Shown here one piece after another: positions 1 to 64,000 of a DNA stretch of 64,000 nucleotides (positions are counted from its first letter, which is position 1; each line of letters begins with the position of its first letter). This DNA comes from an uncultured Bacteroidales bacterium. Its GTDB lineage: Bacteria; Bacteroidota; Bacteroidia; Bacteroidales; Bacteroidaceae. The stretch spans positions 62,001-126,000 of the forward strand of contig CACXKA010000001.1 of the NCBI GenBank assembly GCA_902768125.1. The letters are read 5' to 3'. The notes beneath the pieces are model-generated. The model had not been told where the DNA came from. It worked only from the letters and a program-made list of their open reading frames with translations, and did no database searches. The position numbers and the translations under genes were made by a program.

Positions 1-722
1 TGCAGCAGAAGTCGGCTGAGAGACGGCGGACGGGGCTGTTTGTGGTGGAAGGAAGACGTGAGGTGGAGCATTGCGTGGCAGCGGGGATGGAAGTGAAAGA
101 GCTGTTTGTGTGTGAGGAGATGGAAGCGTGGAATGGTGGTGCGGTGGCTACGAACATGACGGTGGTGACGAAGGATGTGTATGAGAAGATGGCGTACAGA
201 GGAGGAACGGAAGGTGTTGTGGCTGTGGTGAGAGGAAGAGAGCGTTGGTTGGAAGAACTGGAGTTGGGTGAGAATCCGCTGATTGTGGTGGTGGAGCGTG
301 TGGAGAAGCCTGGAAACCTGGGTGCGATTCTGCGGAGTGCGGATGCGGCTGGAGCTGATGCGGTGATTGTATGTGATGCATTGACCGACTTATACAACCC
401 CAACCTGATTCGCAGTTCGATTGGAGCGGTGTTCACGGTGCCTTGTGTGGTGTGTGAGAGTGAGGAGTGCATCCGCTTCCTGAAGGAGCATGACATACAG
501 ATTCTGACGGCGCAGTTGCAGGATTCCCATTTGTATTATGACACGGACATGAAACGTGGGACAGCGATTGTGATGGGAACGGAATCGACGGGACTGACAG
601 AGGTGTGGAGGAAGGCGGCTGATGCGCACATTAGGATTCCGATGCTGGGACGACTGGACTCGCTAAATGTGAGTGTGAGTGCGGCAGTGTTGCTGTTTGA
701 GGCGGTGAGACAGAGGAATTGA
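1..722 (+). CDS. TrmH/SpoU-family RNA 2'-O-methyltransferase (5' end outside window)
   Basis: The reading frame is open from the first bases (first full codon at 3) and reads QQKSAERRRTGLFVVEGRRE, so the start lies upstream of the window. The GLFVVEG...EV stretch is the usual N-terminal substrate-binding part of SpoU proteins. The SPOUT motifs follow: ERVEKPGNLGAILRSADAAG, then VMGTESTGL, then IPMLGRLDSLNVSVSAAVLL. These form the knotted SAM-binding site and the dimer interface. The family 2'-O-methylates ribose in rRNA or tRNA; the exact target cannot be read from sequence. An array of tandem heptamers starts at its stop codon. Confidence 0.92.
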   Translation, partial: QQKSAERRRTGLFVVEGRREVEHCVAAGMEVKELFVCEEMEAWNGGAVATNMTVVTKDVYEKMAYRGGTEGVVAVVRGRERWLEELELGENPLIVVVERVEKPGNLGAILRSADAAGADAVIVCDALTDLYNPNLIRSSIGAVFTVPCVVCESEECIRFLKEHDIQILTAQLQDSHLYYDTDMKRGTAIVMGTESTGLTEVWRKAADAHIRIPMLGRLDSLNVSVSAAVLLFEAVRQRN

Positions 723-748
723 CAGTTGACAATTGACAGTTGACAGTT
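721..748. repeat. Tandem heptamer array, 4 x GACAGTT
   Basis: Four head-to-tail heptamers (GACAGTT, GACAATT, GACAGTT, GACAGTT) begin within the stop codon of the methyltransferase gene. The reverse complement is a rotation of TCAACTG, the unit of the array at 15785. This is one of a family of period-7/8 arrays in the window. Confidence 0.85.
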
Positions 749-783
749 AGGGAAAAGAAATAACAATCTTAATACTAAGTGAT

Positions 784-3207
784 ATGAAAAAGTTTATCTG
801 GCTATGGGTGACGATGATGGTGGTGGGGACGATGTGTGCTCAGGAAGAGTATCACATCAGGAACTTTGGAAAGGACGATGAATTAAAGACGCGTGGCACC
901 ATACGTCTTACACAGATCAACGGATTTATGTGGATTGGCACGTCGGAGGGTTTCTTTGCCTTTGACGGTAATCACATGCACAAATACACTATTCCTGATG
1001 AGGACGGACTTGGCGGATGGTTCGGTTGCGTGACCTCGCTGGCAGCTGCTCCCGATAGTTCTTTGTGGGTAGGTTCGAGACGAGGCATCTATCATTTTTA
1101 CATGGATGAGGAGCGTCTGGAAAAGTTCACGGCAAAGGATCTTCCTGACAGTCCAGATGTGGCGCAACTGTTGTTTGACAAGGAAGGACACCTGTGGAGC
1201 ATCATGAACGGAAAGGTGTACAAAATTGACTTGAAGACGAAGAAGGTGGAATGTGTGGGCGAAGGCTTGGCATCGCCCAGATGCATGACACTGACGAAGA
1301 AGGGAACGATGTGGTTGGGAGACAATGAAGGCATCCTGTACCGCTACGATTCCCATACCCACCGTTTGCGTTCGTACAATGTGAAGCCCGAGAACGTGGA
1401 GTCGTTCACGGAAATTGTGAGTATCACGGAGATGAGAAACGGACAATTGGCATTGGTCAGTGTCAACGATGGTGTCGCCCTGTTCTCTCCTGAGAAATAC
1501 ACCTCGAAGATGCTGCTGACGCATGATGACGAGGGTGCCCGCATGGTGTCACACACCTCCGTCACACCTGATGGCGACAACCTCTGGATTGGAACTGAAC
1601 GAGGTGTGATCATCTACCGAATGCGAGATGGGCATGTGAAGGGCATCCGTCAATCGCGCCACTCTGTGAATTCGCTGTCGGACAACTCTGTTCACTCGCT
1701 ATATGTGGATCATGAGAATGGTGTGTGGGCAGGCACCTACTTTGGCGGAACGGACCGCATCAGCTTGTCACCACACAATTTCACCGTCCATATGCCAGAG
1801 GATGAAGATGTGGACGTGGTGCGTGAGATTCTCGGAGACCACTTCGAACATCTCTGGGTAGGCACAGAAGATGGCGGTCTTTACCTGTTCAACAGGGATG
1901 ATGGCTCCCTGCGTGAAGCCAATCTGGATTGGGGTGGGAACCCTCGTCCGTTCAATGTGCAGGGAATGGCGCTGATTGATGACGACCTGTGGGTATCAAG
2001 CATCACGAATGGCATCTATGTGATAGACACGAGGACCATGAGTCTGAAACACCGATACGAGAAGACGAACAACACCAAACAGGGGCAGATGATTGGCGCA
2101 AAAAGCTTGTGCTACCAGAACGGTACCCTCTTTGCCGGCACAGGACGAGGCGTTTTCATCTTCGACAAGGAGAAAGGAGAGTTCAATCTTTTACCCGAAA
2201 CAAGTGGTGTGTATGCACAACGCCTCTATGGCGACCGTCACGGGAATGTGTGGGTGGCATCGTTTGACAAGGGTCTGTGGAAGATTCAGCAGGAGAAGGA
2301 CGGAAAATGGAAGGCAAATAAGAGCAAATTCGACTACAACTGTGTCTTTAGTGTGTTTGAAGATTCACGAGGACTTTACTGGGTGGGTACCGACCTGCTT
2401 GGTCTGATGACCTACGACGACAGGACGGGCCAGACAGAGCGGATGACGATGTCGGAGCAACTCATGCAAGAAACGGTGACAAACATTATAGAGGACACGC
2501 ATCACCGTCTGTGGATCAACACATTTAACGGACTCTACGCCTACAACATCGGCAAGAAGGTCATCAACCACGTGACGATAGCAAACGGATTGCCTACACC
2601 TTATCTCAACTATGCATCAGGCTATGTGGATGAAGACGGCGTCGTGTATATTGGCACATACAAGGGAATGATTTCCTTCAATCCTGCCTCATTCATCATG
2701 TCAAGAGACCGCTTGAAGCCATACTTCTTGAATCTCTATGTGAACGGACAACATATCCTGCCGAACGACGAGACGGGCATCCTGAAGAATACATTATTCA
2801 TGACGAAGGAAATCACGTTGGCTCGTGACCAGAACACCTTCACCATCTACTATGCCGTTCCTTCTTACCGAAGTGGTGAAATCGTGTGGTACCGCTATCG
2901 TCTGAATCCAGATGAGCCTTGGGTGGTGACAGACAACGCACAACCCATCCAGTTGTCCAACCTCTCGGCAGGTACTTTCCGAATCACCTTACAGGCAAGC
3001 TTCAACCCTGAACGTTGGGAGGGTGAAGCCGCTGTGCTTGTCGTCACCGTGAAACCACCTGTATGGCTGAGTCCGTATGCCTTTATCAGCTACGCATTGG
3101 TCATCATCTTGCTGGTGATTGGCATCATGTCTCTCATCAAGAAGAAAGTCCTCATCAAAACACCCACAACTAACACCCCCGAAGTAGAGCAAAAGAGAGA
3201 AGAATGA
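784..3207 (+). CDS. Orphan HTCS-type periplasmic sensor without kinase domain
   Basis: The 807-residue protein has a signal peptide (residues 1-19, ending MCAQ). Repeated propeller blades of the two-component-regulator type follow, with motifs such as LWVGSRRGIYHF, LWVGTEDGGLYLF and YWVGTDLLGLMTYD. Next is a Y_Y_Y-like domain (about 665-760) and one membrane helix (PYAFISYALVIILLVIGIMS). It ends about 25 residues after the membrane helix (KKKVLIKTPTTN...). In normal hybrid two-component systems this point is followed by HisKA, HATPase, REC and AraC domains; all are absent. It probably senses an oligosaccharide in the periplasm. The stop overlaps the next start by 4 nt (ATGA), so the two genes are translationally coupled. 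The missing output half resembles the protein encoded at 7927-9297. Confidence 0.85.
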   Translation: MKKFIWLWVTMMVVGTMCAQEEYHIRNFGKDDELKTRGTIRLTQINGFMWIGTSEGFFAFDGNHMHKYTIPDEDGLGGWFGCVTSLAAAPDSSLWVGSRRGIYHFYMDEERLEKFTAKDLPDSPDVAQLLFDKEGHLWSIMNGKVYKIDLKTKKVECVGEGLASPRCMTLTKKGTMWLGDNEGILYRYDSHTHRLRSYNVKPENVESFTEIVSITEMRNGQLALVSVNDGVALFSPEKYTSKMLLTHDDEGARMVSHTSVTPDGDNLWIGTERGVIIYRMRDGHVKGIRQSRHSVNSLSDNSVHSLYVDHENGVWAGTYFGGTDRISLSPHNFTVHMPEDEDVDVVREILGDHFEHLWVGTEDGGLYLFNRDDGSLREANLDWGGNPRPFNVQGMALIDDDLWVSSITNGIYVIDTRTMSLKHRYEKTNNTKQGQMIGAKSLCYQNGTLFAGTGRGVFIFDKEKGEFNLLPETSGVYAQRLYGDRHGNVWVASFDKGLWKIQQEKDGKWKANKSKFDYNCVFSVFEDSRGLYWVGTDLLGLMTYDDRTGQTERMTMSEQLMQETVTNIIEDTHHRLWINTFNGLYAYNIGKKVINHVTIANGLPTPYLNYASGYVDEDGVVYIGTYKGMISFNPASFIMSRDRLKPYFLNLYVNGQHILPNDETGILKNTLFMTKEITLARDQNTFTIYYAVPSYRSGEIVWYRYRLNPDEPWVVTDNAQPIQLSNLSAGTFRITLQASFNPERWEGEAAVLVVTVKPPVWLSPYAFISYALVIILLVIGIMSLIKKKVLIKTPTTNTPEVEQKREE

Positions 3208-4748
3208 TTAAAAAGATAATGATGATGACAGTGTTGCTGACGGCAACGCTGAACATGGGGGCGCAAGAAGATGATTTCGAGATGCGTGGACGCATTGAGA
3301 ATGTGACTGAGCATGCTGAGTTACCTTCCGATGGAAAGGTACGAAGAATCGGTTCCACCGCCACAGCACCGCTGACCTGCATGGGTTCACCTAAAGTGCC
3401 TGTGATTCTGGTGCAGTTTGACGACAAACCATTTACTGTTGGTGAGAATGACGAAACCATCAATCAAGTATATCAGGATTTCTTCAACGCTGGAGAGGGC
3501 ATCTCTCCCGGCACTTCCACTTGTTCTGTGAAGGAATATTTCCGTACGCAGTCAGGTTCGCAATTCATTCCCGAATATGACATCATCGGTCCTGTGACTC
3601 TCTCCAGAAGTTACACCTATTATGGTGAAGACAGCGGAAGTTCGAAGGACATCCACATCAACGACTTCTTCAAGGAGGCTTGTCGGTTAGCAACACAAAA
3701 AGAGGTGGATTGGCAGAAATATGACAACGACGAAAATGGAGTGGTGGATTTTGTTTTCTTCATCTACGCAGGACATGGTCAGAATCAGAAAGGGACGGAA
3801 TCAACCATTATCTGGCCAAAGGAAAGTGCTTCGACTTTCGTGGTGGAAAACGATGAAGGCACAATCCGTTTTGGTGCCTATGGATGCACCAATGAAATGT
3901 ATAAGGGGAGCCAAGATGGCATTGGAGCATGTGTGCATGAGATGTGTCACGGATTGGGACTTCCTGATGTCTACGACTACAACTACAAGTCGTATGGGAT
4001 GGACTACTGGGACCTGATGGACGCAGGATGCTATAAGATACTCGGTCGTATGCCCATAGGACTCTCTGCCTACGAACTGGATTTCCTCGGATGGAGAAAA
4101 CTGGTGGAACTGGATCCTGAAACAGCTTACAGCCTGACGCTCGATCCGCTGGAGAAGGAGGGTTTGGGATATAAGGTGGTGAACAAAGCAAACCCCGATG
4201 AGTACTTCATCTTGGAAAACCGGCAAGACATTGGGCAAGACCAGTATATTGGCTATGCCCTCAAGACTATGTGTGACACTTATGGAGCTAACCACGGGCT
4301 GATGATTAGCCACGTGAACTACAAGCAATCGGTGTGGAACAACAATACGGTGAACACACAAAGTGCGGATAATCAGCATATGACGATTGTGCCTGCCGAC
4401 GGGGAACTCATCCCTTCCCAAAACGAAAACAGCTCAGCATGGGCAAAGTCACAACATGGTGACCTCTATCCAGGCGAAAACAACGTGACGGAAATGACTT
4501 CATACGCTGTATTCACGGGGGAGACACTTGGGCAGACCATTAACAACATTGTGGAGCACGAGGATGGCACCATCACCGTAGACATCAACGGAGGAGCTAA
4601 AATTGAGCCAGAGCCGGAACCTGAACCCGAGCCAGAACCCGAGCCAGAGCCAGAACCCGAACCCGAACCAGAGCCTGAGCCTGAACCTGAGCCTGAACCT
4701 GAGCCAATAGTTCCTCTCACAGAACCTGATATTCCAGAGATTTCCTAA
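3204..4748 (+). CDS. Secreted M6-family metalloprotease with C-terminal Glu-Pro repeat
   Basis: The 514-residue protein starts with a signal peptide ending NMGAQ. The zinc motif is HEMCHGLGLPD: His245, Glu246, His249 and Asp255 fit the HExxHxxGxxD pattern of immune-inhibitor-A (M6) proteases. Supporting family sequences are DFVFFIYAGHGQ and the following DYWDLMDAG. Residues 468-501 are 17 Glu-Pro dipeptides, followed by a short tail IVPLTEPDIPEIS. The start codon overlaps the upstream sensor gene by 4 nt. It likely acts outside the cell or on the surface. No YDLQGR-type tail is present; the EP stretch may act as a wall- or membrane-spanning spacer (inference). Confidence 0.9.
   Translation: MIKKIMMMTVLLTATLNMGAQEDDFEMRGRIENVTEHAELPSDGKVRRIGSTATAPLTCMGSPKVPVILVQFDDKPFTVGENDETINQVYQDFFNAGEGISPGTSTCSVKEYFRTQSGSQFIPEYDIIGPVTLSRSYTYYGEDSGSSKDIHINDFFKEACRLATQKEVDWQKYDNDENGVVDFVFFIYAGHGQNQKGTESTIIWPKESASTFVVENDEGTIRFGAYGCTNEMYKGSQDGIGACVHEMCHGLGLPDVYDYNYKSYGMDYWDLMDAGCYKILGRMPIGLSAYELDFLGWRKLVELDPETAYSLTLDPLEKEGLGYKVVNKANPDEYFILENRQDIGQDQYIGYALKTMCDTYGANHGLMISHVNYKQSVWNNNTVNTQSADNQHMTIVPADGELIPSQNENSSAWAKSQHGDLYPGENNVTEMTSYAVFTGETLGQTINNIVEHEDGTITVDINGGAKIEPEPEPEPEPEPEPEPEPEPEPEPEPEPEPEPEPIVPLTEPDIPEIS
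4605..4706 (+). repeat. In-frame hexanucleotide repeat coding 17 Glu-Pro dipeptides
   Basis: There are seventeen GAR-CCN units. Both Glu codons and all four Pro codons are used in irregular order. The DNA is therefore much less regular than the peptide, which argues for selection on the peptide rather than very recent slippage. Confidence 0.95.
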
Positions 4749-4768
4749 AAAGAAATAGCATAAAAGGG

Positions 4769-4812
4769 GCAGACCCAATGAAGTGCCGTTATGGCAACTT
4801 CGTTGGGTCTGC
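4769..4812. terminator. Bidirectional stem-loop between convergent genes
   Basis: The left arm (4769-4787, GCAGACCCAATGAAGTGCC) pairs with 4793-4812 (GGCAACTTCGTTGGGTCTGC), with one bulge and one wobble. It covers the stop codon of the minus-strand GH67 gene and follows the M6 protease stop by 20 nt, so it probably ends both transcripts. Confidence 0.75.
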
Positions 4813-6615
4813 TGCTGTATAGTTGTCCATACGCAGATGGTAGTTCATCACCTGCTCCAACGTGAAGTGGAAAGCAGGACTGTCTGGTGGTAACGGACGG
4901 TGAGAGAACGTCTGGAAATAAAGGAGACAGGCATCTCGCCACCATTGCGCATCCTTTGCCTGACGCTGGAAACGCCACAACTGTTCTTCATACTGCTCAG
5001 CAGGAACGTAAGGTTTCATTGCCTCCCAAGTCTTCACGAACTCGTTTGCCTGACGCACGCCCCTATCATAGGTGTAGCAGAGATGATCCCAAAAAGACAA
5101 TCCGTTGCTCATCGTCTGATCCCAAGGTACATGATGGAACCACAGAAGCAAGTTCTCAGGACAGGTTTCCATATTATTATATAATGTACGCAAAGGCTCA
5201 GGATACTGACTCACATTGTTGGAACCCACATTGCCAGCCAGACAAGGCTCCTCATGGTCAGAACGGTTGAATCCAATACCAATGGTATCAACACGATGGT
5301 AGAAACGAGGCAACCAGTCTTCACGAGAGCCACGAGGAGCATACCAAGGTTCTGGACCATAATGGTGTCCACCTGCGAAGATGTGGTGCAATCCCAGTGG
5401 CATCATATAATCCACCACTGCCTCACGGCTTCTCATAAGAAGCTGAGTCATCGGACGAATAAAGTCGTCATTCTCCGTTTTATAGTAGTCACGAAGGAAA
5501 TCCGAAGCAATCGTCTTGGACGAAACAGTCACGTCATTTGCCAACCGACCAAAGGCATACCAGTTCGCCATTGCGAGATCGTTGGCTGTCCAGTTAGGGC
5601 TGTCACCGATGTTGGCAACACCAGCGATACCCACAAAATTGGGATAGCGGGAAAGGACGGGATTCTTCGAAGCATCAGGCTTGTCCATGATGCTCAAGGT
5701 GTTAAAGAATTCACGCCACATAGGAGCCAAGAAACAAGTGTGGATGCTCTCACCCGTATATTCCTGAGTAATCTGGAACTCCACCATCATCTTGGTCTTT
5801 TTCAGACCGAAGAAAAGAGGTGAAACAGGTTCACGAGGTTGGAAATCCACAGGACCATTCTTAATCTGGATAATCACATTGTCGGCAAATTGTCCATCGA
5901 AGTGGATGAACTCTTCGTATGCCTGATTGGCACGGTCTCCCTCATAAGCACGCTGAGCTGCACTCTTCTGAGCATCACCAGGTCCCTTTGCCGAATACAC
6001 GAAAGCGCGCCACATCACGATACCCTTATAAGGCTTCAACGCTTCTGCCAACATATTGGCACCGTCCACATGCGTGCGTCCATAATCCATCGGACCCGGT
6101 TCTCCCTCACTATTGGCTTTCACCAAGAAACCACCAAAGTCGGGAATGAGACGATAAATCTCCTTCACCTTCTTTTGCCACCACTGGGGCACACGAGGAT
6201 CCAGCGGGTCAGCTGTGTCAAGGTCACCCAACGCCTTGGGAGAGGCGAAATTGACAGAGAGGTACACTTTGACGCCATAGGGACGTAACACGTCAGCAAT
6301 CTTGGCGGTCTTTTTCAGCATATCCGTAGAGAGCGCAAGTGGTTTGGCGTTCACGTTGTTGAGCACTGTTCCATTGATACCATACTCCTTGTTGATACGA
6401 CCATACTCCTCATAACGGGCTTTCAGCGCCTTGGGCATCGCACCTTTGTCGGCAGGAATCTCCTCCCACTTCCAGATGGAGCGACCAGCAAAGCCACGTT
6501 CAACAGTACCATCGGGGTTGTCCCAATGATTGAGTAATCGTAATTCAAAGTCCTGTGCAAACACCACGTTGCACAACAGGAACAGGAAACTGATCAAAAG
6601 TGTTTTCTTTGTCAT
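4789..6615 (-). CDS. GH67 alpha-glucuronidase lacking the N-terminal domain
   Basis: GH67 enzymes release (4-O-methyl)glucuronic acid from the non-reducing end of xylo-oligosaccharides. The start at 6615 was chosen because it opens a clean signal peptide (MTKKTLLISFLFLLCNVVFA); a longer frame would run into the dehydrogenase gene. Hallmarks are RLLNHWDNPDGTVERGFAGR, KANSEGEPGP (Glu170, expected acid), NGPVDFQPREP (Asp257) and ITQEYTG (Glu285). The last two are 28 residues apart, as in characterised enzymes. At 608 residues it lacks roughly 120 residues: the catalytic part begins directly after the signal peptide, without the usual GH67 N-terminal domain. It lies 16 nt downstream of the dehydrogenase, in an apparent operon. 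Confidence 0.92.
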   Translation of the reverse strand: MTKKTLLISFLFLLCNVVFAQDFELRLLNHWDNPDGTVERGFAGRSIWKWEEIPADKGAMPKALKARYEEYGRINKEYGINGTVLNNVNAKPLALSTDMLKKTAKIADVLRPYGVKVYLSVNFASPKALGDLDTADPLDPRVPQWWQKKVKEIYRLIPDFGGFLVKANSEGEPGPMDYGRTHVDGANMLAEALKPYKGIVMWRAFVYSAKGPGDAQKSAAQRAYEGDRANQAYEEFIHFDGQFADNVIIQIKNGPVDFQPREPVSPLFFGLKKTKMMVEFQITQEYTGESIHTCFLAPMWREFFNTLSIMDKPDASKNPVLSRYPNFVGIAGVANIGDSPNWTANDLAMANWYAFGRLANDVTVSSKTIASDFLRDYYKTENDDFIRPMTQLLMRSREAVVDYMMPLGLHHIFAGGHHYGPEPWYAPRGSREDWLPRFYHRVDTIGIGFNRSDHEEPCLAGNVGSNNVSQYPEPLRTLYNNMETCPENLLLWFHHVPWDQTMSNGLSFWDHLCYTYDRGVRQANEFVKTWEAMKPYVPAEQYEEQLWRFQRQAKDAQWWRDACLLYFQTFSHRPLPPDSPAFHFTLEQVMNYHLRMDNYTAADPTKLP

Positions 6616-6631
6616 AAGTGTTGGTGAGCTT

Positions 6632-7906
6632 TTAGTCACGACGGAAGATGTCGCGGGTATATACTTTATCTTGTACATCATCGAGGCAGGTGTCGTAGCG
6701 GTTGGCAATAATCGCTTGAGCTTGTGCCTTGAAGCGTTCAAGGTCATTGACCACCTTCGAACCAAAGAAGGTCGTACCGTCTTCCAGCGTAGGCTCGTAG
6801 ATGATGACGGTGGCACCCTTTGCCTTGATACGTTTCATGATGCCCTGAATGGATGACTGGCGGAAGTTGTCGGAATTGCTCTTCATCGTCAGACGGAACA
6901 CACCAATCACCACTTCCTTCTCCGTTTCCTGATTCCAACGGATTCGGTTGGTGTAGCTGTAATAACCTGCCATTTGCAGCACTCTGTCGGCAATGAAGTC
7001 CTTGCGAGTACGGTTACTCTCCACGATGGCAGTCATCATCTGCTGTGGTACATCCTGATAGTTGGCAAGAAGCTGCTTCGTGTCCTTTGGCAGACAGTAT
7101 CCTCCATAACCGAAGGAAGGATTGTTGTAATGGGTACCAATACGAGGATCGAGACCCACACCCTGAATGATAGCTTGTGAATCCAAGCCTTTCACCTCTG
7201 CATAAGTGTCCAATTCGTTGAAGTAGCTGACACGCAACGCCAGATAGGTGTTGGCAAACAGCTTCACCGCTTCTGCCTCCGTCAAACCCATGTAGAGCAC
7301 GTCAATGTTCTCCTTCTCTGCTCCTTCCTGCAAGAGGGCGGCAAAGGTCTGTGCTGCCTCTCTCAGTTCGTCGGCATACTTCACTTCGATACGCTTGGGC
7401 GAACCCACGATGATGCGAGAAGGGAACAGGTTATCGTACAACGCTTTGCTCTCACGCAGGAACTCAGGCGAGAACAAGAGTCGCATCGCATAGCCATATT
7501 TCTTATAGAGACTTTCCGTGTAGCCTACAGGAATGGTGGATTTAATCACCATCACGGCATCAGGATTCACCTCCAGCACCAAATCAATGACCTCTTCCAC
7601 GTGGGAGGTGTCGAAATAGTTCTTCACAGGGTCATAGTTCGTCGGAGCAGCAATCACCACAAAGTCCGCATCAGCGTAGGCTTTCCTCCCATCGAGGGTT
7701 GCCGTCAGGTTCAAGTTCTTCTCCGCCAGATACTTCTCGATATACTCATCCTGAATGGGTGACTTGTGATTGTTGATCATATCCACCTTCTCAGGAATCA
7801 CATCCACAGCAGTCACCTGATGATGCTGCGCTAACAAAGTGGCAATGCTCAGACCCACATATCCGGTTCCTGCCACTGCCACTTGGATGTCCTTAAACTG
7901 TCTCAT
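6632..7906 (-). CDS. UDP-glucose/nucleotide-sugar 6-dehydrogenase
   Basis: The 424-residue cytosolic enzyme has an N-terminal NAD-binding Rossmann motif ([12 protein letters not shown]), the middle-domain [11 protein letters not shown] stretch and the catalytic cysteine motif [15 protein letters not shown] (Cys271). The family oxidises UDP-glucose to UDP-glucuronate with two NAD+; other UDP-hexoses are possible substrates. It sits 20 nt after the REC-AraC gene and 16 nt before GH67 on the same strand. A biosynthetic enzyme inside a glucuronidase cluster is unusual. It may feed capsule synthesis, or the grouping may be by regulon. Confidence 0.9.
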
Positions 7907-7926
7907 TCTTTTCTCTATTGTTTGAT

Positions 7927-9297
7927 CTATTCAGTCTCTTTATTCTGCTGCTCCTCACGGTATTTCTTGCTATACTCCGAAGGCGACATTCCATATTCAG
8001 CCTTGAAGTTCTCCGTGAATCGCTTCGGATTGGCATAGCCCAACTCTGCAGCAATATCCGAAATCGGCATCATCGACTGCTCCAGATACTGCTTGCCACG
8101 CTTCAGGCGAATCGTGCGGATAAACTCAGCAGGACCCTTGCCCGTGATGTTGATGAGCTTCTTGTACAGATACGTGCGGCTAAGCGACAACTCCTGTCCC
8201 AACACCTCCACAGAGAATTCCGTGTCGGACATATGCTCCTCACAAATCTTGATGGCACGCTGGATGAACTGTTCATCCACAGAGGTGATGGTGATTTCGC
8301 TGGGCGCCACATCCATCTTCTCACGGAACTGACGCTGACGGTTCTCACGTTTCTCAATGAACTTCTTCACTCTCAGACGAAGCATTTCCACATTGAACGG
8401 CTTCGTGATGTAGTCATCGGCACCCAGACGGAGACCTTCCACCTCCACTTGGTCACCCCGACGACCTGTCAACAGAATCACTGGAATATGCGACCATTTC
8501 AAGTCGGTCTTGATGCGTTTGCAGAGTTCCAGACCATCCATCTTCGGCATATTCACGTCACTCACCACAAGATCGATATTGTCATTCTCCTCCAGACGTT
8601 CCAATGCCACCTCACCATTGCTTGCTGTGAGGACATTATATTCACCACGGAAGTAATCATGCACGAAACGACACATATCAGGGCTATCGTCCACTATCAG
8701 CATCGTGAAACGCTTCTCCTGCTCTCCCTCGGGTGCTACCACATTCTCGTGGCTCGAAGCGACTTTCGCCACATTGCTGTCATCAATTCCCACCATCTTG
8801 GCATCACTACCCTTCTCCTCATTCTTCACCAAAGGCTTGGGGGCAGGAGCCGTCATCTGCGTCATCACAGCATCCACAGGCACCAACGAAGGAACCACAT
8901 TACCCTTCATGCCTGTAGGCAACATATTCACCTGATGCAACAAAAGTTGTGCATTTCTCAAAATCATTTGGATACTTACCCGCAACTCATCCGTCAATGG
9001 TTCTGCTGCCAATTGCTGCAGCGGACTAATGATCAACGTGATGGGCGTAAGCAAATCTCTGCTCACGCCACTCAGCACGCCCTGTTTCGTTTCTTCCAGT
9101 TCGTTTCGATGCTCCAAACGCATCTTTTGTATCTCTGCCTGCATCTTGTTGCGTTCGCGTGTCAGCACCATCCGACAAATCGCATAAGCCACCACAGCCA
9201 CTAGCAACACACCAAACAAAACAGCCCAGATGACGCCCTGTGAAAAGAGTCCGGCGCTATCTGCTGTCACTGCTTCCGCTACCAAAATGTTTCCCAT
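7927..9297 (-). CDS. Membrane-anchored REC-AraC regulator with dead, ATPase-less kinase remnant
   Basis: The 456-residue protein has a short extracytoplasmic N-terminus, one membrane helix (about 21-43) and a coiled coil (45-75). A HisKA remnant follows ([20 protein letters not shown]), in which Arg80 replaces the phosphorylatable His of the usual SHExRTPLTLI. No HATPase domain follows, only a linker of about 60 residues. The receiver domain is complete (IVDD, Asp247, Thr277, Lys299) and a C-terminal AraC helix-turn-helix is present. This is the cytoplasmic half of a hybrid two-component system without its sensor or its kinase. It is followed by the dehydrogenase and GH67 genes, and GH115 lies upstream on the same strand, so it probably regulates this cluster. 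Confidence 0.88.
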
Positions 9298-9326
9298 TTA
9301 CGAATTCATTATGACTTTTGATGATG

Positions 9327-9334
9327 CAAAATTA
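9327..9334 (-). promoter_or_regulatory. Bacteroidota -7 box for the REC-AraC operon
   Basis: The minus strand reads TAATTTTG followed by CA, matching TAnnTTTG, 29 bases before the start codon. The 126-nt gap between GH115 and this gene otherwise holds only AT-rich sequence. Confidence 0.6.
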
Positions 9335-9423
9335 GTAAAAATAATCCATTTCAAGCATTTTTACCTCTTTTTTTTCATCATCAAGGCGGCAGAAGCTGGT
9401 TTTGTTTCCAAAAAGGGATAATT

Positions 9424-11859
9424 TTACTCCACCACGATGCGTTCAATCACGACACCGGGGTCGAGTGGCTGAAGGGTGAGCTGATGCTTGCCTTGTGTCA
9501 AAGCAGGCAAGGTCACTCGCTGTTTGTTCATGCGTGTGGTTTCCCACTCGAAGTTCTGGTCGTGCGACATCTGAACCACATAGCGGCTGGCTTCGTTGAC
9601 ATTGAGCGTCTGCAGTTCCTTGCCGTCAAAACTAATAGAGAGACGCTGTCCTCTACCATCGTTGAAGGGGAAGTTGGTGGCAAGGATAATGGTGGCAGTT
9701 GCTTTCTCACTTGCTTCTGAAGCATTGAACTCGTAGGTGATACCAGCGCCCTCCGTGCTCTTGGTATAAGGGAACAAAGCCACACCAGCCTTAAAGATAC
9801 CGAGGTCGGGAACCACCTGCCAAGTTGCTTCTTTCGAATCCTTCTTGCTGACAAACTCGTCTGCTTCGAGGACGGCGATGGTCTTCTTGGGCACAATGGC
9901 CACTTCCTCACCAGCTACAGCATCTGCTTCCTCCACACGTCTCACCTGTGGCATCGTGTTCTGTCGTGGGTTGTTCCACGAACGATAGCCAATGTAGATT
10001 TCATCCATCATGTGGTTCCACTTGCCTCCTGCAATCTTGTGGTTGTATTCATCGCAAAGTTCGGCAGCACGACGGAAACACAGTTCCACCTTGTCAGCCC
10101 ATTCATTGGCGTTTATATTGTTGCGCTGTGCATAATAGTTATTCATTGCCACAGCATAATACATATTATAGAGATTGCAGAACACACGCACTGGATGAAA
10201 AATGAGCTCGTTGTAGGCATTTCGGTTCTGCACGGGCACGAGTTCACGCAAGATAGTGGCTTCACGCTCCAACTGGTCGTATTCTTCCACACGCCCCTTC
10301 CATTCGCCAGAGAGCAAGTCGAAGGTTCTTGCATCCAACTGCTCTGGAGTACGGCGATGCGCATACTTGCATTGCAGATTCAGGATACGTGCTGCCTCCT
10401 TCGCACACTTCTCGCCAAACTGCTGACGGCAGAACTTCTCCGTGTATTCCATCAGGTTGGAAGGATTGAACTGTGAAGGGTTCCAAGCCATTCTGAACCA
10501 GAAGTCAATCGGGAATTCCATCGGTTTCAAGTCGCCCACGTTGAGAATCCACAATTTGTCCACACCATAGGTGTAGGTGAGTTGCAACTGCTCCCACATA
10601 CGCTGCACTTGTGAGATATTCTGGAACTTGGAATTACGGGGTGCGCCCACATAATCCACATGATAATAGAGTCCATATCCGCCAGGATGACGCTTCGAGA
10701 AAGCACCCGTTCCCTTGTTCCATTCCTGCTCAGGCAATACACGAACGTTGCCCCAGTTGTCGTCACAAAGGAGGAGAATCACATCGTCTGGCACATTCAT
10801 ACCCTTCTCATAGTACTCCTGCACTTCCTTATACAAAGCCCACACCTGAGGAGTCTCCTTGGCTGGCTTGCCTGTTGCTTCCTCAATCAGTTTGCGCTGG
10901 TTGGTCACGATGCGCTCCAAGAGTGCCACATCAGCATGATCGCCCATTGCCTCGTCACCATCACCACGCATACCAATCGTCACCACATCATCAGTGTGCT
11001 TCATACGCTCCACACCACCTTTCCAGAACTTGTCCAGCGTTTCTTGGTTGGTGTCATAGTTCCACGCACCATATTCCCGACGATGGCTCGTCCATTCCTT
11101 GTGGGCACGCGCCAAAGGCTCATGGTGACTCGTTCCCATGCAAACGCCCATATCGTCAGCAGTCTGCATGTTCAGTGGGTCGTCAGCGTAGAACATCGCA
11201 TCCCACATCGCTGGCCACATATAGTTACCCTTCAGGCGCAGCACCAGTTCGAACACGCGGGCATAGAACTCGTGGTTGTAGCCTCCATAGTTCTCCTTCA
11301 CCCATCCCGTCAGGCAGGGAGCTTCATCGTTGAGGAAGATGCCACGATACTTCACCGCTGGCTCACCATCGGTATATACACCTTTCTTAATATAGAGTTG
11401 ATCGTGCTTTTCCACAGGCACATCAGCCCAGTCATACCAAGGGCTCACGCCGATCTGCTCACTCAATTCGTAGATGCCGTAAATCGTACCACGCTTGTCA
11501 CTACCAGCAATGACCAACTGGTCCTTCACCGTCGTGATGATGAACTTCTCCGTCGCACCCTTCAGTTGCTTGATGGCAGGTACTTTTTTCGCCAACTTGT
11601 CGATGACGGCACTCTTGCCCACCGTACCGATGGTGATGGGGAAATTCTTTCTGCCTGTCACCTTCTCCAGGTCCTTCTTCAGGTTCTCGATGGCGATATG
11701 CACACCTTTCCAGTCATTCTGGTCATACACCATCTCACCCTTTTGGTCTGTCAGACAGAGGGCATCCCCCTGAGGGGCAAAAATCACGAACTGCTCAGCC
11801 GCCAATGCGGAGACGGCAGCACAAATGCTTACGGCAACATACAAAAATAATCTTTTCAT
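9424..11859 (-). CDS. GH115 alpha-glucuronidase
   Basis: GH115 enzymes remove (4-O-methyl)glucuronic acid from internal as well as terminal xylose units of glucuronoxylan. The start at 11859 gives a signal peptide (MKRLFLYVAVSICAAVSALA) just downstream of a -7 box; an in-frame start at 11886 would lie at the promoter. Family sequences include KYRGIFLNDEAPCLTGW, YARVFELVLRLKGNYMWPAMWD, DDMGVCMGTSHHEP and IGMRGDGDEAM. A C-terminal beta-sandwich ends with QPLDPGVVIERIVV. The 811-residue length is normal. It is likely periplasmic or surface-exposed and would complement the GH67 in the same cluster. Confidence 0.95.
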   Translation of the reverse strand: MKRLFLYVAVSICAAVSALAAEQFVIFAPQGDALCLTDQKGEMVYDQNDWKGVHIAIENLKKDLEKVTGRKNFPITIGTVGKSAVIDKLAKKVPAIKQLKGATEKFIITTVKDQLVIAGSDKRGTIYGIYELSEQIGVSPWYDWADVPVEKHDQLYIKKGVYTDGEPAVKYRGIFLNDEAPCLTGWVKENYGGYNHEFYARVFELVLRLKGNYMWPAMWDAMFYADDPLNMQTADDMGVCMGTSHHEPLARAHKEWTSHRREYGAWNYDTNQETLDKFWKGGVERMKHTDDVVTIGMRGDGDEAMGDHADVALLERIVTNQRKLIEEATGKPAKETPQVWALYKEVQEYYEKGMNVPDDVILLLCDDNWGNVRVLPEQEWNKGTGAFSKRHPGGYGLYYHVDYVGAPRNSKFQNISQVQRMWEQLQLTYTYGVDKLWILNVGDLKPMEFPIDFWFRMAWNPSQFNPSNLMEYTEKFCRQQFGEKCAKEAARILNLQCKYAHRRTPEQLDARTFDLLSGEWKGRVEEYDQLEREATILRELVPVQNRNAYNELIFHPVRVFCNLYNMYYAVAMNNYYAQRNNINANEWADKVELCFRRAAELCDEYNHKIAGGKWNHMMDEIYIGYRSWNNPRQNTMPQVRRVEEADAVAGEEVAIVPKKTIAVLEADEFVSKKDSKEATWQVVPDLGIFKAGVALFPYTKSTEGAGITYEFNASEASEKATATIILATNFPFNDGRGQRLSISFDGKELQTLNVNEASRYVVQMSHDQNFEWETTRMNKQRVTLPALTQGKHQLTLQPLDPGVVIERIVVE

Positions 11860-11883
11860 GTCAATAGGTTTTGATTCTGGCGG

Positions 11884-11891
11884 CAAAGTTA
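11884..11891 (-). promoter_or_regulatory. -7 box for GH115
   Basis: The minus strand reads TAACTTTG followed by CC, 24 bases before the chosen ATG. This supports the start at 11859. Confidence 0.7.
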
Positions 11892-11922
11892 CAACTTTTT
11901 CCCCTTACATCATCTTCTCTCC

Positions 11923-11951
11923 TGTTACCAATTCTTTCAACTATGTTACAA
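11923..11951. promoter_or_regulatory. Candidate AraC-type direct-repeat operator upstream of GH115
   Basis: TGTTACCA (11923) and TGTTACAA (11944) are in direct orientation and exactly 21 bp apart, two helical turns. A TTC lies at the same offset, six to eight bases upstream, in both copies. They are about 32-60 bp upstream of the GH115 -7 box, where an AraC activator would bind. Confidence 0.4.
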
Positions 11952-12092
11952 GAGGGATGAATATCTGGATGCATTCACGAAAAAGTCCACACGAATGAGA
12001 CTCTGGTTTGAAAATAACGGGCAAAGAGGGATAAAAATCCTAAAAAACTCAAAAAGAAGCCATTATTTTATTTCAAGTGCGTGTTTTTTATG

Positions 12093-12100
12093 TACTTTTG
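12093..12100 (+). promoter_or_regulatory. -7 box for the membrane-trio operon
   Basis: TACTTTTG followed by CA matches TAnnTTTG. The ATG at 12120 is 20 nt downstream, which excludes an earlier in-frame ATG at 12081 lying upstream of the box. Confidence 0.7.
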
Positions 12101-12119
12101 CAAACAAAAACAAACAGAA

Positions 12120-13094
12120 ATGTCACAACCCAACCCACAAGTGCGTGTGAGATTGACGGGAGTGAGTGCCCTACTCCATTTTCTCGTCGATGGTTTGTGC
12201 ATTTGTTGCCTGTACCTGACAACAGCCGACTGTGCGGAGATGGTGATGACTTATGTGACCTACAACGTGCTGGCGTTCCTCACCCAACCCCTCACGGGAT
12301 GGGGTGCAGACAAGATACGGCAGAAGCACTGGATGCTGCTCGGTTCCGTGCTGTTGCTGACCTTGGCGGTGATGCTTGCCTCGATACGGATGATGGTGGA
12401 GACACCCAACGCCATACAAGCACTCTTGCTGAGCATGACCATCTGTCTCGGTATGGGCAATTCGCTCTTTCACGTATGGGGAGGAAAGCAAACGGCGGTC
12501 CGCACTAAAAACGACATCCGCTCCTTGGGCGTGTTTGTCTCCACAGGTGCGTTCGGTCTGGCGATTGGAGGCGTGTTTGCTGCGTGGTGGCTGCTCTACG
12601 TGTTCCTACTGGGCATCTGCGCGTTGGCAGTGATGGCACTTTTCTTCTTTCCTGAACGGAACCACACCTACGAAAGCGGCACTTACTCGGCTGCAGGTGG
12701 GTGGAAAGGCATCTGGCTCCTCATCGTTTTCATCATGCTCATCGTAGCAGGACGCTCATTTGTGGGCGAAGCCTTCACGAAGGACATCACGAAAACCACC
12801 ACCCTCCTGCTGGGATTGGGTGCCACGTCGATGTTCGGAAAGATGGCAGGCGGCTGGTTGGTCAAAGGATTGGGAATGTGGAAAGCCGTGACGCTCATGG
12901 TGGTGGGAACCCTCCTCTGCTTCATCGGTAAGGACATCCACATCGCTGTGATGCTGACAGGACTTTTCTTGGTGAACTGCACCATGCCTGTCACCCTCTA
13001 TTGGGCAAACGTGCTGCTGAAAGGACGGGAAGGATTGGCATTCGGATTACTGGCGGCAGCCCTGATACCAGGGTATCTGCTCGCCACATTATAA
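12120..13094 (+). CDS. MFS-like membrane transporter of unknown substrate
   Basis: The 324-residue protein is almost wholly hydrophobic, with about 10 membrane segments. A loop of the type found after helix 2 in MFS carriers is visible (QPLTGWGADKIRQKHW), and GGKQTAVRTKNDIRSLG resembles the central loop. It is shorter than a standard 12-helix carrier. The ATG at 12120 fits the promoter at 12093. Two small genes follow closely on the same strand (gaps of 12 and 31 nt), so the three probably form one operon. The substrate cannot be read from the sequence. A drug-efflux-like role is one possibility, at low confidence. Confidence 0.7.
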   Translation: MSQPNPQVRVRLTGVSALLHFLVDGLCICCLYLTTADCAEMVMTYVTYNVLAFLTQPLTGWGADKIRQKHWMLLGSVLLLTLAVMLASIRMMVETPNAIQALLLSMTICLGMGNSLFHVWGGKQTAVRTKNDIRSLGVFVSTGAFGLAIGGVFAAWWLLYVFLLGICALAVMALFFFPERNHTYESGTYSAAGGWKGIWLLIVFIMLIVAGRSFVGEAFTKDITKTTTLLLGLGATSMFGKMAGGWLVKGLGMWKAVTLMVVGTLLCFIGKDIHIAVMLTGLFLVNCTMPVTLYWANVLLKGREGLAFGLLAAALIPGYLLATL

Positions 13095-13106
13095 TCATCA
13101 AGAACT

Positions 13107-13445
13107 ATGCGACTGGTCATCCAAATTCTCACCGCCCTCATCCCCACCATCCTCATTGAGTTGGGCGTGTTGTGGCTCTTGTTGGAGCGGCAAAAGAAAG
13201 TGCTCCTTTCCTCCATCGCCGTCAATGTGCTAACGAACGTGCCGCTGAACCTCTATGTGCTGCTGGTGGGCGACAGCTGGCGCGAAATCCTCATCGGGGA
13301 GGTGCTCGTCTTCCTCTTCGAAGCCGCATGGTACGGGTTCTTCACACGAAGTCTCAGACAGGCCATCATCTACAGCTTCCTGTGCAATGCCATCAGTTTC
13401 CTCATCGGAATGCTCGCCCAACTTTCATACACATTATGGAGATAA
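13107..13445 (+). CDS. Small four-helix membrane protein, function unknown
   Basis: The 112-residue protein has about four hydrophobic segments (IQILTALIPTILIELGVLWLL; VLLSSIAVNVLTNVPLNLYVLL; ILIGEVLVFLFEAAWYGFF; IIYSFLCNAISFLIGMLA) separated by short charged loops. No family is recognised. It is the middle gene of a three-gene cluster with the MFS-like carrier and a single-helix protein. Confidence 0.75.
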   Translation: MRLVIQILTALIPTILIELGVLWLLLERQKKVLLSSIAVNVLTNVPLNLYVLLVGDSWREILIGEVLVFLFEAAWYGFFTRSLRQAIIYSFLCNAISFLIGMLAQLSYTLWR

Positions 13446-13476
13446 TTCAACAACTATCCACTAAAATATTACGCTT

Positions 13477-13815
13477 ATGTTCAATCTTTTAGACATTGCC
13501 TATCCAGGCAGACCTTATCGTCCAGTCAGACCGGACATCATCGTGAATCCACCTGACACCGTCCACATCACACGACCCGTGAATGCCCCTGTTGCCAAGG
13601 ATTCCATCATTCCACAGGACTTCATCGACTCCTGCAAGGAAAACGTGATGGACACCCTGCACTCTGCCATCAACTGGTTGAACGGTACGGGTGCGGACAA
13701 CGGGAATGCCACCCTGCTGTGGACGAGTCTCGTGGTGCTGGCAGCGCTCTCACTGTGTTTCTTCTTCATGTGGAGCTACCGCCGTCAACTGCAAAACAAG
13801 AAGAGGCTGGTTTAA
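13477..13815 (+). CDS. Small proline-rich single-helix membrane protein, function unknown
   Basis: The 112-residue protein has a Pro/Val-rich N-terminal part (YPGRPYRPVRPDIIVNPPDT), then an amphipathic stretch and one membrane helix near the C-terminus (LLWTSLVVLAALSLCFFFMW), followed by a basic tail. No signal peptide is seen; the topology may be that of a tail-anchored protein. Its stop overlaps the stop of the convergent patatin gene by 3 nt. It is the third gene of the membrane trio and is not recognised. Confidence 0.7.
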   Translation: MFNLLDIAYPGRPYRPVRPDIIVNPPDTVHITRPVNAPVAKDSIIPQDFIDSCKENVMDTLHSAINWLNGTGADNGNATLLWTSLVVLAALSLCFFFMWSYRRQLQNKKRLV

Positions 13816-13832
13816 TTCCTCAGCCTCTTCTT
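13798..13832. terminator. Bidirectional terminator embedded in two convergent gene ends
   Basis: AAGAAGAGGCTG (13798-13809) and CAGCCTCTTCTT (13821-13832) form a perfect 12-bp stem with an 11-nt loop. Both arms are coding: the left arm lies in the last codons of the small membrane protein and the right arm in the last codons of the patatin. Confidence 0.7.
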
Positions 13833-14654
13833 CAGTTTCTTCAATTGTTTCAGTGATGCTTTGCCGGCTTTCTCGCCTAAGGCTATCATCTCGGCTATTT
13901 TGGCAGGCATGAAATCTTCTGCACCATAGCCTTTCAGTTTAGGATTGATGTAGATGTCGGCATCTTGACAATTACGCTGATACTTCTTCAAATCTGGACG
14001 CAAAAGCGACAGGAGGGAAGATGTGTCGTTTTCGTGTTTGTTGACGGTCAAATCGACGGCTATCACATAGTCGGCACCCATCTCCCTTGCCACATCCACT
14101 GGCAAGTTGTTGAGCACACCGCCATCCACCAGCCGCATGTTTCCCATCTTCACAGGCTTGAACACCACCGGAATTGCCATACTGGCACGCATTGCCTGCG
14201 CCAAATTCCCTTCTTTCAGCACCACTTCTCGCATCCCGTTCAGGTCCACCGCCACACAACGGAAAGGTATCTGCAACGACTCGAACGTCATCTCCCTCCC
14301 CGTCAGGTCTCTCAAGGTCCTCACGATGCTGTCGCCCATCAACGACCCCGTGAAGAGATTTGCCCATGCACGTGTGCGAAACAACGAATCGAGCTGTTCA
14401 CTTGTCTGCCCCATCGCATACAATCCTCCCACGATGGAACCAATGCTGGTGCCCACCACCATATCAATCGGCACACCCGACTTCTCCACATATTTCAACA
14501 CGCCCACTGCGGAAGCACCTTTCGCACCTCCACCACCCAACACCAATGCCACTTTGGGACGAACTTCCTTCTCATCAGCAGAAAGTTTTGTCTCCTGTGC
14601 TATCACCGCTCCACATACAGACAGCAACAGAACGAAAATGAGCCATTTCCTCAT
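13812..14654 (-). CDS. Secreted patatin-like phospholipase (RssA type)
   Basis: The start at 14654 gives the signal peptide MRKWLIFVLLLSVCGAVIAQ and 280 residues. Catalytic features of the patatin fold are all present: oxyanion loop GGGGAKG, nucleophile motif GTSIG, and the Asp of DGGVLNNLP. The family hydrolyses acyl esters of phospholipids. The signal peptide places it in the periplasm, unlike the second patatin encoded divergently at 14764. Its promoter (14673) faces the promoter of that gene across a heptamer array. Confidence 0.88.
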   Translation of the reverse strand: MRKWLIFVLLLSVCGAVIAQETKLSADEKEVRPKVALVLGGGGAKGASAVGVLKYVEKSGVPIDMVVGTSIGSIVGGLYAMGQTSEQLDSLFRTRAWANLFTGSLMGDSIVRTLRDLTGREMTFESLQIPFRCVAVDLNGMREVVLKEGNLAQAMRASMAIPVVFKPVKMGNMRLVDGGVLNNLPVDVAREMGADYVIAVDLTVNKHENDTSSLLSLLRPDLKKYQRNCQDADIYINPKLKGYGAEDFMPAKIAEMIALGEKAGKASLKQLKKLKKRLRN

Positions 14655-14672
14655 ATTTTCCTTTTTTGTCTG

Positions 14673-14680
14673 CAAAGATA
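14673..14680 (-). promoter_or_regulatory. -7 box for secreted patatin
   Basis: The minus strand reads TATCTTTG followed by CA, 18 bases before the ATG at 14654. Confidence 0.75.
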
Positions 14681-14687
14681 CAAAAAA

Positions 14688-14715
14688 CTCCTAACTCCTA
14701 ACGCCTAACTCCTAA
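14688..14715. repeat. Tandem heptamer array, 4 x CTCCTAA, between divergent promoters
   Basis: The units are CTCCTAA, CTCCTAA, CGCCTAA and CTCCTAA. The array fills the space between two divergent -7 boxes (14673-14680 and 14724-14731), where both -33 regions would have to lie. Confidence 0.88.
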
Positions 14716-14723
14716 CTTTTCAC

Positions 14724-14731
14724 TATCTTTG
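14724..14731 (+). promoter_or_regulatory. -7 box for cytosolic patatin
   Basis: TATCTTTG followed by CA lies 32 bases before the ATG at 14764. Confidence 0.75.
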
Positions 14732-14763
14732 CACATCAAAACCTAAAACAGCGGCATAAACAC

Positions 14764-15612
14764 ATGAAACGAGGATTAGTATTGGAAGGTGGCGGCATGC
14801 GCGGACTTTTCTCGGAAGGCTTCATTGACGTGATGCAAGAGGAAGGCATCACGGTGGACGGCATGATAGGCGTGTCGGCGGGTGCCTTGTTCGGGTGCAA
14901 CTTCAAGTCGCACCAAGTGGGACGAGGGCTTCGCTACAACACGCGTTTCAAGGATGACCCTCGCTACATGGGATGGCGTTCCTTCATCACAACGGGCAAT
15001 TTCGTCAATGCCCAATTTGCCTACCACACGATGCCGATGGAACTGGACGTGTTCGACATACCTGCATTCGAAGCTGACCCGACTGAGTTCTATCTGGCGT
15101 GCACGGACATCAAGACAGGCAAACCCGTCTATCAGCAGATTGACCACGTGGAGGACAGCACCCTCGAATGGTTTCGAGCTACTGGTTCTATGCCCATTGC
15201 CTCCACACCTGTGGAAATCGACGGCATGAAACTGTTGGATGGCGGATTGGTGGATTGCATCCCCCTACAGCATTTTCAGGAAATCGGCTACGAGCGCAAC
15301 ATCGTCATCCTCACCAGACCTAAAGGTTACCAGAAGACACCCAACAAATACAAGTGGCTCTTCAAGATGTGGTATCCCAACTATCCCCAAGTGGCGGAAT
15401 GTATGGCACGCCGTCATGAGATGTACAATGCCCAATTACAATACATCGAAGAACAAGCTGAAAAAGGGAATGTCCTCGTCATCTATCCCGACCACCCTTT
15501 AGAAATCGGGCGCATCGAACTGGATGAGCCTAAACTACGTGCCATCTACCAGCACGGACGGGAGAAAGCCCAATCCATGCTGGAAGATGTAAAAAGATTT
15601 TTAGCTGAATAA
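14764..15612 (+). CDS. Cytosolic patatin-like phospholipase (YjjU type)
   Basis: The 282-residue protein has no signal peptide. Motifs are the oxyanion loop EGGGMRG, nucleophile GVSAG and catalytic Asp in DGGLVDCIPL. The C-terminal part, with LTRPKGYQKTPNKYKWLFKM and a long helix, matches the YjjU-like subgroup of patatins. Substrates are unknown. It is transcribed divergently from the secreted patatin; the pairing of two patatins on one divergent promoter suggests related roles in lipid turnover (inference). Confidence 0.85.
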   Translation: MKRGLVLEGGGMRGLFSEGFIDVMQEEGITVDGMIGVSAGALFGCNFKSHQVGRGLRYNTRFKDDPRYMGWRSFITTGNFVNAQFAYHTMPMELDVFDIPAFEADPTEFYLACTDIKTGKPVYQQIDHVEDSTLEWFRATGSMPIASTPVEIDGMKLLDGGLVDCIPLQHFQEIGYERNIVILTRPKGYQKTPNKYKWLFKMWYPNYPQVAECMARRHEMYNAQLQYIEEQAEKGNVLVIYPDHPLEIGRIELDEPKLRAIYQHGREKAQSMLEDVKRFLAE

Positions 15613-15784
15613 CACAACTTTCGGAAGTGACGAAGTAATCGAAGTTAAAGGAGTTAACGACGATACCTAGTCAATGAAAATTAGGAATTAGGAAAGATGC
15701 GGTTGAGCGAGTGCAGAGGTCAAGCTAGTTTGAACTATGCCGAGTGTGAGCATCTTCGGCGAAGCCAATGAGGTATTGAATCTC

Positions 15785-15826
15785 TAAACCCTAAACTCTC
15801 AACCCTCAACTGTCAATTGTCAACTC
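15785..15826. repeat. Degenerate heptamer array, six units
   Basis: The units are TAAACCC, TAAACTC, TCAACCC, TCAACTG, TCAATTG and TCAACTC. The period is exactly 7 while the unit drifts, and the AA at positions 3-4 is constant. Confidence 0.85.
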
Positions 15827-15877
15827 AGCGAAGCTATAACTCCTTAACTCCAAAAAAGTTGAGCACTTGCGAAACTT
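15827..15877 (+). repeat. Long inverted repeat, left arm (flanks TlpA-like gene)
   Basis: It begins AGCGAAGC and ends TTGCGAAACTT. Its reverse complement recurs at 17038-17097 almost unchanged. The differences are one base and one extra 9-base repeat unit in the right arm. Confidence 0.85.
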
Positions 15878-15895
15878 TAGCTGAATAAGCAAAGC

Positions 15896-17008
15896 TTACT
15901 CACCAAATATTTCTTTCAGTTTTTTGCCCAATGCAGCACCTCTCAAGTCGCGTGCCACAATCTTTCCCTCAGGATTCACCAACAGGCTTGCAGGAATGGC
16001 ATCGATGTGATACACCTTAGCAGCGACGGTCTCCCAACCCTTCAGGTCAGCGAGGTGTACCCAAGGCATGTTCAGTTCCTTGATAGCCTTCACCCATGCA
16101 TCCTTTTTCTGGTCGAAAGAAAGACCGACAATGTTGAAACCTTTGGCGTGATATTTCTCATAGTTAGCCACCACATTGGGCATCTCAGCACGACAAGGTC
16201 CACACCATGAAGCCCAAAAGTCGATGAGCACCCATTGACCTTTACCTACATACTCGCTGAGTTTGTGCAGTTTGCCCTCAGTGTCTGCCTCTTCAAGGTC
16301 AGTGAAAGACTGTCCCATAATCTTCTGTTTCGCCTCTTCCTGAGCAATGCGATACTTGATTTCATCAAGGGCAGGATGGTTCGCATAAGGAGGATTGGCA
16401 TCCAGCATCTCCTTGAAACCATCCATTCCATAGAATGCAACGAGGTTATCAACAAAAGCGGCTGGAACAAGCGTCTTCTCGTTCTCCTTCAGCATCTGCG
16501 CCATCAGTTCCCTATCCTTGTCAGTCAGTCGATCCAACTCAGGTTTCACCTCCGCACCCTTCTTTTCTGCGTTGCTCTCCCGCTCTTCCTCAGATAAGGA
16601 CATATCATAATAGGCATCCAGCACCTCTGACCTCAAGGCACTCATCTGCATCAGCAAGGAATCGTTCTGACGGTCATAATAGTTCAAGCTCTGATTTTGA
16701 GCAGAACCTTTCAGGACGTTGGTGGAGAGATCAATAGTGGCGGGTGTGCCATCATTGAACATGATAACGAAACGTGGAGCTTCATCCACTCTCACAAAAA
16801 GAAGGGCATCCTTGGTGTAGGAGCCTTCGAAGGAGAACTGACCGCCACTCACCGCAGCACTGTCCAGCACCTCATGTGAATCACGGTTTCCCATATACAC
16901 CATCTTACTACCAGCAGGGGCTGTACCCTTAATGCTGTACTTTGTCTGTTGTGCCATTACTGGCAGTGTAGCCACAACGAGGGCCACCATCGCTAATACT
17001 TGTTTCAT
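15896..17008 (-). CDS. TlpA/ResA-like thiol:disulfide oxidoreductase
   Basis: The 370-residue protein has a signal peptide (MKQVLAMVALVVATLPVMAQ) and an N-terminal DUF4369-like beta domain (residues 22-110). A helical region follows, then a thioredoxin domain (about 245-370) with the active site WCGPC in VLIDFWASWCGPCRAEMP. The cis-Pro region is DAIPASLL. Such proteins reduce or exchange disulfides in the periplasm of Bacteroidota. The gene stands alone, bracketed by about 50-bp inverted repeats, and has a leader of roughly 120 nt if the -7 box at 17140 is used. Confidence 0.92.
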   Translation of the reverse strand: MKQVLAMVALVVATLPVMAQQTKYSIKGTAPAGSKMVYMGNRDSHEVLDSAAVSGGQFSFEGSYTKDALLFVRVDEAPRFVIMFNDGTPATIDLSTNVLKGSAQNQSLNYYDRQNDSLLMQMSALRSEVLDAYYDMSLSEEERESNAEKKGAEVKPELDRLTDKDRELMAQMLKENEKTLVPAAFVDNLVAFYGMDGFKEMLDANPPYANHPALDEIKYRIAQEEAKQKIMGQSFTDLEEADTEGKLHKLSEYVGKGQWVLIDFWASWCGPCRAEMPNVVANYEKYHAKGFNIVGLSFDQKKDAWVKAIKELNMPWVHLADLKGWETVAAKVYHIDAIPASLLVNPEGKIVARDLRGAALGKKLKEIFGE

Positions 17009-17037
17009 ATAATTTTGATTTTATTTTTATGCTATTT

Positions 17038-17097
17038 AAGTTTCGCAAGTGCTCAACTTTTTTGGAGTTAAGGAGTTAAAGGAGTTATCGCTTCGCT
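17038..17097 (-). repeat. Long inverted repeat, right arm
   Basis: It begins AAGTTTCGCAAG and ends GCTTCGCT. It is the reverse complement of 15827-15877 except for one substitution and one extra copy of the internal unit (GGAGTTAA-type). Confidence 0.85.
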
Positions 17098-17139
17098 CAG
17101 GAGTTAAAGCCAAATGATATGCTGGTGTCCTTCTCGTGG

Positions 17140-17147
17140 CAAGGTTA
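17140..17147 (-). promoter_or_regulatory. Possible -7 box for TlpA-like gene
   Basis: The minus strand reads TAACCTTG, one mismatch to TAnnTTTG, just downstream of the heptamer array at 17155. Confidence 0.4.
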
Positions 17148-17154
17148 CTTAGAT

Positions 17155-17182
17155 TTTTCACTTTTCACTCTTCACTTTTCAC
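17155..17182. repeat. Tandem heptamer array, 4 x TTTTCAC
   Basis: The units are TTTTCAC, TTTTCAC, TCTTCAC and TTTTCAC. The array lies in the -33 region of the candidate promoter at 17140. A looser TTAACTAC-type array follows at about 17205-17240. Confidence 0.85.
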
Positions 17183-17251
17183 TTCAACAGTTGACTTGGT
17201 ATCGGCTTAACTACTTAACTACTGACTACTTAACCACTTCAGAAACTTGAG

Positions 17252-17704
17252 TTATGCTATATTAAATTCGTTACCTGCAAAGGGGTCGTGAATCATCTTC
17301 AGGTATTTCCCGAACTCATCCAGTACACATTCAGTGGCAATCTCCACATTCTTCACCCTGCCGAAATCTTCACGCAGACACATCGAGTGTACATCACCTT
17401 CACTACCCCATGCTACCCATATCTCCACCTCATGTCCTTCCCACGCCTCAGCATAACCTGTTGAAGCCAACGCATAATCGGTGTGGAAAAGGTGACACGC
17501 ACCTTTCACCATCTGTTCTGCCACCTCGCGCGACACCACGCCATACTCCGCAATCATCTCCGCTGGCACACCCAGCATCTGTTCCTTCACCTCGTTCTGG
17601 TATGCCACCAGCCCTCCTTGATAATAATTGCTGGCACCACTATGTGCTGTGATGGCAGCCGCTATGCGTCCACCCGTACACGATTCTGCTGTAGAAATAG
17701 TCAT
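17252..17704 (-). CDS. Divergent stand-alone CinA C-terminal-like protein
   Basis: The 150-residue protein begins MTISTAESCTGGRIAAAITA, the core motif of the CinA C-terminal domain (nicotinamide-nucleotide amidohydrolase, PncC). It continues GGLVAYQNEVKEQMLGVP and GVVSREVAEQMVKGA, as expected. The first helix normally preceding this motif is absent: an in-frame stop lies ten codons upstream, near the promoter. Also, the usual TGIAGPGG loop reads TGYAEAWEGHEVEIWV. Amidohydrolase activity is therefore uncertain. A -7 box at 17732 supports the start. Confidence 0.75.
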   Translation of the reverse strand: MTISTAESCTGGRIAAAITAHSGASNYYQGGLVAYQNEVKEQMLGVPAEMIAEYGVVSREVAEQMVKGACHLFHTDYALASTGYAEAWEGHEVEIWVAWGSEGDVHSMCLREDFGRVKNVEIATECVLDEFGKYLKMIHDPFAGNEFNIA

Positions 17705-17731
17705 AATAGTCTCTCTTGGTGATTCGAGCTA

Positions 17732-17739
17732 CAAAGGTA
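17732..17739 (-). promoter_or_regulatory. -7 box for CinA-like gene
   Basis: The minus strand reads TACCTTTG, 27 bases before the ATG at 17704. Confidence 0.7.
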
Positions 17740-17748
17740 CGACTTTAA

Positions 17749-17776
17749 GTGAAAAGTGAAAAGTGAAAAGTGAAAA
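17749..17776. repeat. Tandem heptamer array, 4 x GTGAAAA
   Basis: Four perfect GTGAAAA units start 9 nt upstream of the CinA-like -7 box. The unit is the reverse complement of that at 17155. Confidence 0.9.
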
Positions 17777-17895
17777 ATCTACATCAACAGCCATTCTGAC
17801 AGTTCTTCATCGCATAGTAACTGGGTTTTTTCACTTTTCAAACCACTAAAAAAAACATTTCTCACTTTTTCTTGGTCACTTTTCACTTTATGTCG

Positions 17896-17903
17896 TATCT
17901 TTG
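17896..17903 (+). promoter_or_regulatory. -7 box for GH43 gene
   Basis: TATCTTTG followed by CA lies 47 bases before the ATG at 17951. CACTTTT-type heptamers occupy the 35 bases upstream. Confidence 0.7.
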
Positions 17904-17950
17904 CAAAAAACTATCAACTTTCAATTCATTAATCTTTCTGTTTTCAGCAA

Positions 17951-19591
17951 ATGAAAGCCTCTATCAAAACTCTCATTGCAGCCATTTGTTGCACAGCGCT
18001 GGCAACATCCTGCACCAACAAAACCACAGAAATGGCACAGACCAAACTGACCACCGTAGGCAACCCATTCATGCCCCTTTGGGAACACATTCCTGACGGC
18101 GAACCCTATGTGTTTGAAGACCCCGACCAACCCGGGAAGTACCGTGTGTATGTGTATGGCTCACACGATGACCTCATCAGCGAATACTGCGGACGTGACC
18201 AAGTGGTATGGTCAGCCTCTGTTGACAGCCTCAACAACTGGCGATATGACGGTGTCATCCTGGTGGTGGACAAGAATGCCAACGGGGAACCTTTTGATGC
18301 GAAAGGTACTGCCGATGTGCTTTATGCTCCAGATGTGACATTGGTGACTGATAGTACGGGCAAGAAGACCTATTACTTGTTCCCCAATGACCAAACAGGT
18401 GCCCGTAACGGGCTGATAGCGAAGAGTGACCGTCCCGATGGTCCTTTTGAGGTGTGCAACTGGAGCAAGGACAACCCCAATCAGGTGGATGGCGTGCTGC
18501 AGTTCGACCCAGCCGTGTTTGTTGATGACGACGGCAGAGTGTATGGCTATTGGGGATTTGAGCGCTCTTATGCTGCAGAGTTTGATCCCAAGACAATGGC
18601 AACGGTCAAGCCTGGCACGAAGATTGTGGAGGACATGATTTCTGGCAGATACCAAGAAGGTGTGTTCAGTTTCTTCGAAGCCTCTTCCATCCGCAAAATC
18701 AAGGACAAGTATGTCTTCATCTACAGCCGTTTCACCAAGGATGGTGAGTTCGGATTGCCTGTCTCCAACTACACATTGGCTTATGCCTACAGCGACAACC
18801 CATTGGGTCCTTGGACCTACGGAGGCACTATCATTGATGGTCGTGGTCGTGAGAAAGACGAACAGGGCAACGTGATTGCATCAGCCACCCCCGACGGCAA
18901 CACCCACGGCTCCATCTGTGAAATCAACGGACAGTGGTATGTCTTCTATCACCGTCAGACAGGCACGGATGAGTATGCCCGTCAGGCAATGGTGGCTCCC
19001 ATCAGCGTGAAGGTGGAAGAAGGTAAAGGTGGCAAGGTGGAGATTTCGGAAGGTGAATACAACTCCAACGGCTTTGCGCTGGAAGGTCTCAACCCATTCG
19101 AACGTCATTCAGCGGGTATCGCTTGCTGGTACACGGGTCCCAAAGTGGCTGAACACAACTGGCCTAACAACACGTTCTATGGTTCTTACATCGCCTCCTC
19201 GTACGGTACGGATGACAAGTTTGAGGCTCCTTACGACCTGCGCAACAACACCAACCCCGTTGTCAACAACACCGATGGTTCCATCGTCGGTTACAAATAC
19301 TTCAACTTCGACGCCAAGCGTCTTTCCGACGACCTGAAGTTGTGTCTGCGCCTCATTCCTGAAGGCATCGACGGCACCATCGACATCATGATGGACCGCC
19401 CTTGGACTTCGCAAGGTGGCAAGAAGATTGGTCAGATTGACCTGAAAGCCGATATGCCCAAGACTTCTACAGAAGTGACAGCCGACATCGACGCATCCCA
19501 ACTCGTGGGCGTTCATGCGATTTTCTTCCTCTTCAAATCCGACACCAAAGAGAAGTCTCTTTGCACATTGGAGGACTTTGTGTTCGAATAA
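17951..19591 (+). CDS. GH43-family glycosidase lipoprotein
   Basis: The 546-residue protein has a lipoprotein signal (ALATSC, Cys21). A five-bladed propeller of GH43 type follows, with the expected acidic residues in context: an EDPDQPGKYRVYVYGSHD start, FDPAVFVDDDGRVYGYWG for the pKa-modulating Asp, and FFEASSIRKIKDKYVFIYS for the catalytic Glu. HGSICEINGQWYVFYHR is the usual late blade. A C-terminal beta-sandwich (from about 380, ending LCTLEDFVFE) resembles a CBM6-like domain. GH43 enzymes cut arabinosyl or xylosyl linkages; the precise linkage is not predictable. It fits the xylan theme of the window. Confidence 0.88.
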   Translation: MKASIKTLIAAICCTALATSCTNKTTEMAQTKLTTVGNPFMPLWEHIPDGEPYVFEDPDQPGKYRVYVYGSHDDLISEYCGRDQVVWSASVDSLNNWRYDGVILVVDKNANGEPFDAKGTADVLYAPDVTLVTDSTGKKTYYLFPNDQTGARNGLIAKSDRPDGPFEVCNWSKDNPNQVDGVLQFDPAVFVDDDGRVYGYWGFERSYAAEFDPKTMATVKPGTKIVEDMISGRYQEGVFSFFEASSIRKIKDKYVFIYSRFTKDGEFGLPVSNYTLAYAYSDNPLGPWTYGGTIIDGRGREKDEQGNVIASATPDGNTHGSICEINGQWYVFYHRQTGTDEYARQAMVAPISVKVEEGKGGKVEISEGEYNSNGFALEGLNPFERHSAGIACWYTGPKVAEHNWPNNTFYGSYIASSYGTDDKFEAPYDLRNNTNPVVNNTDGSIVGYKYFNFDAKRLSDDLKLCLRLIPEGIDGTIDIMMDRPWTSQGGKKIGQIDLKADMPKTSTEVTADIDASQLVGVHAIFFLFKSDTKEKSLCTLEDFVFE

Positions 19592-19646
19592 TCTCCGTTT
19601 TTACCTGTTTTTCAAGTTTCTGACGATATAATTGCAGGAAAAATCG

Positions 19647-19654
19647 TAACTTTG
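19647..19654 (+). promoter_or_regulatory. -7 box for pyrE operon
   Basis: TAACTTTG followed by CA lies 31 bases before the pyrE ATG. Confidence 0.7.
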
Positions 19655-19685
19655 CATCGTAAAAACAATTAAAAAAAGAATTCTT

Positions 19686-20318
19686 ATGAAAACATTGGAG
19701 AAGATTTTTGCAGGGAAACTGCTGAACATCAAGGCAATCAAGTTACAACCAGATAACCCTTTCACTTGGGCAAGTGGTTGGAAGTCACCTTTCTATTGTG
19801 ATAACCGAAAGACACTGAGCTACCCCGATTTGCGCAACTTCGTGAAATTGGAAATCTGCCGCATCATCGAGGAGAACTTCCAAGAGGTGGATGCCATCGC
19901 AGGTGTGGCAACAGGTGCCATTCCACAGGGTGCATTGGTGGCTGATGCACTGTACAAGCCATTCGTATATGTGCGAAGCAAACCCAAGGATCACGGATTG
20001 GAGAACCTCATCGAAGGTGAGTTGAAGCCCGGCATGAAGGTGGTGGTGATTGAAGACCTCATCTCTACAGGTGGTTCCTCACTGAAGGCAGTTGAAGCCA
20101 TTCGCAACAACGGTTGTGAGGTGATTGGCATGGTGGCAAGCTATACCTATGGCTTCGATGTGGCAAAGAAAGCCTTCGACGACGCAAACGTGAAGCTCAT
20201 CACCCTGACCAACTACGAGGCTGTTCTGGAGGTGGCACTGAAGACGGGTTACATCACGGAGAGCCAGATTCCTGTGCTGAATGAATGGAGAAAAGACCCA
20301 AGTAACTGGCAAGGATAA
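19686..20318 (+). CDS. pyrE: Orotate phosphoribosyltransferase
   Basis: The enzyme converts orotate and PRPP to orotidine 5'-phosphate in pyrimidine synthesis. The 210 residues contain the PRPP-binding signature VVVIEDLISTGGSS, the flexible-loop region VRSKPKDHG with its catalytic Lys, and the N-terminal FTWASGWKSPFYCDNR that binds orotate. It is the first gene of a run with an SRPBCC-like protein, argH and a lipoprotein, with gaps of 4, -1 and 1 nt. Confidence 0.95.
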   Translation: MKTLEKIFAGKLLNIKAIKLQPDNPFTWASGWKSPFYCDNRKTLSYPDLRNFVKLEICRIIEENFQEVDAIAGVATGAIPQGALVADALYKPFVYVRSKPKDHGLENLIEGELKPGMKVVVIEDLISTGGSSLKAVEAIRNNGCEVIGMVASYTYGFDVAKKAFDDANVKLITLTNYEAVLEVALKTGYITESQIPVLNEWRKDPSNWQG

Positions 20319-20322
20319 GATT

Positions 20323-20787
20323 ATGGCAAAATACGAAAGTCAGATCAAGCAGGTTCCTTACACTCAAAGTGCGATTTATGCCAAGATTTCGGATTTGACG
20401 AACTTGGCAGTCATCAAGGAACGATTCGATGACCCGACCGTGCAGGCAAAGATGCCCGCAGACAAGATTGAGGAAATTCGCAACGTGGTGGACAAGATGG
20501 AGTTTACAACCGACACAGTGTCTGCCCCTGCAGGTCCTATTGGCGGCAATATCTCTGTGCAGATTGTGAATCGGGAACCAGAGAAGTGCGTGAAGTTCTC
20601 CTCTACCAAGTCGCCCGTGGACTTCAAGCTGTGGGTGCAAGTGCTTCCCGTCAATGAGACCTCCAGCAAAATCAAGGTGACGCTGGATGCCGACCTCAAC
20701 TTCTTTATGAAGCAGATGCTGGACAAGCCGCTGAGTCAGGGAGTGGATAAGTTTGCGGACATGTTGGCAATGATACCCTACGAATAA
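20323..20787 (+). CDS. SRPBCC/START-like small protein
   Basis: The 154-residue cytosolic protein (MAKYESQIKQVPYTQSAIYA...) looks like an SRPBCC (START-like ligand pocket) fold: N-terminal strand, a helix with DLTNLAVIKERF, then beta strands and a long C-terminal helix (KPLSQGVDKFADMLAMIPYE). The ligand is unknown. The ATG at 20323 lies 4 nt after pyrE; an earlier in-frame start would overlap pyrE. Its stop overlaps the argH start (TAATG). Confidence 0.8.
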   Translation: MAKYESQIKQVPYTQSAIYAKISDLTNLAVIKERFDDPTVQAKMPADKIEEIRNVVDKMEFTTDTVSAPAGPIGGNISVQIVNREPEKCVKFSSTKSPVDFKLWVQVLPVNETSSKIKVTLDADLNFFMKQMLDKPLSQGVDKFADMLAMIPYE

Positions 20788-22121
20788 TGGAAAAACTTTG
20801 GACTAAGAACATCGCAATGACAGAAGAGATAGAGAAGTTCACGGTGGGCAGAGACCGCGAGATGGACTTGTATCTCGCCAAGTATGATGTGCTTGGCTCT
20901 ATGGCTCACATCACGATGCTGCAGTCGATTGACCTCTTGACGGCTGACGAACTGCAGGTGCTCCTGAAGGAACTGAAAGCCATCTATGCCCAGGCTGAGA
21001 AAGGTGAGTTCGTGATTGAGGAGGGCGTGGAAGACGTGCACTCTCAGGTGGAGATGATGCTGACCCGCAAATTGGGCGACATCGGCAAGAAGATTCACTC
21101 AGGTAGAAGCCGCAACGACCAAGTGTTGGTGGACTTGAAGCTCTTCATCCGCGACCAGATTAAGGATATTGCTGGATTAGTGAAGAATCTTTTCGACGAG
21201 CTGATGATTCAGTCGGAGCGTTATAAGAACGTGCTGATGCCAGGCTACACCCACTTGCAAGTGGCGATGCCCAGCAGCTTCGGCTTGTGGTTTGGGGCCT
21301 ATGCCGAGGGATTGGTGGACGATATGCAGTACTTGCAGGCAGCCTGGAAAATCACCAACCGCAACCCGTTGGGTTCGGCTGCGGGTTATGGCAGTTCGTT
21401 CCCCTTGAATCGCCAGATGACCACCGACCTGTTGGGTTTCGACTCAATGGATTACAACGTGGTGTATGCCCAGATGGGACGTGGCAAGACGGAGCGGAAT
21501 GTGGCATTCTCGATGGCAAGCATTGCGGGTACATTGGCAAAACTGGCGTTCGATGCGTGTATGTTCAACTCTCAGAACTTCGGCTTCGTGAAACTCCCAG
21601 CCGACTGCACCACTGGCTCCAGCATCATGCCCCACAAGAAGAACCCCGACGTGTTCGAACTGACAAGGGCGAAGTGCAACAAACTGCAGTCGCTGCCTGT
21701 CACTGTCACGATGATCATGAACAACCTGCCTGTGGGCTACTTCCGTGACCTCCAGATCATCAAGGAAGTGTTCCTTCCTGCTTTCAACGAACTGAAGGAC
21801 TGCCTCCAGATGGCGGCATATATTATCAACAAAATGGAGGTGAACGAGCACATCCTCGATAACCCCATCTACGACCCAATGTTCTCTGTGGAGGAAGTGA
21901 ACCGTCTGGCACGTGAAGGTATGCCTTTCCGCGATGCCTACAAGAAAGTGGGACTCGACATCGAGGCTGGTAACTTCACCCCCAACAAGGACATTCACCA
22001 CACCCACGAAGGTTCTATTGGCAACCTCTGCAACGACAAGATTCAGGCATTGATGGACGAAGCCATGCAGGGTTTCAAGTTTGAGAAAATGGAAGAGGCA
22101 GTGAAGAAACTGCTGAAGTAA
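20787..22121 (+). CDS. argH: Argininosuccinate lyase
   Basis: The enzyme cleaves argininosuccinate to arginine and fumarate in the cytosol. The 444 residues carry the superfamily signature GSSIMPHKKNPD with its mobile catalytic serine loop. Also present are HSGRSRNDQV near residue 100 and the catalytic-His region MPGYTHLQVAMPS. The start codon overlaps the preceding stop by one base. Pyrimidine and arginine genes in one operon suggest coupling through shared precursors (inference). Confidence 0.96.
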   Translation: MEKLWTKNIAMTEEIEKFTVGRDREMDLYLAKYDVLGSMAHITMLQSIDLLTADELQVLLKELKAIYAQAEKGEFVIEEGVEDVHSQVEMMLTRKLGDIGKKIHSGRSRNDQVLVDLKLFIRDQIKDIAGLVKNLFDELMIQSERYKNVLMPGYTHLQVAMPSSFGLWFGAYAEGLVDDMQYLQAAWKITNRNPLGSAAGYGSSFPLNRQMTTDLLGFDSMDYNVVYAQMGRGKTERNVAFSMASIAGTLAKLAFDACMFNSQNFGFVKLPADCTTGSSIMPHKKNPDVFELTRAKCNKLQSLPVTVTMIMNNLPVGYFRDLQIIKEVFLPAFNELKDCLQMAAYIINKMEVNEHILDNPIYDPMFSVEEVNRLAREGMPFRDAYKKVGLDIEAGNFTPNKDIHHTHEGSIGNLCNDKIQALMDEAMQGFKFEKMEEAVKKLLK

Positions 22122-22122
22122 T

Positions 22123-22659
22123 ATGAAACGATTTCTCCCGCTTTTCTTGTCGGTCTTCATGCTCATCAGTTGCAGCGATGACGCGACCAGCATGTTCTCC
22201 AATCGTGAACATGTCTATTGCGCCTTCGATGTGTTGAGGTCTGACGTGCTGTTCAATGTGATGGGAAACTATGGGCAATTCGCCAGCATCCGAAGACGAG
22301 TGGTGGATGGAATCACCCAGATTGAGTTAGTCAGCAACACAGGACTCAAAGGCTACTACCCTTCTGACAAATTGGTGGACAACTTCGGATTGGGCTTGGG
22401 CGGTCTTATCGTGGGCACTAACAACTTTGGCGAACCCCTCTGTTACGACCTTGCCTGCCCGATTTGTGACCGAGTAGACAGAAGACTGACGCTGACCAAC
22501 GACGGCTATGCCAAATGTGGCAAGTGTGGCGTGAGTTTTGACTTGAATAACTCTGGCGTGATTTACAAGATTCCTGAGAATGCCGACCTGCCTGTGAAGC
22601 GTGGACTCTACCGCTATCGCATCAACTATAACGGACAAATCGTCAATGCCTATAACTGA
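22123..22659 (+). CDS. Small lipoprotein with CxxC pair
   Basis: The 178-residue protein has a lipobox (LISC, Cys17). A middle region contains CYDLACPICDR followed 22 residues later by CGKCGVSFDL, a likely metal-binding ribbon. The spacing resembles Rieske-like domains, but the histidines of a Rieske cluster are absent, so a zinc site is more likely. It starts one base after the argH stop. Function is not known. A short hairpin with AGTAAG arms follows at 22678-22693. Confidence 0.7.
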   Translation: MKRFLPLFLSVFMLISCSDDATSMFSNREHVYCAFDVLRSDVLFNVMGNYGQFASIRRRVVDGITQIELVSNTGLKGYYPSDKLVDNFGLGLGGLIVGTNNFGEPLCYDLACPICDRVDRRLTLTNDGYAKCGKCGVSFDLNNSGVIYKIPENADLPVKRGLYRYRINYNGQIVNAYN

Positions 22660-22702
22660 CGAACGAAACAAGAGCAGAGTAAGCTTGCTTACTTTGCCTG
22701 GT

Positions 22703-22709
22703 AAGGAGG
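22703..22709 (+). promoter_or_regulatory. Strong Shine-Dalgarno before the flippase gene
   Basis: AAGGAGG lies 9 nt before the ATG at 22719. Most genes in this window lack such a perfect match, so this one stands out. Confidence 0.6.
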
Positions 22710-22718
22710 AAGAAGACT

Positions 22719-24161
22719 ATGTCAACTGACCTGAAATCGAAGACGGCACAGGGTTTCCTCTGGGGAGCCTTGAACAGTGGTGCCATGCAAGTGCTGAATG
22801 CGGTGTTTGGCATCGTCTTGGCACGTAAACTCGATCAAGGCGACTATGGTCTGATTGGCATGCTCACCATCTTCACGTTGGTTGCCAACTCGTTGCAGGA
22901 CAGCGGTTTTGTGACTGCCTTGACCAACAAGCGAGAAGCCACCCGACAGGATTACAACGCTGTCTTCTGGTTCAACATCAGCGTGAGTTTCCTCCTCTAC
23001 ATCCTGCTGTTCCTCTGTGCCCCTCTCATTGCCCTCTTCTTCAAGGAACCCATCCTGACGGATCTTTCCCGTTACTATTTCATCAGTTTCTTCATCGCAT
23101 CGTTCAGCATCGTGCCTCGTGCCATCCTCTTCCGACTCATGAAACAACGTGAATTGGCAATTATGGCGATTATCTCCCTGTTGGTATCAGGTACGGTGGG
23201 TATTGTGATGGCGTATAACGGAATGGCATTCTGGGGACTTGCCACACAAACCATCACGTTCAACCTGATGGTCAGCATCATCAGTTGGGTATTCTCAGGA
23301 TGGAAGCCCTCGTTTCAGTTCACCTTCACACCCATCCGAGAGATGTTCCCGTTCTCCTGCAAAATGCTCATCACCAGCATCTTCAACCAAGTGAACAACA
23401 ACATCTTTTCGTTGGTGTTAGGAAAAATCTACACGAAGGTGGAGGTGGGTACTTACACTCAGGCAAACAAGTGGAACACGATGGGAGCCAACACCATCAC
23501 CGGTATGGTGCAAGGTGTGGCGCAACCTGCTTTTGTGGAAGTGGGTGATGACCTCGAACGCCTTCGTCGCGTGTTCTCCAAGATGCTACGCTTCACTTGC
23601 TTCGTTTCCTTCCCACTCATGTTCGGACTCTCGCTGGTGGCACCCGAGTTCATCGTCACCCTCATCAAGGAAAAGTGGCTTCCCTCTGCCCACCTCATGC
23701 AGATTCTTTGTATTGGCGGTGCCTTCCTACCCATCGCCACACTCTACTTTAACCTGATTATTTCGCGTGGCAAGTCAGACATCTATATGTGGAACATCAT
23801 TGCCCAAGGATGCGCCATCCTCGGCAGTATCCTGATGGTGTATGGTTTGGGAGGCAACATCACCTACATGGTCATTGCCTACGTCGCCATCGTCATTCTC
23901 TGGACAGGCATCTGGCATCGTTTCCTCTATCAAGAAATCCGCTATCCTTTTTTCTCAGCCATCAAGGACATCCTTCCTTTCCTCCTCATTGCCTCCGCCA
24001 CGATGGTCATCACCTACTTCGCCACAAGCTGGATAGAGAACCTTCCCATCCTCCTCCTCGTCCGCATTTTGTTGGCAGCAGTTCTTTACATCGGATTGCT
24101 CTGGCTCTTGGGTGCCAAAATCCTGAAAGAGTGCATCGGCTACCTGCTGAAAAGAAAGTGA
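22719..24161 (+). CDS. Polysaccharide flippase/exporter (MOP superfamily, WzxC-like)
   Basis: The 480-residue protein has about 14 membrane helices. It opens with KTAQGFLWGALNSGAMQVLN and ARKLDQGDYGLIGMLTIF, the conserved N-terminus of Wzx/PST polysaccharide transporters. Such proteins flip undecaprenyl-linked oligosaccharides across the inner membrane for capsule, O-antigen or exopolysaccharide. It is solitary here, without neighbouring glycosyltransferases or polymerase. The substrate is therefore unknown. Confidence 0.9.
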   Translation: MSTDLKSKTAQGFLWGALNSGAMQVLNAVFGIVLARKLDQGDYGLIGMLTIFTLVANSLQDSGFVTALTNKREATRQDYNAVFWFNISVSFLLYILLFLCAPLIALFFKEPILTDLSRYYFISFFIASFSIVPRAILFRLMKQRELAIMAIISLLVSGTVGIVMAYNGMAFWGLATQTITFNLMVSIISWVFSGWKPSFQFTFTPIREMFPFSCKMLITSIFNQVNNNIFSLVLGKIYTKVEVGTYTQANKWNTMGANTITGMVQGVAQPAFVEVGDDLERLRRVFSKMLRFTCFVSFPLMFGLSLVAPEFIVTLIKEKWLPSAHLMQILCIGGAFLPIATLYFNLIISRGKSDIYMWNIIAQGCAILGSILMVYGLGGNITYMVIAYVAIVILWTGIWHRFLYQEIRYPFFSAIKDILPFLLIASATMVITYFATSWIENLPILLLVRILLAAVLYIGLLWLLGAKILKECIGYLLKRK

Positions 24162-24228
24162 ACCACCCCTGTGGTGGGCATTCCCCCATTTAAACCATTT
24201 TCCTTGCCGAGCTATCCAAAACAATACT

Positions 24229-25908
24229 ATGGATAGAAAAGCAATCATCACATTCCTGCTTGCCCTCGTTGCTGTTGTGGGACAGGGACAGAAGCAGACA
24301 AACGTACGGAAAGAGACTCCACAGAAGGTTGTGGGGCAAATCAGTATCACGGCAGAGACGCAGCTGAACGCTCAGCAGAAAGTGACGGCACACATGACGA
24401 TGGACGACTACGACGGTCCCATCGGCATCAAGCTGCGTGGCAACAGTTCATTGGGCAACAATCAGAAAAAATACACCCTCGAACTACGCAATGAGGAAGG
24501 AAAAGAAGTGGACGCTGAACTGATGGGCATGCCTGCTCACAGCGACTGGGTACTGCTGGGTCCTTACTATGACGTATCGACGGTACGAGACCCATTGGCG
24601 TTCCAGCTCTGGCGAGATATGGGACATTGGGGACCTCGCACGCGAATGGTGGAACTGACGCTCAATGGTGACTATCGAGGCATCTATATTCTTTGTGAGG
24701 CAATCAAACGAGGTGCTGACCGCGTGAACATCGACAAGATGAAGAAGACCGACATCAGCGGACGAGAGCTGACGGGTGGCTACTTGCTACGCATTGATAC
24801 CGCCAACGACGACGATGCCACATTCCCTTCGAAGGTGCCAGGTGTGGGTGAGGGAAATTTCATGACGCAAGTCACTTGGTCATGCATCTATCCGAAAAAG
24901 AAGAAAAGTCTTCAGCCTGAACAAATCGCTTACATCCAGAGTTACATCGACACCGTCGAGCAGGTCATCCAATCCGATTACTTCGCCGACCCCAAGACGG
25001 GCTATGCCCGCTACATCGACGTGCCTTCCTTCGTTGATTACTTTATCCATACGGAATTAAGCCTCAATGCCGACGGTTACAAACGCAGTGCCTACTTCTA
25101 CAAGGAACGTCAGCAACCCGACGGAACGGGAGGTAAACTTGTGGCTGGTCCTGTGTGGGATTACAACCTCGCTTATGGCAACGCGGGCTTTGCCAATGCC
25201 GACAATCCAGAGGCTTGGAACTTCGAAGGTGCCAGCAACAACCCCACCCCAGCTATGTGGCAACGGTTGCTCCAAGATCCTACCTTCCGCAAGGCGGTCA
25301 AGACTCGCTACAAATCCCTTCGCAAGAACGTACTCAGCGATAAGGCCATCGATGCCTACATCGACCGCCATGTTCGCCTCATCACTCCTTATCTTGCCCA
25401 CCACTTCGAAACATACCCCGAACTGCTGGCGTCAGAAGAGGAAAAGAAGGAAGGGCGTCCACAGAATCCCTTTGGCGGAGGAGGTTTCCCTGGATTTGGC
25501 GGAGGTTTCCCTGCTATGCCAGATTCCATACCACCATTCGGTGGCTTCGGTGGTGGTTTCCCTGGCTTTGGCGGTGAAGGATTTCCAGCAATGCCTAATT
25601 CCGTGCCGACATTCGGAGGTGGATTTCCCAATTTCAGTGAAGGAGGATTCCCTAATTTCGGCGAGGGTGGGTTCCCTGCTTTCGGAGGTGGCGGTATGGG
25701 CTTCAACCCTTTCGGAGCTTATCGTGTCAGTTCCTACGAAGAGGAAATCAAGATTGTAAAGGATTGGCTCCACAACCGTCTTGCCTTTCTCGACCGAAAC
25801 ATCGAGCGATTCGACAAGGATTGGGAGCCACGCATCCAAGAGCTCAAGGAAATCAAAGCACCCCAGTTCGGAGGCTTTGGTGGAGGTTTCCCTGGCTTTT
25901 TCCAATAA
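24229..25908 (+). CDS. CotH-kinase-family secreted protein with inserted Gly-Phe-Pro repeats
   Basis: The 559-residue protein has a signal peptide (MDRKAIITFLLALVAVVGQG) and a CotH domain. Typical stretches are IGIKLRGNSSLGNNQKKYTLELR, RDPLAFQLWRDMGHW, GDYRGIYILCEAIKRGADRVNI and GPVWDYNLAYGNA, which holds the probable metal-binding Asp/Asn. CotH proteins are atypical secreted or spore-coat protein kinases. The domain is interrupted at residues 413-497 by low-complexity Gly/Phe/Pro repeats with seven GFP motifs, and an eighth ends the protein (GGFGGGFPGFFQ). The CotH fold resumes between them (YEEEIKIVKDWLHNRLAFLDRNI). Confidence 0.87.
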   Translation: MDRKAIITFLLALVAVVGQGQKQTNVRKETPQKVVGQISITAETQLNAQQKVTAHMTMDDYDGPIGIKLRGNSSLGNNQKKYTLELRNEEGKEVDAELMGMPAHSDWVLLGPYYDVSTVRDPLAFQLWRDMGHWGPRTRMVELTLNGDYRGIYILCEAIKRGADRVNIDKMKKTDISGRELTGGYLLRIDTANDDDATFPSKVPGVGEGNFMTQVTWSCIYPKKKKSLQPEQIAYIQSYIDTVEQVIQSDYFADPKTGYARYIDVPSFVDYFIHTELSLNADGYKRSAYFYKERQQPDGTGGKLVAGPVWDYNLAYGNAGFANADNPEAWNFEGASNNPTPAMWQRLLQDPTFRKAVKTRYKSLRKNVLSDKAIDAYIDRHVRLITPYLAHHFETYPELLASEEEKKEGRPQNPFGGGGFPGFGGGFPAMPDSIPPFGGFGGGFPGFGGEGFPAMPNSVPTFGGGFPNFSEGGFPNFGEGGFPAFGGGGMGFNPFGAYRVSSYEEEIKIVKDWLHNRLAFLDRNIERFDKDWEPRIQELKEIKAPQFGGFGGGFPGFFQ

Positions 25909-25926
25909 CTATATAAGGCTTTTCTG

Positions 25927-26469
25927 TTAAAAACGCACTTTCCGCTCGGGAGCAGAGAAAGAGCAGAAACGAGCAGAGCCTTCTGTGATGTAGAGCACAG
26001 CGATGTTGTCATCGTCGGCTTTGTACATTGACTTGAGGCTTGGGTTGCGCTCCAAGAACTCGGTCTTCACAGCCAAAGCATCGTCGTTCACCAAAGTGCC
26101 TGCGATGCGAATCCATTCACTGCCCGATGGCTTCAGGGCGCAAATCTCGAACTTACCGTTAGCAGCCATCTGCTTGTAAACGTCCTTCACCTTGCCCGTC
26201 ATGATGTAAAGACGTCCATCAATAATTTCCGACACACCAAAAGGACGCACATGAGGTTGGTCGCCATCGACGGTGGCGATGAAGAATGCGTTGCACTCTT
26301 TCAAGAAAGCTTGTACTTCTTCCATGTTCTGCTGTTTTGTTTCTTCACTAATCGTGTCTGCTGTAGCTTCAGCCGACGTTTCTGAATTTGCCTCAGCTTC
26401 TGCAGGCTTGTTGTTGTTGCATGCCACCATCGTCAGCAGCATTGCCATTGCAAAAAGAATCTTTTTCAT
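25927..26469 (-). CDS. PNPOx/split-barrel flavin-binding-type lipoprotein
   Basis: The start at 26469 gives a lipoprotein signal (LLTMVAC, Cys17). An Ala/Glu/Thr-rich linker follows, then a split-barrel domain (residues 50-180) with CNAFFIATVDGDQPHVRPFG, DGRLYIMTGKVKDVYKQMAANGKFEICAL and the closing strand RFCSFSAPERKVRF. Such domains bind FMN, F420 or haem. It is unusual to find one as a lipoprotein. It lies 29 nt downstream of the GH3 gene on the same strand and converges with the CotH gene (18-nt gap). Confidence 0.8.
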   Translation of the reverse strand: MKKILFAMAMLLTMVACNNNKPAEAEANSETSAEATADTISEETKQQNMEEVQAFLKECNAFFIATVDGDQPHVRPFGVSEIIDGRLYIMTGKVKDVYKQMAANGKFEICALKPSGSEWIRIAGTLVNDDALAVKTEFLERNPSLKSMYKADDDNIAVLYITEGSARFCSFSAPERKVRF

Positions 26470-26498
26470 TGTTTTTTTGAAATTAAGTTGGAATGCGA

Positions 26499-28742
26499 TT
26501 ATTGGATGGTGACGGAGATGGATTTCAAGTCCGCTGGGTCGCTCGAAGGACCCACCATCACATTGTATTTTCCTGCTGTGACGCACATCGTGTTGGTGTT
26601 AGGGTTCCACCACTCAAAACTGGTGCGAGGAAGTGGAATCTCAGCCGTCACCGTCTTGCCAGCAGGCACGACAAATCTTTGATAAGCACGAAGCGTAGCA
26701 CGAGGACCGTCCGTGTCACCCTGCTTGTTGAGGTACACCTGCACCAGTTCCTCTGCAGGACGATTGCCCGTATTAGTGAGACTCACGCTGACCACATTGT
26801 TCTTATAAGTGGGAGCACCATAACGGACTGTGGTGTAACTAAGTCCATAACCAAAATACCACAGAGGGGCTTCCTTCATGTAGCGATAAGTGCGTCCCTT
26901 CATTTCGTAGCTTTCATAATCGGGCAATTGGTCTGTGCTGCGATAGAACGTAATGGGGAGTTTTCCTGTGGGATTGCAGTCGCCATACAGCACATCAGCC
27001 AACGCTTCACCTCCTGCCTCGCCACCATACCAAGCTTGCACGATAGCATCACAAGTGGTGGTCTCGGGCACTAATGCCATTGCGCTACCTGAGCAGTTGA
27101 CAAACACCAGTTTCTTTCCTGCATCGTGCAAGAGCTTCAGTACATCGCGCTGAATCTGTGGTAGCTCAATGCTAGTGCGGTCACCACCTCGGAAACCAGG
27201 TAATGTCACACGCATTTCCTCACCTTCCACACGGGGAGATATACCGCCCACGAACACGACCACATCCGCATCCTTCACACAATCGAGGATATCCTGATTC
27301 GTGGTGGTGGTGGCATCGTCTGTCTTTATCTGAAGGGCTTCGTCATGACCATAATCCCTCGCTGGTCCTTCATCATTTCTACGCTGTGGACGTGAAGAGT
27401 TCTGCACGAGTTCGCAACCCTTGAGATAACCAATCACGTTTCCTTTCTGCTTGATACCTTCGAGAATGGTGATCGTGTGACGGGGGAATCCGTTATAGTT
27501 ACCCCACATCATCACTGAATCGTTGGCATTAGGACCAATCACAGCCACTTTGGTCCCCCTGGACAATGGGAGGATATTCTGTTTGTTTTGCAATAAGACG
27601 ATGCTCTTACGGGCAGCCTCAAGGGCAATCTGATGATGCGCCTCATTGGCAATGACCTCCGGACCTATCTTCTTCCAGGGAACAAGCTCTTCACTGTCAA
27701 AGTCACCCAATTCGAAACGAGCCTTCAGCAAACGGAGCAGGCTCTCATTGATCTTCTCCTCCGTGATTTTCCCTTGGGCAACCGCATCCGTCAAACTACG
27801 GAAAGTGCCGCCACACTCCACATCCGTACCTGCTATGACCGCCGTAGCAACAGCAGATTCCTTTGAGTCAGAAGTACCATGATTCTGTTTGTTAAAAAAG
27901 TCATTGATAGCCCAGCAGTCACTAGTCACCAAACCTTTGAAGCCCCACTCCTTGCGAAGGATGTCCGTGAGCAGACGGGAATTGCCACAACAAGGCTCTC
28001 CATCGAAACGGTGATAAGCACACATCACCTCCTGCACATCACCTTCCTGCACCAATGCCTTGAAGGCTGGCATGTAGGTTTCCCACAAGTCACGTTCAGG
28101 AAGCAATTCGAGGTTGAAACTATGACGATTATATTCAGGACCGCTGTGAACGGCGAAATGCTTGGCACAAGCCAACAGCTTCCTGTATTGTCCATTCCTA
28201 CCATATTCAATGTTCTCGTTGCCTTGTGCGCCCTGCAATCCACGCACGACAGCAAGACCCATCTGCGTAGTGAGATAAGGGTCTTCACCATAAGTCTCTT
28301 GTCCACGACCCCAACGAGGATCACGGAAGATATTGATGTTGGGTGTCCAGAACGAAAGACCTTGATACTGTCTGATACGACCATTTTCACGGGCTATATT
28401 GTTCTTGGCACGAGCCTCATCACTAGATGCAGAGAAAGCTTTTTCCACCAAGGCATCATCCCAAGTGGCAGCCAGTCCCATCGTAATGGGGTAAACCGTT
28501 GCCGTACCGCTTCTTCCAATGCCGTGCAACGCCTCGTTCCACCAGTTAAAGGCAGGAATGCCGAGACGATCAATAGCTGGAGATGTATGTTCCATCAAAC
28601 GTGCCTTCTCTTCCAAAGAGAGACGGCTTAATAAGTCTTTGGCTCTCTCTTCCGCAGAGAGATTCGGGTCTTTGTAAGGTTGAGCATACGAGTTCATAAC
28701 CGATGCACAACAACAAATCAAGGCGAGGATTTTCTTTACCAT
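26499..28742 (-). CDS. GH3 beta-xylosidase/beta-glucosidase
   Basis: The 747-residue protein has a signal peptide (MVKKILALICCCASVMNSYA). The order of GH3 domains is complete: a TIM barrel with FNWWNEALHGIGR, NIFRDPRWGRGQETYGEDP, KHFAVHSGPE and the nucleophile motif TSDCWAINDFF, then the (alpha/beta)6 sandwich starting SIVLLQNKQNILPL. A fibronectin-III-like C-terminal domain follows. The ALHG and KHFAVHSGPE contexts favour the beta-xylosidase branch, though beta-glucosidase activity cannot be excluded. It is probably periplasmic, acting on xylo-oligosaccharides. Confidence 0.93.
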   Translation of the reverse strand: MVKKILALICCCASVMNSYAQPYKDPNLSAEERAKDLLSRLSLEEKARLMEHTSPAIDRLGIPAFNWWNEALHGIGRSGTATVYPITMGLAATWDDALVEKAFSASSDEARAKNNIARENGRIRQYQGLSFWTPNINIFRDPRWGRGQETYGEDPYLTTQMGLAVVRGLQGAQGNENIEYGRNGQYRKLLACAKHFAVHSGPEYNRHSFNLELLPERDLWETYMPAFKALVQEGDVQEVMCAYHRFDGEPCCGNSRLLTDILRKEWGFKGLVTSDCWAINDFFNKQNHGTSDSKESAVATAVIAGTDVECGGTFRSLTDAVAQGKITEEKINESLLRLLKARFELGDFDSEELVPWKKIGPEVIANEAHHQIALEAARKSIVLLQNKQNILPLSRGTKVAVIGPNANDSVMMWGNYNGFPRHTITILEGIKQKGNVIGYLKGCELVQNSSRPQRRNDEGPARDYGHDEALQIKTDDATTTTNQDILDCVKDADVVVFVGGISPRVEGEEMRVTLPGFRGGDRTSIELPQIQRDVLKLLHDAGKKLVFVNCSGSAMALVPETTTCDAIVQAWYGGEAGGEALADVLYGDCNPTGKLPITFYRSTDQLPDYESYEMKGRTYRYMKEAPLWYFGYGLSYTTVRYGAPTYKNNVVSVSLTNTGNRPAEELVQVYLNKQGDTDGPRATLRAYQRFVVPAGKTVTAEIPLPRTSFEWWNPNTNTMCVTAGKYNVMVGPSSDPADLKSISVTIQ

Positions 28743-28770
28743 TATCTATAGGTTTTTGAGTTTGTGCGCA

Positions 28771-28778
28771 CAAATGTA
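28771..28778 (-). promoter_or_regulatory. -7 box for GH3 gene
   Basis: The minus strand reads TACATTTG, 28 bases before the ATG. It matches TAnnTTTG. Confidence 0.55.
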
Positions 28779-28860
28779 TAAACTTTTTTCCAAATCCCTT
28801 CACTTTTCGAGGAAAAAATTCAAAACCTCATGCGTTTCAGCAGGATTTACCGAAGCCCAA

Positions 28861-30345
28861 CTATCCTTTTTTCCAGAAACCGCGAGTGAAGAGAATGACG
28901 ATCGGGAAAATTTCGAGACGACCGATGAGCATGAGGAAGGAGCAAACATACTTGGCCTCAGGACTGAGGATTGCCCATGAATGGACAGGACCATAATAAC
29001 CCATGCCCGGACCCACGTTACTGATGCTCGACATAGCGATGCCGAACGCCTCATAGTAGTCGAAGTTGGGGTGCACATCGTTAGGATCCACACCACTCAG
29101 TGCCAAGACAAAAGCACCCAAGAAGAGGGCGCAGACGAAGAGTGCCACAAAACCCAAAAGGGTTTGCACCACCTTGGAAGGCACGATGTTGCCATTCATC
29201 CGCACGGGAGTGACGGCACGTGGATGGATAATATGGGTGAACTCGTTCTTCAGAACTCGATAGATGATGCTGAGACGCACACACTTGAAGCCACCACAAG
29301 TGCTACCAGAACAAGCTCCTGCAAACATAACGAACAGAATCACTGGCATCAGTTGGACAGGCCACAAAGTGTAATCGACGGTGGCAAGTCCTGTCGTGGT
29401 CTGCATGGAGATAACGGTGAAGAGGCTTTGTCGGATGGCTTCCTCGATATCGTTGGTGTAGTTACACAATACCAGCACTACTGTACAGATGAGAGAGGAA
29501 ATCAGAACAATGACGAGATAAGTCGTCAGCTCTGCATCACCGAAGAATTTCTTCACTTTCCCCTTGAGGATCGTATAATATATTAATGTGTAGTTCACGC
29601 CCGACACGAACATGAAGAAGATGAGCACATACTCAATTGCTGGGGAATGATAATAATCACCCAGCAAGGCTGAATGGGTTCCATAACCTCCTGTGGCAGT
29701 CGTGCAGAGTGAGTAGTTGATGGCATCGAAGGCGGGCATTCCGCAAAGGAGCAAAGAAAGGATGCACAGCAAGGTCAACATCACGTAGATGCCTCCAATC
29801 CATTTGGCAGCCACCGAGATGCGAGGATGCACCTTGTCGTGGAGTGGTCCTGTGGATTCAGCAGCAAATAGCTTCACTTCGCCCACACCAAAAGCGGGCA
29901 AGATGGCGATGGTGAAGAACACGATACCGATACCACCGATCCACTGGGTGAGGCTTCGCCAGAAAAGCAATCCCCTCGGCATCGCATCAAGGTCATCAAT
30001 AATGGTGGCACCCGTACTGGTGAATCCAGACATCGTCTCGAAGAAGGCACTTGCCACATCAGGCACATGTCCGTCGAGCAAGAAGGGTATCATGCCGATC
30101 AGGGTGAAGATGGTCCACACTAAAGACACCACAATGTAACCGTCCTTCCTACCCATTTTCTTGCCAGCACGTTTGCCAAGCAGCACACCAACGACGCCCA
30201 ACAGCAAGGACAGGACGATGGCTGGAGAAAACTCCTTCACTCCCTCATCGTAGGTCCATGCGACAAACTGGCACAGCATCAGCAAACCTGCCTCGATGAA
30301 GAGGAGGAATCCCATGATTTTCGCTATGAGTTTCCAGTTAATCAT
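28861..30345 (-). CDS. trkH: TrkH-type potassium uptake channel subunit
   Basis: The 494-residue integral membrane protein has four pore-loop repeats, including FETMSGFTSTGAT, SLCTTATGGYGTH, SMQTTTGLATVDY and SSISNVGPGMGYYG. These carry the glycine residues of the selectivity filter. It forms the K+-translocating subunit regulated by TrkA. Its start directly abuts the trkA stop with no gap, and dxs lies upstream in the same operon. Confidence 0.95.
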   Translation of the reverse strand: MINWKLIAKIMGFLLFIEAGLLMLCQFVAWTYDEGVKEFSPAIVLSLLLGVVGVLLGKRAGKKMGRKDGYIVVSLVWTIFTLIGMIPFLLDGHVPDVASAFFETMSGFTSTGATIIDDLDAMPRGLLFWRSLTQWIGGIGIVFFTIAILPAFGVGEVKLFAAESTGPLHDKVHPRISVAAKWIGGIYVMLTLLCILSLLLCGMPAFDAINYSLCTTATGGYGTHSALLGDYYHSPAIEYVLIFFMFVSGVNYTLIYYTILKGKVKKFFGDAELTTYLVIVLISSLICTVVLVLCNYTNDIEEAIRQSLFTVISMQTTTGLATVDYTLWPVQLMPVILFVMFAGACSGSTCGGFKCVRLSIIYRVLKNEFTHIIHPRAVTPVRMNGNIVPSKVVQTLLGFVALFVCALFLGAFVLALSGVDPNDVHPNFDYYEAFGIAMSSISNVGPGMGYYGPVHSWAILSPEAKYVCSFLMLIGRLEIFPIVILFTRGFWKKG

Positions 30346-31728
30346 TTACTTGAAATACTTATCAAGTTTCTTGAGTGTATTGCTAAGACAAAATACCACT
30401 ACCCGGTCGTCGGCTTGCAACTGAGTATTACCAGCCACCAGCATGGATTTCCCGTCTCTCGACATACCACCGATATTCACACCATAAGGGAAATGCAAGT
30501 CCATCACCTTTTTCTTGGTGACTTGTGCCCCAGGCTTCACCACAAATTCCGCCACATCAGCATTGCCGATCGTGAGCATCTTCACATTATCCACGTCACC
30601 CTTCAGCAACATCCGGTAAATATGACTGGCGGCAATCATCTTCTTGTTGATGATGGTACCGATGTCAAGGTCATCTGCCATATCGAAATAGTCGAGGTTC
30701 TCCACCTGAGCAATAGTCTTGCGGATGCCTCGGCGACGTGCTGCCACACAGGCCAAGATATTCTGCTGGTCATTGTCGGTCAAGGCAATGAGTGCTTCCA
30801 TGTTGCCATACCCCTCATCATTCAACAAATCCATATCGTAGCCCTCGCCTTCCAGAATCATCGTCTTGGGCGACACGAGCGACTGCAATTCTTCTGTTCG
30901 CTTCGGATTGGGCTCAATAAGCTTCACATTCTCATGGATGGCAGCCAACTTCCAACTGGCTCTCACCGATAGTTTTCCTCCACCAATGAGGAGGCTGTTC
31001 TTGATGGCTGGATAATCATCCTTTCCTGTCAGATGTCGGATTTCTCCCAGATTATCCTTGGTGGTCATGAAAAACACAAGGTCGCGTGGCAGAATCTTCT
31101 CGTCACCATAAGGACAGATGGTTTCACCGTCACGCTTAATCGCCACCACGTGGAAGTTGTGTCCATGCGCCTGACCGATTTCCTTCAAGGTGTGGCCTAC
31201 CAACTGATTATCCTTGTTGCTGATTTCCTTTTCGCCTATCGGATTCGCATCGTGCATCTTCACACTCAGCAACAGCAGTTCGCCGTTGTTGAACTCCCAC
31301 ATCTGACGCACCCAACTGTACTGGGCACTCGCCTTGATGTCCTCCGCAGCCAGCAATTCTGGATAAATCAGCGACTCAATGCCCATGTTCTTGAACAACT
31401 CAAGATTCTCGGGCTTCATGTATTCGTAGTTATCCACTCGTGCCACCGTCTTCTTGGCTCCCAACTGCTTGGCGAGCATGGCACAAGTCAGGTTCTCGCT
31501 TTCGTCAGGAGTCACAGCAATGAACAAGTCCGCCCGTTGCACCTCGGCATCCTGCATACCCTGAATGGATGTCGGCTGCCTCACCAGCGTCATGATGTCC
31601 AGTTCGCTACCCAGACGAAAGAGTCTGCCCTCGTCTGGATCAATGAGTACCACATTCTGACGGTCGTTCGACAGCATGCGTGCCAAATGAGTGCCCACGG
31701 CACCTGCACCAGCAATTACAATTTTCAT
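30346..31728 (-). CDS. trkA: TrkA potassium channel regulatory subunit
   Basis: The 460-residue cytosolic protein has two RCK units. The first begins [19 protein letters not shown] with the NAD-binding glycine motif, and the second has [16 protein letters not shown]. Each is followed by a TrkA-C subdomain. It binds NAD(H)/ATP and gates TrkH. The start overlaps the dxs stop by 4 nt (ATGA). Confidence 0.95.
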
Positions 31729-33638
31729 ATCAGTATCTCAGCTATGCTTTGGGCATCCATTCCACAAATCCGTCGCAGCTCAGCCACTGTGCCGTGCATC
31801 ACGAACCTGTTGGGGATGCCAACGCGTTTCACTTCCACCTCATAGCCATGATCGGCAAAGAATTCCAACACCGCACTGCCCAATCCACCAGAAATCACGC
31901 CATCCTCTACCGTCACCACCTTCTTGAATTTCCTACCCACTTCATGCAGGATGTCCTCGTCAATCGGCTTCAGGAACCGCATATCGTAATGGGCAATGTC
32001 CAAGGGTGCGGCCGGATTAGTGTTCAACGACCTCAGTTCAGCAATGGAGATGGCTTTTTCCGCCTCCACGCCGATAGGACCGATGCTCAAGACAGCGATG
32101 TCTTTTCCATCTTTCAACTTGCGTCCCTTGCCCACTGGCACTTCTTCCAGTTCACAACGCCAATCCACCGTGTTGCCTCTGCCACGAGGGTAGCGGATGA
32201 CAAACACGCCCTTATCAGGCAACTGTGCCGTGAACATCAGACGGCGCAATTCCATTTCGTTATAGGGTGAGCAGATGGTCAGATTGGGGACCGGTCGCAA
32301 GAAAGCCAAGTCGAATGCTCCATGATGGGTGGAACCATCCTCACCCACCAGTCCTGCACGATCCAGACACAGCACCATATTCAGACGCATCGTCGCTGCA
32401 TCGTGGATGATATTGTCATAGGCTCTTTGCATGAACGAGGAGTAGATGTTGCAGAACGGCAGCAATCCATCCTTCGCCATACCACCTGAGAAAGTCACGG
32501 CATGTCCCTCAGCGATACCCACATCAAACACGCGGTCAGGCATCGCATTCATCATGATATTCATCGAACAACCCGTCGGCATGGCAGGGGTCACACCCAC
32601 AATCTTCGGGTTCTTCTGTGCCAATTCCAGCAAGGTCTGTCCAAACACCTCTTGGAACTTTGGTGGATGGGGCTTTCCGTCATCGTTCTTGATGCGCTCA
32701 CCCGTATCGGGGTCGAACTTACCAGGAGCATGCCAAATGGTGGCATCCTCTTCGGCTGGTGCATAACCATATCCCTTGGTCGTGTGGATATAGAGGAGCT
32801 TAGGTCCTTTCATCTCCTTGATGACTTGCAGGATGCGCACCAGTTCCACCACGTTGTTTCCATCGGCAGGACCGAAATAACGGATATCCATACCCTCAAA
32901 GATATTCTTCTGACGTGCCAAGACGGACTTCAAACTGTTACTGAAACGAATCAGTCCCCTTCGACGCTTCTCCGTCAGGATACCCCAGCCAAACAATTTC
33001 TGCGAAACCTTGTATCGGATGTTGTTATAAGTGGTGTTGGTGGTCAACTGCAGGAGGTATTTTCGCATACCACCCACACTTCGGTCAATCGACATATTGT
33101 TGTCGTTCAGCACAATCAGCATGTCGTTGGGGGTGCTTGCCGTGTTGTTGATACCCTCGAAAGCCAAACCGCCGCTCATGGCACCGTCGCCAATCACCGC
33201 CACAACCTTCCTGTCTTCACCTTTCATTTTGGCTGCCACAGCCATACCGAGTGCAGCAGAGATAGAGTTGCTGGCATGTCCGCAGCAGAAAGTGTCGTAT
33301 TCGCTCTCGTCGGGATGCGGAAATGGCTTCAAACCGTTCAACTTGCGGTTGGTGCAGAATTGGTCACGCCGTCCCGTGAGTATCTTATGTCCATATGCTT
33401 GATGTCCCACGTCCCACACAATGCGGTCGTAGGGGGTGTTGAACACATAATGCAACGCCACAGTCAGTTCCACCACACCAAGACTCGAAGCCAGATGCCC
33501 AGGATTCATCGCCAATTCCTCAATGATATCACGCCTCAATTCCTCACACACCGTTGGCAACTCCTCCACCTTCAACTTGCGCAAGTCAACAGGATAATCA
33601 AGCTTCGTTAAGTACTTATATTCGTTGCTATCTCCCAT
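31725..33638 (-). CDS. dxs: 1-deoxy-D-xylulose-5-phosphate synthase
   Basis: The enzyme condenses pyruvate and glyceraldehyde 3-phosphate, the first step of the MEP isoprenoid pathway. The 637 residues include the thiamine-diphosphate motif [16 protein letters not shown]...NDNNMS, the transketolase-type central domain with [17 protein letters not shown], and [19 protein letters not shown]. It heads the dxs-trkA-trkH operon; the coupling of isoprenoid and K+ genes has no obvious functional reason. Confidence 0.97.
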
Positions 33639-33891
33639 AATTCGATGATATATGTGTGCAAAGTAAGAGAAAAATGCCGAAATGACAAAATAAATTCATC
33701 GTTTTTTTACCGATTTTGTTCTTTTTGTACCTAAATTTGTCCCAAACGATGCTTTTTTGTTAAAAAGTGTTGGTTGATATGTGAAAAGAATATACCTTTG
33801 CACCGTCATCCACTGAAGAGGGGAATCCGAAAACCTCGGTTTGACGTTGTTAAAAAGAGTAGGAAAAACTAATTGATTAAATGAGAAAATT
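33639..33891. other. Divergent intergenic region, dxs / outer-membrane barrel
   Basis: The minus strand has a TACTTTG-like box at 33659-33665 that could serve dxs. The plus strand has the barrel promoter at 33793 and a leader of about 85 nt with a small CCGA/TCGG hairpin. No coding sequence is visible. Confidence 0.5.
33793..33800 (+). promoter_or_regulatory. -7 box for outer-membrane barrel gene
   Basis: TACCTTTG followed by CA lies about 92 bases before the ATG, with a TTG 20 nt upstream in the -33 position. Confidence 0.75.
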
Positions 33892-34485
33892 ATGAAGAAA
33901 ATGATTCTTGCTGCTCTCGTAGCAGTTGCATCTCTGTCAGCTAACGCTCAGGTATGGGTCGGTGGTGAAGTAGGTTTCAACGCTTCCAAGACTTCTTTCA
34001 ATGGTAACAAGTTGGGCGCAACCGCTAACTTTAACCTTCTTCCTGAGATTGGTTACTCTATCAACGACAAGTTTGATATCGCTCTGACCATCGGTCTTTC
34101 TCACAGAAATGCCAATGGCAAACGTTATGTAGGTAGCTCTAACTTCGAGAACTTTGACGCCAACTTGGATGATGTTAATCGCAATGCATTCACTATCAAT
34201 CCTTACGTTCGTTACAAGTTCGCTAACGCTGGTGACTTCACTTTCTTCGTTGACGGTGGTTTCTCTTACACCATGATCCACTACAGCGGCATTGACGACA
34301 ATGGTAACCAGTGGGCACTCGGCTTCAAGCCAGGTATCGCTTACAACCTCACTGACAAGGTGAGCCTCGTAGCACACGTTGGTGACCTCGGTTACGCTTT
34401 CTACAAGAAGGGTGACCTGAAGAGCAACGCATTCGACATGGGTCTCAGCAACAACATCTCATTCGGTGCTTACGTAAGCTTCTAA
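33892..34485 (+). CDS. Small outer-membrane beta-barrel protein
   Basis: The 197-residue protein has a signal peptide (MKKMILAALVAVASLSANAQ) and alternating amphipathic strands ending with an aromatic C-terminal residue (ISFGAYVSF), the outer-membrane insertion signal. The pattern suits an 8-strand OmpX/OmpA-like barrel. Codon use is strongly biased to preferred codons, so it is probably highly expressed. A long leader and a strong terminator fit a monocistronic mRNA. Confidence 0.88.
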   Translation: MKKMILAALVAVASLSANAQVWVGGEVGFNASKTSFNGNKLGATANFNLLPEIGYSINDKFDIALTIGLSHRNANGKRYVGSSNFENFDANLDDVNRNAFTINPYVRYKFANAGDFTFFVDGGFSYTMIHYSGIDDNGNQWALGFKPGIAYNLTDKVSLVAHVGDLGYAFYKKGDLKSNAFDMGLSNNISFGAYVSF

Positions 34486-34511
34486 TCATCTATCAACATA
34501 TAGACGAAAGC

Positions 34512-34545
34512 AAGGTCGGCAGTTTCCTGCCGACCTTTTTTATTT
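34512..34545 (+). terminator. Intrinsic terminator after outer-membrane barrel gene
   Basis: AAGGTCGGCAG pairs perfectly with CTGCCGACCTT (11 bp, TTTC loop), followed by a T-rich tract. Confidence 0.93.
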
Positions 34546-34551
34546 TCATTC

Positions 34552-35349
34552 TTATTCAAAAAGTTCGAGTTGGGCGACATGAGGCGCCAACTTGTCTAAG
34601 TCGGGCAGCTTCATGTAATCCCCATAAATGTGGCGGAGGTGGGCGTCGGCTTTGCCGGGCACGGAGAATTCGTGACCTTCGAACACGTGGGTGGTCAGAG
34701 GGAAAATCTCGTCTTCGTAGCGGCGGTTATGGTAGGGAATGCCCATGCCGCTGGTGATCAGCTTGCCGGGTTTCAGGCGGCAGAAGAAGCGGAGGAGGGG
34801 GAAGAGGAACCGGTTGTTGAAGTCGAAGATGCGACGAACCTGCTTGATGCTCTTGGCATCGTCCGTGCTGGTGCGCCAAATCTTATACATGTGGCCGACG
34901 GTCTTCTCCGTGAACTTATGCAATCCGATGGAATGCTTTTCCATTGGGAAAATGTCGATATAGACGCCCTGCTCCTTCCACATGCGGTCGTAGTTGGTGT
35001 TCTCCAGCATCTTGGAACGGCGGTCACGAATCTTGGCGTAGAAGAAGAAATAGTTCTCGTCGGTGTCGCTGTTCTGCAAAGCCAGCCACTCGGGCAGCTC
35101 GTCGGGCAGCACCTTCATCAGCTTCAGATAATCCTCACGCATCATCTCGATGTCCACGTCGTCGTCCCAAGGGATGAAGCCATTATGCCGCATCGCACCA
35201 ATCAGCGTGCCGCTGCTGAGCCAATAAGGAATCTGATGTTTCTTGCAGATACGGTCAATCTCCAACAAGATGTCCAGCATCCGAAGTTGCTGACGGCGCA
35301 GCAAGGAACCATCGGGATTGAAACGCTTACGGAGTTCTTCGTTATTCAT
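34552..35349 (-). CDS. LicD-family phosphotransferase
   Basis: The 265-residue cytosolic protein has the LicD core: YWLSSGTLIGAMRHNGFIPW followed by DDDVDIEM, a nucleotidyltransferase-like metal site. LicD proteins transfer phosphocholine or other polyol phosphates to surface glycans. It starts 3 nt after the stop of the cyclodeaminase-like gene, so the two form an operon. The substrate is unknown. Confidence 0.9.
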   Translation of the reverse strand: MNNEELRKRFNPDGSLLRRQQLRMLDILLEIDRICKKHQIPYWLSSGTLIGAMRHNGFIPWDDDVDIEMMREDYLKLMKVLPDELPEWLALQNSDTDENYFFFYAKIRDRRSKMLENTNYDRMWKEQGVYIDIFPMEKHSIGLHKFTEKTVGHMYKIWRTSTDDAKSIKQVRRIFDFNNRFLFPLLRFFCRLKPGKLITSGMGIPYHNRRYEDEIFPLTTHVFEGHEFSVPGKADAHLRHIYGDYMKLPDLDKLAPHVAQLELFE

Positions 35350-35352
35350 CGC

Positions 35353-36318
35353 TTATATCCAATTTTTCTGGTCTTTCTTTTCCATTTCAAACACAGGACA
35401 AGCCCCCTTCGCCATCTCATAAATCTTGGCAGCAAACAGGATGTCATGCAAAGCAATACCATAGTTATAGCTCAAGATGCGCTCCTCCTGCGATGTTCGT
35501 CCAGGATTCTTTCCCTGCAATACATGATGAAACTCGTCGTATTGACGGAAGCGACTGAAATACTTGAATCGCTGAATCTGTCCCGTGTCATCTCCAAACA
35601 CTTTGTCAAAGAAGAGGTCGCAATTCTGGAAACCACGGGTATGCACAGGAATAACCGTCACTCCCTTTTTATACAGGTTGTCATCAGGGAAAAGCAGTTC
35701 TGTTGCCACCGTCACACACGAAAGCAAGACATCAGCCTCTGCCACGAAAGCACGTTTGTCATCCACCAGTTCGAAGGTGACATTCTTCTCGTTCTTGAAC
35801 CGCTCCACGAACTGTTCTGCCTGATCCTTGTAGCGCAGCAGCCGAAGGGTGATGGGACGGTCGTGGTTGTCATGAATGAGGCAAAGTGCCACGGCTCTCG
35901 CCACATTGCCCAATCCCATCATCGAATAGGTGTCCACACCTTCTCTTTGCAACGTCCTTGCCGCCAAGGCAGCCACAGCACCAGTGCGCATCGCCGTAAT
36001 CCAGTCACCATCCATAATCGCCAGCAATCCGCCTGTGGATGCATCATACAAGCTGATGGTGCCCTGCAAAACAGGCACTTGCCCTTGGATGCGATTGACA
36101 ATCTTGACGCCAAAGTACTTCTTCCCGTCACGTTCGGGCAACAGACAAGGCATCGACGTCATGAAGTCATCTCCCTGAGGCAGTACGCTGAGTTTGGGGG
36201 GCATCTGGACTTCGTCTTTCATCAGAAAGCCTTCCTTCACCCAAGCGATGCAGTCGCACGGATGGACGTTCAGCTGTTCGATCAGACTTTGCTGGATTAC
36301 TGAAACTTGATGAGTCAT
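35353..36318 (-). CDS. Ornithine cyclodeaminase / mu-crystallin family dehydrogenase
   Basis: The 321-residue protein begins with a substrate domain (FGVKIVNRIQGQVPVLQGTISLYDASTGGLLAIMDGDWITAMRTGA). A Rossmann domain follows with MMGLGNVARAVALCLI, an NAD(P) site. The family includes ornithine cyclodeaminases and imine or ketimine reductases. The MRTGA and DG contexts are family hallmarks, but the substrate is not predictable. It is co-transcribed with licD-like 35349-34552, suggesting a role in modifying a surface-glycan precursor (inference). Confidence 0.87.
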   Translation of the reverse strand: MTHQVSVIQQSLIEQLNVHPCDCIAWVKEGFLMKDEVQMPPKLSVLPQGDDFMTSMPCLLPERDGKKYFGVKIVNRIQGQVPVLQGTISLYDASTGGLLAIMDGDWITAMRTGAVAALAARTLQREGVDTYSMMGLGNVARAVALCLIHDNHDRPITLRLLRYKDQAEQFVERFKNEKNVTFELVDDKRAFVAEADVLLSCVTVATELLFPDDNLYKKGVTVIPVHTRGFQNCDLFFDKVFGDDTGQIQRFKYFSRFRQYDEFHHVLQGKNPGRTSQEERILSYNYGIALHDILFAAKIYEMAKGACPVFEMEKKDQKNWI

Positions 36319-36380
36319 ATACCTTGCTCTATTTGAATTGCTTATACACGAATTGTTTCCCGTTCACGGAAAAGGTGGCA

Positions 36381-36388
36381 CAAAGTTA
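36381..36388 (-). promoter_or_regulatory. -7 box for cyclodeaminase/LicD operon
   Basis: The minus strand reads TAACTTTG, 62 bases before the ATG. Confidence 0.65.
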
Positions 36389-36401
36389 CGGAAAATTGTA
36401 G

Positions 36402-36433
36402 AATTGAAGAATTGAAAAATTGAAAAATTGAGA
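36402..36433. repeat. Tandem octamer array, 4 x AATTGAAA-like
   Basis: The units are AATTGAAG, AATTGAAA, AATTGAAA and AATTGAGA. The array starts 13 nt upstream of the minus-strand -7 box. Confidence 0.88.
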
Positions 36434-36463
36434 TTAGGCGTAAAAAAACAGAAGATATAATAA

Positions 36464-36495
36464 CTTCAATCCTTCAATCTTTCAATTCTTCCATT
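36464..36495. repeat. Tandem octamer array, 4 x CTTCAATC-like
   Basis: The units are CTTCAATC, CTTCAATC, TTTCAATT and CTTCCATT, the reverse-complement type of the array at 36402. It ends 9 nt before the metG -7 box, giving a mirror-symmetric divergent promoter region. Confidence 0.85.
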
Positions 36496-36504
36496 CATTT
36501 TTCG

Positions 36505-36512
36505 TACCTTTG
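36505..36512 (+). promoter_or_regulatory. -7 box for metG
   Basis: TACCTTTG followed by CA lies 27 bases before the ATG at 36540. It excludes an in-frame start at 36510, which lies within the box. Confidence 0.8.
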
Positions 36513-36539
36513 CATCCAAATTACATCAAAACGAAGAAC

Positions 36540-38606
36540 ATGGAACAGAAAAATTTTAAGAGAACGACGGTGACAGCAGCACTGCCTTACGCCAATGGTC
36601 CTGTGCATATCGGACACTTGGCAGGAGTCTATGTGCCTGCAGACATTTATACAAGATACCTGCGATTGAAAGGACGTGAGGTGATGTTTGTGTGTGGTAG
36701 CGACGAACACGGCGTGCCCGTGACCATCCGTGCCAAGAAGGAGGGATGCACGGTGCAGGACGTGGTGGACAGGTATCATGGCATCATCAAGAAGTCCTTC
36801 GCTGACTTCGGCATCAGTTTCGACATTTATAGCCGAACCACCAGCAAGACGCACCACCAGTTTGCTGCCGACTTCTTCAAGAAGCTCTACGACGAGGGCA
36901 AGTTTGTGGAAATCACCTCTGAGCAGTTCTACGATGAGGAGACCAAGCAGTTCCTCACCGACCGCAACATCAAGGGTGAGTGCCCACGTTGCCATGCTGA
37001 AGGAGCCTATGGCGACCAGTGCGAGAAGTGTGGTGCGACCCTCTCTCCCGAGGAACTCATCAACCCTGTGAATGCCATCAACGGCAACCCATTGGTGAAG
37101 AAAGCTACCAAGCATTGGTACTTGCCGCTCGACCAATATCAGGGATGGTTGGAAGACTGGATTCTGAAAGGACACCCAGAGTGGCGTAGCAATGTATATG
37201 GACAATGCAAGAGCTGGCTCGATGGCGGTTTGAAACCTCGTGCCGTGACTCGCGACCTCGATTGGGGTATTCCAGTACCCGTGGAAGGTGCTGAGGGAAA
37301 GGTGCTCTATGTGTGGTTTGACGCTCCTATCGGTTACATTTCCAACACCAAGGAACTCTGTGAGAAGGAACCTGAAAAGTGGGGCACTTGGCAGAAATGG
37401 TGGCAGGATGACGAGACCCGTCTGGTACATTTCATCGGCAAGGACAACATCGTCTTCCACTGCATCGTGTTCCCTTCCATGTTGAAGGCACACGGCGACT
37501 ACATTCTGCCCGACAACGTGCCCAGCAACGAGTTCCTCAACCTCGAAGGCAACAAGATTTCCACCTCCAAGAATTATGCTGTTTGGCTGAACGAATATCT
37601 GGAGGAACTGCCTAACCGTCAGGACGAACTCCGCTATGTACTGACCGCCAATGCGCCTGAGACGAAGGACAACGACTTCACTTGGGCTGATTTCCAAGCA
37701 CGTTGCAACAACGAGTTGGTGGCGGTGTATGGCAATTTCGTGAACCGCGCTTTGCAACTCACCCAGAAATATTATGACGGCATCGTGCCTGCTTGTGGCG
37801 AACTCACCGACACCGACAAGGCAACGTTGGCAGAGTTTGCTTCCGTGAAGGACAACGTGGAGAAGCTCATTGAGGGCTTCAAGTTCCGCGAGGCACAGAA
37901 GGAGGCGATGAACTTGGCACGTATCGGCAACAAGTACATTGCTGACGAAGAACCCTGGAAGGTCATCAAGACCGATCCAGAACGCGTCAAGACCATCATC
38001 TATATCTCCTTGCAGCTCACCGCCAATCTGGCGATTGCGTTCGAGCCATTCCTCCCCTTCTCTTCCGCCAAACTGCGTGAGATGATTTGCATGGACAAAC
38101 TCAATTGGGAAGACCTCGGCAAGACAGACCTTTTGCCTGCTGGCAAGCAGTTGGGCAAGCCCAGCCTGTTGTTCTCGAAGATTGAGGATGAAACCATCAA
38201 GTTCCAGACAGACAAGCTCGAAGCCACCATCAAGGCAAACGAAGCTGCCAATGCAGAGGTGGCTCCCGTGAAAGAGACCATCGCCTTTGACGACTTCACC
38301 AAACTCGACATTCGTGTGGCAACCGTGCTGGAATGCGAGCGAGTGCCCAAGATGAAGAAGCTTCTCAAGTTCAAGCTGGATGACGGCACCCCCAAGGGAC
38401 GCACCATCGTGAGCGGTATTGCTCAGTGGTACGAGCCAGAGCAGTTGGTGGGCAAGCAAGTGCTCTTCATTGCCAACTTGGCTCCTCGTGAGTTCAAGAA
38501 CGGACTTGTCAGCGAAGGCATGATTCTGTCAGCAGAGAACTACGACGGCACCATCAGCGTGACCACTGTGGAGAAGGCTGTGAAGGGCGGTAGCCAGGTT
38601 TGCTAA
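36540..38606 (+). CDS. metG: Methionyl-tRNA synthetase
   Basis: The enzyme charges tRNA-Met with methionine. The 688 residues show the HIGH motif ([10 protein letters not shown]), a zinc knuckle (CPRC...CEKC), the KMSKS equivalent NKISTSKN, an anticodon-binding helical domain and a C-terminal tRNA-binding domain (about 580-688, [21 protein letters not shown]). The last is the dimerising EMAP-II-like extension found in long MetRS forms. Confidence 0.97.
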
Positions 38607-38637
38607 CCAGCCCATGCGCTGGGCGTTTCCTTGACGA

Positions 38638-39435
38638 ATGAGCGTGAAGTACCAGATCAACGAACAGTATGCAGCAATGCAAGAGGTGCAGGACTTTGTG
38701 ACGCACCTCCCCGCATTGTTCGAGGCAGAGGGGAAACAGCTCTTTGCCAACGGACGAAATGTGCTGAAGGTGTTTGAGGTCGTCAAGGGGCATCCCGTAT
38801 TGGGGAAGGTGGTGGTGAAGCGTTTTCATGCCCGCAACATCTTCCAGACCATTGCCTACAGCACCTTCACGACTTCGAAGGCACAACGGGCATTCCACAA
38901 TGGATTGAAGTTGTTGGAGTGCGGACTCAGCACCCCCGAACCCATTGCCTATGTGGAAGAGCGAAACGGCGGAATGCTACGCTACTGCTACTATCTCACC
39001 GCCTTCACAGAGGCGAAGAGTGTACGGACAGCCTTGGATGTGGATTTCAACAAACCCTTGGCAAAGTCCTTCGCCCAGTTCATCGCCCAATTGCATCAGC
39101 ACGGCTTGGTACACCACGACCTGAACTTCGACAACGTCCTCTACCAAGAACTCCCAAACCTCAAACCTCAAACCTCAAACCTCATCATTTCCGTCATCGA
39201 CATCAACAGGCTCACCATCCATCCTGCCAATCAACTGACATTGGCAGATTGCAAAGATGATTTTGTGCGCTGGACAGACAGAAAGGACTTGCTCAAATAT
39301 GTGGTGGAGGAATACGCCAAAGCCAGAGGGCTCGACTTGCCCAGCACGCTGGATGAGGTGATGCGGGTGAAAGCCATTCACGACCGCAATTGGCATCGAA
39401 GAAAAAACCTGACCCATAAACTCAAACATCTATGA
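38638..39435 (+). CDS. WaaP/Kdo-kinase-like lipopolysaccharide kinase
   Basis: The 265-residue protein has a minimal kinase fold: VVVKRFHAR with the nucleotide-binding Lys, the catalytic loop HHDLNFDNVLY (Asp161), and a DFG-equivalent VIDINRL. It resembles Kdo/heptose kinases that phosphorylate lipid A-core sugars at the inner-membrane face. The loop between the catalytic Asn and VIDIN is enlarged by a heptamer-array insertion (39155-39182) read as PNLKPQTSNL. The stop overlaps the next gene by 4 nt, consistent with a core-polysaccharide operon. Confidence 0.82.
   Translation: MSVKYQINEQYAAMQEVQDFVTHLPALFEAEGKQLFANGRNVLKVFEVVKGHPVLGKVVVKRFHARNIFQTIAYSTFTTSKAQRAFHNGLKLLECGLSTPEPIAYVEERNGGMLRYCYYLTAFTEAKSVRTALDVDFNKPLAKSFAQFIAQLHQHGLVHHDLNFDNVLYQELPNLKPQTSNLIISVIDINRLTIHPANQLTLADCKDDFVRWTDRKDLLKYVVEEYAKARGLDLPSTLDEVMRVKAIHDRNWHRRKNLTHKLKHL
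39155..39182 (+). repeat. Heptamer array (4 x CAAACCT) inside the kinase gene
   Basis: Four perfect CAAACCT units lie in frame in the coding region. Their reverse complement is a rotation of the GGTTTGA unit at 42828. The site is a loop between two catalytic motifs. Confidence 0.92.
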
Positions 39436-40433
39436 ATTGTTATATCAGCATGGACTCGCCCAACACGGCGAAAAGACACGTGGACGAACTGATGCGCCGC
39501 TGGGGCTTCACCGACCTTGCCGTCAAGACGGGTAAGGGCAAAGTGGCGACGTTCTTCCGCAAGGTGTTCAGCATGGTCAACCTGCTGTTCAAACTGAAGA
39601 AGGGCGACGTGCTGGTCATACAATATCCATTCAAGAAATTCTATGTGGCGCAATGCCAGATTGCCCATCTGAAAGGGGCTAAGACGGTGACGCTGATTCA
39701 CGACCTCGGCACTTTCCGACGCCGCAAACTGACCGCTGAGCAGGAAGTGAAAAGACTTTCTCACACCGATGTCATCATCGTTCACAATCAAAGCATGAAC
39801 AACTGGCTCACGGAGCATGGATGCAAGGTGCCATTGGTGAACCTCGATATCTTCGATTACCTGTCTTCCGAACAGCCTTCTTCTGAACCTCATGTGAGGG
39901 GCGAGAAACCCACTTTCACCTTTGCTGGCGGCATCAGCCAACGGAAAACTGGCTTCCTCTACCAGCTTGACGAGGTGTTGGATGGATGCCACTTCGACTT
40001 GTATGGTTCAGGACTTGTTCCTGGCACAGAAACGAATTGGAAGAACACGACCTATCACGGACAGATTGATTCAGACCAGTTCATCGGAACGGTGAAAGCG
40101 GATTGGGGACTCGTCTGGGATGGTGACACCATCGATGGATGTTCAGGCACTTGGGGCAGCTACCTTCGCATCAACAACCCCCACAAGGCATCTTTCTGCT
40201 TGCGGGCAGGACTTCCCGTCATTGTGTGGAAAGAATCAGCGATGGCACCTTTCATCACCAGCAACCATCTGGGCATAGCGGTGGATTCCCTGCGTGAATT
40301 GCCTGAAAAATTGCAGGGCATCACCCCTGAGGAGTATGCCCTGTACAAACGTGCCGCGATGACCATCAAGGATGAGTTGAACGACGGACACTATTTCAAG
40401 ACTGCCTTCGAAAAGGCTGTCCAATTACTCTAA
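39432..40433 (+). CDS. Glycosyltransferase, galactofuranosyltransferase-like
   Basis: The 333-residue cytosolic protein starts MNCYISMDSPNTAKRHVDELM. It contains GDVLVIQYPFKKFYVAQ, VTLIHDLGTFRR, FAGGISQRKTGFLYQL and a C-terminal GLVWDGDTIDGCSGTWGSYLRINNPHKAS. This late motif, with the NNPHK nucleotide-sugar site, is typical of the WefC/Gtf-type beta-1,6-galactofuranosyltransferases. It is coupled by a 4-nt overlap to the WaaP-like kinase, so both probably act on one surface glycan. Its end overlaps the convergent glycosyltransferase by 9 nt. Confidence 0.83.
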   Translation: MNCYISMDSPNTAKRHVDELMRRWGFTDLAVKTGKGKVATFFRKVFSMVNLLFKLKKGDVLVIQYPFKKFYVAQCQIAHLKGAKTVTLIHDLGTFRRRKLTAEQEVKRLSHTDVIIVHNQSMNNWLTEHGCKVPLVNLDIFDYLSSEQPSSEPHVRGEKPTFTFAGGISQRKTGFLYQLDEVLDGCHFDLYGSGLVPGTETNWKNTTYHGQIDSDQFIGTVKADWGLVWDGDTIDGCSGTWGSYLRINNPHKASFCLRAGLPVIVWKESAMAPFITSNHLGIAVDSLRELPEKLQGITPEEYALYKRAAMTIKDELNDGHYFKTAFEKAVQLL

Positions 40434-41453
40434 CACATATTTGACGCCCTTGTAGCCGTCCCAACGACAGCGCAACTGCTTCATCCACGCTTTCCAACAA
40501 CGCTTCATCTGAGTGCCGTTGCTGACTTGTCGTGTCTCATAGATCGGTGGCAACGCCTTCAGTTCAGCCTGTCGCTGCGCGATGTCCTTCAGGATGGCCT
40601 GCACATCGTTGCTGATGCGCTGCACCTCTGGACGTCCTTCCCATTCCTTGAAGAGATACTCCCCATACTGCTCCAGAATGCCACAACGGTCGAGCATCCA
40701 TCGCTGCTGGGCAAAGGCAAAGTGGGCAATCAGGCAATCGCCGTTCACTCGGTTCATCTTTCCCAACTGGGTGGGCTTCAGACACGAGAAGAACTCCTCG
40801 TCGTCTCCCTGCACATTGCCGTCGAATGCTTTCAGGTCCTTGCCGAACCACAAGATGGAGTTGATGGAGAAACGTCCCATTGCCCAAGGGTAAGAGCCGC
40901 AGTAGAGTTCCTGATACTTGCCCGTAGTCAGATACTTGTCGAGGAACCACTGGTGCAACTGAGCCGCAAAGCTGCCACGTTTCCACATGATGCGATGATT
41001 GCATTGGGCATTGTAGTAGCGGTTCAGCTTGATTTTTCCCTGCACTTGCAGAATGTAGGTGCTCATGGCATTGTTGATGACCAGCGGCGACACGATGAAG
41101 CATTCAGGATGGTCGATGCGGAAATCCACCATCTTCTGGAAATAGTCGGGTTCCAGCCACACCACATCGTCGTCCATCTTGATGTAGATGGTGTCCTCCT
41201 CCATGCAGAACTTATAGAACGCATTGATGGTGGCGATGCCATCCACCCGCTTGTCGGGTTGCCACACCAAGTTGATTTTGGGGTATTTCTGTGCCAGGAG
41301 TTTGAAGAACTCGATGTCGCAGTTATCGATGGTGTTCACCCACACGTCATAGCGGTCGATGATGTCAGCCGCCAGCACCTGCGGAAAGAGATACTGCATG
41401 TAGCGGCGTCTTCCAGCAGCCGTGTTGCAAACGATTTTATAGCCTCTGTACAT
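40425..41453 (-). CDS. Putative GT-A glycosyltransferase
   Basis: The 342-residue protein begins MYRGYKIVCNTAAGRRRYMQYLFP and contains EEDTIYIKMDDDVVWLEPDYF, a DxD-type metal site of a GT-A fold. It carries also PWAMGRFSINSILWFGKDLKAF and DDEEFFSC. The family is not identified precisely. It is convergent with the galactofuranosyltransferase-like gene, and the two stop regions overlap, so the cluster may serve one surface polysaccharide. Confidence 0.75.
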   Translation of the reverse strand: MYRGYKIVCNTAAGRRRYMQYLFPQVLAADIIDRYDVWVNTIDNCDIEFFKLLAQKYPKINLVWQPDKRVDGIATINAFYKFCMEEDTIYIKMDDDVVWLEPDYFQKMVDFRIDHPECFIVSPLVINNAMSTYILQVQGKIKLNRYYNAQCNHRIMWKRGSFAAQLHQWFLDKYLTTGKYQELYCGSYPWAMGRFSINSILWFGKDLKAFDGNVQGDDEEFFSCLKPTQLGKMNRVNGDCLIAHFAFAQQRWMLDRCGILEQYGEYLFKEWEGRPEVQRISNDVQAILKDIAQRQAELKALPPIYETRQVSNGTQMKRCWKAWMKQLRCRWDGYKGVKYVLE

Positions 41454-41475
41454 GGTTATTTCGTTGATTTGTTGG

Positions 41476-41483
41476 CAAAATTA
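41476..41483 (-). promoter_or_regulatory. -7 box for GT-A gene
   Basis: The minus strand reads TAATTTTG followed by CC, 22 bases before the ATG. Confidence 0.65.
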
Positions 41484-41522
41484 CCACTTTATTTTGAAAG
41501 GACAAAGAAAAAGTGGACAAAA

Positions 41523-42809
41523 CTATCCGAAGAAGAAGTAAGCCACGGCGATGGCAGCCAGAATGCCGAAGAGATCGGCAAGGAGTCCGCAAGTGACCGC
41601 ATGGCGAGTGTGACGAATGCCAACAGAACCGAAATACACGGCGAGGATGTAGAAAGTGGTGTCGGTGCTTCCCTGGAAGATGCAGGCAAGGCGACCCGCA
41701 AAGGAGTCAGGTCCATAGGTGGTCATCGTGTCCACCATCATGCCTCGCGCACCCGAACCCGAGAGGGGTTTCATCAGGGCGGTGGGCAGAGCAGCCACAA
41801 AGTCCGAGTTGCCTCCACAGAGTTCCACCAGCCAGTTGATGCCACGAATGAGGATATCCATACCGCCGCTGGCACGGAACACGCCGATGGCAATGAGAAT
41901 CGCCACCAGATAAGGGATGACACGCACAGCGGTGGTGAAGCCGTCCTTGGCACCCTCGATGAAGGTTTCATAGACATTGACCTTCTTCACCATTCCTGCG
42001 ATGATGAAGGCGAGCATGATGCCAAACAAGATGATGTTGGCAACCAAGGTGCTGACCATATCCATCGTCTCCTTGTCCAACTGAGAGAAGCCCCAAATCA
42101 TACCAGCCACCAAGAGGCACATACCTCCCAGCGTGCCCAGCAGCACGGGCTGGAAAAGGTTGATGCGCTGGTAGATGCTGGTGATGATGATGCCCGCCAA
42201 AGTCGCGGCAAAGGTAGCCAGAAGAATCGGCACGAAGACATCGGTGGGTTGTGCTGCCCCCATCTGGGCACGATACACCATGATACTGACAGGAATGATG
42301 GTGAGTCCTGAAGTGTTGAGCACCAAGAACATGATCATCGAGTTGGAAGCCGTCTCGTTGAGTTTCGCCACCTTCTCGGCAGACCATCCTTTCAGCACGC
42401 CCTGCCCTTCGTTCTTCGACTTGTTCAGTTCCTGCATGCTCTCCATCGCCTTCAGTCCCAGCGGCGTGGCGGCATTGTCAAGTCCCAGCATGTTGGCTGC
42501 GATATTCATGAAGATGTGTCCTGTGGCAGGATGTCCTTTCGGAATGTCGGGAAAGAGGCGGGTGAAGAGAGGGCTGAGCAGCTTGGAGAGCAAACTCACC
42601 ATACCACCCTTCTCACCGATTTTCATGATGCCCATCCACAGCGAGAGGACACCCGTCAATCCGATGGAAATCTCGAAGGCAGTCTTGGCATTCTCGAAGG
42701 TGGAGCCGACCATATCGGCAAACACGCCCGAATTGCCCAAGAAACACTGAATGATGGCGCACACGGCTGCCAACAGGAAAAATGCAATCCAAATATAATT
42801 GAGTACCAT
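41523..42809 (-). CDS. SpmA-SpmB fusion, nucleoside-recognition (Gate) domain protein
   Basis: The 428-residue membrane protein combines an SpmA-like N-terminal half (GLTGVLSLWMGIMKIGEKGG, NIAANMLGLDNAATPLGLKAM) with an SpmB-like C-terminal half (FIEGAKDGFTTAVRVIPYLVAILIAIG, KPLSGSGARGMM). In spore formers these are two proteins of spore dehydration. Non-sporulating Bacteroidota carry the fused form, with presumed transport of an unknown small molecule. It is separated from the downstream (42809 side) transporter gene by a repeat array. Confidence 0.88.
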   Translation of the reverse strand: MVLNYIWIAFFLLAAVCAIIQCFLGNSGVFADMVGSTFENAKTAFEISIGLTGVLSLWMGIMKIGEKGGMVSLLSKLLSPLFTRLFPDIPKGHPATGHIFMNIAANMLGLDNAATPLGLKAMESMQELNKSKNEGQGVLKGWSAEKVAKLNETASNSMIMFLVLNTSGLTIIPVSIMVYRAQMGAAQPTDVFVPILLATFAATLAGIIITSIYQRINLFQPVLLGTLGGMCLLVAGMIWGFSQLDKETMDMVSTLVANIILFGIMLAFIIAGMVKKVNVYETFIEGAKDGFTTAVRVIPYLVAILIAIGVFRASGGMDILIRGINWLVELCGGNSDFVAALPTALMKPLSGSGARGMMVDTMTTYGPDSFAGRLACIFQGSTDTTFYILAVYFGSVGIRHTRHAVTCGLLADLFGILAAIAVAYFFFG

Positions 42810-42811
42810 GA

Positions 42812-42858
42812 GGGGTTGAGGGGTTGAGGTTTGAGATTTGAGAATTGAGGTTTGAGAT
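42812..42858. repeat. Octamer-to-heptamer array (GGGGTTGA, GGTTTGA units)
   Basis: The units are GGGGTTGA, GGGGTTGA, GGTTTGA, GATTTGA, GAATTGA, GGTTTGA and a partial GATTTA. It fills the whole gap between two minus-strand transporter genes. The period changes from 8 to 7 within one array. Confidence 0.85.
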
Positions 42859-43845
42859 TTATTCTTTCACTTTTTGCTTGGCAAAGAGGTTGGCAAGAAT
42901 CGTGCCGCTGATGCTGTGCCAGGCGCAGGAAATCGCACAAGGCACCACAGCCATGGGGTTGGTCGCCACGAAGAAAGTCATCGCGAGGTTCGTGCCGAGA
43001 CCAGCATTCTGCATGCCCACCTCAATCGAGAGGGTGCGTTTCTTCGCCACAGAGAAGTGGCACATCCTGCCCACCGAATAGCCCAGCACATAGCCAATCG
43101 TGTTGTGGCAGAACACCATTCCGAAGGTGAGCAAGAAGAGCACCAGACCATTCTCCACCAACGGGTCGTGCACCGTCGTGATGACACCACCCACGATGCA
43201 AGCCAGCGACGCCACCGACACGCCTGGCATACAAGCCTGAATCTTCTGAAACACCTCCTTGTGTCCCAGCCACACATTCAGGAAGAAGCCGATGGCAATG
43301 GGGATGATCGTGACGATGAGGATTTGCTGGAACATTCCCCAGGCATCCACATCCACTCGTTCACCAGCCAGCCACAACACCAGCAACGGCGTCAGCACAG
43401 GAGCCAGCAACGTGGAGGCACAAGTCATGCCCACCGAATACGCCACATCACCCTTGCAGAGGAACGACATGATGTTGCTCGACACACCGCCCGGACAGCA
43501 ACCCACCAGAATGATGCCAATCGCCATCGCCGTGCTGTAGGGAGCAAAGGCAGGCACCTGACCGAACAGCCACGAGAGCGAGAACGCCACCAGCGGCATG
43601 ATGGTGAATTGGGCAGCCGCCCCAATGAGGATATCCAAAGGACGCTTTGCCAACAACTTGAAATCGTCAGGCGTCAGCGTCAATCCCATCGTCAGCATGA
43701 TAATGCCCAAAATAACCGTTTGTGTGTTGCCCTTCACCCATTCGAAGAGCACAGGAAAGAAAAACGTGACCACAGCCGTGAGAATCACAAACAAACTTGC
43801 CTTCCCACTCAGCGTATCACTAATAGCCTTAAAAATCTTATACAT
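42859..43845 (-). CDS. Sodium-dependent transporter of the bile acid:Na+ symporter (BASS) family
   Basis: The 328-residue membrane protein has about ten helices. Family motifs are GLTLTPDDFKLLAKRP, GCCPGGVSSNIMSFL (the helix-break substrate region) and EVGMQNAGLGTNLA. These symporters move organic anions such as pantoate or other keto acids with Na+. The substrate is unknown. Its promoter lies at 43871. Confidence 0.9.
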   Translation of the reverse strand: MYKIFKAISDTLSGKASLFVILTAVVTFFFPVLFEWVKGNTQTVILGIIMLTMGLTLTPDDFKLLAKRPLDILIGAAAQFTIMPLVAFSLSWLFGQVPAFAPYSTAMAIGIILVGCCPGGVSSNIMSFLCKGDVAYSVGMTCASTLLAPVLTPLLVLWLAGERVDVDAWGMFQQILIVTIIPIAIGFFLNVWLGHKEVFQKIQACMPGVSVASLACIVGGVITTVHDPLVENGLVLFLLTFGMVFCHNTIGYVLGYSVGRMCHFSVAKKRTLSIEVGMQNAGLGTNLAMTFFVATNPMAVVPCAISCAWHSISGTILANLFAKQKVKE

Positions 43846-43870
43846 TTTCCATCCACTTAGATTTCAAATG

Positions 43871-43878
43871 CAAAGGTA
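43871..43878 (-). promoter_or_regulatory. -7 box for BASS transporter
   Basis: The minus strand reads TACCTTTG followed by CA, 25 bases before the ATG. Confidence 0.75.
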
Positions 43879-43923
43879 CGGATAAGTGAGTGAAAAACCA
43901 AATTTATTTGAGTTTTTCCTAAT

Positions 43924-43979
43924 CTATAACCTATAACCGTTAACCTATAACCGTTAACCGTAATCTTGAACCTTTGAAC
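43924..43979. repeat. Degenerate heptamer array, eight units
   Basis: The units are CTATAAC, CTATAAC, CGTTAAC, CTATAAC, CGTTAAC, CGTAATC, TTGAACC and TTTGAAC. The period stays exactly 7 while the unit shifts through related words. Confidence 0.88.
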
Positions 43980-43980
43980 T

Positions 43981-44011
43981 TTTGAACCTCAAATCTCTTA
44001 TCGTATCTTTA
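43981..44011 (+). promoter_or_regulatory. Candidate serB promoter built on the heptamer array
   Basis: TTTG (43981-43984) and TATCTTTA (44004-44011) are separated by 19 nt, the usual Bacteroidota -33/-7 spacing. The TTTG box continues the last heptamers of the array at 43924. A CTTGGC/GCCAAG hairpin follows the -7 box. Confidence 0.5.
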
Positions 44012-44127
44012 GCACGCTTGGCTTGCCAAGAATCTGTGTGAGTTAAAGGATATTAAATAAATGTGGATTTTTTTGGTGGAGTCATCTTTTTTTCATTTCT
44101 TTGCAAAAAGAAATAAAATGTTGTGTT

Positions 44128-45405
44128 ATGGAGAAGGAACAATCTTTGGATTTTGTTGACGGACAGGCCATGAGCAATGGTGGTGAGGAACTGATGATCT
44201 TGCGCATCACGGGTGAGGACCGTCCAGGACTGACGGCAAGCATCATGGACATTCTGGCGAAGTATGACGTGGATATTCAGGACATCGGACAGGCGGACAT
44301 CCACTCGACCCTCTCGTTGGGCATCCTCATCAGGGTGAATGAGGCGAACTCCGGCTATGTGATGAAGAATCTTCTCTTCAAGGCGAGTGAACTGGGCGTG
44401 AACATCCGATTCCAGCCCGTGACGATGGAGGAGTATGAGGCTTGGGTGAAACGCCAAGGCAAGAACCGGTACATCCTGACGGTGCTGGGCAGACGAATCA
44501 GGGCAAGGGAGATTGAGGCGGTGAGCCGACTGATTGCCGACCAAGGACTGAACATCGACGGCATCAAGCGTCTGACAGGGCGTGTGAGCATCGCTCATCC
44601 GCTGGAACGCACGAGGGCGTGCATCCAGTTCTCCGTGCGCGGCACGCCACGGGACAGGGAGGCGCTGCATGGGGCTTTGCTGAAGATGTCGAGAGAACTG
44701 GAGATTGACTGCTCGTTCCAGACGGACGACATGTACCGAAGGATGCGACGGTTGATTTGTTTCGATATGGACTCCACCCTCATCCAGACGGAGGTGATTG
44801 ACGAGCTGGCAAGGAGGAACGGGGTGTACGACCAGGTTTCTGCCATCACGGCAAGGGCGATGCGAGGTGAGATTGACTTCAAGGAGAGTTTCACGGAGCG
44901 ATGCAAGCTGCTGAAGGGACTGGATGTGAGCGTGATGCGTGAGATTGCCGAGAACTTGCCTTTCACGGAGGGTGTGGACCGACTGATGTATGTGCTGAAG
45001 AAGTATGGCTACAAGATTGCCATCCTGAGTGGTGGTTTCACGTTCTTTGGCGAGTACATCCAGAAGCGATACGGCATCGACTATGTGTATGCCAACGAAC
45101 TGGAGATTGACGAGACGGGACACCTGACGGGCAACTATGTGGGTGAGATTGTGGACGGGCGTCGCAAGGCTGAGCTGCTGAAGCTGATTGCCCAAGTGGA
45201 GAAGGTGGACTTGCAGCAAACCATCGCTGTGGGTGATGGTGCCAACGACCTTCCGATGCTTTCACAGGCGGGTCTAGGCATTGCCTTCCACGCCAAGCCT
45301 CGTGTGGTGGCGAATGCACAGCAGAGCATCAACACCATCGGACTGGACGGCGTGCTGTACTTCCTGGGCTTCAAGGACAGCTATCTGGACGAGAAAGCGC
45401 AATAG
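44128..45405 (+). CDS. serB: Phosphoserine phosphatase with tandem ACT-like N-terminus
   Basis: The enzyme is the last step of serine synthesis. The 425-residue protein (ATG at 44128 chosen over an upstream in-frame TTG) has two ACT-like regions (LRITGEDRPGLTASIMDILA; ILTVLGRRIRAREIEAVSRLIA). A HAD phosphatase domain follows: CFDMDSTLIQTEVIDEL nucleophile region, ILSGGFTFF, and VGDGANDLPML. ACT domains suggest feedback by serine. Length is typical of ACT-containing SerB forms. Confidence 0.95.
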   Translation: MEKEQSLDFVDGQAMSNGGEELMILRITGEDRPGLTASIMDILAKYDVDIQDIGQADIHSTLSLGILIRVNEANSGYVMKNLLFKASELGVNIRFQPVTMEEYEAWVKRQGKNRYILTVLGRRIRAREIEAVSRLIADQGLNIDGIKRLTGRVSIAHPLERTRACIQFSVRGTPRDREALHGALLKMSRELEIDCSFQTDDMYRRMRRLICFDMDSTLIQTEVIDELARRNGVYDQVSAITARAMRGEIDFKESFTERCKLLKGLDVSVMREIAENLPFTEGVDRLMYVLKKYGYKIAILSGGFTFFGEYIQKRYGIDYVYANELEIDETGHLTGNYVGEIVDGRRKAELLKLIAQVEKVDLQQTIAVGDGANDLPMLSQAGLGIAFHAKPRVVANAQQSINTIGLDGVLYFLGFKDSYLDEKAQ

Positions 45406-45455
45406 CCAGCCCACTACAACATGAGGAATAAATACTAACGCTAAAACCTATCAAT

Positions 45456-47561
45456 ATGAAACTGAGATTATACACTTGTTGCTTTTCACTTTGCACCCTC
45501 CTGTTTGCCAGTGCACAGACAGGAGCGGACTTTCTGAAAGCCAGCCAGAAGGCTGACGTGGAAATCGTCTTCGATTTGTCTGACGAAGGTGAAGAATATA
45601 AGGTGAACTGGGGTATGGACACCGCTTGGGACTGGGATTTCAACGTGAACCGCGGTGTGGCGCACATCGGCAAGGGCAACTTTGCCACAGGACGCGTGTC
45701 GTTCCAACCCCTTGACCTCGTGACCGACAATGGCGACGGCACATACACGCTGTCTGCCCGCCAGCAGAAGAAACTGAAGAAGCGTTGCGACATGATCAAG
45801 TTGACAGGCACCAAGGCGGTGAACCTCAACTGCGACCATGAGGCTTTGTTCCGTCCTGCGGATGCCAATGGCAACTATCTGGACACTGACGACAAGGACT
45901 ACACGGGCAGGAACAACTACAGGGGCAAGCCGCAGGAGTGGTACAAGCTCATCAAGGCGAGTGTGCAATATGTGCAGGCACAAGGGCTGACGGTGGTGAG
46001 CGTGTCGCCGTTCAATGAGCCTGACTATGTGTGGGAACAAGCCACCGACGAGGAACAGGCGAAGGCTGATTTCCTGAAGATTGCCAAACTGCTGAAGGCG
46101 GATGAGTTCTTCAACGACATCCGCGTCTGTGGCGGCAACACCCTGAACGACGACAAAGCGCTGACTTGGTATTACTACCTGAAGTCTTATCTGGACGAGG
46201 GCAACACGCACCAGTTGGCGGGTTCGATGGAAAACTATGCCAGCTTCTTCTCCAGATTGAAGCGAGACAAGAAAGTGGCGACTGCCGACGAGCTGCACAA
46301 TGTGGGCGAAGCCATCGTGGGCGTGAACTATGGAATGGAGAACGGCATCTGGTGGGGTTTCGACTCGAAGGCAAGAGGTCAGTTCTGCATCGACTCCAAC
46401 GACGGTGTGCGTCTGGGTTATGGCGAGAACAAGAACGCCTGGACTTGCGGTGCGGTGTATCGCAACAACACGACGGGCGAGGTGCACGGATATCTGGGCT
46501 CGTCGGAACGCCAAGCCACGACTTCCACGTTTGCCTTCGTCAGCAAGGACAGGGATGTCTATTTCAACGGCGACGGTCCGACCAGAAGATATGTGTTTGA
46601 AGTGCCTGGCGGAACGGGCTATCAGCAAGGACAGATCGGTGCCGAACGACTCTTCGACATCACTTGGGGCGAGGATGTGGCACCCGGTGTGGTGGACGGC
46701 ACCTATCTCATCGTGAACCAATACAGCGGCAAGGTGCTCACTGGCGCAGGCGACTCGAAAGTGACCACCTCCAACCTGCTCGCATCGGGCACTTCCCAGC
46801 AATGGAAGGTGAAGCCAGGATACACCACAGGCGACATCTCTTACTGGTTCATCGACAATGTGACCACCAGCAAGAACTTCCACCTGAACGTGCTGAACCT
46901 CGACCTATACGACGGCGCCAACGTCATCTGCTGGCAGGGTGGCAGCAATGGAGACCACTTGCTGGAGGAACAATGGTATGTGAAGTATGCACAGGACGGC
47001 TATTACTACATCATCAGCCGCTTGTCGAACAAATATCTCTATTGCACGAACACGGCATCAGGTTCAGAGGTGCGCCTGAAGGAAGGTCCTGCACACAATG
47101 CCCGTTCCAAAGCAGCATTCCTGTGGCGCCTTCAACCTGTGGATTCGAAAATTGACACGCGTGCCCCTGCGGCTCCTACAGAGCTGAACTTCCAAGAACA
47201 GACAGGAGGCGTGAATCTCTCGTGGAAAGCCCCTGAAGACAATGACGAACTGACTTACATCGTGCTGAGAGCGGAAAGAACGGCTGACGAATACAACACC
47301 ATCGCCCGAGGCGTTTCAGGCACCAGCTACACGGACAACACAGCGGAGGAAGGCGTGCGTTATTACTACAAGGTGAAGGCGGTCGATTATGCAGGCAACC
47401 GCTCCAAGGCATCCGAAGAGGTGGTCACCAGCATTGAAGCACCTGTGGTAGAAAAGAATGCCAATCAGGGTACGTGGTACGACATGAACGGACTTCCTGC
47501 CACACCTGTCACCCGAGGAATTCTGATTCAGGAGGGCAAGAAAGTGCTCCAAAGACCCTGA
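45456..47561 (+). CDS. Secreted GH30-like glycosidase with ricin-type and FN3 domains
   Basis: The 701-residue protein has a signal peptide (ending LLFASAQ). Its barrel shows VSVSPFNEPD, with probable acid/base Glu188, and TADELHNVGEAIVGVNYG, where Glu279 is a possible nucleophile. A beta-trefoil of ricin/CBM13 type follows (about 415-570; GTYLIVNQYSGKVLTG, SQQWKV), then an FN3 domain (575-665). The tail YDMNGLPATPVTRGILIQEGKKV matches the YDLQGR-type C-terminal signature also seen in the BspA-like protein here. Placement in GH30 or a close clan is probable but not certain. It lies 26 nt upstream of the transmembrane AraC gene. Confidence 0.72.
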   Translation: MKLRLYTCCFSLCTLLFASAQTGADFLKASQKADVEIVFDLSDEGEEYKVNWGMDTAWDWDFNVNRGVAHIGKGNFATGRVSFQPLDLVTDNGDGTYTLSARQQKKLKKRCDMIKLTGTKAVNLNCDHEALFRPADANGNYLDTDDKDYTGRNNYRGKPQEWYKLIKASVQYVQAQGLTVVSVSPFNEPDYVWEQATDEEQAKADFLKIAKLLKADEFFNDIRVCGGNTLNDDKALTWYYYLKSYLDEGNTHQLAGSMENYASFFSRLKRDKKVATADELHNVGEAIVGVNYGMENGIWWGFDSKARGQFCIDSNDGVRLGYGENKNAWTCGAVYRNNTTGEVHGYLGSSERQATTSTFAFVSKDRDVYFNGDGPTRRYVFEVPGGTGYQQGQIGAERLFDITWGEDVAPGVVDGTYLIVNQYSGKVLTGAGDSKVTTSNLLASGTSQQWKVKPGYTTGDISYWFIDNVTTSKNFHLNVLNLDLYDGANVICWQGGSNGDHLLEEQWYVKYAQDGYYYIISRLSNKYLYCTNTASGSEVRLKEGPAHNARSKAAFLWRLQPVDSKIDTRAPAAPTELNFQEQTGGVNLSWKAPEDNDELTYIVLRAERTADEYNTIARGVSGTSYTDNTAEEGVRYYYKVKAVDYAGNRSKASEEVVTSIEAPVVEKNANQGTWYDMNGLPATPVTRGILIQEGKKVLQRP

Positions 47562-47587
47562 TGGGAACGAATGAGTTCCACGAGTGA

Positions 47588-48961
47588 ATGAAAAGGAGGT
47601 CCCTACATATCATCATGCTGTTGTGTGCCATCACCTGTGGTGCGCAACAGTATGTGTTTTCCACTCTTGACACCGCTGACGGACTCAGCGACAATTTCGT
47701 CTTTCATGTGATGCAACTCCACGACGGTAGGATTGTCGCCACCACCCAAAACAGCATCGACCTGTGGAACGGGAAGGATTTTCAACACATTCGGAAGGAC
47801 TCCCTTTCTTCTACGCCTTTGCCTGGTTATCAAGGTGCTTATCATGTGTATGCCGATCAGCACAACCGCCTGTGGGTGAAGGATTATCAACGACTCTGGT
47901 GCTACGATGCTCAACTGAATCTCTTGCAGGACTGTCTGCCCGACAGTGCAGATGATGTATTTGTGGATGACCAGGGAGAGGTTTATTTCGTGCAACAAGA
48001 CTCGACGGACATGCTGTTCGATTTGAAGCGCATGGATGGTAAGCTCTACCTCTTCTATGCCAGCGGAACGGTGCGATGTAGCGAGAAGGGAAAGGAGCTA
48101 TATGCCAACACAGCCAGCATGCTCGACTCGACAGCACAGACCTCACTCGTGGTGGCAGACACACTCCGAGGAAAATTCTATCAGTTAGTGGATGGAAGAC
48201 TCTGTCTGGAATTCGACACCCACACTCGCGTCTGGACAGAATTGTTCCGTTCAGAGAGACTCTACACCATCGCCCTTACAGACCCCAACACAGCATTCAT
48301 TGTCAGTCACGAAGGACTCTGGCGACTCGACCTCATCTCACGCAAGGCAGAACGGTTGGATCAGGTGCAGATGGTCGACGGGAATCACCTTTCCTCCAGC
48401 CGCATCAACACCGTCTTCACCGACCGTGAGGGAACCGTGTGGCTCGGAACATACGACCACGGTCTGCTGCGAGGAGTTCAACCCACCCCTTGGTATCAAA
48501 CCCCTTGGGCATACCTCGGTTATGGCATTATCGGCATCGGACTTTTCCTCGTTCTCTTCCTTCTTTATCAGCGCAAGAACTCTTCCAAGCCTCAGACAGA
48601 AGAGCACGAAGAGCTTCAACCCCAAGAATCCGTGTCGGAGGAATATGCAGACCTGATGAAACGTGCCACCCTCTTGGTGGAACAGAACCTCGCCACACCT
48701 GGCTACACGGTGGAACGATTGGCGCAAGACCTCTGCATGGATCGCACGGGACTCTACAAGAAGATGATGGCAGCTATTGACAAGACCCCCACCGCCTTCA
48801 TCCGCAACATCCGGCTGACCCATGCTGCCCAACTCATCCGCGAAGGGAAACTGACCATGAACGAGGTGGCGGAACAAACAGGATTCAGCTCCGCGAGCTA
48901 CATGGCACGATGCTTCCAGGAGGAATGGAACAAGAAACCCAGCGAACTGCGTGAATCCTGA
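47588..48961 (+). CDS. One-component transmembrane sensor-AraC regulator
   Basis: The 457-residue protein has a signal peptide (MKRRSLHIIMLLCAITCGAQ). About 280 residues follow of two-component-type propeller blades (TADGLSDNFVFHVMQLHDGRIVA; DREGTVWLGTYDHGLLRGV). Then come a single membrane helix (306-327), a short linker and an AraC helix-turn-helix (358-454; RLAQDLCMDRTGLYKKM, VAEQTGFSSASYMARCFQEE). HisKA, HATPase, REC and Y_Y_Y domains are all missing, yet the frame is intact and blade-to-membrane joining is clean. The signal would pass directly through the membrane to DNA. It sits between GH30-like and GH31 genes and probably controls them. Confidence 0.88.
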   Translation: MKRRSLHIIMLLCAITCGAQQYVFSTLDTADGLSDNFVFHVMQLHDGRIVATTQNSIDLWNGKDFQHIRKDSLSSTPLPGYQGAYHVYADQHNRLWVKDYQRLWCYDAQLNLLQDCLPDSADDVFVDDQGEVYFVQQDSTDMLFDLKRMDGKLYLFYASGTVRCSEKGKELYANTASMLDSTAQTSLVVADTLRGKFYQLVDGRLCLEFDTHTRVWTELFRSERLYTIALTDPNTAFIVSHEGLWRLDLISRKAERLDQVQMVDGNHLSSSRINTVFTDREGTVWLGTYDHGLLRGVQPTPWYQTPWAYLGYGIIGIGLFLVLFLLYQRKNSSKPQTEEHEELQPQESVSEEYADLMKRATLLVEQNLATPGYTVERLAQDLCMDRTGLYKKMMAAIDKTPTAFIRNIRLTHAAQLIREGKLTMNEVAEQTGFSSASYMARCFQEEWNKKPSELRES

Positions 48962-48976
48962 CTAATTAGGGGAAAA

Positions 48977-49015
48977 TCAACCATTGTGTTCTGTTGATTC
49001 AACAATAGTGTTGTA
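48977..49015. promoter_or_regulatory. Candidate AraC operator: 22-bp spaced direct repeat before GH31
   Basis: TCAACCATTGTGTTCTG (48977) and TCAACAATAGTGTTGTA (48999) agree at 13 of 17 positions and are 22 bp apart. The second copy overlaps the -33 region of the GH31 promoter. The site lies just downstream of the AraC-type regulator gene. Confidence 0.55.
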
Positions 49016-49035
49016 ACTGCGTGGCTGAAAACCCA

Positions 49036-49043
49036 TACCTTTG
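49036..49043 (+). promoter_or_regulatory. -7 box for GH31 gene
   Basis: TACCTTTG followed by CA lies 42 bases before the ATG at 49086. A TTG at 49011 lies in the -33 position. Confidence 0.75.
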
Positions 49044-49085
49044 CACTCAGATTTATTTTACTTTTTCCAAGAAACCTAAACAAAC

Positions 49086-51464
49086 ATGAAAAGAACATTA
49101 TGGTTAGCTTTGGCTTTCGTAGGCATGAGTGCCGCGAACGCACAGACAGTGGAGTTCTATACTCCCCGCACCGTCCGTATCGTGAAAGATAACGGCAAGA
49201 AGGTTGAGAAGAAATCATTGGTGGTCATCGCCTCACCAGAGCAAGTGAAGGTGAGCCAATCGAAACAAGGCAATGCCACCATCTACAAGTCATCGGCACT
49301 GACGGTGACGGTGGAGAATGGCAAAGTGTCTTTTGCCGACAACAAAGGTAACCTCCTCACTCGTGAGGGCGATTGTGCTTTCACGCCCATCACCAAAGGT
49401 CCTGACACAGATGCCTACAAGGTGAAGCAGACTTTCTCGGTGGACAGCGACGAGGGTATCTACGGCGTGGGACTCTTGCAGAACGGCAAGATGAGCCAAC
49501 GGGGTGAGAACCGCCGTATGGAACAGAGCAATCTGGAGGACTTTGCCCATTTCTACCAGACCATCAAGGGTTATGGCATCTACTGGGACAACTACTCCCC
49601 CACCCGTCTGGTCACTCCCGCTGAAGGTCAGGCAGGCAACATCGAACTGGAGTCGGAAGTGGGCAAGATGGTGGATTACTATTTCATGTATGGTGGCGAT
49701 GCCGACGGTGTGATTGCCGAGATGCGCCACCTCTCTGGCGAAGTGCCCATGCTGCCCCTCTGGACTTATGGTTTCCATCAGTGCCGCGAGCGTTACAAGT
49801 CTCAGCAGGAACTGCTCGAGGTGGTGCACAAATATCGTGACCTGAAGATTCCTTTCGACGGTATCATTCAGGACTGGCAGTACTGGGGCAGCAACTACAA
49901 CTGGAACGCGATGGAGTTCCTCAACCCCGACTTTGACCGCGCTCAGGACATGATCAACGAGGTGCACAAGCAGAACGCCCACATGAGCATCAGCATCTGG
50001 GCTTCCTTCGGTCCTGAGACCAAGGCGTTCAAGGAAATGAAGCCCAAGGGTCTCATGCTCGACTTCGACACTTGGCCTCAGAGCGGACTCCCTCAGTGGC
50101 CTCCACGCAGAGACTACCCCAGCGGCGTGCGTTGCTACGACGTCTATAGCAAGGAGGCTCGTGACATCTATTGGAACAACCTCTCTCGTCTGCACAAGAT
50201 GGGTATTGACGCTTGGTGGATGGACTCCACTGACCCCGACCAAATGGACTTGACCGAGGAACAGCGTGACCAGCCTACGGCAATGGGTTCTTATCGTAGT
50301 GTTCGCAACGCCTTCCCATTGATGACGGTGGGTGGTGTGTATGACAGCCAACGTGCCGTGGATGACAGCAAGCGCGTCTTCATCCTCACCCGTTCCTACT
50401 TCGCCGGTCAGCAACGCTATGGTGCCAACACCTGGAGTGGTGACATCAGCTCTTCGTGGGACACTTTCCGCAAGCAAGTGCCTATCTGCCTGAACTACAC
50501 GCTGACTGCCAACCCCAACGTGAATGCAGACATTGGTGGTTTCTTTGCAGGGTCATACAGTACACAAGGTCACAACTCAGCCACTCGCAACCCACAGTTC
50601 CAGGAACTCTATGTGCGCTGGATGCAGTTTGGTGCGTTCACCCCGATGATGCGTAGTCACGGAGCCGACATCTACCGTGAACTTTACTATTTCGGCAAGC
50701 AGGGTGAACCCGTCTATGATGCGCTGGTGGATGCCGTGAAACTCCGTTACCGTTTCCTCCCATACATCTACAGCCAGTCTTGGCAGGTCACCAAGAACAA
50801 CGACTCGTTCATGCGCGCCCTCTTCATGGACTTCAAGGCTGACAAGCAGACTTGGAACAACAACCGCCAATATCTGTTCGGACACAATGTCCTCGTCTGC
50901 CCCGTCGTTGACCCACTCTACACACAGGAGAAGATTGTGAAGACTGACCCGATGTCGGGTTGGGACCGACAAAACCTGAAGCGTGAGACTTATGCGAACG
51001 TGGACTGGAAAGAGAACAAGACCTTCAGCGTCTATTTGCCAGCAGGCGCACAGTGGTACGACTATTGGACAAATGCCAAGCTGAATGGTGGTCAGACCAT
51101 CACGGCTTCCGCTCCGCTCAGCCACTCTCCGCTCTACATCAAGGCGGGTTCCATCCTGCCTCTGGGTCCCGATGTGCAGTATGCCAACGAGAACAAGTTC
51201 GACAACCTTGACCTCGTGGTCTATCCCGGTGCCGACGCTTCCTTCACCCTCTACGAAGACGAAGGCGACAACTACAACTATGAGAAGGGACAGTACAGCA
51301 CCATCTCCCTCACTTGGAATGACCGTGCCAAGACCCTCACCATCGGCAAGCGAACGGGTTCATTTGAAGGAATGCCCGCCTCTCGCACCTTCCACGTGAA
51401 AGTGGCTGGTGGTGCAGAGAAATCTGTCACTTATAGCGGCAAAAACGTGAGTGTGAAATTGTAA
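49086..51464 (+). CDS. GH31 alpha-glucosidase/alpha-xylosidase
   Basis: The 792-residue protein has a signal peptide (MKRTLWLALAFVGMSAANAQ), an N-terminal beta-sandwich and a (beta/alpha)8 barrel. The nucleophile motif is DAWWMDSTDPD (Asp380) and the acid/base motif is WSGDISSSW (Asp453). C-terminal beta domains with SPLYIKAGSILPLGP and YEDEGDNYNYE complete the fold. GH31 members hydrolyse alpha-glucosyl or alpha-xylosyl linkages; some are transglycosylases. The substrate is not certain. The promoter carries a candidate AraC operator. Confidence 0.93.
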   Translation: MKRTLWLALAFVGMSAANAQTVEFYTPRTVRIVKDNGKKVEKKSLVVIASPEQVKVSQSKQGNATIYKSSALTVTVENGKVSFADNKGNLLTREGDCAFTPITKGPDTDAYKVKQTFSVDSDEGIYGVGLLQNGKMSQRGENRRMEQSNLEDFAHFYQTIKGYGIYWDNYSPTRLVTPAEGQAGNIELESEVGKMVDYYFMYGGDADGVIAEMRHLSGEVPMLPLWTYGFHQCRERYKSQQELLEVVHKYRDLKIPFDGIIQDWQYWGSNYNWNAMEFLNPDFDRAQDMINEVHKQNAHMSISIWASFGPETKAFKEMKPKGLMLDFDTWPQSGLPQWPPRRDYPSGVRCYDVYSKEARDIYWNNLSRLHKMGIDAWWMDSTDPDQMDLTEEQRDQPTAMGSYRSVRNAFPLMTVGGVYDSQRAVDDSKRVFILTRSYFAGQQRYGANTWSGDISSSWDTFRKQVPICLNYTLTANPNVNADIGGFFAGSYSTQGHNSATRNPQFQELYVRWMQFGAFTPMMRSHGADIYRELYYFGKQGEPVYDALVDAVKLRYRFLPYIYSQSWQVTKNNDSFMRALFMDFKADKQTWNNNRQYLFGHNVLVCPVVDPLYTQEKIVKTDPMSGWDRQNLKRETYANVDWKENKTFSVYLPAGAQWYDYWTNAKLNGGQTITASAPLSHSPLYIKAGSILPLGPDVQYANENKFDNLDLVVYPGADASFTLYEDEGDNYNYEKGQYSTISLTWNDRAKTLTIGKRTGSFEGMPASRTFHVKVAGGAEKSVTYSGKNVSVKL

Positions 51465-51472
51465 ACAGCAAT

Positions 51473-51506
51473 GATGGTCTTTTCGCGTTGGAACGGAAAG
51501 ACCATC
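51473..51506. other. Stem-loop after GH31 gene
   Basis: GATGGTCTTT (51473-51482) pairs with AAAGACCATC (51497-51506). No T tract follows on the plus strand, so it may stabilise the mRNA end rather than terminate. Confidence 0.5.
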
Positions 51507-51509
51507 ACA

Positions 51510-51552
51510 CATAAAAAAAGCAACCGCGACGTCCAGAAGGATGCCGCGGTTG
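51510..51552 (-). terminator. Intrinsic terminator of rpsO (minus strand)
   Basis: CAACCGCG (51521) pairs with CGCGGTTG (51545). On the minus strand the stem is followed by a run of seven T. Confidence 0.85.
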
Positions 51553-51570
51553 TTGTTCTTGGATGTCCGA

Positions 51571-51840
51571 TTACTTGCGGAGACCAAGCTTCTTGATGAT
51601 TGCACGATAGCGCTCGATGTCCTTTCTCTTGAGGTAAGAGAGGAAACGACGACGCTGACCCACGAGCTGTACAAGTGCACGGTTGGTTACGTGATCCTTG
51701 TGGTTAGCCTTCACGTGCTCAGTCAAGTGCTGAATACGATAAGTGAGAAGTGCAATCTGGCTCTCGCAAGAACCAGTGTCTGTGGCAGAAGCGCCATACT
51801 CGGCAAAAATCTCTGCCTTCTTTGCTGAATCTAAATACAT
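51571..51840 (-). CDS. rpsO: 30S ribosomal protein S15
   Basis: The 89-residue protein binds 16S rRNA and is an early assembly protein of the 30S platform. Characteristic stretches are DTGSCESQIALLTYRIQHLTEHVKANHKDHVTNRALVQLVGQRRRFLSYL. Length is normal. The promoter at 51929 implies a leader of about 80 nt, which could hold an S15 autoregulatory site (inference). Confidence 0.97.
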   Translation of the reverse strand: MYLDSAKKAEIFAEYGASATDTGSCESQIALLTYRIQHLTEHVKANHKDHVTNRALVQLVGQRRRFLSYLKRKDIERYRAIIKKLGLRK

Positions 51841-51928
51841 AATTAAATGTGAATAATAAATGAATAATGTGTTATCTAACGCGCCAACATCTTTTCAGCC
51901 AGATAGATGGCTCGTCAGAAATCGGGTG

Positions 51929-51936
51929 CAAAGGTA
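51929..51936 (-). promoter_or_regulatory. -7 box for rpsO
   Basis: The minus strand reads TACCTTTG followed by CA. It is about 90 bases upstream of the ATG. Confidence 0.75.
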
Positions 51937-52020
51937 CGAAGAAATGAACAAAGAACCAAATTTTATTCAATCTTTTTAAAAATGGGGGAGGCTTCCGAAT
52001 CACCAATCTCTACTCTCATA

Positions 52021-52085
52021 GTCCGCTTGGCACTTTCTGGTAGTCCGCTTGGCTTGGACTCCCCTTCCGCTTGGCTCGGACTCCG
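52021..52085 (+). repeat. Inverted repeat bounding accessory island, left copy
   Basis: The repeat contains three TCCGCTTGG-type words. Its reverse complement occurs at 56568-56632 with about 58 of 65 positions identical by eye. The flanked segment is AT-rich. Confidence 0.85.
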
Positions 52086-52210
52086 AAAAGGGTAAGTTAC
52101 CCACCATTTTATTTGCCACTCTTAGGCGCAGCCTTCCACAAATGCTTGGAACTTTTTTGATGGAAAACAAAAAAGTTGTGGAAATATTTTGTGGAGATGA
52201 AAAAAGGTGC

Positions 52211-52218
52211 TACCTTTG
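52211..52218 (+). promoter_or_regulatory. -7 box for the AbiF-type locus
   Basis: TACCTTTG followed by CA, with TTTTG 19 nt upstream as a -33 box. The transcript would begin just before the structured RNA at 52229. Confidence 0.75.
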
Positions 52219-52228
52219 CAACACGAGA

Positions 52229-52266
52229 ACCCGCCAAGCCTCTCTACGATGCTTAAATCGGCGGGT
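52229..52266 (+). ncRNA. Candidate structured RNA upstream of AbiF-type gene
   Basis: The outer stem ACCCGCC (52229-52235) pairs with GGCGGGT (52260-52266). Inside it AAGC (52236) pairs with GCTT (52251). A T-rich stretch and the Abi start codon follow. AbiF/AbiD-family toxins have been reported with an upstream structured RNA that acts as antitoxin. The position here, between promoter and toxin gene, fits that layout. Confidence 0.55.
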
Positions 52267-52280
52267 CGTTTTATTATATT

Positions 52281-53176
52281 ATGGCACGATATTCAAAATC
52301 ATATTCGTCACCAGCCCAATTGGTATCGCTGTTGCAATCTCGTGGACTTTTCATCGAGAATGCAACAAGAACAGAGAATTATCTTCGCCATATCGGCTAT
52401 TACAGATTCAGCGCTTATCTTTATCCTCTTCTGACAACACCAAAGGAAAATCATGTTTTCAAGTCTGGTGCCACGTTCAATCAAGCCTTGAACATGTACC
52501 GTTTTGACAGACATTTGCGGCTGTTGATGTTCAACGAAATTGAGAAGATTGAGGTGTGGTCGTGCGTAGCACCATTGTCAACATAACGAGCCGCGAGACA
52601 GGTAATTTGTTCTGGATGACCGATCCGTCATGTTTCTATAATGCCCATGCCTTTGCAAAGACAAAACAGCTCATAGATACAGAACTGACAAAGTCGCGAG
52701 AGGACTTTATCGAGCATTTCCGCAACACCTATTCAGATTCATATCCTCCCGCTTGGATGTTGGCAGAGATTCTTCCCTTGGGCGTGCTGACAAAGATATA
52801 CGACAACATCAAGAGTAACCAGATTCGAAAGAAGATAGCTCAAGAGTTCTCATTAGGCATACCTGTTTTCAATTCATGGATGACAATCATTACGGTTGCC
52901 CGAAATAATTGTGGTCATCATGCCCGCGTATGGAACCGTACATTTGCATTGCAAGTGCTTACTCAGCGGCGAATGACCCAACCTTGGATTACTATTCCAG
53001 TCAACCAACGTAAAGCCTATTTCAGTCTTTGCATCATCAAGTTTTTTCTGAACATCATTTCTCCCAATAATGACATGAAAGCAAAGATAGATGCACTTCT
53101 TGCCAACTATCCAGCCATTGATACCGCAGCTATGGGCTTTCCCCTTGGCTGGGAGAACGAGCCTTTATGGCAATAA
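52281..53176 (+). pseudogene. AbiF/AbiD (Abi_2) HEPN toxin gene, frameshifted
   Basis: Two frames together give one Abi_2 protein of about 298 residues. The first (from 52281) has LVSLLQSRGLFIENATRTENYL, IGYYRFSAYLYPLL and FNQALNMYRFDRHLRLLMFNEIEKIEV. The second, two bases out of frame, continues VRSTIVNITSRETGNLFW and holds the HEPN motif RNNCGHHARVWNR (RxxxxH). The break is at 52554-52558, where GTGTGG is best read as GTGG plus an extra TG. The gene is therefore inactive unless the frameshift is a sequencing error or is bypassed. Family members are abortive-infection RNases related to the ancestor of Cas13. Confidence 0.85.
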
Positions 53177-53189
53177 TAAATTCCCCCAT

Positions 53190-53233
53190 ACGCCTCCAGT
53201 CCCCAAATCATCAGAGTTGGAGGCGTTTTTTAT
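53190..53233 (+). terminator. Intrinsic terminator after AbiF-type gene
   Basis: ACGCCTCCA (53190-53198) pairs with TGGAGGCGT (53218-53226), followed by a run of T. Confidence 0.85.
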
Positions 53234-53318
53234 TCCTTCCCACCTTTTTTCGTTATTATTTTATTGAAGGGAATCATTCCTTCGGTGTTTCGTATCTGTA
53301 GGTTAGAGCTCGACGAAG

Positions 53319-53377
53319 TCAATTAATTCAAATCATCGAATGAATTAACTCTAACGATGAAATGAATTAACTCAACG
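53319..53377. repeat. 22-bp iteron-like direct repeats
   Basis: Three direct units start at 53319, 53341 and 53363: TCAATTAATTC, TGAATTAACTC and TGAATTAACTC, each followed by related sequence up to 22 bp. The last is partial and runs into a T tract. They lie about 80 bp upstream of the small-RNA promoter. Confidence 0.6.
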
Positions 53378-53456
53378 TTTTTTGTCATTCTTTTACAAAT
53401 CTCCTAGCATATACTTTTCACAAGCCTTGTGAAAAACACATTTTTATCGTAAAATA

Positions 53457-53488
53457 TTTGGAAAAATTCGGAAAATGTTGTTAATTTG
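53457..53488 (+). promoter_or_regulatory. Promoter for structured RNA
   Basis: TTTG (53457-53460) and TAATTTG (53482-53488) followed by CA are separated by 21 nt. This matches the Bacteroidota -33/-7 arrangement with one base fewer in the -7 box. Confidence 0.55.
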
Positions 53489-53495
53489 CAATCGT

Positions 53496-53730
53496 AACAA
53501 AAACCAACATGCCTATGGGCTGAGATAATTTATAATAAAGGACATATAGGATGAACATCCACTTTTGGATTCTTGTTATCTGAAAATCGGCAAAATTGAA
53601 AGATAACTGCAAGAGCTGAAGTAGATAGTTCACGCCAAAGGGCGTGGGCATTTGCTCGTTTAAGCAGTTAAGGTGTTTGCCGATACCTCAGATAACGTAG
53701 ACGAAGTAAATTGTCCACGTTTTCTTTTTG
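53496..53730 (+). ncRNA. Candidate structured small RNA or riboswitch, about 235 nt
   Basis: A rod of nested helices is visible. P1 is GTTATCTGA (53575) with TCAGATAAC (53688). P2 is ATCGGCAAA (53586) with TTTGCCGAT (53676). P3 is TAACTGC (53604) with GCAGTTA (53664). P4 is GAGC (53613) with GCTC (53654), and P5 is CACGCC (53631) with GGCGTG (53641) around an AAAG loop. A promoter precedes it and a terminator follows. A GGAT/ATCC hairpin lies at 53549. No Rfam family is recognised by eye; 6S-like or Bacteroidales-1-type RNAs are alternatives. Ends are approximate. Confidence 0.65.
53695..53730 (+). terminator. Terminator of the structured RNA
   Basis: ACGTAGAC (53695) pairs with GTCCACGT (53713) with one mismatch, then a TTTTCTTTTT tract. 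It shares two bases with the 3' strand of P1, so mutually exclusive folding is possible at the junction. Confidence 0.6.
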
Positions 53731-53786
53731 TACTATCAACTGAGAGAACATGTATTTTAATAATCAATCTTTAAAACCTCAAATTT

Positions 53787-54188
53787 ATGACTAAAATCGC
53801 AAAAACAATTTCTGGTTCCACAACAATTAAAAGTGTGGATGACTTTTACAATTTTTTAAATGGAATCATTACAAAATATGGTTCAGGGTTTACCATTTGT
53901 TTTAATGACCTTCAAGTCCCTCAATCTTTATATTATTGGGATAAGGAGTCATTAGTAAACGATGACGGCTTTGTTTTCTTCAATCTTACAGATAAGAGTG
54001 AAAAAGAAGATCCTTATTGTAATGTCTATATTGTAGATTTTATTAAGGAAATTGAGAATTCTCAGATAAGTAGACAAACATTTCTTTTTTTTCACCTGGA
54101 AGGTACTGATAAATTATATTACGTGAATCCTAATTATCTTATCGATGAAAAATACGGGCGTATTACGATGCATGTTACATCATGTTAG
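53787..54188 (+). CDS. Hypothetical protein in accessory island
   Basis: The 133-residue protein is not recognised. It has no signal peptide or membrane helix. The sequence is hydrophilic with aromatic clusters (GFTICFNDLQVPQSLYYWD; DPYCNVYIVDFIKEI; FLFFHLEGTDKLYYVNPNYL). Codon use is AT-rich, unlike the flanking chromosome. It follows the structured RNA by about 57 nt and precedes the LRR gene by 44 nt. An immunity-type role is possible but unsupported. Confidence 0.6.
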   Translation: MTKIAKTISGSTTIKSVDDFYNFLNGIITKYGSGFTICFNDLQVPQSLYYWDKESLVNDDGFVFFNLTDKSEKEDPYCNVYIVDFIKEIENSQISRQTFLFFHLEGTDKLYYVNPNYLIDEKYGRITMHVTSC

Positions 54189-54232
54189 TATAAAATAGTA
54201 ACTTAACCACAATAGAAAAAATACATTATACA

Positions 54233-56407
54233 ATGAAAAAAACAAAATTATTTCTTTTATGTTGCTTTTACATGGTTACTAATACCATGTTTAGCAGCAT
54301 TTTTACGGTTGATGGTATTAAATACCAGACACTCACAACGACAACCGTTCAAATATCTTCATACGAAACATTGCCTAGTCCAGATTTTACTATTTCTTCA
54401 AAAGTAAGATATGGAGGGAAAAATTATCAAGTGGTTAAAATAAGTTGGGAGGCATTCCGCAACTGTACTACACTAGTTTCTGTCACAATAGAAAAAGGTA
54501 TCACAGACATAGACGAACGTGCATTTACGAGTTGCAATAATTTGAAAAAAGTTACATTGCCTGAGGGAATAAAAACTTTAAAAAAAAGTGCCTTTAGCTT
54601 TTGTGGCAACCTAGTATCAATAAACCTACCCTCAACACTTATAGAGATAGGAGAGGGTTGCTTCTATAAGTGCAATAATCTTCAAAGTGACATGATTATT
54701 CCAAGTGGAGTTAGTAAGATAGAGAACGAAACTTTTTTTGAGTGTAATAGAATCACAAAAATTAGTTTACCTGAAACTATTACTGAAATAGGGTGGGGAT
54801 CATTCCAAAATTGTTATGAGTTAAAAGAGATAAATATACCATCTTCTGTACATAATATAGGATCAGATGCTTTTGAGAATTGTCGTAAAATTAAAACGAT
54901 TATTATTCCCAATGGAGTAAAACTGATTAGTTCAGGTCTTTTTAGTGGTTGTAATAGTTTAAAAAGTGTTCAAATACCCGCATCCGTGAACAGCATTGAC
55001 GCTGGTGCTTTCAGTGGTTGTAGTAGCCTTGCATCCATCCAGATTCCCACCTCTGTGAATAATATTGGGGGCGGTGCTTTCCATAGTTGTAGTAGCCTTA
55101 CATCTGTTTCTATCCCAGACAATGTTCTTTCTATGGGGAATGGTGTTTTCGGTCACTGTAAAAATTTGCAAACGGTCAACATTTCTTCCAAATCACAAAT
55201 TTTGACCATTGGTTCATCTGCTTTTTCGGAATGTTCAAGTTTAACTTCTATCTATATTCCTAAAGGCGTGGATTTAGTTAATGATGATTCTTTTGAAGGT
55301 TGTATGAACCTTTCAGTTTACAATGTGCATCCAGAGAATGATACGTATACGGCAGTAGAAGGTGTACTCTTTAAAAAAGACAAGAAACAGCTTCTCGCGT
55401 ATCCTCCTGCTAAGAAAGGCGCCCAATATGTTGTGCCTACAGGAGTGGAGGAAATTGCAAATAACGCTTTTAGAAATACAAAAATTGAAAAGGTCTCTCT
55501 CCCCAATACTCTGAAAAAAATTGGAGAGAATGCTTTTTATGGAACTAGCCTGATGTATGTAACTATTCCTAAAAACGTGGAAGAAATCGGGAACAATGCT
55601 TTTTCTTATTGCAATAAACTAGATGCTGTCATGGCGTTAAATAACACACCGCCTGACATCTATAGCCAAACTTTCAAATATAGTGGCGACATCATGCTGT
55701 TTCTGGATGAAGCTAACTTGAACACATATAAGAACGCTTTTTATTGGCGAGATTTCAAATGGATTGTTGGCTTCCCCACAAACCAATTAAAAGAAGATCT
55801 GTTGTACCCTACAACTATAAATGTTCTAAATGTCTCATGTGAATATGGTGATGTACGTCCTATCATCAAATATACAGCAACTGGAGGCTATTTCGAAGGT
55901 GAGCCTGAAATATATGATTATGCTGGGATGGACTTGACGACACAAGAATGGCCCTTATATATTTATCAAGGAACTGTAAGTAAAAAAAATCTCACACTGA
56001 TTGGTGGAACTCTAACCATCAAAAAAGCACCGTTGATAGTTGGAGTGGAAGATGTTACAATTGCTGCAGGCGACGCCATTCCTAATTTCACTTTAACCTA
56101 CAAAGGACTCAAAAACAATGATGTAGCTTCTTCTATTTTTATTCAAAAGCCAATCGTTACAACAACAGCAACCAGTAAATCTCCTGTTGGCACTTATCCT
56201 GTAACTGTTGGTGGTGGTAAGACTTTCAACTACGAACTAAGCTACACAAGCGGAAAATTAACAATTACACCTTCTAATGAGATTTCTGATATTCCTGAAA
56301 GTGATGTCCAACAACCTGTCTATGATTTACAAGGTCGCCGCATTGAACATGTCACAGAGAAGGGAGTATACATTACAACCAATGGCAAGAAGATTTATGT
56401 GAAGTAA
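54233..56407 (+). CDS. BspA-like leucine-rich repeat surface protein
   Basis: The 724-residue protein has a signal peptide (MKKTKLFLLCCFYMVTNTMF) and about 17 LRR_5 repeats of roughly 23 residues (residues 70-480, pattern IxxxAFxxCxxLxxVxIPxxV). Two MBG-like beta domains follow (about 520-605 and 606-690, the second with GDAIPNFTLTYKGL). The tail YDLQGRRIEHVTEKGVYITTNGKKIYVK is a Bacteroidales C-terminal sorting-type signature. BspA-type proteins bind host or bacterial surfaces. The region is strongly AT-rich compared with the neighbouring chromosome, indicating recent acquisition or a different origin. Confidence 0.9.
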   Translation: MKKTKLFLLCCFYMVTNTMFSSIFTVDGIKYQTLTTTTVQISSYETLPSPDFTISSKVRYGGKNYQVVKISWEAFRNCTTLVSVTIEKGITDIDERAFTSCNNLKKVTLPEGIKTLKKSAFSFCGNLVSINLPSTLIEIGEGCFYKCNNLQSDMIIPSGVSKIENETFFECNRITKISLPETITEIGWGSFQNCYELKEINIPSSVHNIGSDAFENCRKIKTIIIPNGVKLISSGLFSGCNSLKSVQIPASVNSIDAGAFSGCSSLASIQIPTSVNNIGGGAFHSCSSLTSVSIPDNVLSMGNGVFGHCKNLQTVNISSKSQILTIGSSAFSECSSLTSIYIPKGVDLVNDDSFEGCMNLSVYNVHPENDTYTAVEGVLFKKDKKQLLAYPPAKKGAQYVVPTGVEEIANNAFRNTKIEKVSLPNTLKKIGENAFYGTSLMYVTIPKNVEEIGNNAFSYCNKLDAVMALNNTPPDIYSQTFKYSGDIMLFLDEANLNTYKNAFYWRDFKWIVGFPTNQLKEDLLYPTTINVLNVSCEYGDVRPIIKYTATGGYFEGEPEIYDYAGMDLTTQEWPLYIYQGTVSKKNLTLIGGTLTIKKAPLIVGVEDVTIAAGDAIPNFTLTYKGLKNNDVASSIFIQKPIVTTTATSKSPVGTYPVTVGGGKTFNYELSYTSGKLTITPSNEISDIPESDVQQPVYDLQGRRIEHVTEKGVYITTNGKKIYVK

Positions 56408-56429
56408 TCCTTATAAACTATCAATAAAT

Positions 56430-56465
56430 GAAGGTGGGCACATCAAGTGCTCACCTTCGTTTTGT
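56430..56465 (+). terminator. Intrinsic terminator after LRR gene
   Basis: GAAGGTGGGCAC pairs with GTGCTCACCTTC (12 bp with one wobble, ATCAA loop), followed by CGTTTTG. Confidence 0.85.
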
Positions 56466-56567
56466 ATCCCTGAAAATTGTGAACTTTTGCAAGGCACGCT
56501 TATTTTTATTTTTCAGAGGTTATTGGGAAATAAGGCACGAGTATTGAACAGCAGAGGCGGGTTATTT

Positions 56568-56632
56568 GGAAGTCCGGAGCAAGCGGAAGGGGAGTCCGAG
56601 CCAAGCGGACTACCAGAGAGTGCCAAGCGGAC
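56568..56632 (-). repeat. Inverted repeat bounding accessory island, right copy
   Basis: It is the reverse complement of 52021-52085 with about seven differences. No target-site duplication or transposase gene is visible next to either copy. Confidence 0.85.
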
Positions 56633-56654
56633 TCCAAAAGCCCCCGACGTACAC

Positions 56655-56930
56655 GTTTAAAAACAACACCGTTGTTTTGCCTTTCCTACACCGATGTTTT
56701 GATGAAACAACGCCGTTGTTTTAAATTGGTGCCGGCAAAGCATCAAAGAGGCGGCGGCAAAAGGGTGCTTTGCCGTCGGCTCTTTAAAAGAGGGCTAATT
56801 TTAACGAAAAAAACATTTTCCCTTAAGGGCTACAAAATTTTCCCTTAAGGGGAACAATTTTTTGCTGCCTAACTGGGAAAAACTTTTTCCCTCACTGGGG
56901 CGCAAGTTTTTCCCCACTGGGAAGACAGAA
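56655..56930. repeat. Ladder of duplicated palindromes
   Basis: AAAACAAC-ACC-GTTGTTTT (56660) is followed by AAACAAC-GCC-GTTGTTT (56705). CGGCAAAGCA (56733) pairs with TGCTTTGCCG (56766). TTTTCCCTTAAGGG occurs at 56816 and 56838. GGGAAAAACTTTTTCCC (56875) is followed by a related TGGGG/CCCCA stem (56896-56916). No gene is present in this stretch. Confidence 0.75.
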
Positions 56931-57010
56931 TTGTAGAATTTTTTCAAGAAACACCTAACACTTACCTTTTAATTGACCAATTGGATGGTTCTTAGGATAT
57001 TACGTTTTCA

Positions 57011-57055
57011 AACACCTACCTCAACACTTAACCAACACTTACCTAACACTTACCT
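57011..57055. repeat. 11-bp tandem array upstream of typA
   Basis: The units are AACACCTACCT, (C), AACACTTAACC, AACACTTACCT and AACACTTACCT. Single related copies occur at 56950-56968. Confidence 0.8.
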
Positions 57056-57125
57056 CTTGAGATTGTACAGAACAGATGACACATGGAAATAAGTGCAAGT
57101 GTTACCTCGAGGAGGGTACAAAACC

Positions 57126-57217
57126 ACCGTTGGCTACGCCGAAAGTAGGCTGCACCTCGGAAATAAAAGAAAAAAGGGATTTTCTCTTTGTATTTCGCTC
57201 GGTTTGCACTACCTTTG
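57126..57217 (+). promoter_or_regulatory. Dispersed promoter element, copy 1 (typA)
   Basis: This element starts ACCGTTGGCT, continues through GCCGAAAGTAGGCTGCACC and a purine-rich AGGGATTTTCT stretch, and ends with the -7 box TACCTTTG (57210-57217). A colinear copy lies at 61583-61675. Confidence 0.75.
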
Positions 57218-57239
57218 CACCCGTTTTCAATCAATAAGT

Positions 57240-59045
57240 ATGCAGGATATTAGAAACATTGCGATTATCGCACACGTTGACCACGGAAAAACGACGCTGG
57301 TCGATAAGATGTTGCTTGCCGGAAACCTTTTTCGTGAGAATCAGCAGACAGGCGACTTGATTTTGGACAATAATGAATTGGAACGTGAACGTGGTATCAC
57401 GATTTTGTCTAAGAATGTCTCCATCAATTATAAAGGTACAAAGATTAACGTCATCGACACCCCAGGACACTCGGACTTCGGTGGCGAGGTGGAACGCGTG
57501 CTGAATATGGCAGATGGTTGCATCCTCTTGGTGGATGCCTTTGAAGGTCCGATGCCTCAGACACGTTTTGTATTGCAGAAAGCATTGGAGATTGGACTGA
57601 AGCCTGTGGTCGTGGTGAACAAAGTGGACAAACCCAACTGTCGTCCTGAAGAAGTGTACGAGATGGTGTTTGACCTGATGTTCTCACTCAACGCAACTGA
57701 AGACCAGCTGGACTTCCCTGTGGTGTATGGTTCTGCCAAGCAGGGATGGATGGGTCCTGACTACAAGACTCCGACGGATGGCATCACCTATCTGTTGGAC
57801 GTGATTCTCGACACGATTCCTGCTCCAGAGCAATTGGAGGGTTCACCTCAGATGCTGATCACGTCATTGGATTATTCCACCTATACGGGACGTATTGCTG
57901 TGGGTCGTGTGCATCGTGGCACGCTGAAAGCAGGTCAGAACATCACGATTGTACATCGCAATGGCAGCAGCGAGAAGACAAAAATCAAGGAATTACATAC
58001 ATTTGAGGGCATGGGACACCGAGCTACAGATTCCGTCAGCTCTGGTGACATCTGTGCGGTGATTGGTTTGAGCAACTTTGAGATTGGCGACACCATCTGC
58101 GACTTCGAGGAACCAGAGGCTTTGCCCACCATCTCGATTGATGAGCCAACGATGTCCATGCTCTTCACCATCAACAACTCACCCTTCTTCGGCAAGGAGG
58201 GCAAGTTCTGCACAAGCCGCCACATTGGCGACCGTCTGTACAAGGAGTTGGAGAAGAACCTGGCGCTGCGTGTGGAGACGAAAGAGGGAACGACTGACCA
58301 GTGGATTGTGAGTGGACGTGGTGTGCTCCACCTGTCTGTGCTGATTGAGACGATGCGTCGTGAAGGCTATGAGTTGCAGGTGGGTCAGCCTCAGGTGATT
58401 TTCAAGGAAATCAATGGTGTGAAGTGTGAGCCTGTGGAGGAACTGACCATCAACGTTCCTGAAGAGTTCTCCAGCAAGATGATTGATATGGTGACTCGTC
58501 GCAAGGGTGAAATGGTCAGCATGGAAGCTCAGGGTGATCGTGTGAACATCGAGTTTGAGATTCCTTCCCGTGGCATCATCGGTCTGCGCACCAATGTGCT
58601 CACCGCCAGTCAGGGTGAAGCCATCATGGCACACCGTTTCAAGAATTACCAGCCCTTCAAGGGAGAACTGACCCGTCGCACGAATGGTTCCTTGATTGCA
58701 CTGGAGAGTGGAACGGCTTTCGCTTACGCCATCGACCACTTGCAGGATAGAGGCAAGTTCTTCATCTTCCCACAAGACACCGTGTATGCAGGTCAGGTGG
58801 TAGGTGAGCACGTTCATGAGATAGACCTCGTCATCAATGTGACCAAGGCAAAACAATTAACTAATGTACGCGCGAGTGGAACAGACGAAAAGGCACACAT
58901 CATTCCTCCCGTGCAACTCTCATTGGAAGAAGCATTGGAATACATCAAGGCGGACGAGTATGTGGAGGTGACTCCCAAGAGCATGCGCATTCGCAAAATC
59001 ATTCTCGACCACCTCGAAAGAAAGCGTGCCAATCGTGAAGAATAA
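57240..59045 (+). CDS. typA: Ribosome-binding GTPase TypA/BipA
   Basis: The 601-residue translational GTPase carries G1 AHVDHGKTT, the ERERGITI switch I region, [12 protein letters not shown] (G3) and NKVDKPNCR (G4). Domain II, domains III/V and a C-terminal BipA-specific domain follow. It assists ribosome assembly and stress translation. The ATG at 57240 is chosen because it starts exactly at the conserved [17 protein letters not shown], 22 nt after the -7 box. An upstream in-frame start would lie before the promoter. Confidence 0.96.
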
Positions 59046-59069
59046 CTTTTGCAAAGCAGAGAGATAAAA

Positions 59070-59112
59070 AAGGGGTCTTTTCGTGCAATAAATGCACAAA
59101 AATATACCCCTT
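59070..59112. other. Two-tier stem-loop after typA
   Basis: AAGGGGT (59070) pairs with ACCCCTT (59106), enclosing GTGCA/TGCAC (59083, 59093). The T run lies on the minus-strand side, so as a terminator it would work better for minus-strand transcription. Confidence 0.55.
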
Positions 59113-59168
59113 GTGCAGAAAATCTTCTTTTTATGGAAATATTTTTGCAGAAATCAAAGAATTATTCC

Positions 59169-59176
59169 TACCTTTG
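59169..59176 (+). promoter_or_regulatory. -7 box for acpP-fabF
   Basis: TACCTTTG followed by CA lies 65 bases before the acpP ATG. Confidence 0.75.
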
Positions 59177-59241
59177 CAGCGGAAATTGTAATAACGCGAC
59201 TAAATAGAAAATAATCATTAACATTTTAAACATTTAAGATT

Positions 59242-59478
59242 ATGTCTGAAATTGAATCAAGAGTAAAATCTATCATCGTTGAGAAGCTCAACGTTGACGA
59301 AGCAGAAGTAAAGCCAGAAGCAAGTTTCACTAACGACCTCGGTGCTGACTCATTGGATACAGTAGAGCTCATCATGGAGTTCGAGAAGGCTTTCGGTATC
59401 AATATTCCTGACGATCAGGCTGAAAAGATCGCTACTGTTGGCGACGCTATTGCTTACATCGAGCAGAACGCTAAGTAA
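59242..59478 (+). CDS. acpP: Acyl carrier protein
   Basis: The 78-residue acidic protein carries growing acyl chains on phosphopantetheine. The attachment motif is [10 protein letters not shown] (Ser37). Length is standard. fabF follows after 3 nt. Confidence 0.97.
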
Positions 59479-59481
59479 ATT

Positions 59482-60744
59482 ATGGAATTAAAGAGAGTTG
59501 TTGTAACAGGTATTGGCGCACTGACTCCACTTGGCAACACTGCTGAGGAGTCTTGGGAGAACCTCAAGGCTGGTAAGAGCGGCGCTGGTCCTATTACTCA
59601 TTTCGACGCTTCACAGTTCAAGACTCAGTTCGCATGCGAAGTGAAAGGTTTTGACTCTGCTGCTTTCATTGATCGCAAGGAAAGCCGCAAGATGGACCTT
59701 TACACTCAGTATGCGCTTGCAGCAGCCAAGATGGCCATCGACGATTCTGGTATGGATCTCGAAGCTGTTGACAAGAACGAAATCGGAGTTGTGCTCGGTG
59801 TAGGTATCGGTGGTATCAAGACTTTCGAAGAGGAGGCAGGCAACTATGCCATCAATGGTCCTCAGCTCGGTCCTAAGTTCAATCCATTCTTCATTCCGAA
59901 GATGATTGCGGATATCGCTTCTGGTCACATTGCCATCCAGTATGGATTCCGTGGTCCTAACTACACAACAACTTCCGCATGTGCATCTTCTTCAAACGCA
60001 CTTGCCGATGCTTTCAACCTCATCCGTCTCGGAAAGGCTAATGCAATCGTAACAGGTGGTGCGGAAGCAGCTATCTGGGCGTCTGGTGTAGGTGGTTTCA
60101 ATGCCATGAAGGCAATTTCCACTCGCAACGAAGAACCTGAGAAGGCAAGCCGACCATTCAGTGCAAGCCGTGACGGCTTCGTCATGGGCGAGGGTGCAGG
60201 CATCCTGATTCTTGAAGAACTGGAGCACGCAAAGGCTCGCGGTGCTAAGATTTATGCTGAGATGATTGGTGCAGGCATGTCTGCCGATGCATACCACATC
60301 ACAGCCACTCACCCTGAGGGTCTTGGTGCAAAGCTCGTGATGGAGCGCGCACTCAAAGACGCTGGAATCAAGCCAGAGGATGTTGATTACATCAACGTTC
60401 ACGGTACTTCCACTCATGTGGGTGACATTTCTGAGGCTAAGGCCATCAAGGAAGTGTTTGGCGACGCAGCTTACAAGCTGAACATTAGCTCAACGAAGTC
60501 TATGACTGGTCACCTTCTCGGTGCTGCCGGTGCAGTTGAGGCAATGATCAGTGTCCTTGCAGTCAAGAACGACATTGTACCTCCAACCATCAACCACGCT
60601 GAAGACGATCAGGATCCTGAAATTGATTACAACCTCAATTTCACGTTCAACAAGGCTCAGCAGCGCACGGTGCGTGTTGCCCTCAGCAACACATTCGGCT
60701 TCGGCGGTCACAATGCCAGCGTTATATTCAAGAAATATCAGTAA
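59482..60744 (+). CDS. fabF: 3-oxoacyl-ACP synthase II
   Basis: The enzyme elongates acyl-ACP by decarboxylative condensation with malonyl-ACP. The catalytic triad is Cys167 (TTSACASSSNA), His307 (NVHGTSTHVGD) and His344 (SMTGHLLGAAG). The 420 residues are typical. It is co-transcribed with acpP, and rnc follows. Confidence 0.97.
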   Translation: MELKRVVVTGIGALTPLGNTAEESWENLKAGKSGAGPITHFDASQFKTQFACEVKGFDSAAFIDRKESRKMDLYTQYALAAAKMAIDDSGMDLEAVDKNEIGVVLGVGIGGIKTFEEEAGNYAINGPQLGPKFNPFFIPKMIADIASGHIAIQYGFRGPNYTTTSACASSSNALADAFNLIRLGKANAIVTGGAEAAIWASGVGGFNAMKAISTRNEEPEKASRPFSASRDGFVMGEGAGILILEELEHAKARGAKIYAEMIGAGMSADAYHITATHPEGLGAKLVMERALKDAGIKPEDVDYINVHGTSTHVGDISEAKAIKEVFGDAAYKLNISSTKSMTGHLLGAAGAVEAMISVLAVKNDIVPPTINHAEDDQDPEIDYNLNFTFNKAQQRTVRVALSNTFGFGGHNASVIFKKYQ

Positions 60745-60783
60745 TCTTGGGAGTCCATCCCGAGAACTTTACCTAAGGTTCAA

Positions 60784-61575
60784 GTGATTGCGGATTTCAT
60801 AGATAAAATAAGGCTTCTTTTCGTTCGCGAGAAGAAGCCTTTTTTGCGCCTCAAGTCTATCCTTGGATTTTACCCTCGCAACATCAAGCTGTATCGCTTG
60901 GCGTTGCTCCACAAGTCGATGGCTGTTCGTGAGCACGAAACACACCTGATCAACAACGAACGGCTTGAGTTTTTGGGTGATGCGATATTAGGAGCCATTG
61001 TGGCAGACATTCTCTACAAACAATACAGCAATCAGCGGGAAGGTTTCCTCACCAATTTGCGTAGCAACATTGTCTGTCGGAATTCGCTGAATAGAATCTC
61101 CCAAGATTTAGGCTTGGACAAGCTTATTCGTCATGCAGGTGCCATCACCACGGGTCACAACAGTTTCATGAGTGGTAATGCCCTTGAGGCATTTGTGGGC
61201 GCCATCTATCTCGATCGTGGCTACAGATACTGCTATCGTTTCGTGGAGCAGCAGATATTCCAGAAGCACCTGGATATAGAGTCCATTGCCAAACAAGACA
61301 GGAACTACAAGAGCACCTTGATCGAATGGTGTCAGAAGAATCAATACAAGTTTGAATTCTCTCAGCAAGAATCACGCGACGAACAGAATGTGCCCGTCTT
61401 CCATTCCAGTGCCCTTGTCGAAGATATTCCTTGTGGAACAGGCGATGGCTACAGCAAGAAAGAAAGCGACCAAAATGCTGCCCATCAGGCACTCAAGCGA
61501 CTCAAACGCGATAAAGACCTGCTGGCTGGCATTCAAAATGCAAGAACCAAAAGAGGAAACGGAAATAACACTTAA
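60784..61575 (+). CDS. rnc: Ribonuclease III
   Basis: The enzyme cleaves double-stranded RNA in rRNA maturation and mRNA decay. The 263 residues begin at a GTG; the N-terminal ILGFYPRNIKLYRLALLHKS helix and the signature NNERLEFLGDAILG support it. A C-terminal dsRNA-binding domain (about 175-250) follows. Codons 9-21 form a near-perfect terminator hairpin (60810-60845). It lies 39 nt after fabF, an acpP-fabF-rnc order common in this phylum. Confidence 0.95.
   Translation: MIADFIDKIRLLFVREKKPFLRLKSILGFYPRNIKLYRLALLHKSMAVREHETHLINNERLEFLGDAILGAIVADILYKQYSNQREGFLTNLRSNIVCRNSLNRISQDLGLDKLIRHAGAITTGHNSFMSGNALEAFVGAIYLDRGYRYCYRFVEQQIFQKHLDIESIAKQDRNYKSTLIEWCQKNQYKFEFSQQESRDEQNVPVFHSSALVEDIPCGTGDGYSKKESDQNAAHQALKRLKRDKDLLAGIQNARTKRGNGNNT
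60810..60845 (+). terminator. Terminator-like hairpin within rnc coding sequence
   Basis: A 14-bp stem (60810-60823 with 60828-60841, one G-U pair) has a TTCG loop and is followed by a tract of six T (60840-60845). It lies inside the first codons of rnc, 66 nt after the fabF stop. Confidence 0.75.
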
Positions 61576-61582
61576 ATTCCCT

Positions 61583-61675
61583 ACCGTTGGCTTCGCCGAA
61601 AGTAGCCTGCACCTCGACAATAAAAAAGAAAAAGGGATTTTCTTTTTGTATTGTGCTCACTTAATCGTACCTTTG
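61583..61675 (+). promoter_or_regulatory. Dispersed promoter element, copy 2
   Basis: It has the same order as 57126-57217: ACCGTTGGCT, GCCGAAAGTAG, CTGCACCTCG, AGGGATTTTCT and TACCTTTG (61668-61675). The distance from the first base to the -7 box is 85 nt here and 84 nt in copy 1. The element starts 7 nt after the rnc stop. Confidence 0.75.
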
Positions 61676-61696
61676 TACCTAAATTCAGACATTGCA

Positions 61697-63223
61697 ATGA
61701 ATACGACCGGTTTCCTCAATAAAATTTATTTCTCCCGCAGACAGAAACAGTTGGAGAAATATACCACCCATGCAAAGGATTTGCAACTCAAGATTTTCCG
61801 TCACCTGATTCGTCAGGGACAAAAGACTGCATGGGGTACGGAACATCACTACGACCAGATTAGCTCCTATGAGCAGTTCTGTCAGCAGGTGTCGGTGAAC
61901 ACCTACGAAGAACTGAAGAGCTACATCCAAAGGATGCGTGAAGGAGAGGCTGACATCCTCTGGCCAGGCGTAGTGCGTTGGTATGCCAAATCATCTGGAA
62001 CCACCAACGACAAGAGCAAGTTTATTCCCGTGAGTGGCGAGGGACTCAAGAACATCCATTATCGGGGTGGTACAGATTGTATCGTGAGCTACCTGCACAT
62101 CAACCCCAAGAGCAAGTTCTTCTCTGGCAAGAGCCTCATTCTTGGAGGTAGCCATGCGCCCAACCTCAACACCCCCAACAGTTTGGTAGGCGACCTGAGT
62201 GCCATCCTGATTGAGAATATCCCATCAGCTGCAAAAGTCATTCGTGTGCCCAAGAAGAAGATTGCTCTCCTGAGCGATTTCGAGGAGAAGCGCGACAAGA
62301 TTGCAAGGGCAGCGATGGATATGAACATCACCAACATCAGTGGTGTGCCATCTTGGATGCTCAGTGTCTTGAACCGAGTGATGGAACTGAAAGGCGTGGA
62401 CCGTCTTGACGAAGTGTGGCCCAACCTCGAGGTGTTCTTCCACGGAGGCGTGGCTTTCACCCCTTATCGTGAACAATACAAGAACATCATCGGATTGCCC
62501 AATATGCACTACATGGAGACCTACAACGCCAGCGAAGGCTTCTTTGGCTTGCAGAACGACCTCTCCGACCCCAATATGCTCCTGATGATAGACTACGGCG
62601 TATTCTACGAGTTCTGTCCAATGGACAACCTCGACTCCAACGGCTATCCTATCGACGAGAGCAAGATTGTTCCTCTCTGGGAGGTAGAGACAGGCGTCAA
62701 CTACGCAATGATCATCAGCACCAGCTGCGGACTTTGGCGATACCTCATTGGCGACACCGTCAAATTCTCTCAGAAAGACCCCTACAAGTTCTCCATCACA
62801 GGACGCACCAAGCATTTCATCAACGCCTTTGGTGAAGAGCTGATTGTGGACAATGCTGAGAAGGGACTCTTGCAAGCTTGTGTGGCAACAGGTGCACAAG
62901 TGAAGGACTACACGGCTGCCCCCATCTTTATGGATAGCAACGCCAAGTGCCGCCACCAATGGATCATCGACTTCGCGAAGGCACCAGCCTCCGTCGACGA
63001 GTTTGCTGCCATTCTTGACCGTTCCCTTCAAGCCATCAATTCCGACTATGAAGCCAAGCGTCACAAGGACATCACCCTTCAACCGCTGGAAATCATTGTC
63101 GCCAAACCTGGACTCTTCGACGAATGGCTCAAGGGTAAGGGAAAGCTCGGTGGTCAACACAAGATACCTCGCCTCAGCAATTCTCGTCAATACATCGAGG
63201 AGCTCCTCCAGATGAACCAATGA
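61697..63223 (+). CDS. GH3-type (auxin-responsive-like) acyl-adenylating enzyme
   Basis: The 508-residue cytosolic protein belongs to the GH3/JAR1 family of acyl-acid amido synthetases, an offshoot of the ANL superfamily. Motifs are WYAKSSGTTNDKSKFIPVS (ATP phosphate loop), HYMETYNASEGFFGLQ, and YLIGDTVKF with TGRTKHFINAFGEEL (adenylate binding and hinge). Plant members conjugate amino acids to hormones; the bacterial substrate is unknown. The ATG at 61697 follows the promoter at 61668; a longer in-frame start would overlap rnc. The stop overlaps the next ATG by 4 nt. Confidence 0.88.
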   Translation: MNTTGFLNKIYFSRRQKQLEKYTTHAKDLQLKIFRHLIRQGQKTAWGTEHHYDQISSYEQFCQQVSVNTYEELKSYIQRMREGEADILWPGVVRWYAKSSGTTNDKSKFIPVSGEGLKNIHYRGGTDCIVSYLHINPKSKFFSGKSLILGGSHAPNLNTPNSLVGDLSAILIENIPSAAKVIRVPKKKIALLSDFEEKRDKIARAAMDMNITNISGVPSWMLSVLNRVMELKGVDRLDEVWPNLEVFFHGGVAFTPYREQYKNIIGLPNMHYMETYNASEGFFGLQNDLSDPNMLLMIDYGVFYEFCPMDNLDSNGYPIDESKIVPLWEVETGVNYAMIISTSCGLWRYLIGDTVKFSQKDPYKFSITGRTKHFINAFGEELIVDNAEKGLLQACVATGAQVKDYTAAPIFMDSNAKCRHQWIIDFAKAPASVDEFAAILDRSLQAINSDYEAKRHKDITLQPLEIIVAKPGLFDEWLKGKGKLGGQHKIPRLSNSRQYIEELLQMNQ

Positions 63224-64000
63224 AACGAACCTCGTTCTATACACTTCACACCCTCATGATAGCAGCAATCCTGCTGCTATTCTTGGCTTGTGCCCGCATT
63301 GGTTCTCCCGATGGTGGTCCTTACGACGAGACCCCTCCCAAGGTGATGCACACCTCGCCCAAATTTGGTGCTGCCAATGAGAAGAACGTGAAGCGAGTGA
63401 CGATTGAGTTCGATGAAATCGTAAAGATAGAGAATGCCTCCGAAAAGGTGGTCATCTCGCCCCCTCAAATCCAGCAACCAGAGATTGAAGCCAATGGGCG
63501 ACGCATCACCGTCACCCTGCTGGATTCCCTCAAGCCCAATATGACCTACACGATAGATTTCGCCGACGCCATTGTTGACAACAACGAAGGCAATCCCTAT
63601 GGCGACTATGCCTTCACCTTCTCCACAGGCGAACAGGTAGATACTTTCCAAGTGTCAGGTCACGTACTGAACGCTGAGAACCTCGAACCCATCAAGGGAA
63701 TGTTGGTCGGACTCTACAAAGTGGACTCCCTTCAGGTTTTGCCTGATTCCGTCTTCCGCACCCAACCTTTCGAGCGCATCTCCCGCACAGACAGTCGTGG
63801 GCATTTCGTAGTCAAAGGTCTTGCCCCTGGACACTATCGTGCCTTTGCCCTCAAGGATTTGAACCAAAACTACATCTACGACCAACGTGCCGAAGCCGTC
63901 GCTTTCTCCGACCGCCTTCTCAGCACCTCCAGTCGTCCCGATATCCGCCCCGATACCATCTGGCACGATAGCATCCACTACGATTCTATCGTCTATACGC
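63220..64000 (+). CDS. Ig-like-domain lipoprotein (3' end outside window)
   Basis: The start overlaps the upstream stop (ATGA). The visible 260 residues begin MKRTSFYTLHTLMIAAILLL, with a lipobox FLAC, then GSPDGGPYDETPP. A Big_5-like Ig domain follows (PPKVMHTSPKFGAANEKNVKRVTIEFDEIV... YTIDFADAIVDNNEGNPYGDYAFTFSTG). A carboxypeptidase-regulatory-like domain starts at about 145 (FQVSGHVLNAENLEPIKGMLVGLY). It is likely a cell-envelope lipoprotein, and the frame is open at the window end. Confidence 0.85.
   Translation, partial: MKRTSFYTLHTLMIAAILLLFLACARIGSPDGGPYDETPPKVMHTSPKFGAANEKNVKRVTIEFDEIVKIENASEKVVISPPQIQQPEIEANGRRITVTLLDSLKPNMTYTIDFADAIVDNNEGNPYGDYAFTFSTGEQVDTFQVSGHVLNAENLEPIKGMLVGLYKVDSLQVLPDSVFRTQPFERISRTDSRGHFVVKGLAPGHYRAFALKDLNQNYIYDQRAEAVAFSDRLLSTSSRPDIRPDTIWHDSIHYDSIVYT

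Follow-up and report, generated by a model that had tools for sequence, protein, structure and literature searches.

Tandem arrays of 7- and 8-nt units, many of them palindromically paired or in fixed register with a promoter-like box, in a Bacteroidales genome

Arrays in the window

The window analysed here is a stretch of 64,000 nucleotides from a Bacteroidales MAG (G000, 89.66% complete). Between its genes, which were called by a custom script from ORFs and codon usage, and in one case within a gene, lie short tandem arrays of 7- or 8-nt units, several of them next to promoter-like -7 boxes (Table 1). Among the genes beside them are metG and a serB-like gene. The bacterial group that bears such arrays is kin to rumen isolates.

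Table 1. Arrays, palindrome parts and promoter-like boxes of the window (TRF, Tandem Repeats Finder, with its own limits where they differ)
Feature	Position	Strand	Remarks
Heptad array (plus-strand TTGACAG)	719..748	-	starts in the final bases of the ORF ending at 722, 35 nt before the next start
-7 box TATCTTTG, divergent promoter	14673..14680	-	5 nt from the 14686 array
Single heptad array (AACTCCT type)	14686..14717	+	between two divergent -7 boxes; TRF
-7 box TATCTTTG	14724..14731	+	6 nt from the 14686 array
Heptad array, mixed CTAAACC, CTCAACC and TCAACTG units	15784..15823	+	convergent gap; TRF 15782-15826
TTTTCAC heptad array, boxless	17155..17184	+	TRF
-7 box TACCTTTG	17732..17739	-	7 nt from the 17747 array
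Heptad array, four TTTTCAC units	17747..17776	-	7 nt upstream of -7 box; TRF
-7 promoter-like box TAACTTTG	36381..36388	-	5 nt from left arm
Left arm, octad array (AATTGAAG type)	36394..36431	-	TRF 36392-36431; C-rich strand toward minus-strand promoter
Palindrome loop	36432..36463	.	common to two G000 paralogues, C1:226008 and C1:256770
Right arm, octad array (CTTCAATC type)	36464..36496	+	TRF; toward metG promoter
-7 promoter-like box TACCTTTG of metG	36505..36512	+	8 nt from right arm
Heptad array (CAAACCT)	39155..39184	+	in frame inside a weakly Kdo-kinase-like gene; TRF
Heptad array (CTCAAAC type)	42809..42860	-	fills the gap of two co-directional genes; two overlapping TRF rows
Heptad/octad array (TAACCTA, TAACCGT, TTGAACCT)	43927..43989	+	divergent gap upstream of the serB-like gene; TRF 43920-43961

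A preliminary description of this DNA had named ten places with arrays of strict period 7-8 and 4-8 units, many of the units being rotations or reverse complements of one another. Tandem Repeats Finder gives an array at every one of the ten, with a period of 7 or 8 (14 and 21 occur as multiples), and a hand check shows the relations between the units to be right. The number of units was put slightly too generously: copy numbers at period 7-8 span 2.6 to 6.4, and eight of the ten places have one or more rows in the range of 4.3 to 5.3. Two of the arrays, at 36402 and 36464, had been listed apart and are the two arms of one palindrome, and the one at 39155 is inside coding sequence, not in a gap. 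That account did not include the fixed register and length at the -7 box, nor that arrays pair as palindromes, form dispersed loop families and enter coding sequence.

In the single array at 14686..14717 the AAC cores number five and run from -10 to -38 relative to its plus-strand box, and its orthologue in the sister genome G023 is of equal length with one base changed. The inner boundary TGTAGATTTTTCAC of the array at 17747 recurs at L134:17041. At 17155 the inner boundary CTTAGATTTTTCAC matches palindrome arms elsewhere, so that this array is perhaps a solo arm. Near the array at 43927, TATCTTTA departs from the consensus box. The candidate box TATATTTG at 42797 was rejected, being coding sequence of the next gene that is conserved in congeners.

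Frequency above chance

Arrays were counted by a custom lag scan, which registers arrays from about 19 bp upward, in 456 kb of G000 (the window and 20 stretches, 16% of the assembly). The intergenic arrays found number 33 at period 7, 11 at period 8 and 5 at period 9, with a few at longer periods (three at 11, one at 12, four at 14 and two at 15) and none at periods 3-6, 10 and 13 in the same scan. In dinucleotide-preserving shuffles (mean of 20) the corresponding numbers are 0.1 at period 7, 0 at period 8 and 0.05 each at 5, 6, 9 and 13. A chance origin is thereby ruled out, and the claim of a real array family withstood the comparison with shuffled DNA. The word varies by locus, whereas period and geometry are constant; chance repeats are insufficient to account for this, and the arrays are more than slipped microsatellites.

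The pattern AACNNNN in five copies was found in 112 of 198 Bacteroidales genomes, G000 among them, although the reversed-pattern control, often lower, is far from zero and in some genomes higher, so the preference for AAC outside the genus is suggestive only.

Arrays are also found in operon gaps, convergent gaps and protein loops. Some fill entire gaps flush to the genes (L133:15458, L121:4121), and others are inserted in loops of RibF (by eye) and PrmC. For these two genes the 30 best loci were compared, out of 45 genomes that match PrmC and 43 that match RibF. Beside the coding arrays no part of a palindrome loop was noticed by eye.

Position at promoter-like boxes

By sequence match, the -7 box of sigma-ABfr promoters, TAnnTTTG, stands beside many arrays: it lies 5-8 nt downstream of 17 of the 49 intergenic arrays, where 1.2 were expected and 2000 random placements gave at most 6. 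A looser test of proximity within 60 nt is weak (23 of 49, against a mean of 16.7 and a maximum of 24 in 500 placements). Seen from the genes, 114 have a box at most 150 nt upstream, and at 23 of these an array ends -1 to 10 nt from the box (G000, 456 kb); 31 of the 49 intergenic arrays fall outside this -1 to 10 nt range. We counted 69 distinct array-box pairs, which still include TATATTTG and its relatives in G023 (L157) and G043 (L227). The edges of these three lie at 11, 18 and 17 nt, and they are therefore dropped from the tighter -1 to 10 nt count. In that count the C-rich strand and the promoter strand coincide for 48 of 59 arrays (9 opposite, 2 neutral). Arrays in co-directional gaps have no preferred orientation (9 same, 10 opposite).

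In G000 and six congeners the AA[CT] cores stand at -10, -17, -24, -31 and -38 from the box. Three or more cores fall in the -10 register in 18 arrays; 14 of these, with at least one G000/G023 orthologous pair (14686) among them, contain exactly five, and none of the 18 contains more. All 8 of the 8 TTCA arrays have exactly four. With G023 left out the figures are 12 of 16 and 7 of 7. Slippage alone would give a free length distribution, but promoter-proximal arrays never exceed five cores in this register. A length of 28-34 bp is found in 36 of 42 promoter-proximal period-7 arrays against 63 of 152 other arrays (p = 2e-7; 30/35 against 42/95 without G023, p = 2e-5; 13/16 against 19/42 in G000 only, p = 0.02); because of the scan floor at about 19 bp, the threshold leaves only the upper side of this distribution unaffected. 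The register is less clear in octad arrays, where 25 of 49 positions share one phase. The inner boundary AGATTTTTCAC recurs in 12 of 19 TTCAC arrays. Outside the genus, period-7 arrays occur at 20 of 80 metG loci (1.0 Mb), with only 14 array-box pairs and scattered edges, too few for judging register there.

Palindromes and loop families

Of the 31 pairs of neighbouring arrays, 21 are mirror images with the C-strand outward, among them at least two G000/G023 orthologous pairs (36394 of the window with L157; L123 with L139) as well as a third, related pair in G036 (L231). The resulting palindromes are 88-133 bp long. As in REPINs, pairing and predicted folds give an inverted pair and a hairpin of about 100 nt, and raw predicted energies with 30-nt flanks, which have no shuffled baseline, are -34 to -67 kcal/mol. 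Units differ from palindrome to palindrome while both arms of each agree: arm unit identity within a palindrome is 0.93 against 0.62 when permuted (n=16, the five G023 pairs of the 21 being left out).

The palindrome at 36394-36496 exists in three G000 copies, dispersed in the manner of a MITE, and the paralogues stand in unrelated surroundings. In the G023 orthologue the left arm differs by one base and the right arm is identical. Loop similarity was measured against 40 letter shuffles per pair, with loops chosen from palindromes; for the window-L128 pair z is only 4.8 and the support is the full-length match. One loop family occurs with two arm periods, heptads at L222 (G030), L223 and L225 (both G031) and octads at L094 (G030) and L011, so that both periods are present within G030 alone.

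Comparison with related genomes

Mapping to part of G023 took in 21 of the 77 G000 clusters, and 14 of the 21 have equal length in the two genomes. Clear gaps of 7 or 8 bp are seen at 15784 (two, both extra 7-bp units being in G023), at 42824 (one) and at L122:7118 (one, beside a 36-bp gap), and the reverse mapping shows an 8-bp gap in the octad array c29:21294. Length thus changes by whole units at some arrays, and the remaining differences (1+1, 21, 34 and 74 bp) do not correspond to clean units. At 39155, for instance, G023 is 21 bp longer by one extra unit and about 14 bp of non-array sequence. None of the 21 clusters shows a clean empty site or a clean gain or loss of a hairpin.

Substitutions are fewer in intergenic arrays than in other intergenic DNA (6.0% against 9.0%, p = 0.016, 546 aligned bases), whereas indel openings are more frequent (22 against 11.6 per kb), an excess that neutral slippage predicts. 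Coding arrays have no substitution deficit (22/230 against 7.5% in coding sequence).

Across relatives, orthologous gaps show presence, absence and changed units, as the claim of array-specific gain and loss would have it. At 42809 the unit and copy number vary between species or the array is absent, and at the orthologous metG promoter there are different loop families or no array. Orthologous promoters are often free of arrays (by eye, those of metG in L009, L010 and L013 and, for the bass gene, the majority of the 30 upstream loci), which means that the module is dispensable. At L279 the arm copy number is equal in five species (by eye).

Discussion

We consider it rather probable, though far from certain, that the arrays are one module family, whose arms are written by slippage together with template switching in the hairpin, while selection fixes length and register at promoters. 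The grid would be of 7 nt, with AAC or AAT as anchor (CAC in the TTTTCAC type) and the rest free, or of 8 nt with an anchor that is mostly CAAT. Two processes would shape the arrays. Whole-unit replication slippage, combined with template switching between hairpin arms, would create them and rewrite both arms to one unit. The other process is selection, which at the -7 box of a sigma-ABfr-type promoter may keep the array at about 31 bp in one register, because the array, as we propose, is the upstream half of the promoter and lies where the -33 element would be. A promoter function of this kind is what we infer from position and register. Inverted array pairs would serve divergent genes, and whole hairpins may now and then have been copied into other divergent gaps. 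The process would run free of the length constraint where arrays lie within operons, between convergent genes or in protein loops that tolerate them.

The idea of a shared copying or slippage mechanism, put forward in the preliminary description, gains support from the whole-unit gaps against sister genomes and from the one unit common to both palindrome arms. Its other suggestion, selection for helical periodicity, is not directly supported: a step of 7 bp covers two thirds of a 10.5-bp turn and places the cores on three faces of the helix, and helical phasing as such was rejected as out of phase. A bolder form of our reading, speculative and rather doubtful, is that of a dispersed bidirectional-promoter module in which both arms can exchange their unit, and even their period, simultaneously without any change of loop, length or register to the -7 box. 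A DNA-binding factor, filament-like or made of several subunits, would then recognise AAC at intervals of two thirds of a helical turn and act at about a fifth of this genome's promoters (23 of the 114 sampled genes with a box).

It is possible, if on balance doubtful, that the arrays are functionless filler, a slippage bias of 7-8 nt filling unconstrained DNA such as gaps, protein loops and the region upstream of the -7 box. The gaps filled flush to the genes, the arrays in RibF and PrmC loops, the commoner indels and the many array-free promoters agree with this. So does the observation that heptamers top the long simple repeats of most genomes, for which slippage related to the polymerase footprint has been proposed (Mrazek et al. 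2007, as related in parts of PMC4679880 and PMC4692102). Neutral filling alone, however, predicts neither five cores in one register with none longer, nor the sharing of units by paired arms, nor the recurrent boundary AGATTTTTCAC.

We regard it as unlikely that the arrays are arms or solo remnants of a non-autonomous mobile element, a MITE- or REPIN-like hairpin moved by a transposase in trans. The palindromes of 88-133 bp, the loop families with dispersed paralogues in unrelated surroundings, the recurrent inner boundary and the changing loop families or missing arrays at the metG promoter would all suit such an element. Against it stand the low copy number (three in G000 for the one loop family counted), the 21 mapped clusters without clean hairpin gain or loss, and the coding arrays without visible loop part. 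A search of G000 with PF01797 (Y1_Tnp, RAYT) gave no match, an absence that is not certain in a genome 89.66% complete, and mobilisation by a RAYT was set aside on this ground; in the genus set 20 of 45 genomes match at E<=0.001 and 14 of 45 above the cut-off.

Improbable, in our judgement, are terminators or leader hairpins selected as RNA structure. Strong hairpins are predicted, arrays are present in convergent and operon gaps, and terminator-like hairpins adjoin the -7 box in some congeners (L102, L108-L111; by eye). But a palindrome placed between divergent -7 boxes precedes both predicted starts and should be transcribed from neither promoter, and single arrays have no second arm for pairing. 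Phase variation, in which copy-number slippage alters promoter spacing or frame, fits the whole-unit differences between close species at some arrays and the frame shifts that 7-nt units in coding arrays could cause, but is very improbable given the constant length and register of promoter-proximal arrays, the equal length of 14 of 21 mapped clusters in G000 and G023, the equal arm copy number at L279 and the presence of metG, a housekeeping gene, among the genes served.

Several known systems resemble the module family that we favour. Cyanobacterial STRRs are heptamer repeats with their own consensus, and the preliminary description was fair in calling them a parallel. REPIN/RAYT and MITE hairpins are dispersed palindromes of about 100 bp in extragenic DNA. 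The G000 modules differ from these in having tandem arrays as arms, in the absent Y1 match and in the three copies of the one loop family counted. The BrickBuilt MITEs of Porphyromonas (PMC5771137) belong to this group.

The heptameric repeats of bacteria share with the G000 arrays tandem 7-nt units above chance. Unlike these repeats, as far as the accounts cited above describe them, G000 has units that are free save for a short anchor, many palindromic pairs, and a fixed length and register near promoters. The TAACTGA direct repeats of marine Beggiatoaceae, some Cyanobacteria and five Bacteroidetes (MacGregor 2015, PMC4679880) have one unit, with related heptamers rarely repeated, and stand mostly within several nt of a start codon, according to the pertinent sections of that paper. 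The single genome of G000 by contrast holds many related units, and a large class of its arrays directly precedes the -7 box; TAACTGA is absent among its period-7 units listed (22 kinds, 48 arrays). The GGGNATC-type repeats of Xanthomonas and Nostoc are, in the portions of PMC4692102 that treat them, heptamers with four copies commonest, a length that varies between relatives, inverted pairs and G-quadruplex units, whereas the G000 units have no GGG runs on the listed strand and few have three C.

With sigma-ABfr promoters of Bacteroidota the arrays share the -7 box TAnnTTTG. The -33 TTTG was deduced in B. fragilis and not identified in Flavobacterium johnsoniae (both in the passages of PMC7366714 on this element), and in G000 the array sits where it would be. 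Template switching is known to rewrite the arms of inverted repeats to match (PMC8604942); relative to the cases in that paper, whole multi-unit arms of the G000 type, even with period 7 or 8, seem to be exchanged together, judging from the loop family. In titles and abstracts, through queries of which several were narrow and with subscription papers mostly outside their scope, we found no description of such arrays at Bacteroidales promoters. The arrays are a variant of heptameric repeats, and the variant is new.

If the register reflects function, these Bacteroidales would have a class of promoters with a tandem array as upstream half instead of a -33 element. Changing units on a fixed period, length and register make these arrays a natural experiment on slippage, hairpin template switching and selection in regulatory DNA. 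That loops of two conserved enzymes, RibF and PrmC, contain peptides encoded by heptads suggests that this array process adds protein sequence as well.

Arrays and their units

All ten tandem arrays of the preliminary description were found in the window. The window belongs to G000, a MAG with 41 contigs, a total of 2.78 Mb and a completeness of 89.66%. MetG of Bacteroidaceae/Bacteroidales MAGs (loci L009-L013), some of them labelled as coming from goat reticulum and sheep rumen, shares 90-96% identity with that of G000, and we infer a rumen origin for G000 itself. A lag scan of 456 kb of G000 (the window plus 20 stretches) found 33 intergenic arrays with period 7 and 11 with period 8, against 0.1 and 0 in dinucleotide-keeping shuffles, and none with periods of 3-6 or 10. 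Coding sequence of this sample held another 11 arrays with period 7 and 2 with period 8; three shuffles of it gave no array at any period.

The units vary between arrays yet are related. All 22 period-7 units listed for G000 can be rotated, on one strand, to a start with AAC, AAT or CAC, the most frequent being AACCTCA (9 arrays) and CACTTTT (7), and 8 of the 13 period-8 arrays are rotatable to an AAT start. Among triplets occurring five times at one step, AAC tops step 7 and AAT tops step 8. Within one genome a small set of units reappears at unrelated sites, and the sets partly differ between genomes. Five tandem copies of AACNNNN are present in 112 of 198 Bacteroidales genomes; the reversed-pattern control is frequently lower, yet sizeable, so that outside the genus the period of 7 is established more firmly than the AAC anchor.

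Placement and register at -7 boxes

Counting gaps of 40 bp or longer in the 456 kb, arrays occupy 20 of 46 divergent, 21 of 105 co-directional and 6 of 27 convergent ones (divergent against all others, p = 0.003). The sequence TAnnTTTG is given as the -7 box consensus in a passage of PMC7366714. An array ends 5-8 nt upstream of it in 17 of 49 intergenic cases, where random placement within the same gaps gave a mean of 1.2 and a maximum of 6 in 2000 trials; a looser 60-nt window shows little excess (23/49 against a mean of 16.7). Among genes with a box at most 150 nt upstream, 23 of 114 have an array whose edge lies -1 to 10 nt from the box. The promoter strand is the C-rich strand in 48 of 59 near-box arrays, and in 52 of 69 when counted more widely with three coding matches included. 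Array strand is without preference in co-directional gaps (9 vs 10).

When G000 and six congeners are pooled and repeated contexts taken out, the AA[CT] core of the units falls at -10, -17, -24, -31 and -38 relative to the box. The -10 register holds three or more cores in 18 arrays: exactly five in 14, four in 3, three in 1 and more than five in none. All eight TTCA arrays have exactly four. Without the sister genome G023 the counts are 12, 3 and 1 of 16, and 7/7; G000 alone has seven AA[CT] arrays in register with five cores and two with four. The heptad phase is clear (86/117 AA[CT] positions equal 3 modulo 7), and the octad phase is weaker (25/49 in a single phase). A length of 28-34 bp is found in 36/42 promoter-proximal period-7 arrays vs 63/152 others, coding arrays included among the latter (p = 2e-7). 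Excluding G023, the figures are 30/35 vs 42/95 (p = 2e-5), and for the five congeners other than G023 17/19 vs 23/53 (p = 5e-4). Because register and length are fixed, selection may act on the promoter-proximal arrays.

Upstream of the bass gene in congeners (L102 and L108-L111), a hairpin resembling an intrinsic terminator abuts, by eye, the upstream side of the -7 box, in the position held by the array in other species; different sequences thus look able to stand in for one another as the upstream half of the promoter.

Arrays inside genes

In-frame arrays occur in RibF, PrmC and RmlC-like epimerase genes (matches above NCBIfam cut-offs), in QueA-like and RlmB-like genes (below cut-offs; the QueA-like gene starts at the edge of its stretch) and in the window gene at 39155. 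Two more encode N-terminal hydrophobic stretches, by appearance probably signal peptides (Table). The C-rich strand is the coding strand in 13 of 17 coding arrays, as would be expected given the stop codons in many G-strand units. By eye, 30 RibF orthologues divide into 11 with a heptad-type insert, 13 with a short loop and 6 with another insert, and PrmC orthologues show the same kind of pattern. At RibF loci L201, L202, L203, L205, L207 and L213, non-heptad inserts lie in the loop that receives heptad arrays in relatives.

Palindromic pairs

Neighbouring arrays 10-130 bp apart form 31 pairs: 21 mirror images whose C-rich strands point outward (G000/G023 orthologous pairs included), 2 inward, 7 direct and 1 neutral. 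In 16 outward pairs, five from G023 being excluded, arm units match at 0.93, vs 0.62 with right arms permuted within the genome (0/5000 as high). Single-strand fold energies of the palindromes are -34 to -67 kcal/mol, figures that stand without a shuffled control.

Palindrome loops group into families. The loop of the window palindrome occurs three times in G000, at full or nearly full length, and once or twice in each of six congeners; at one locus of this family, compared by eye in five species, loop and arm copy number are alike. At the metG promoter, the loop family of the window differs from that of L011, whose MetG is 96% identical. No array was seen there by eye in L009, L010 and L013, and a -7 box is present in all five. 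One loop family has heptad AATTCCT arms in L222 (genome G030) and in L223 and L225 (G031). The same loop sits between octad arms in L094 (also G030) and L011, and the innermost part of the L094 arms still reads GGAATT...AATTCC. From this common loop and remnant, it seems that both arms were exchanged at individual loci and the loop retained. Genome G035 has two copies of the TTTGCTACCGCA...TGCGGTAGCAAA-type loop, with arm units TTTTCAC vs TTTTCCC. The inner boundary AGATTTTTCAC, common to 12 of 19 TTCAC arrays, points to their common descent or copying, not independent slippage.

Change between sister genomes

Stretches that align with G023 at 88% identity or above total 129 kb, with a mean identity of 93.5%. 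Of 77 array clusters in G000, 21 could be mapped; length is equal in 14 and different in 7. Several differences involve whole units (Table); others, of 34, 74 and 1+1 bp, do not correspond to clean units. Substitutions affect 33/546 positions in intergenic arrays vs 816/9052 in the rest of intergenic DNA (p = 0.016), and indels open at 22 vs 11.6 per kb. This fits moderately constrained letters with more frequent indels, on a small base. Coding arrays are substituted at 22/230, vs 7.5% in coding sequence.

Table. Location of individual arrays, palindromes and other repeats
Position	Feature	Detail
36394-36496	Window palindrome	Between minus-strand box and metG box
L128:10746-10848	Copy of window palindrome in G000	85% over 103 bp; surroundings unrelated
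L127, start	Copy of window palindrome in G000	86% over 85 bp; surroundings unrelated
L091, L106, L113	Palindromes with loop TTTGCTACCGCA...TGCGGTAGCAAA or variant	Repeat arms
15784	G000/G023 difference	Two clear whole-unit gaps of 7 bp
42824	G000/G023 difference	One clear 7-bp unit gap, plus 1-bp gap
L122:7118	G000/G023 difference	One 7-bp unit gap next to 36-bp gap
c29:21294	G000/G023 difference, octad array	8-bp unit gap (reverse mapping)
39155	G000/G023 difference	21 bp: one unit plus ~14 bp non-array sequence
L138:6027-6063	Coding array	TTTTCAC type
L123:6932-6961	Coding array	TTTTAGT type
4605-4706	Hexamer/18-mer repeat (GAACCT, GAGCCAGAACCTGAACCC)	Close to 3' end of M6-type metalloprotease gene
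52001-56000	G+C 37% vs ~50% over most of window; possibly foreign DNA	22- and 31-bp repeats within and just past it

Discussion

A 2007 study by Mrazek reportedly found that heptamers are, in most genomes, the long simple repeats of highest abundance, and is said to have proposed a polymerase footprint as the explanation. Passages of PMC4679880 and PMC4692102 cite both points; the former also reports TAACTGA repeats in five Bacteroidetes, and passages of the latter mention inverted pairs, as also present here. These passages place no arrays in a fixed register relative to -7 boxes and describe no palindromic pairs whose units are shared and exchangeable, and our literature search found no description of either.

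The arrays would lengthen and shorten by whole-unit slippage, as the sister-genome comparison supports. Since arm units match and both arms seem to have been exchanged, template switching between the arms of the hairpin may contribute, a known process according to a passage of PMC8604942. Arrays or hairpins could also be moved by a transposase, but this has no support: a Y1 family search gave no match in G000, at 89.66% completeness, and no clean empty site was found among the 21 mapped clusters.

On sequence evidence, the most likely reading is that the array forms the upstream half of the promoter. The same genes in other species have no arrays, so the array would be a modifier and not a requirement.
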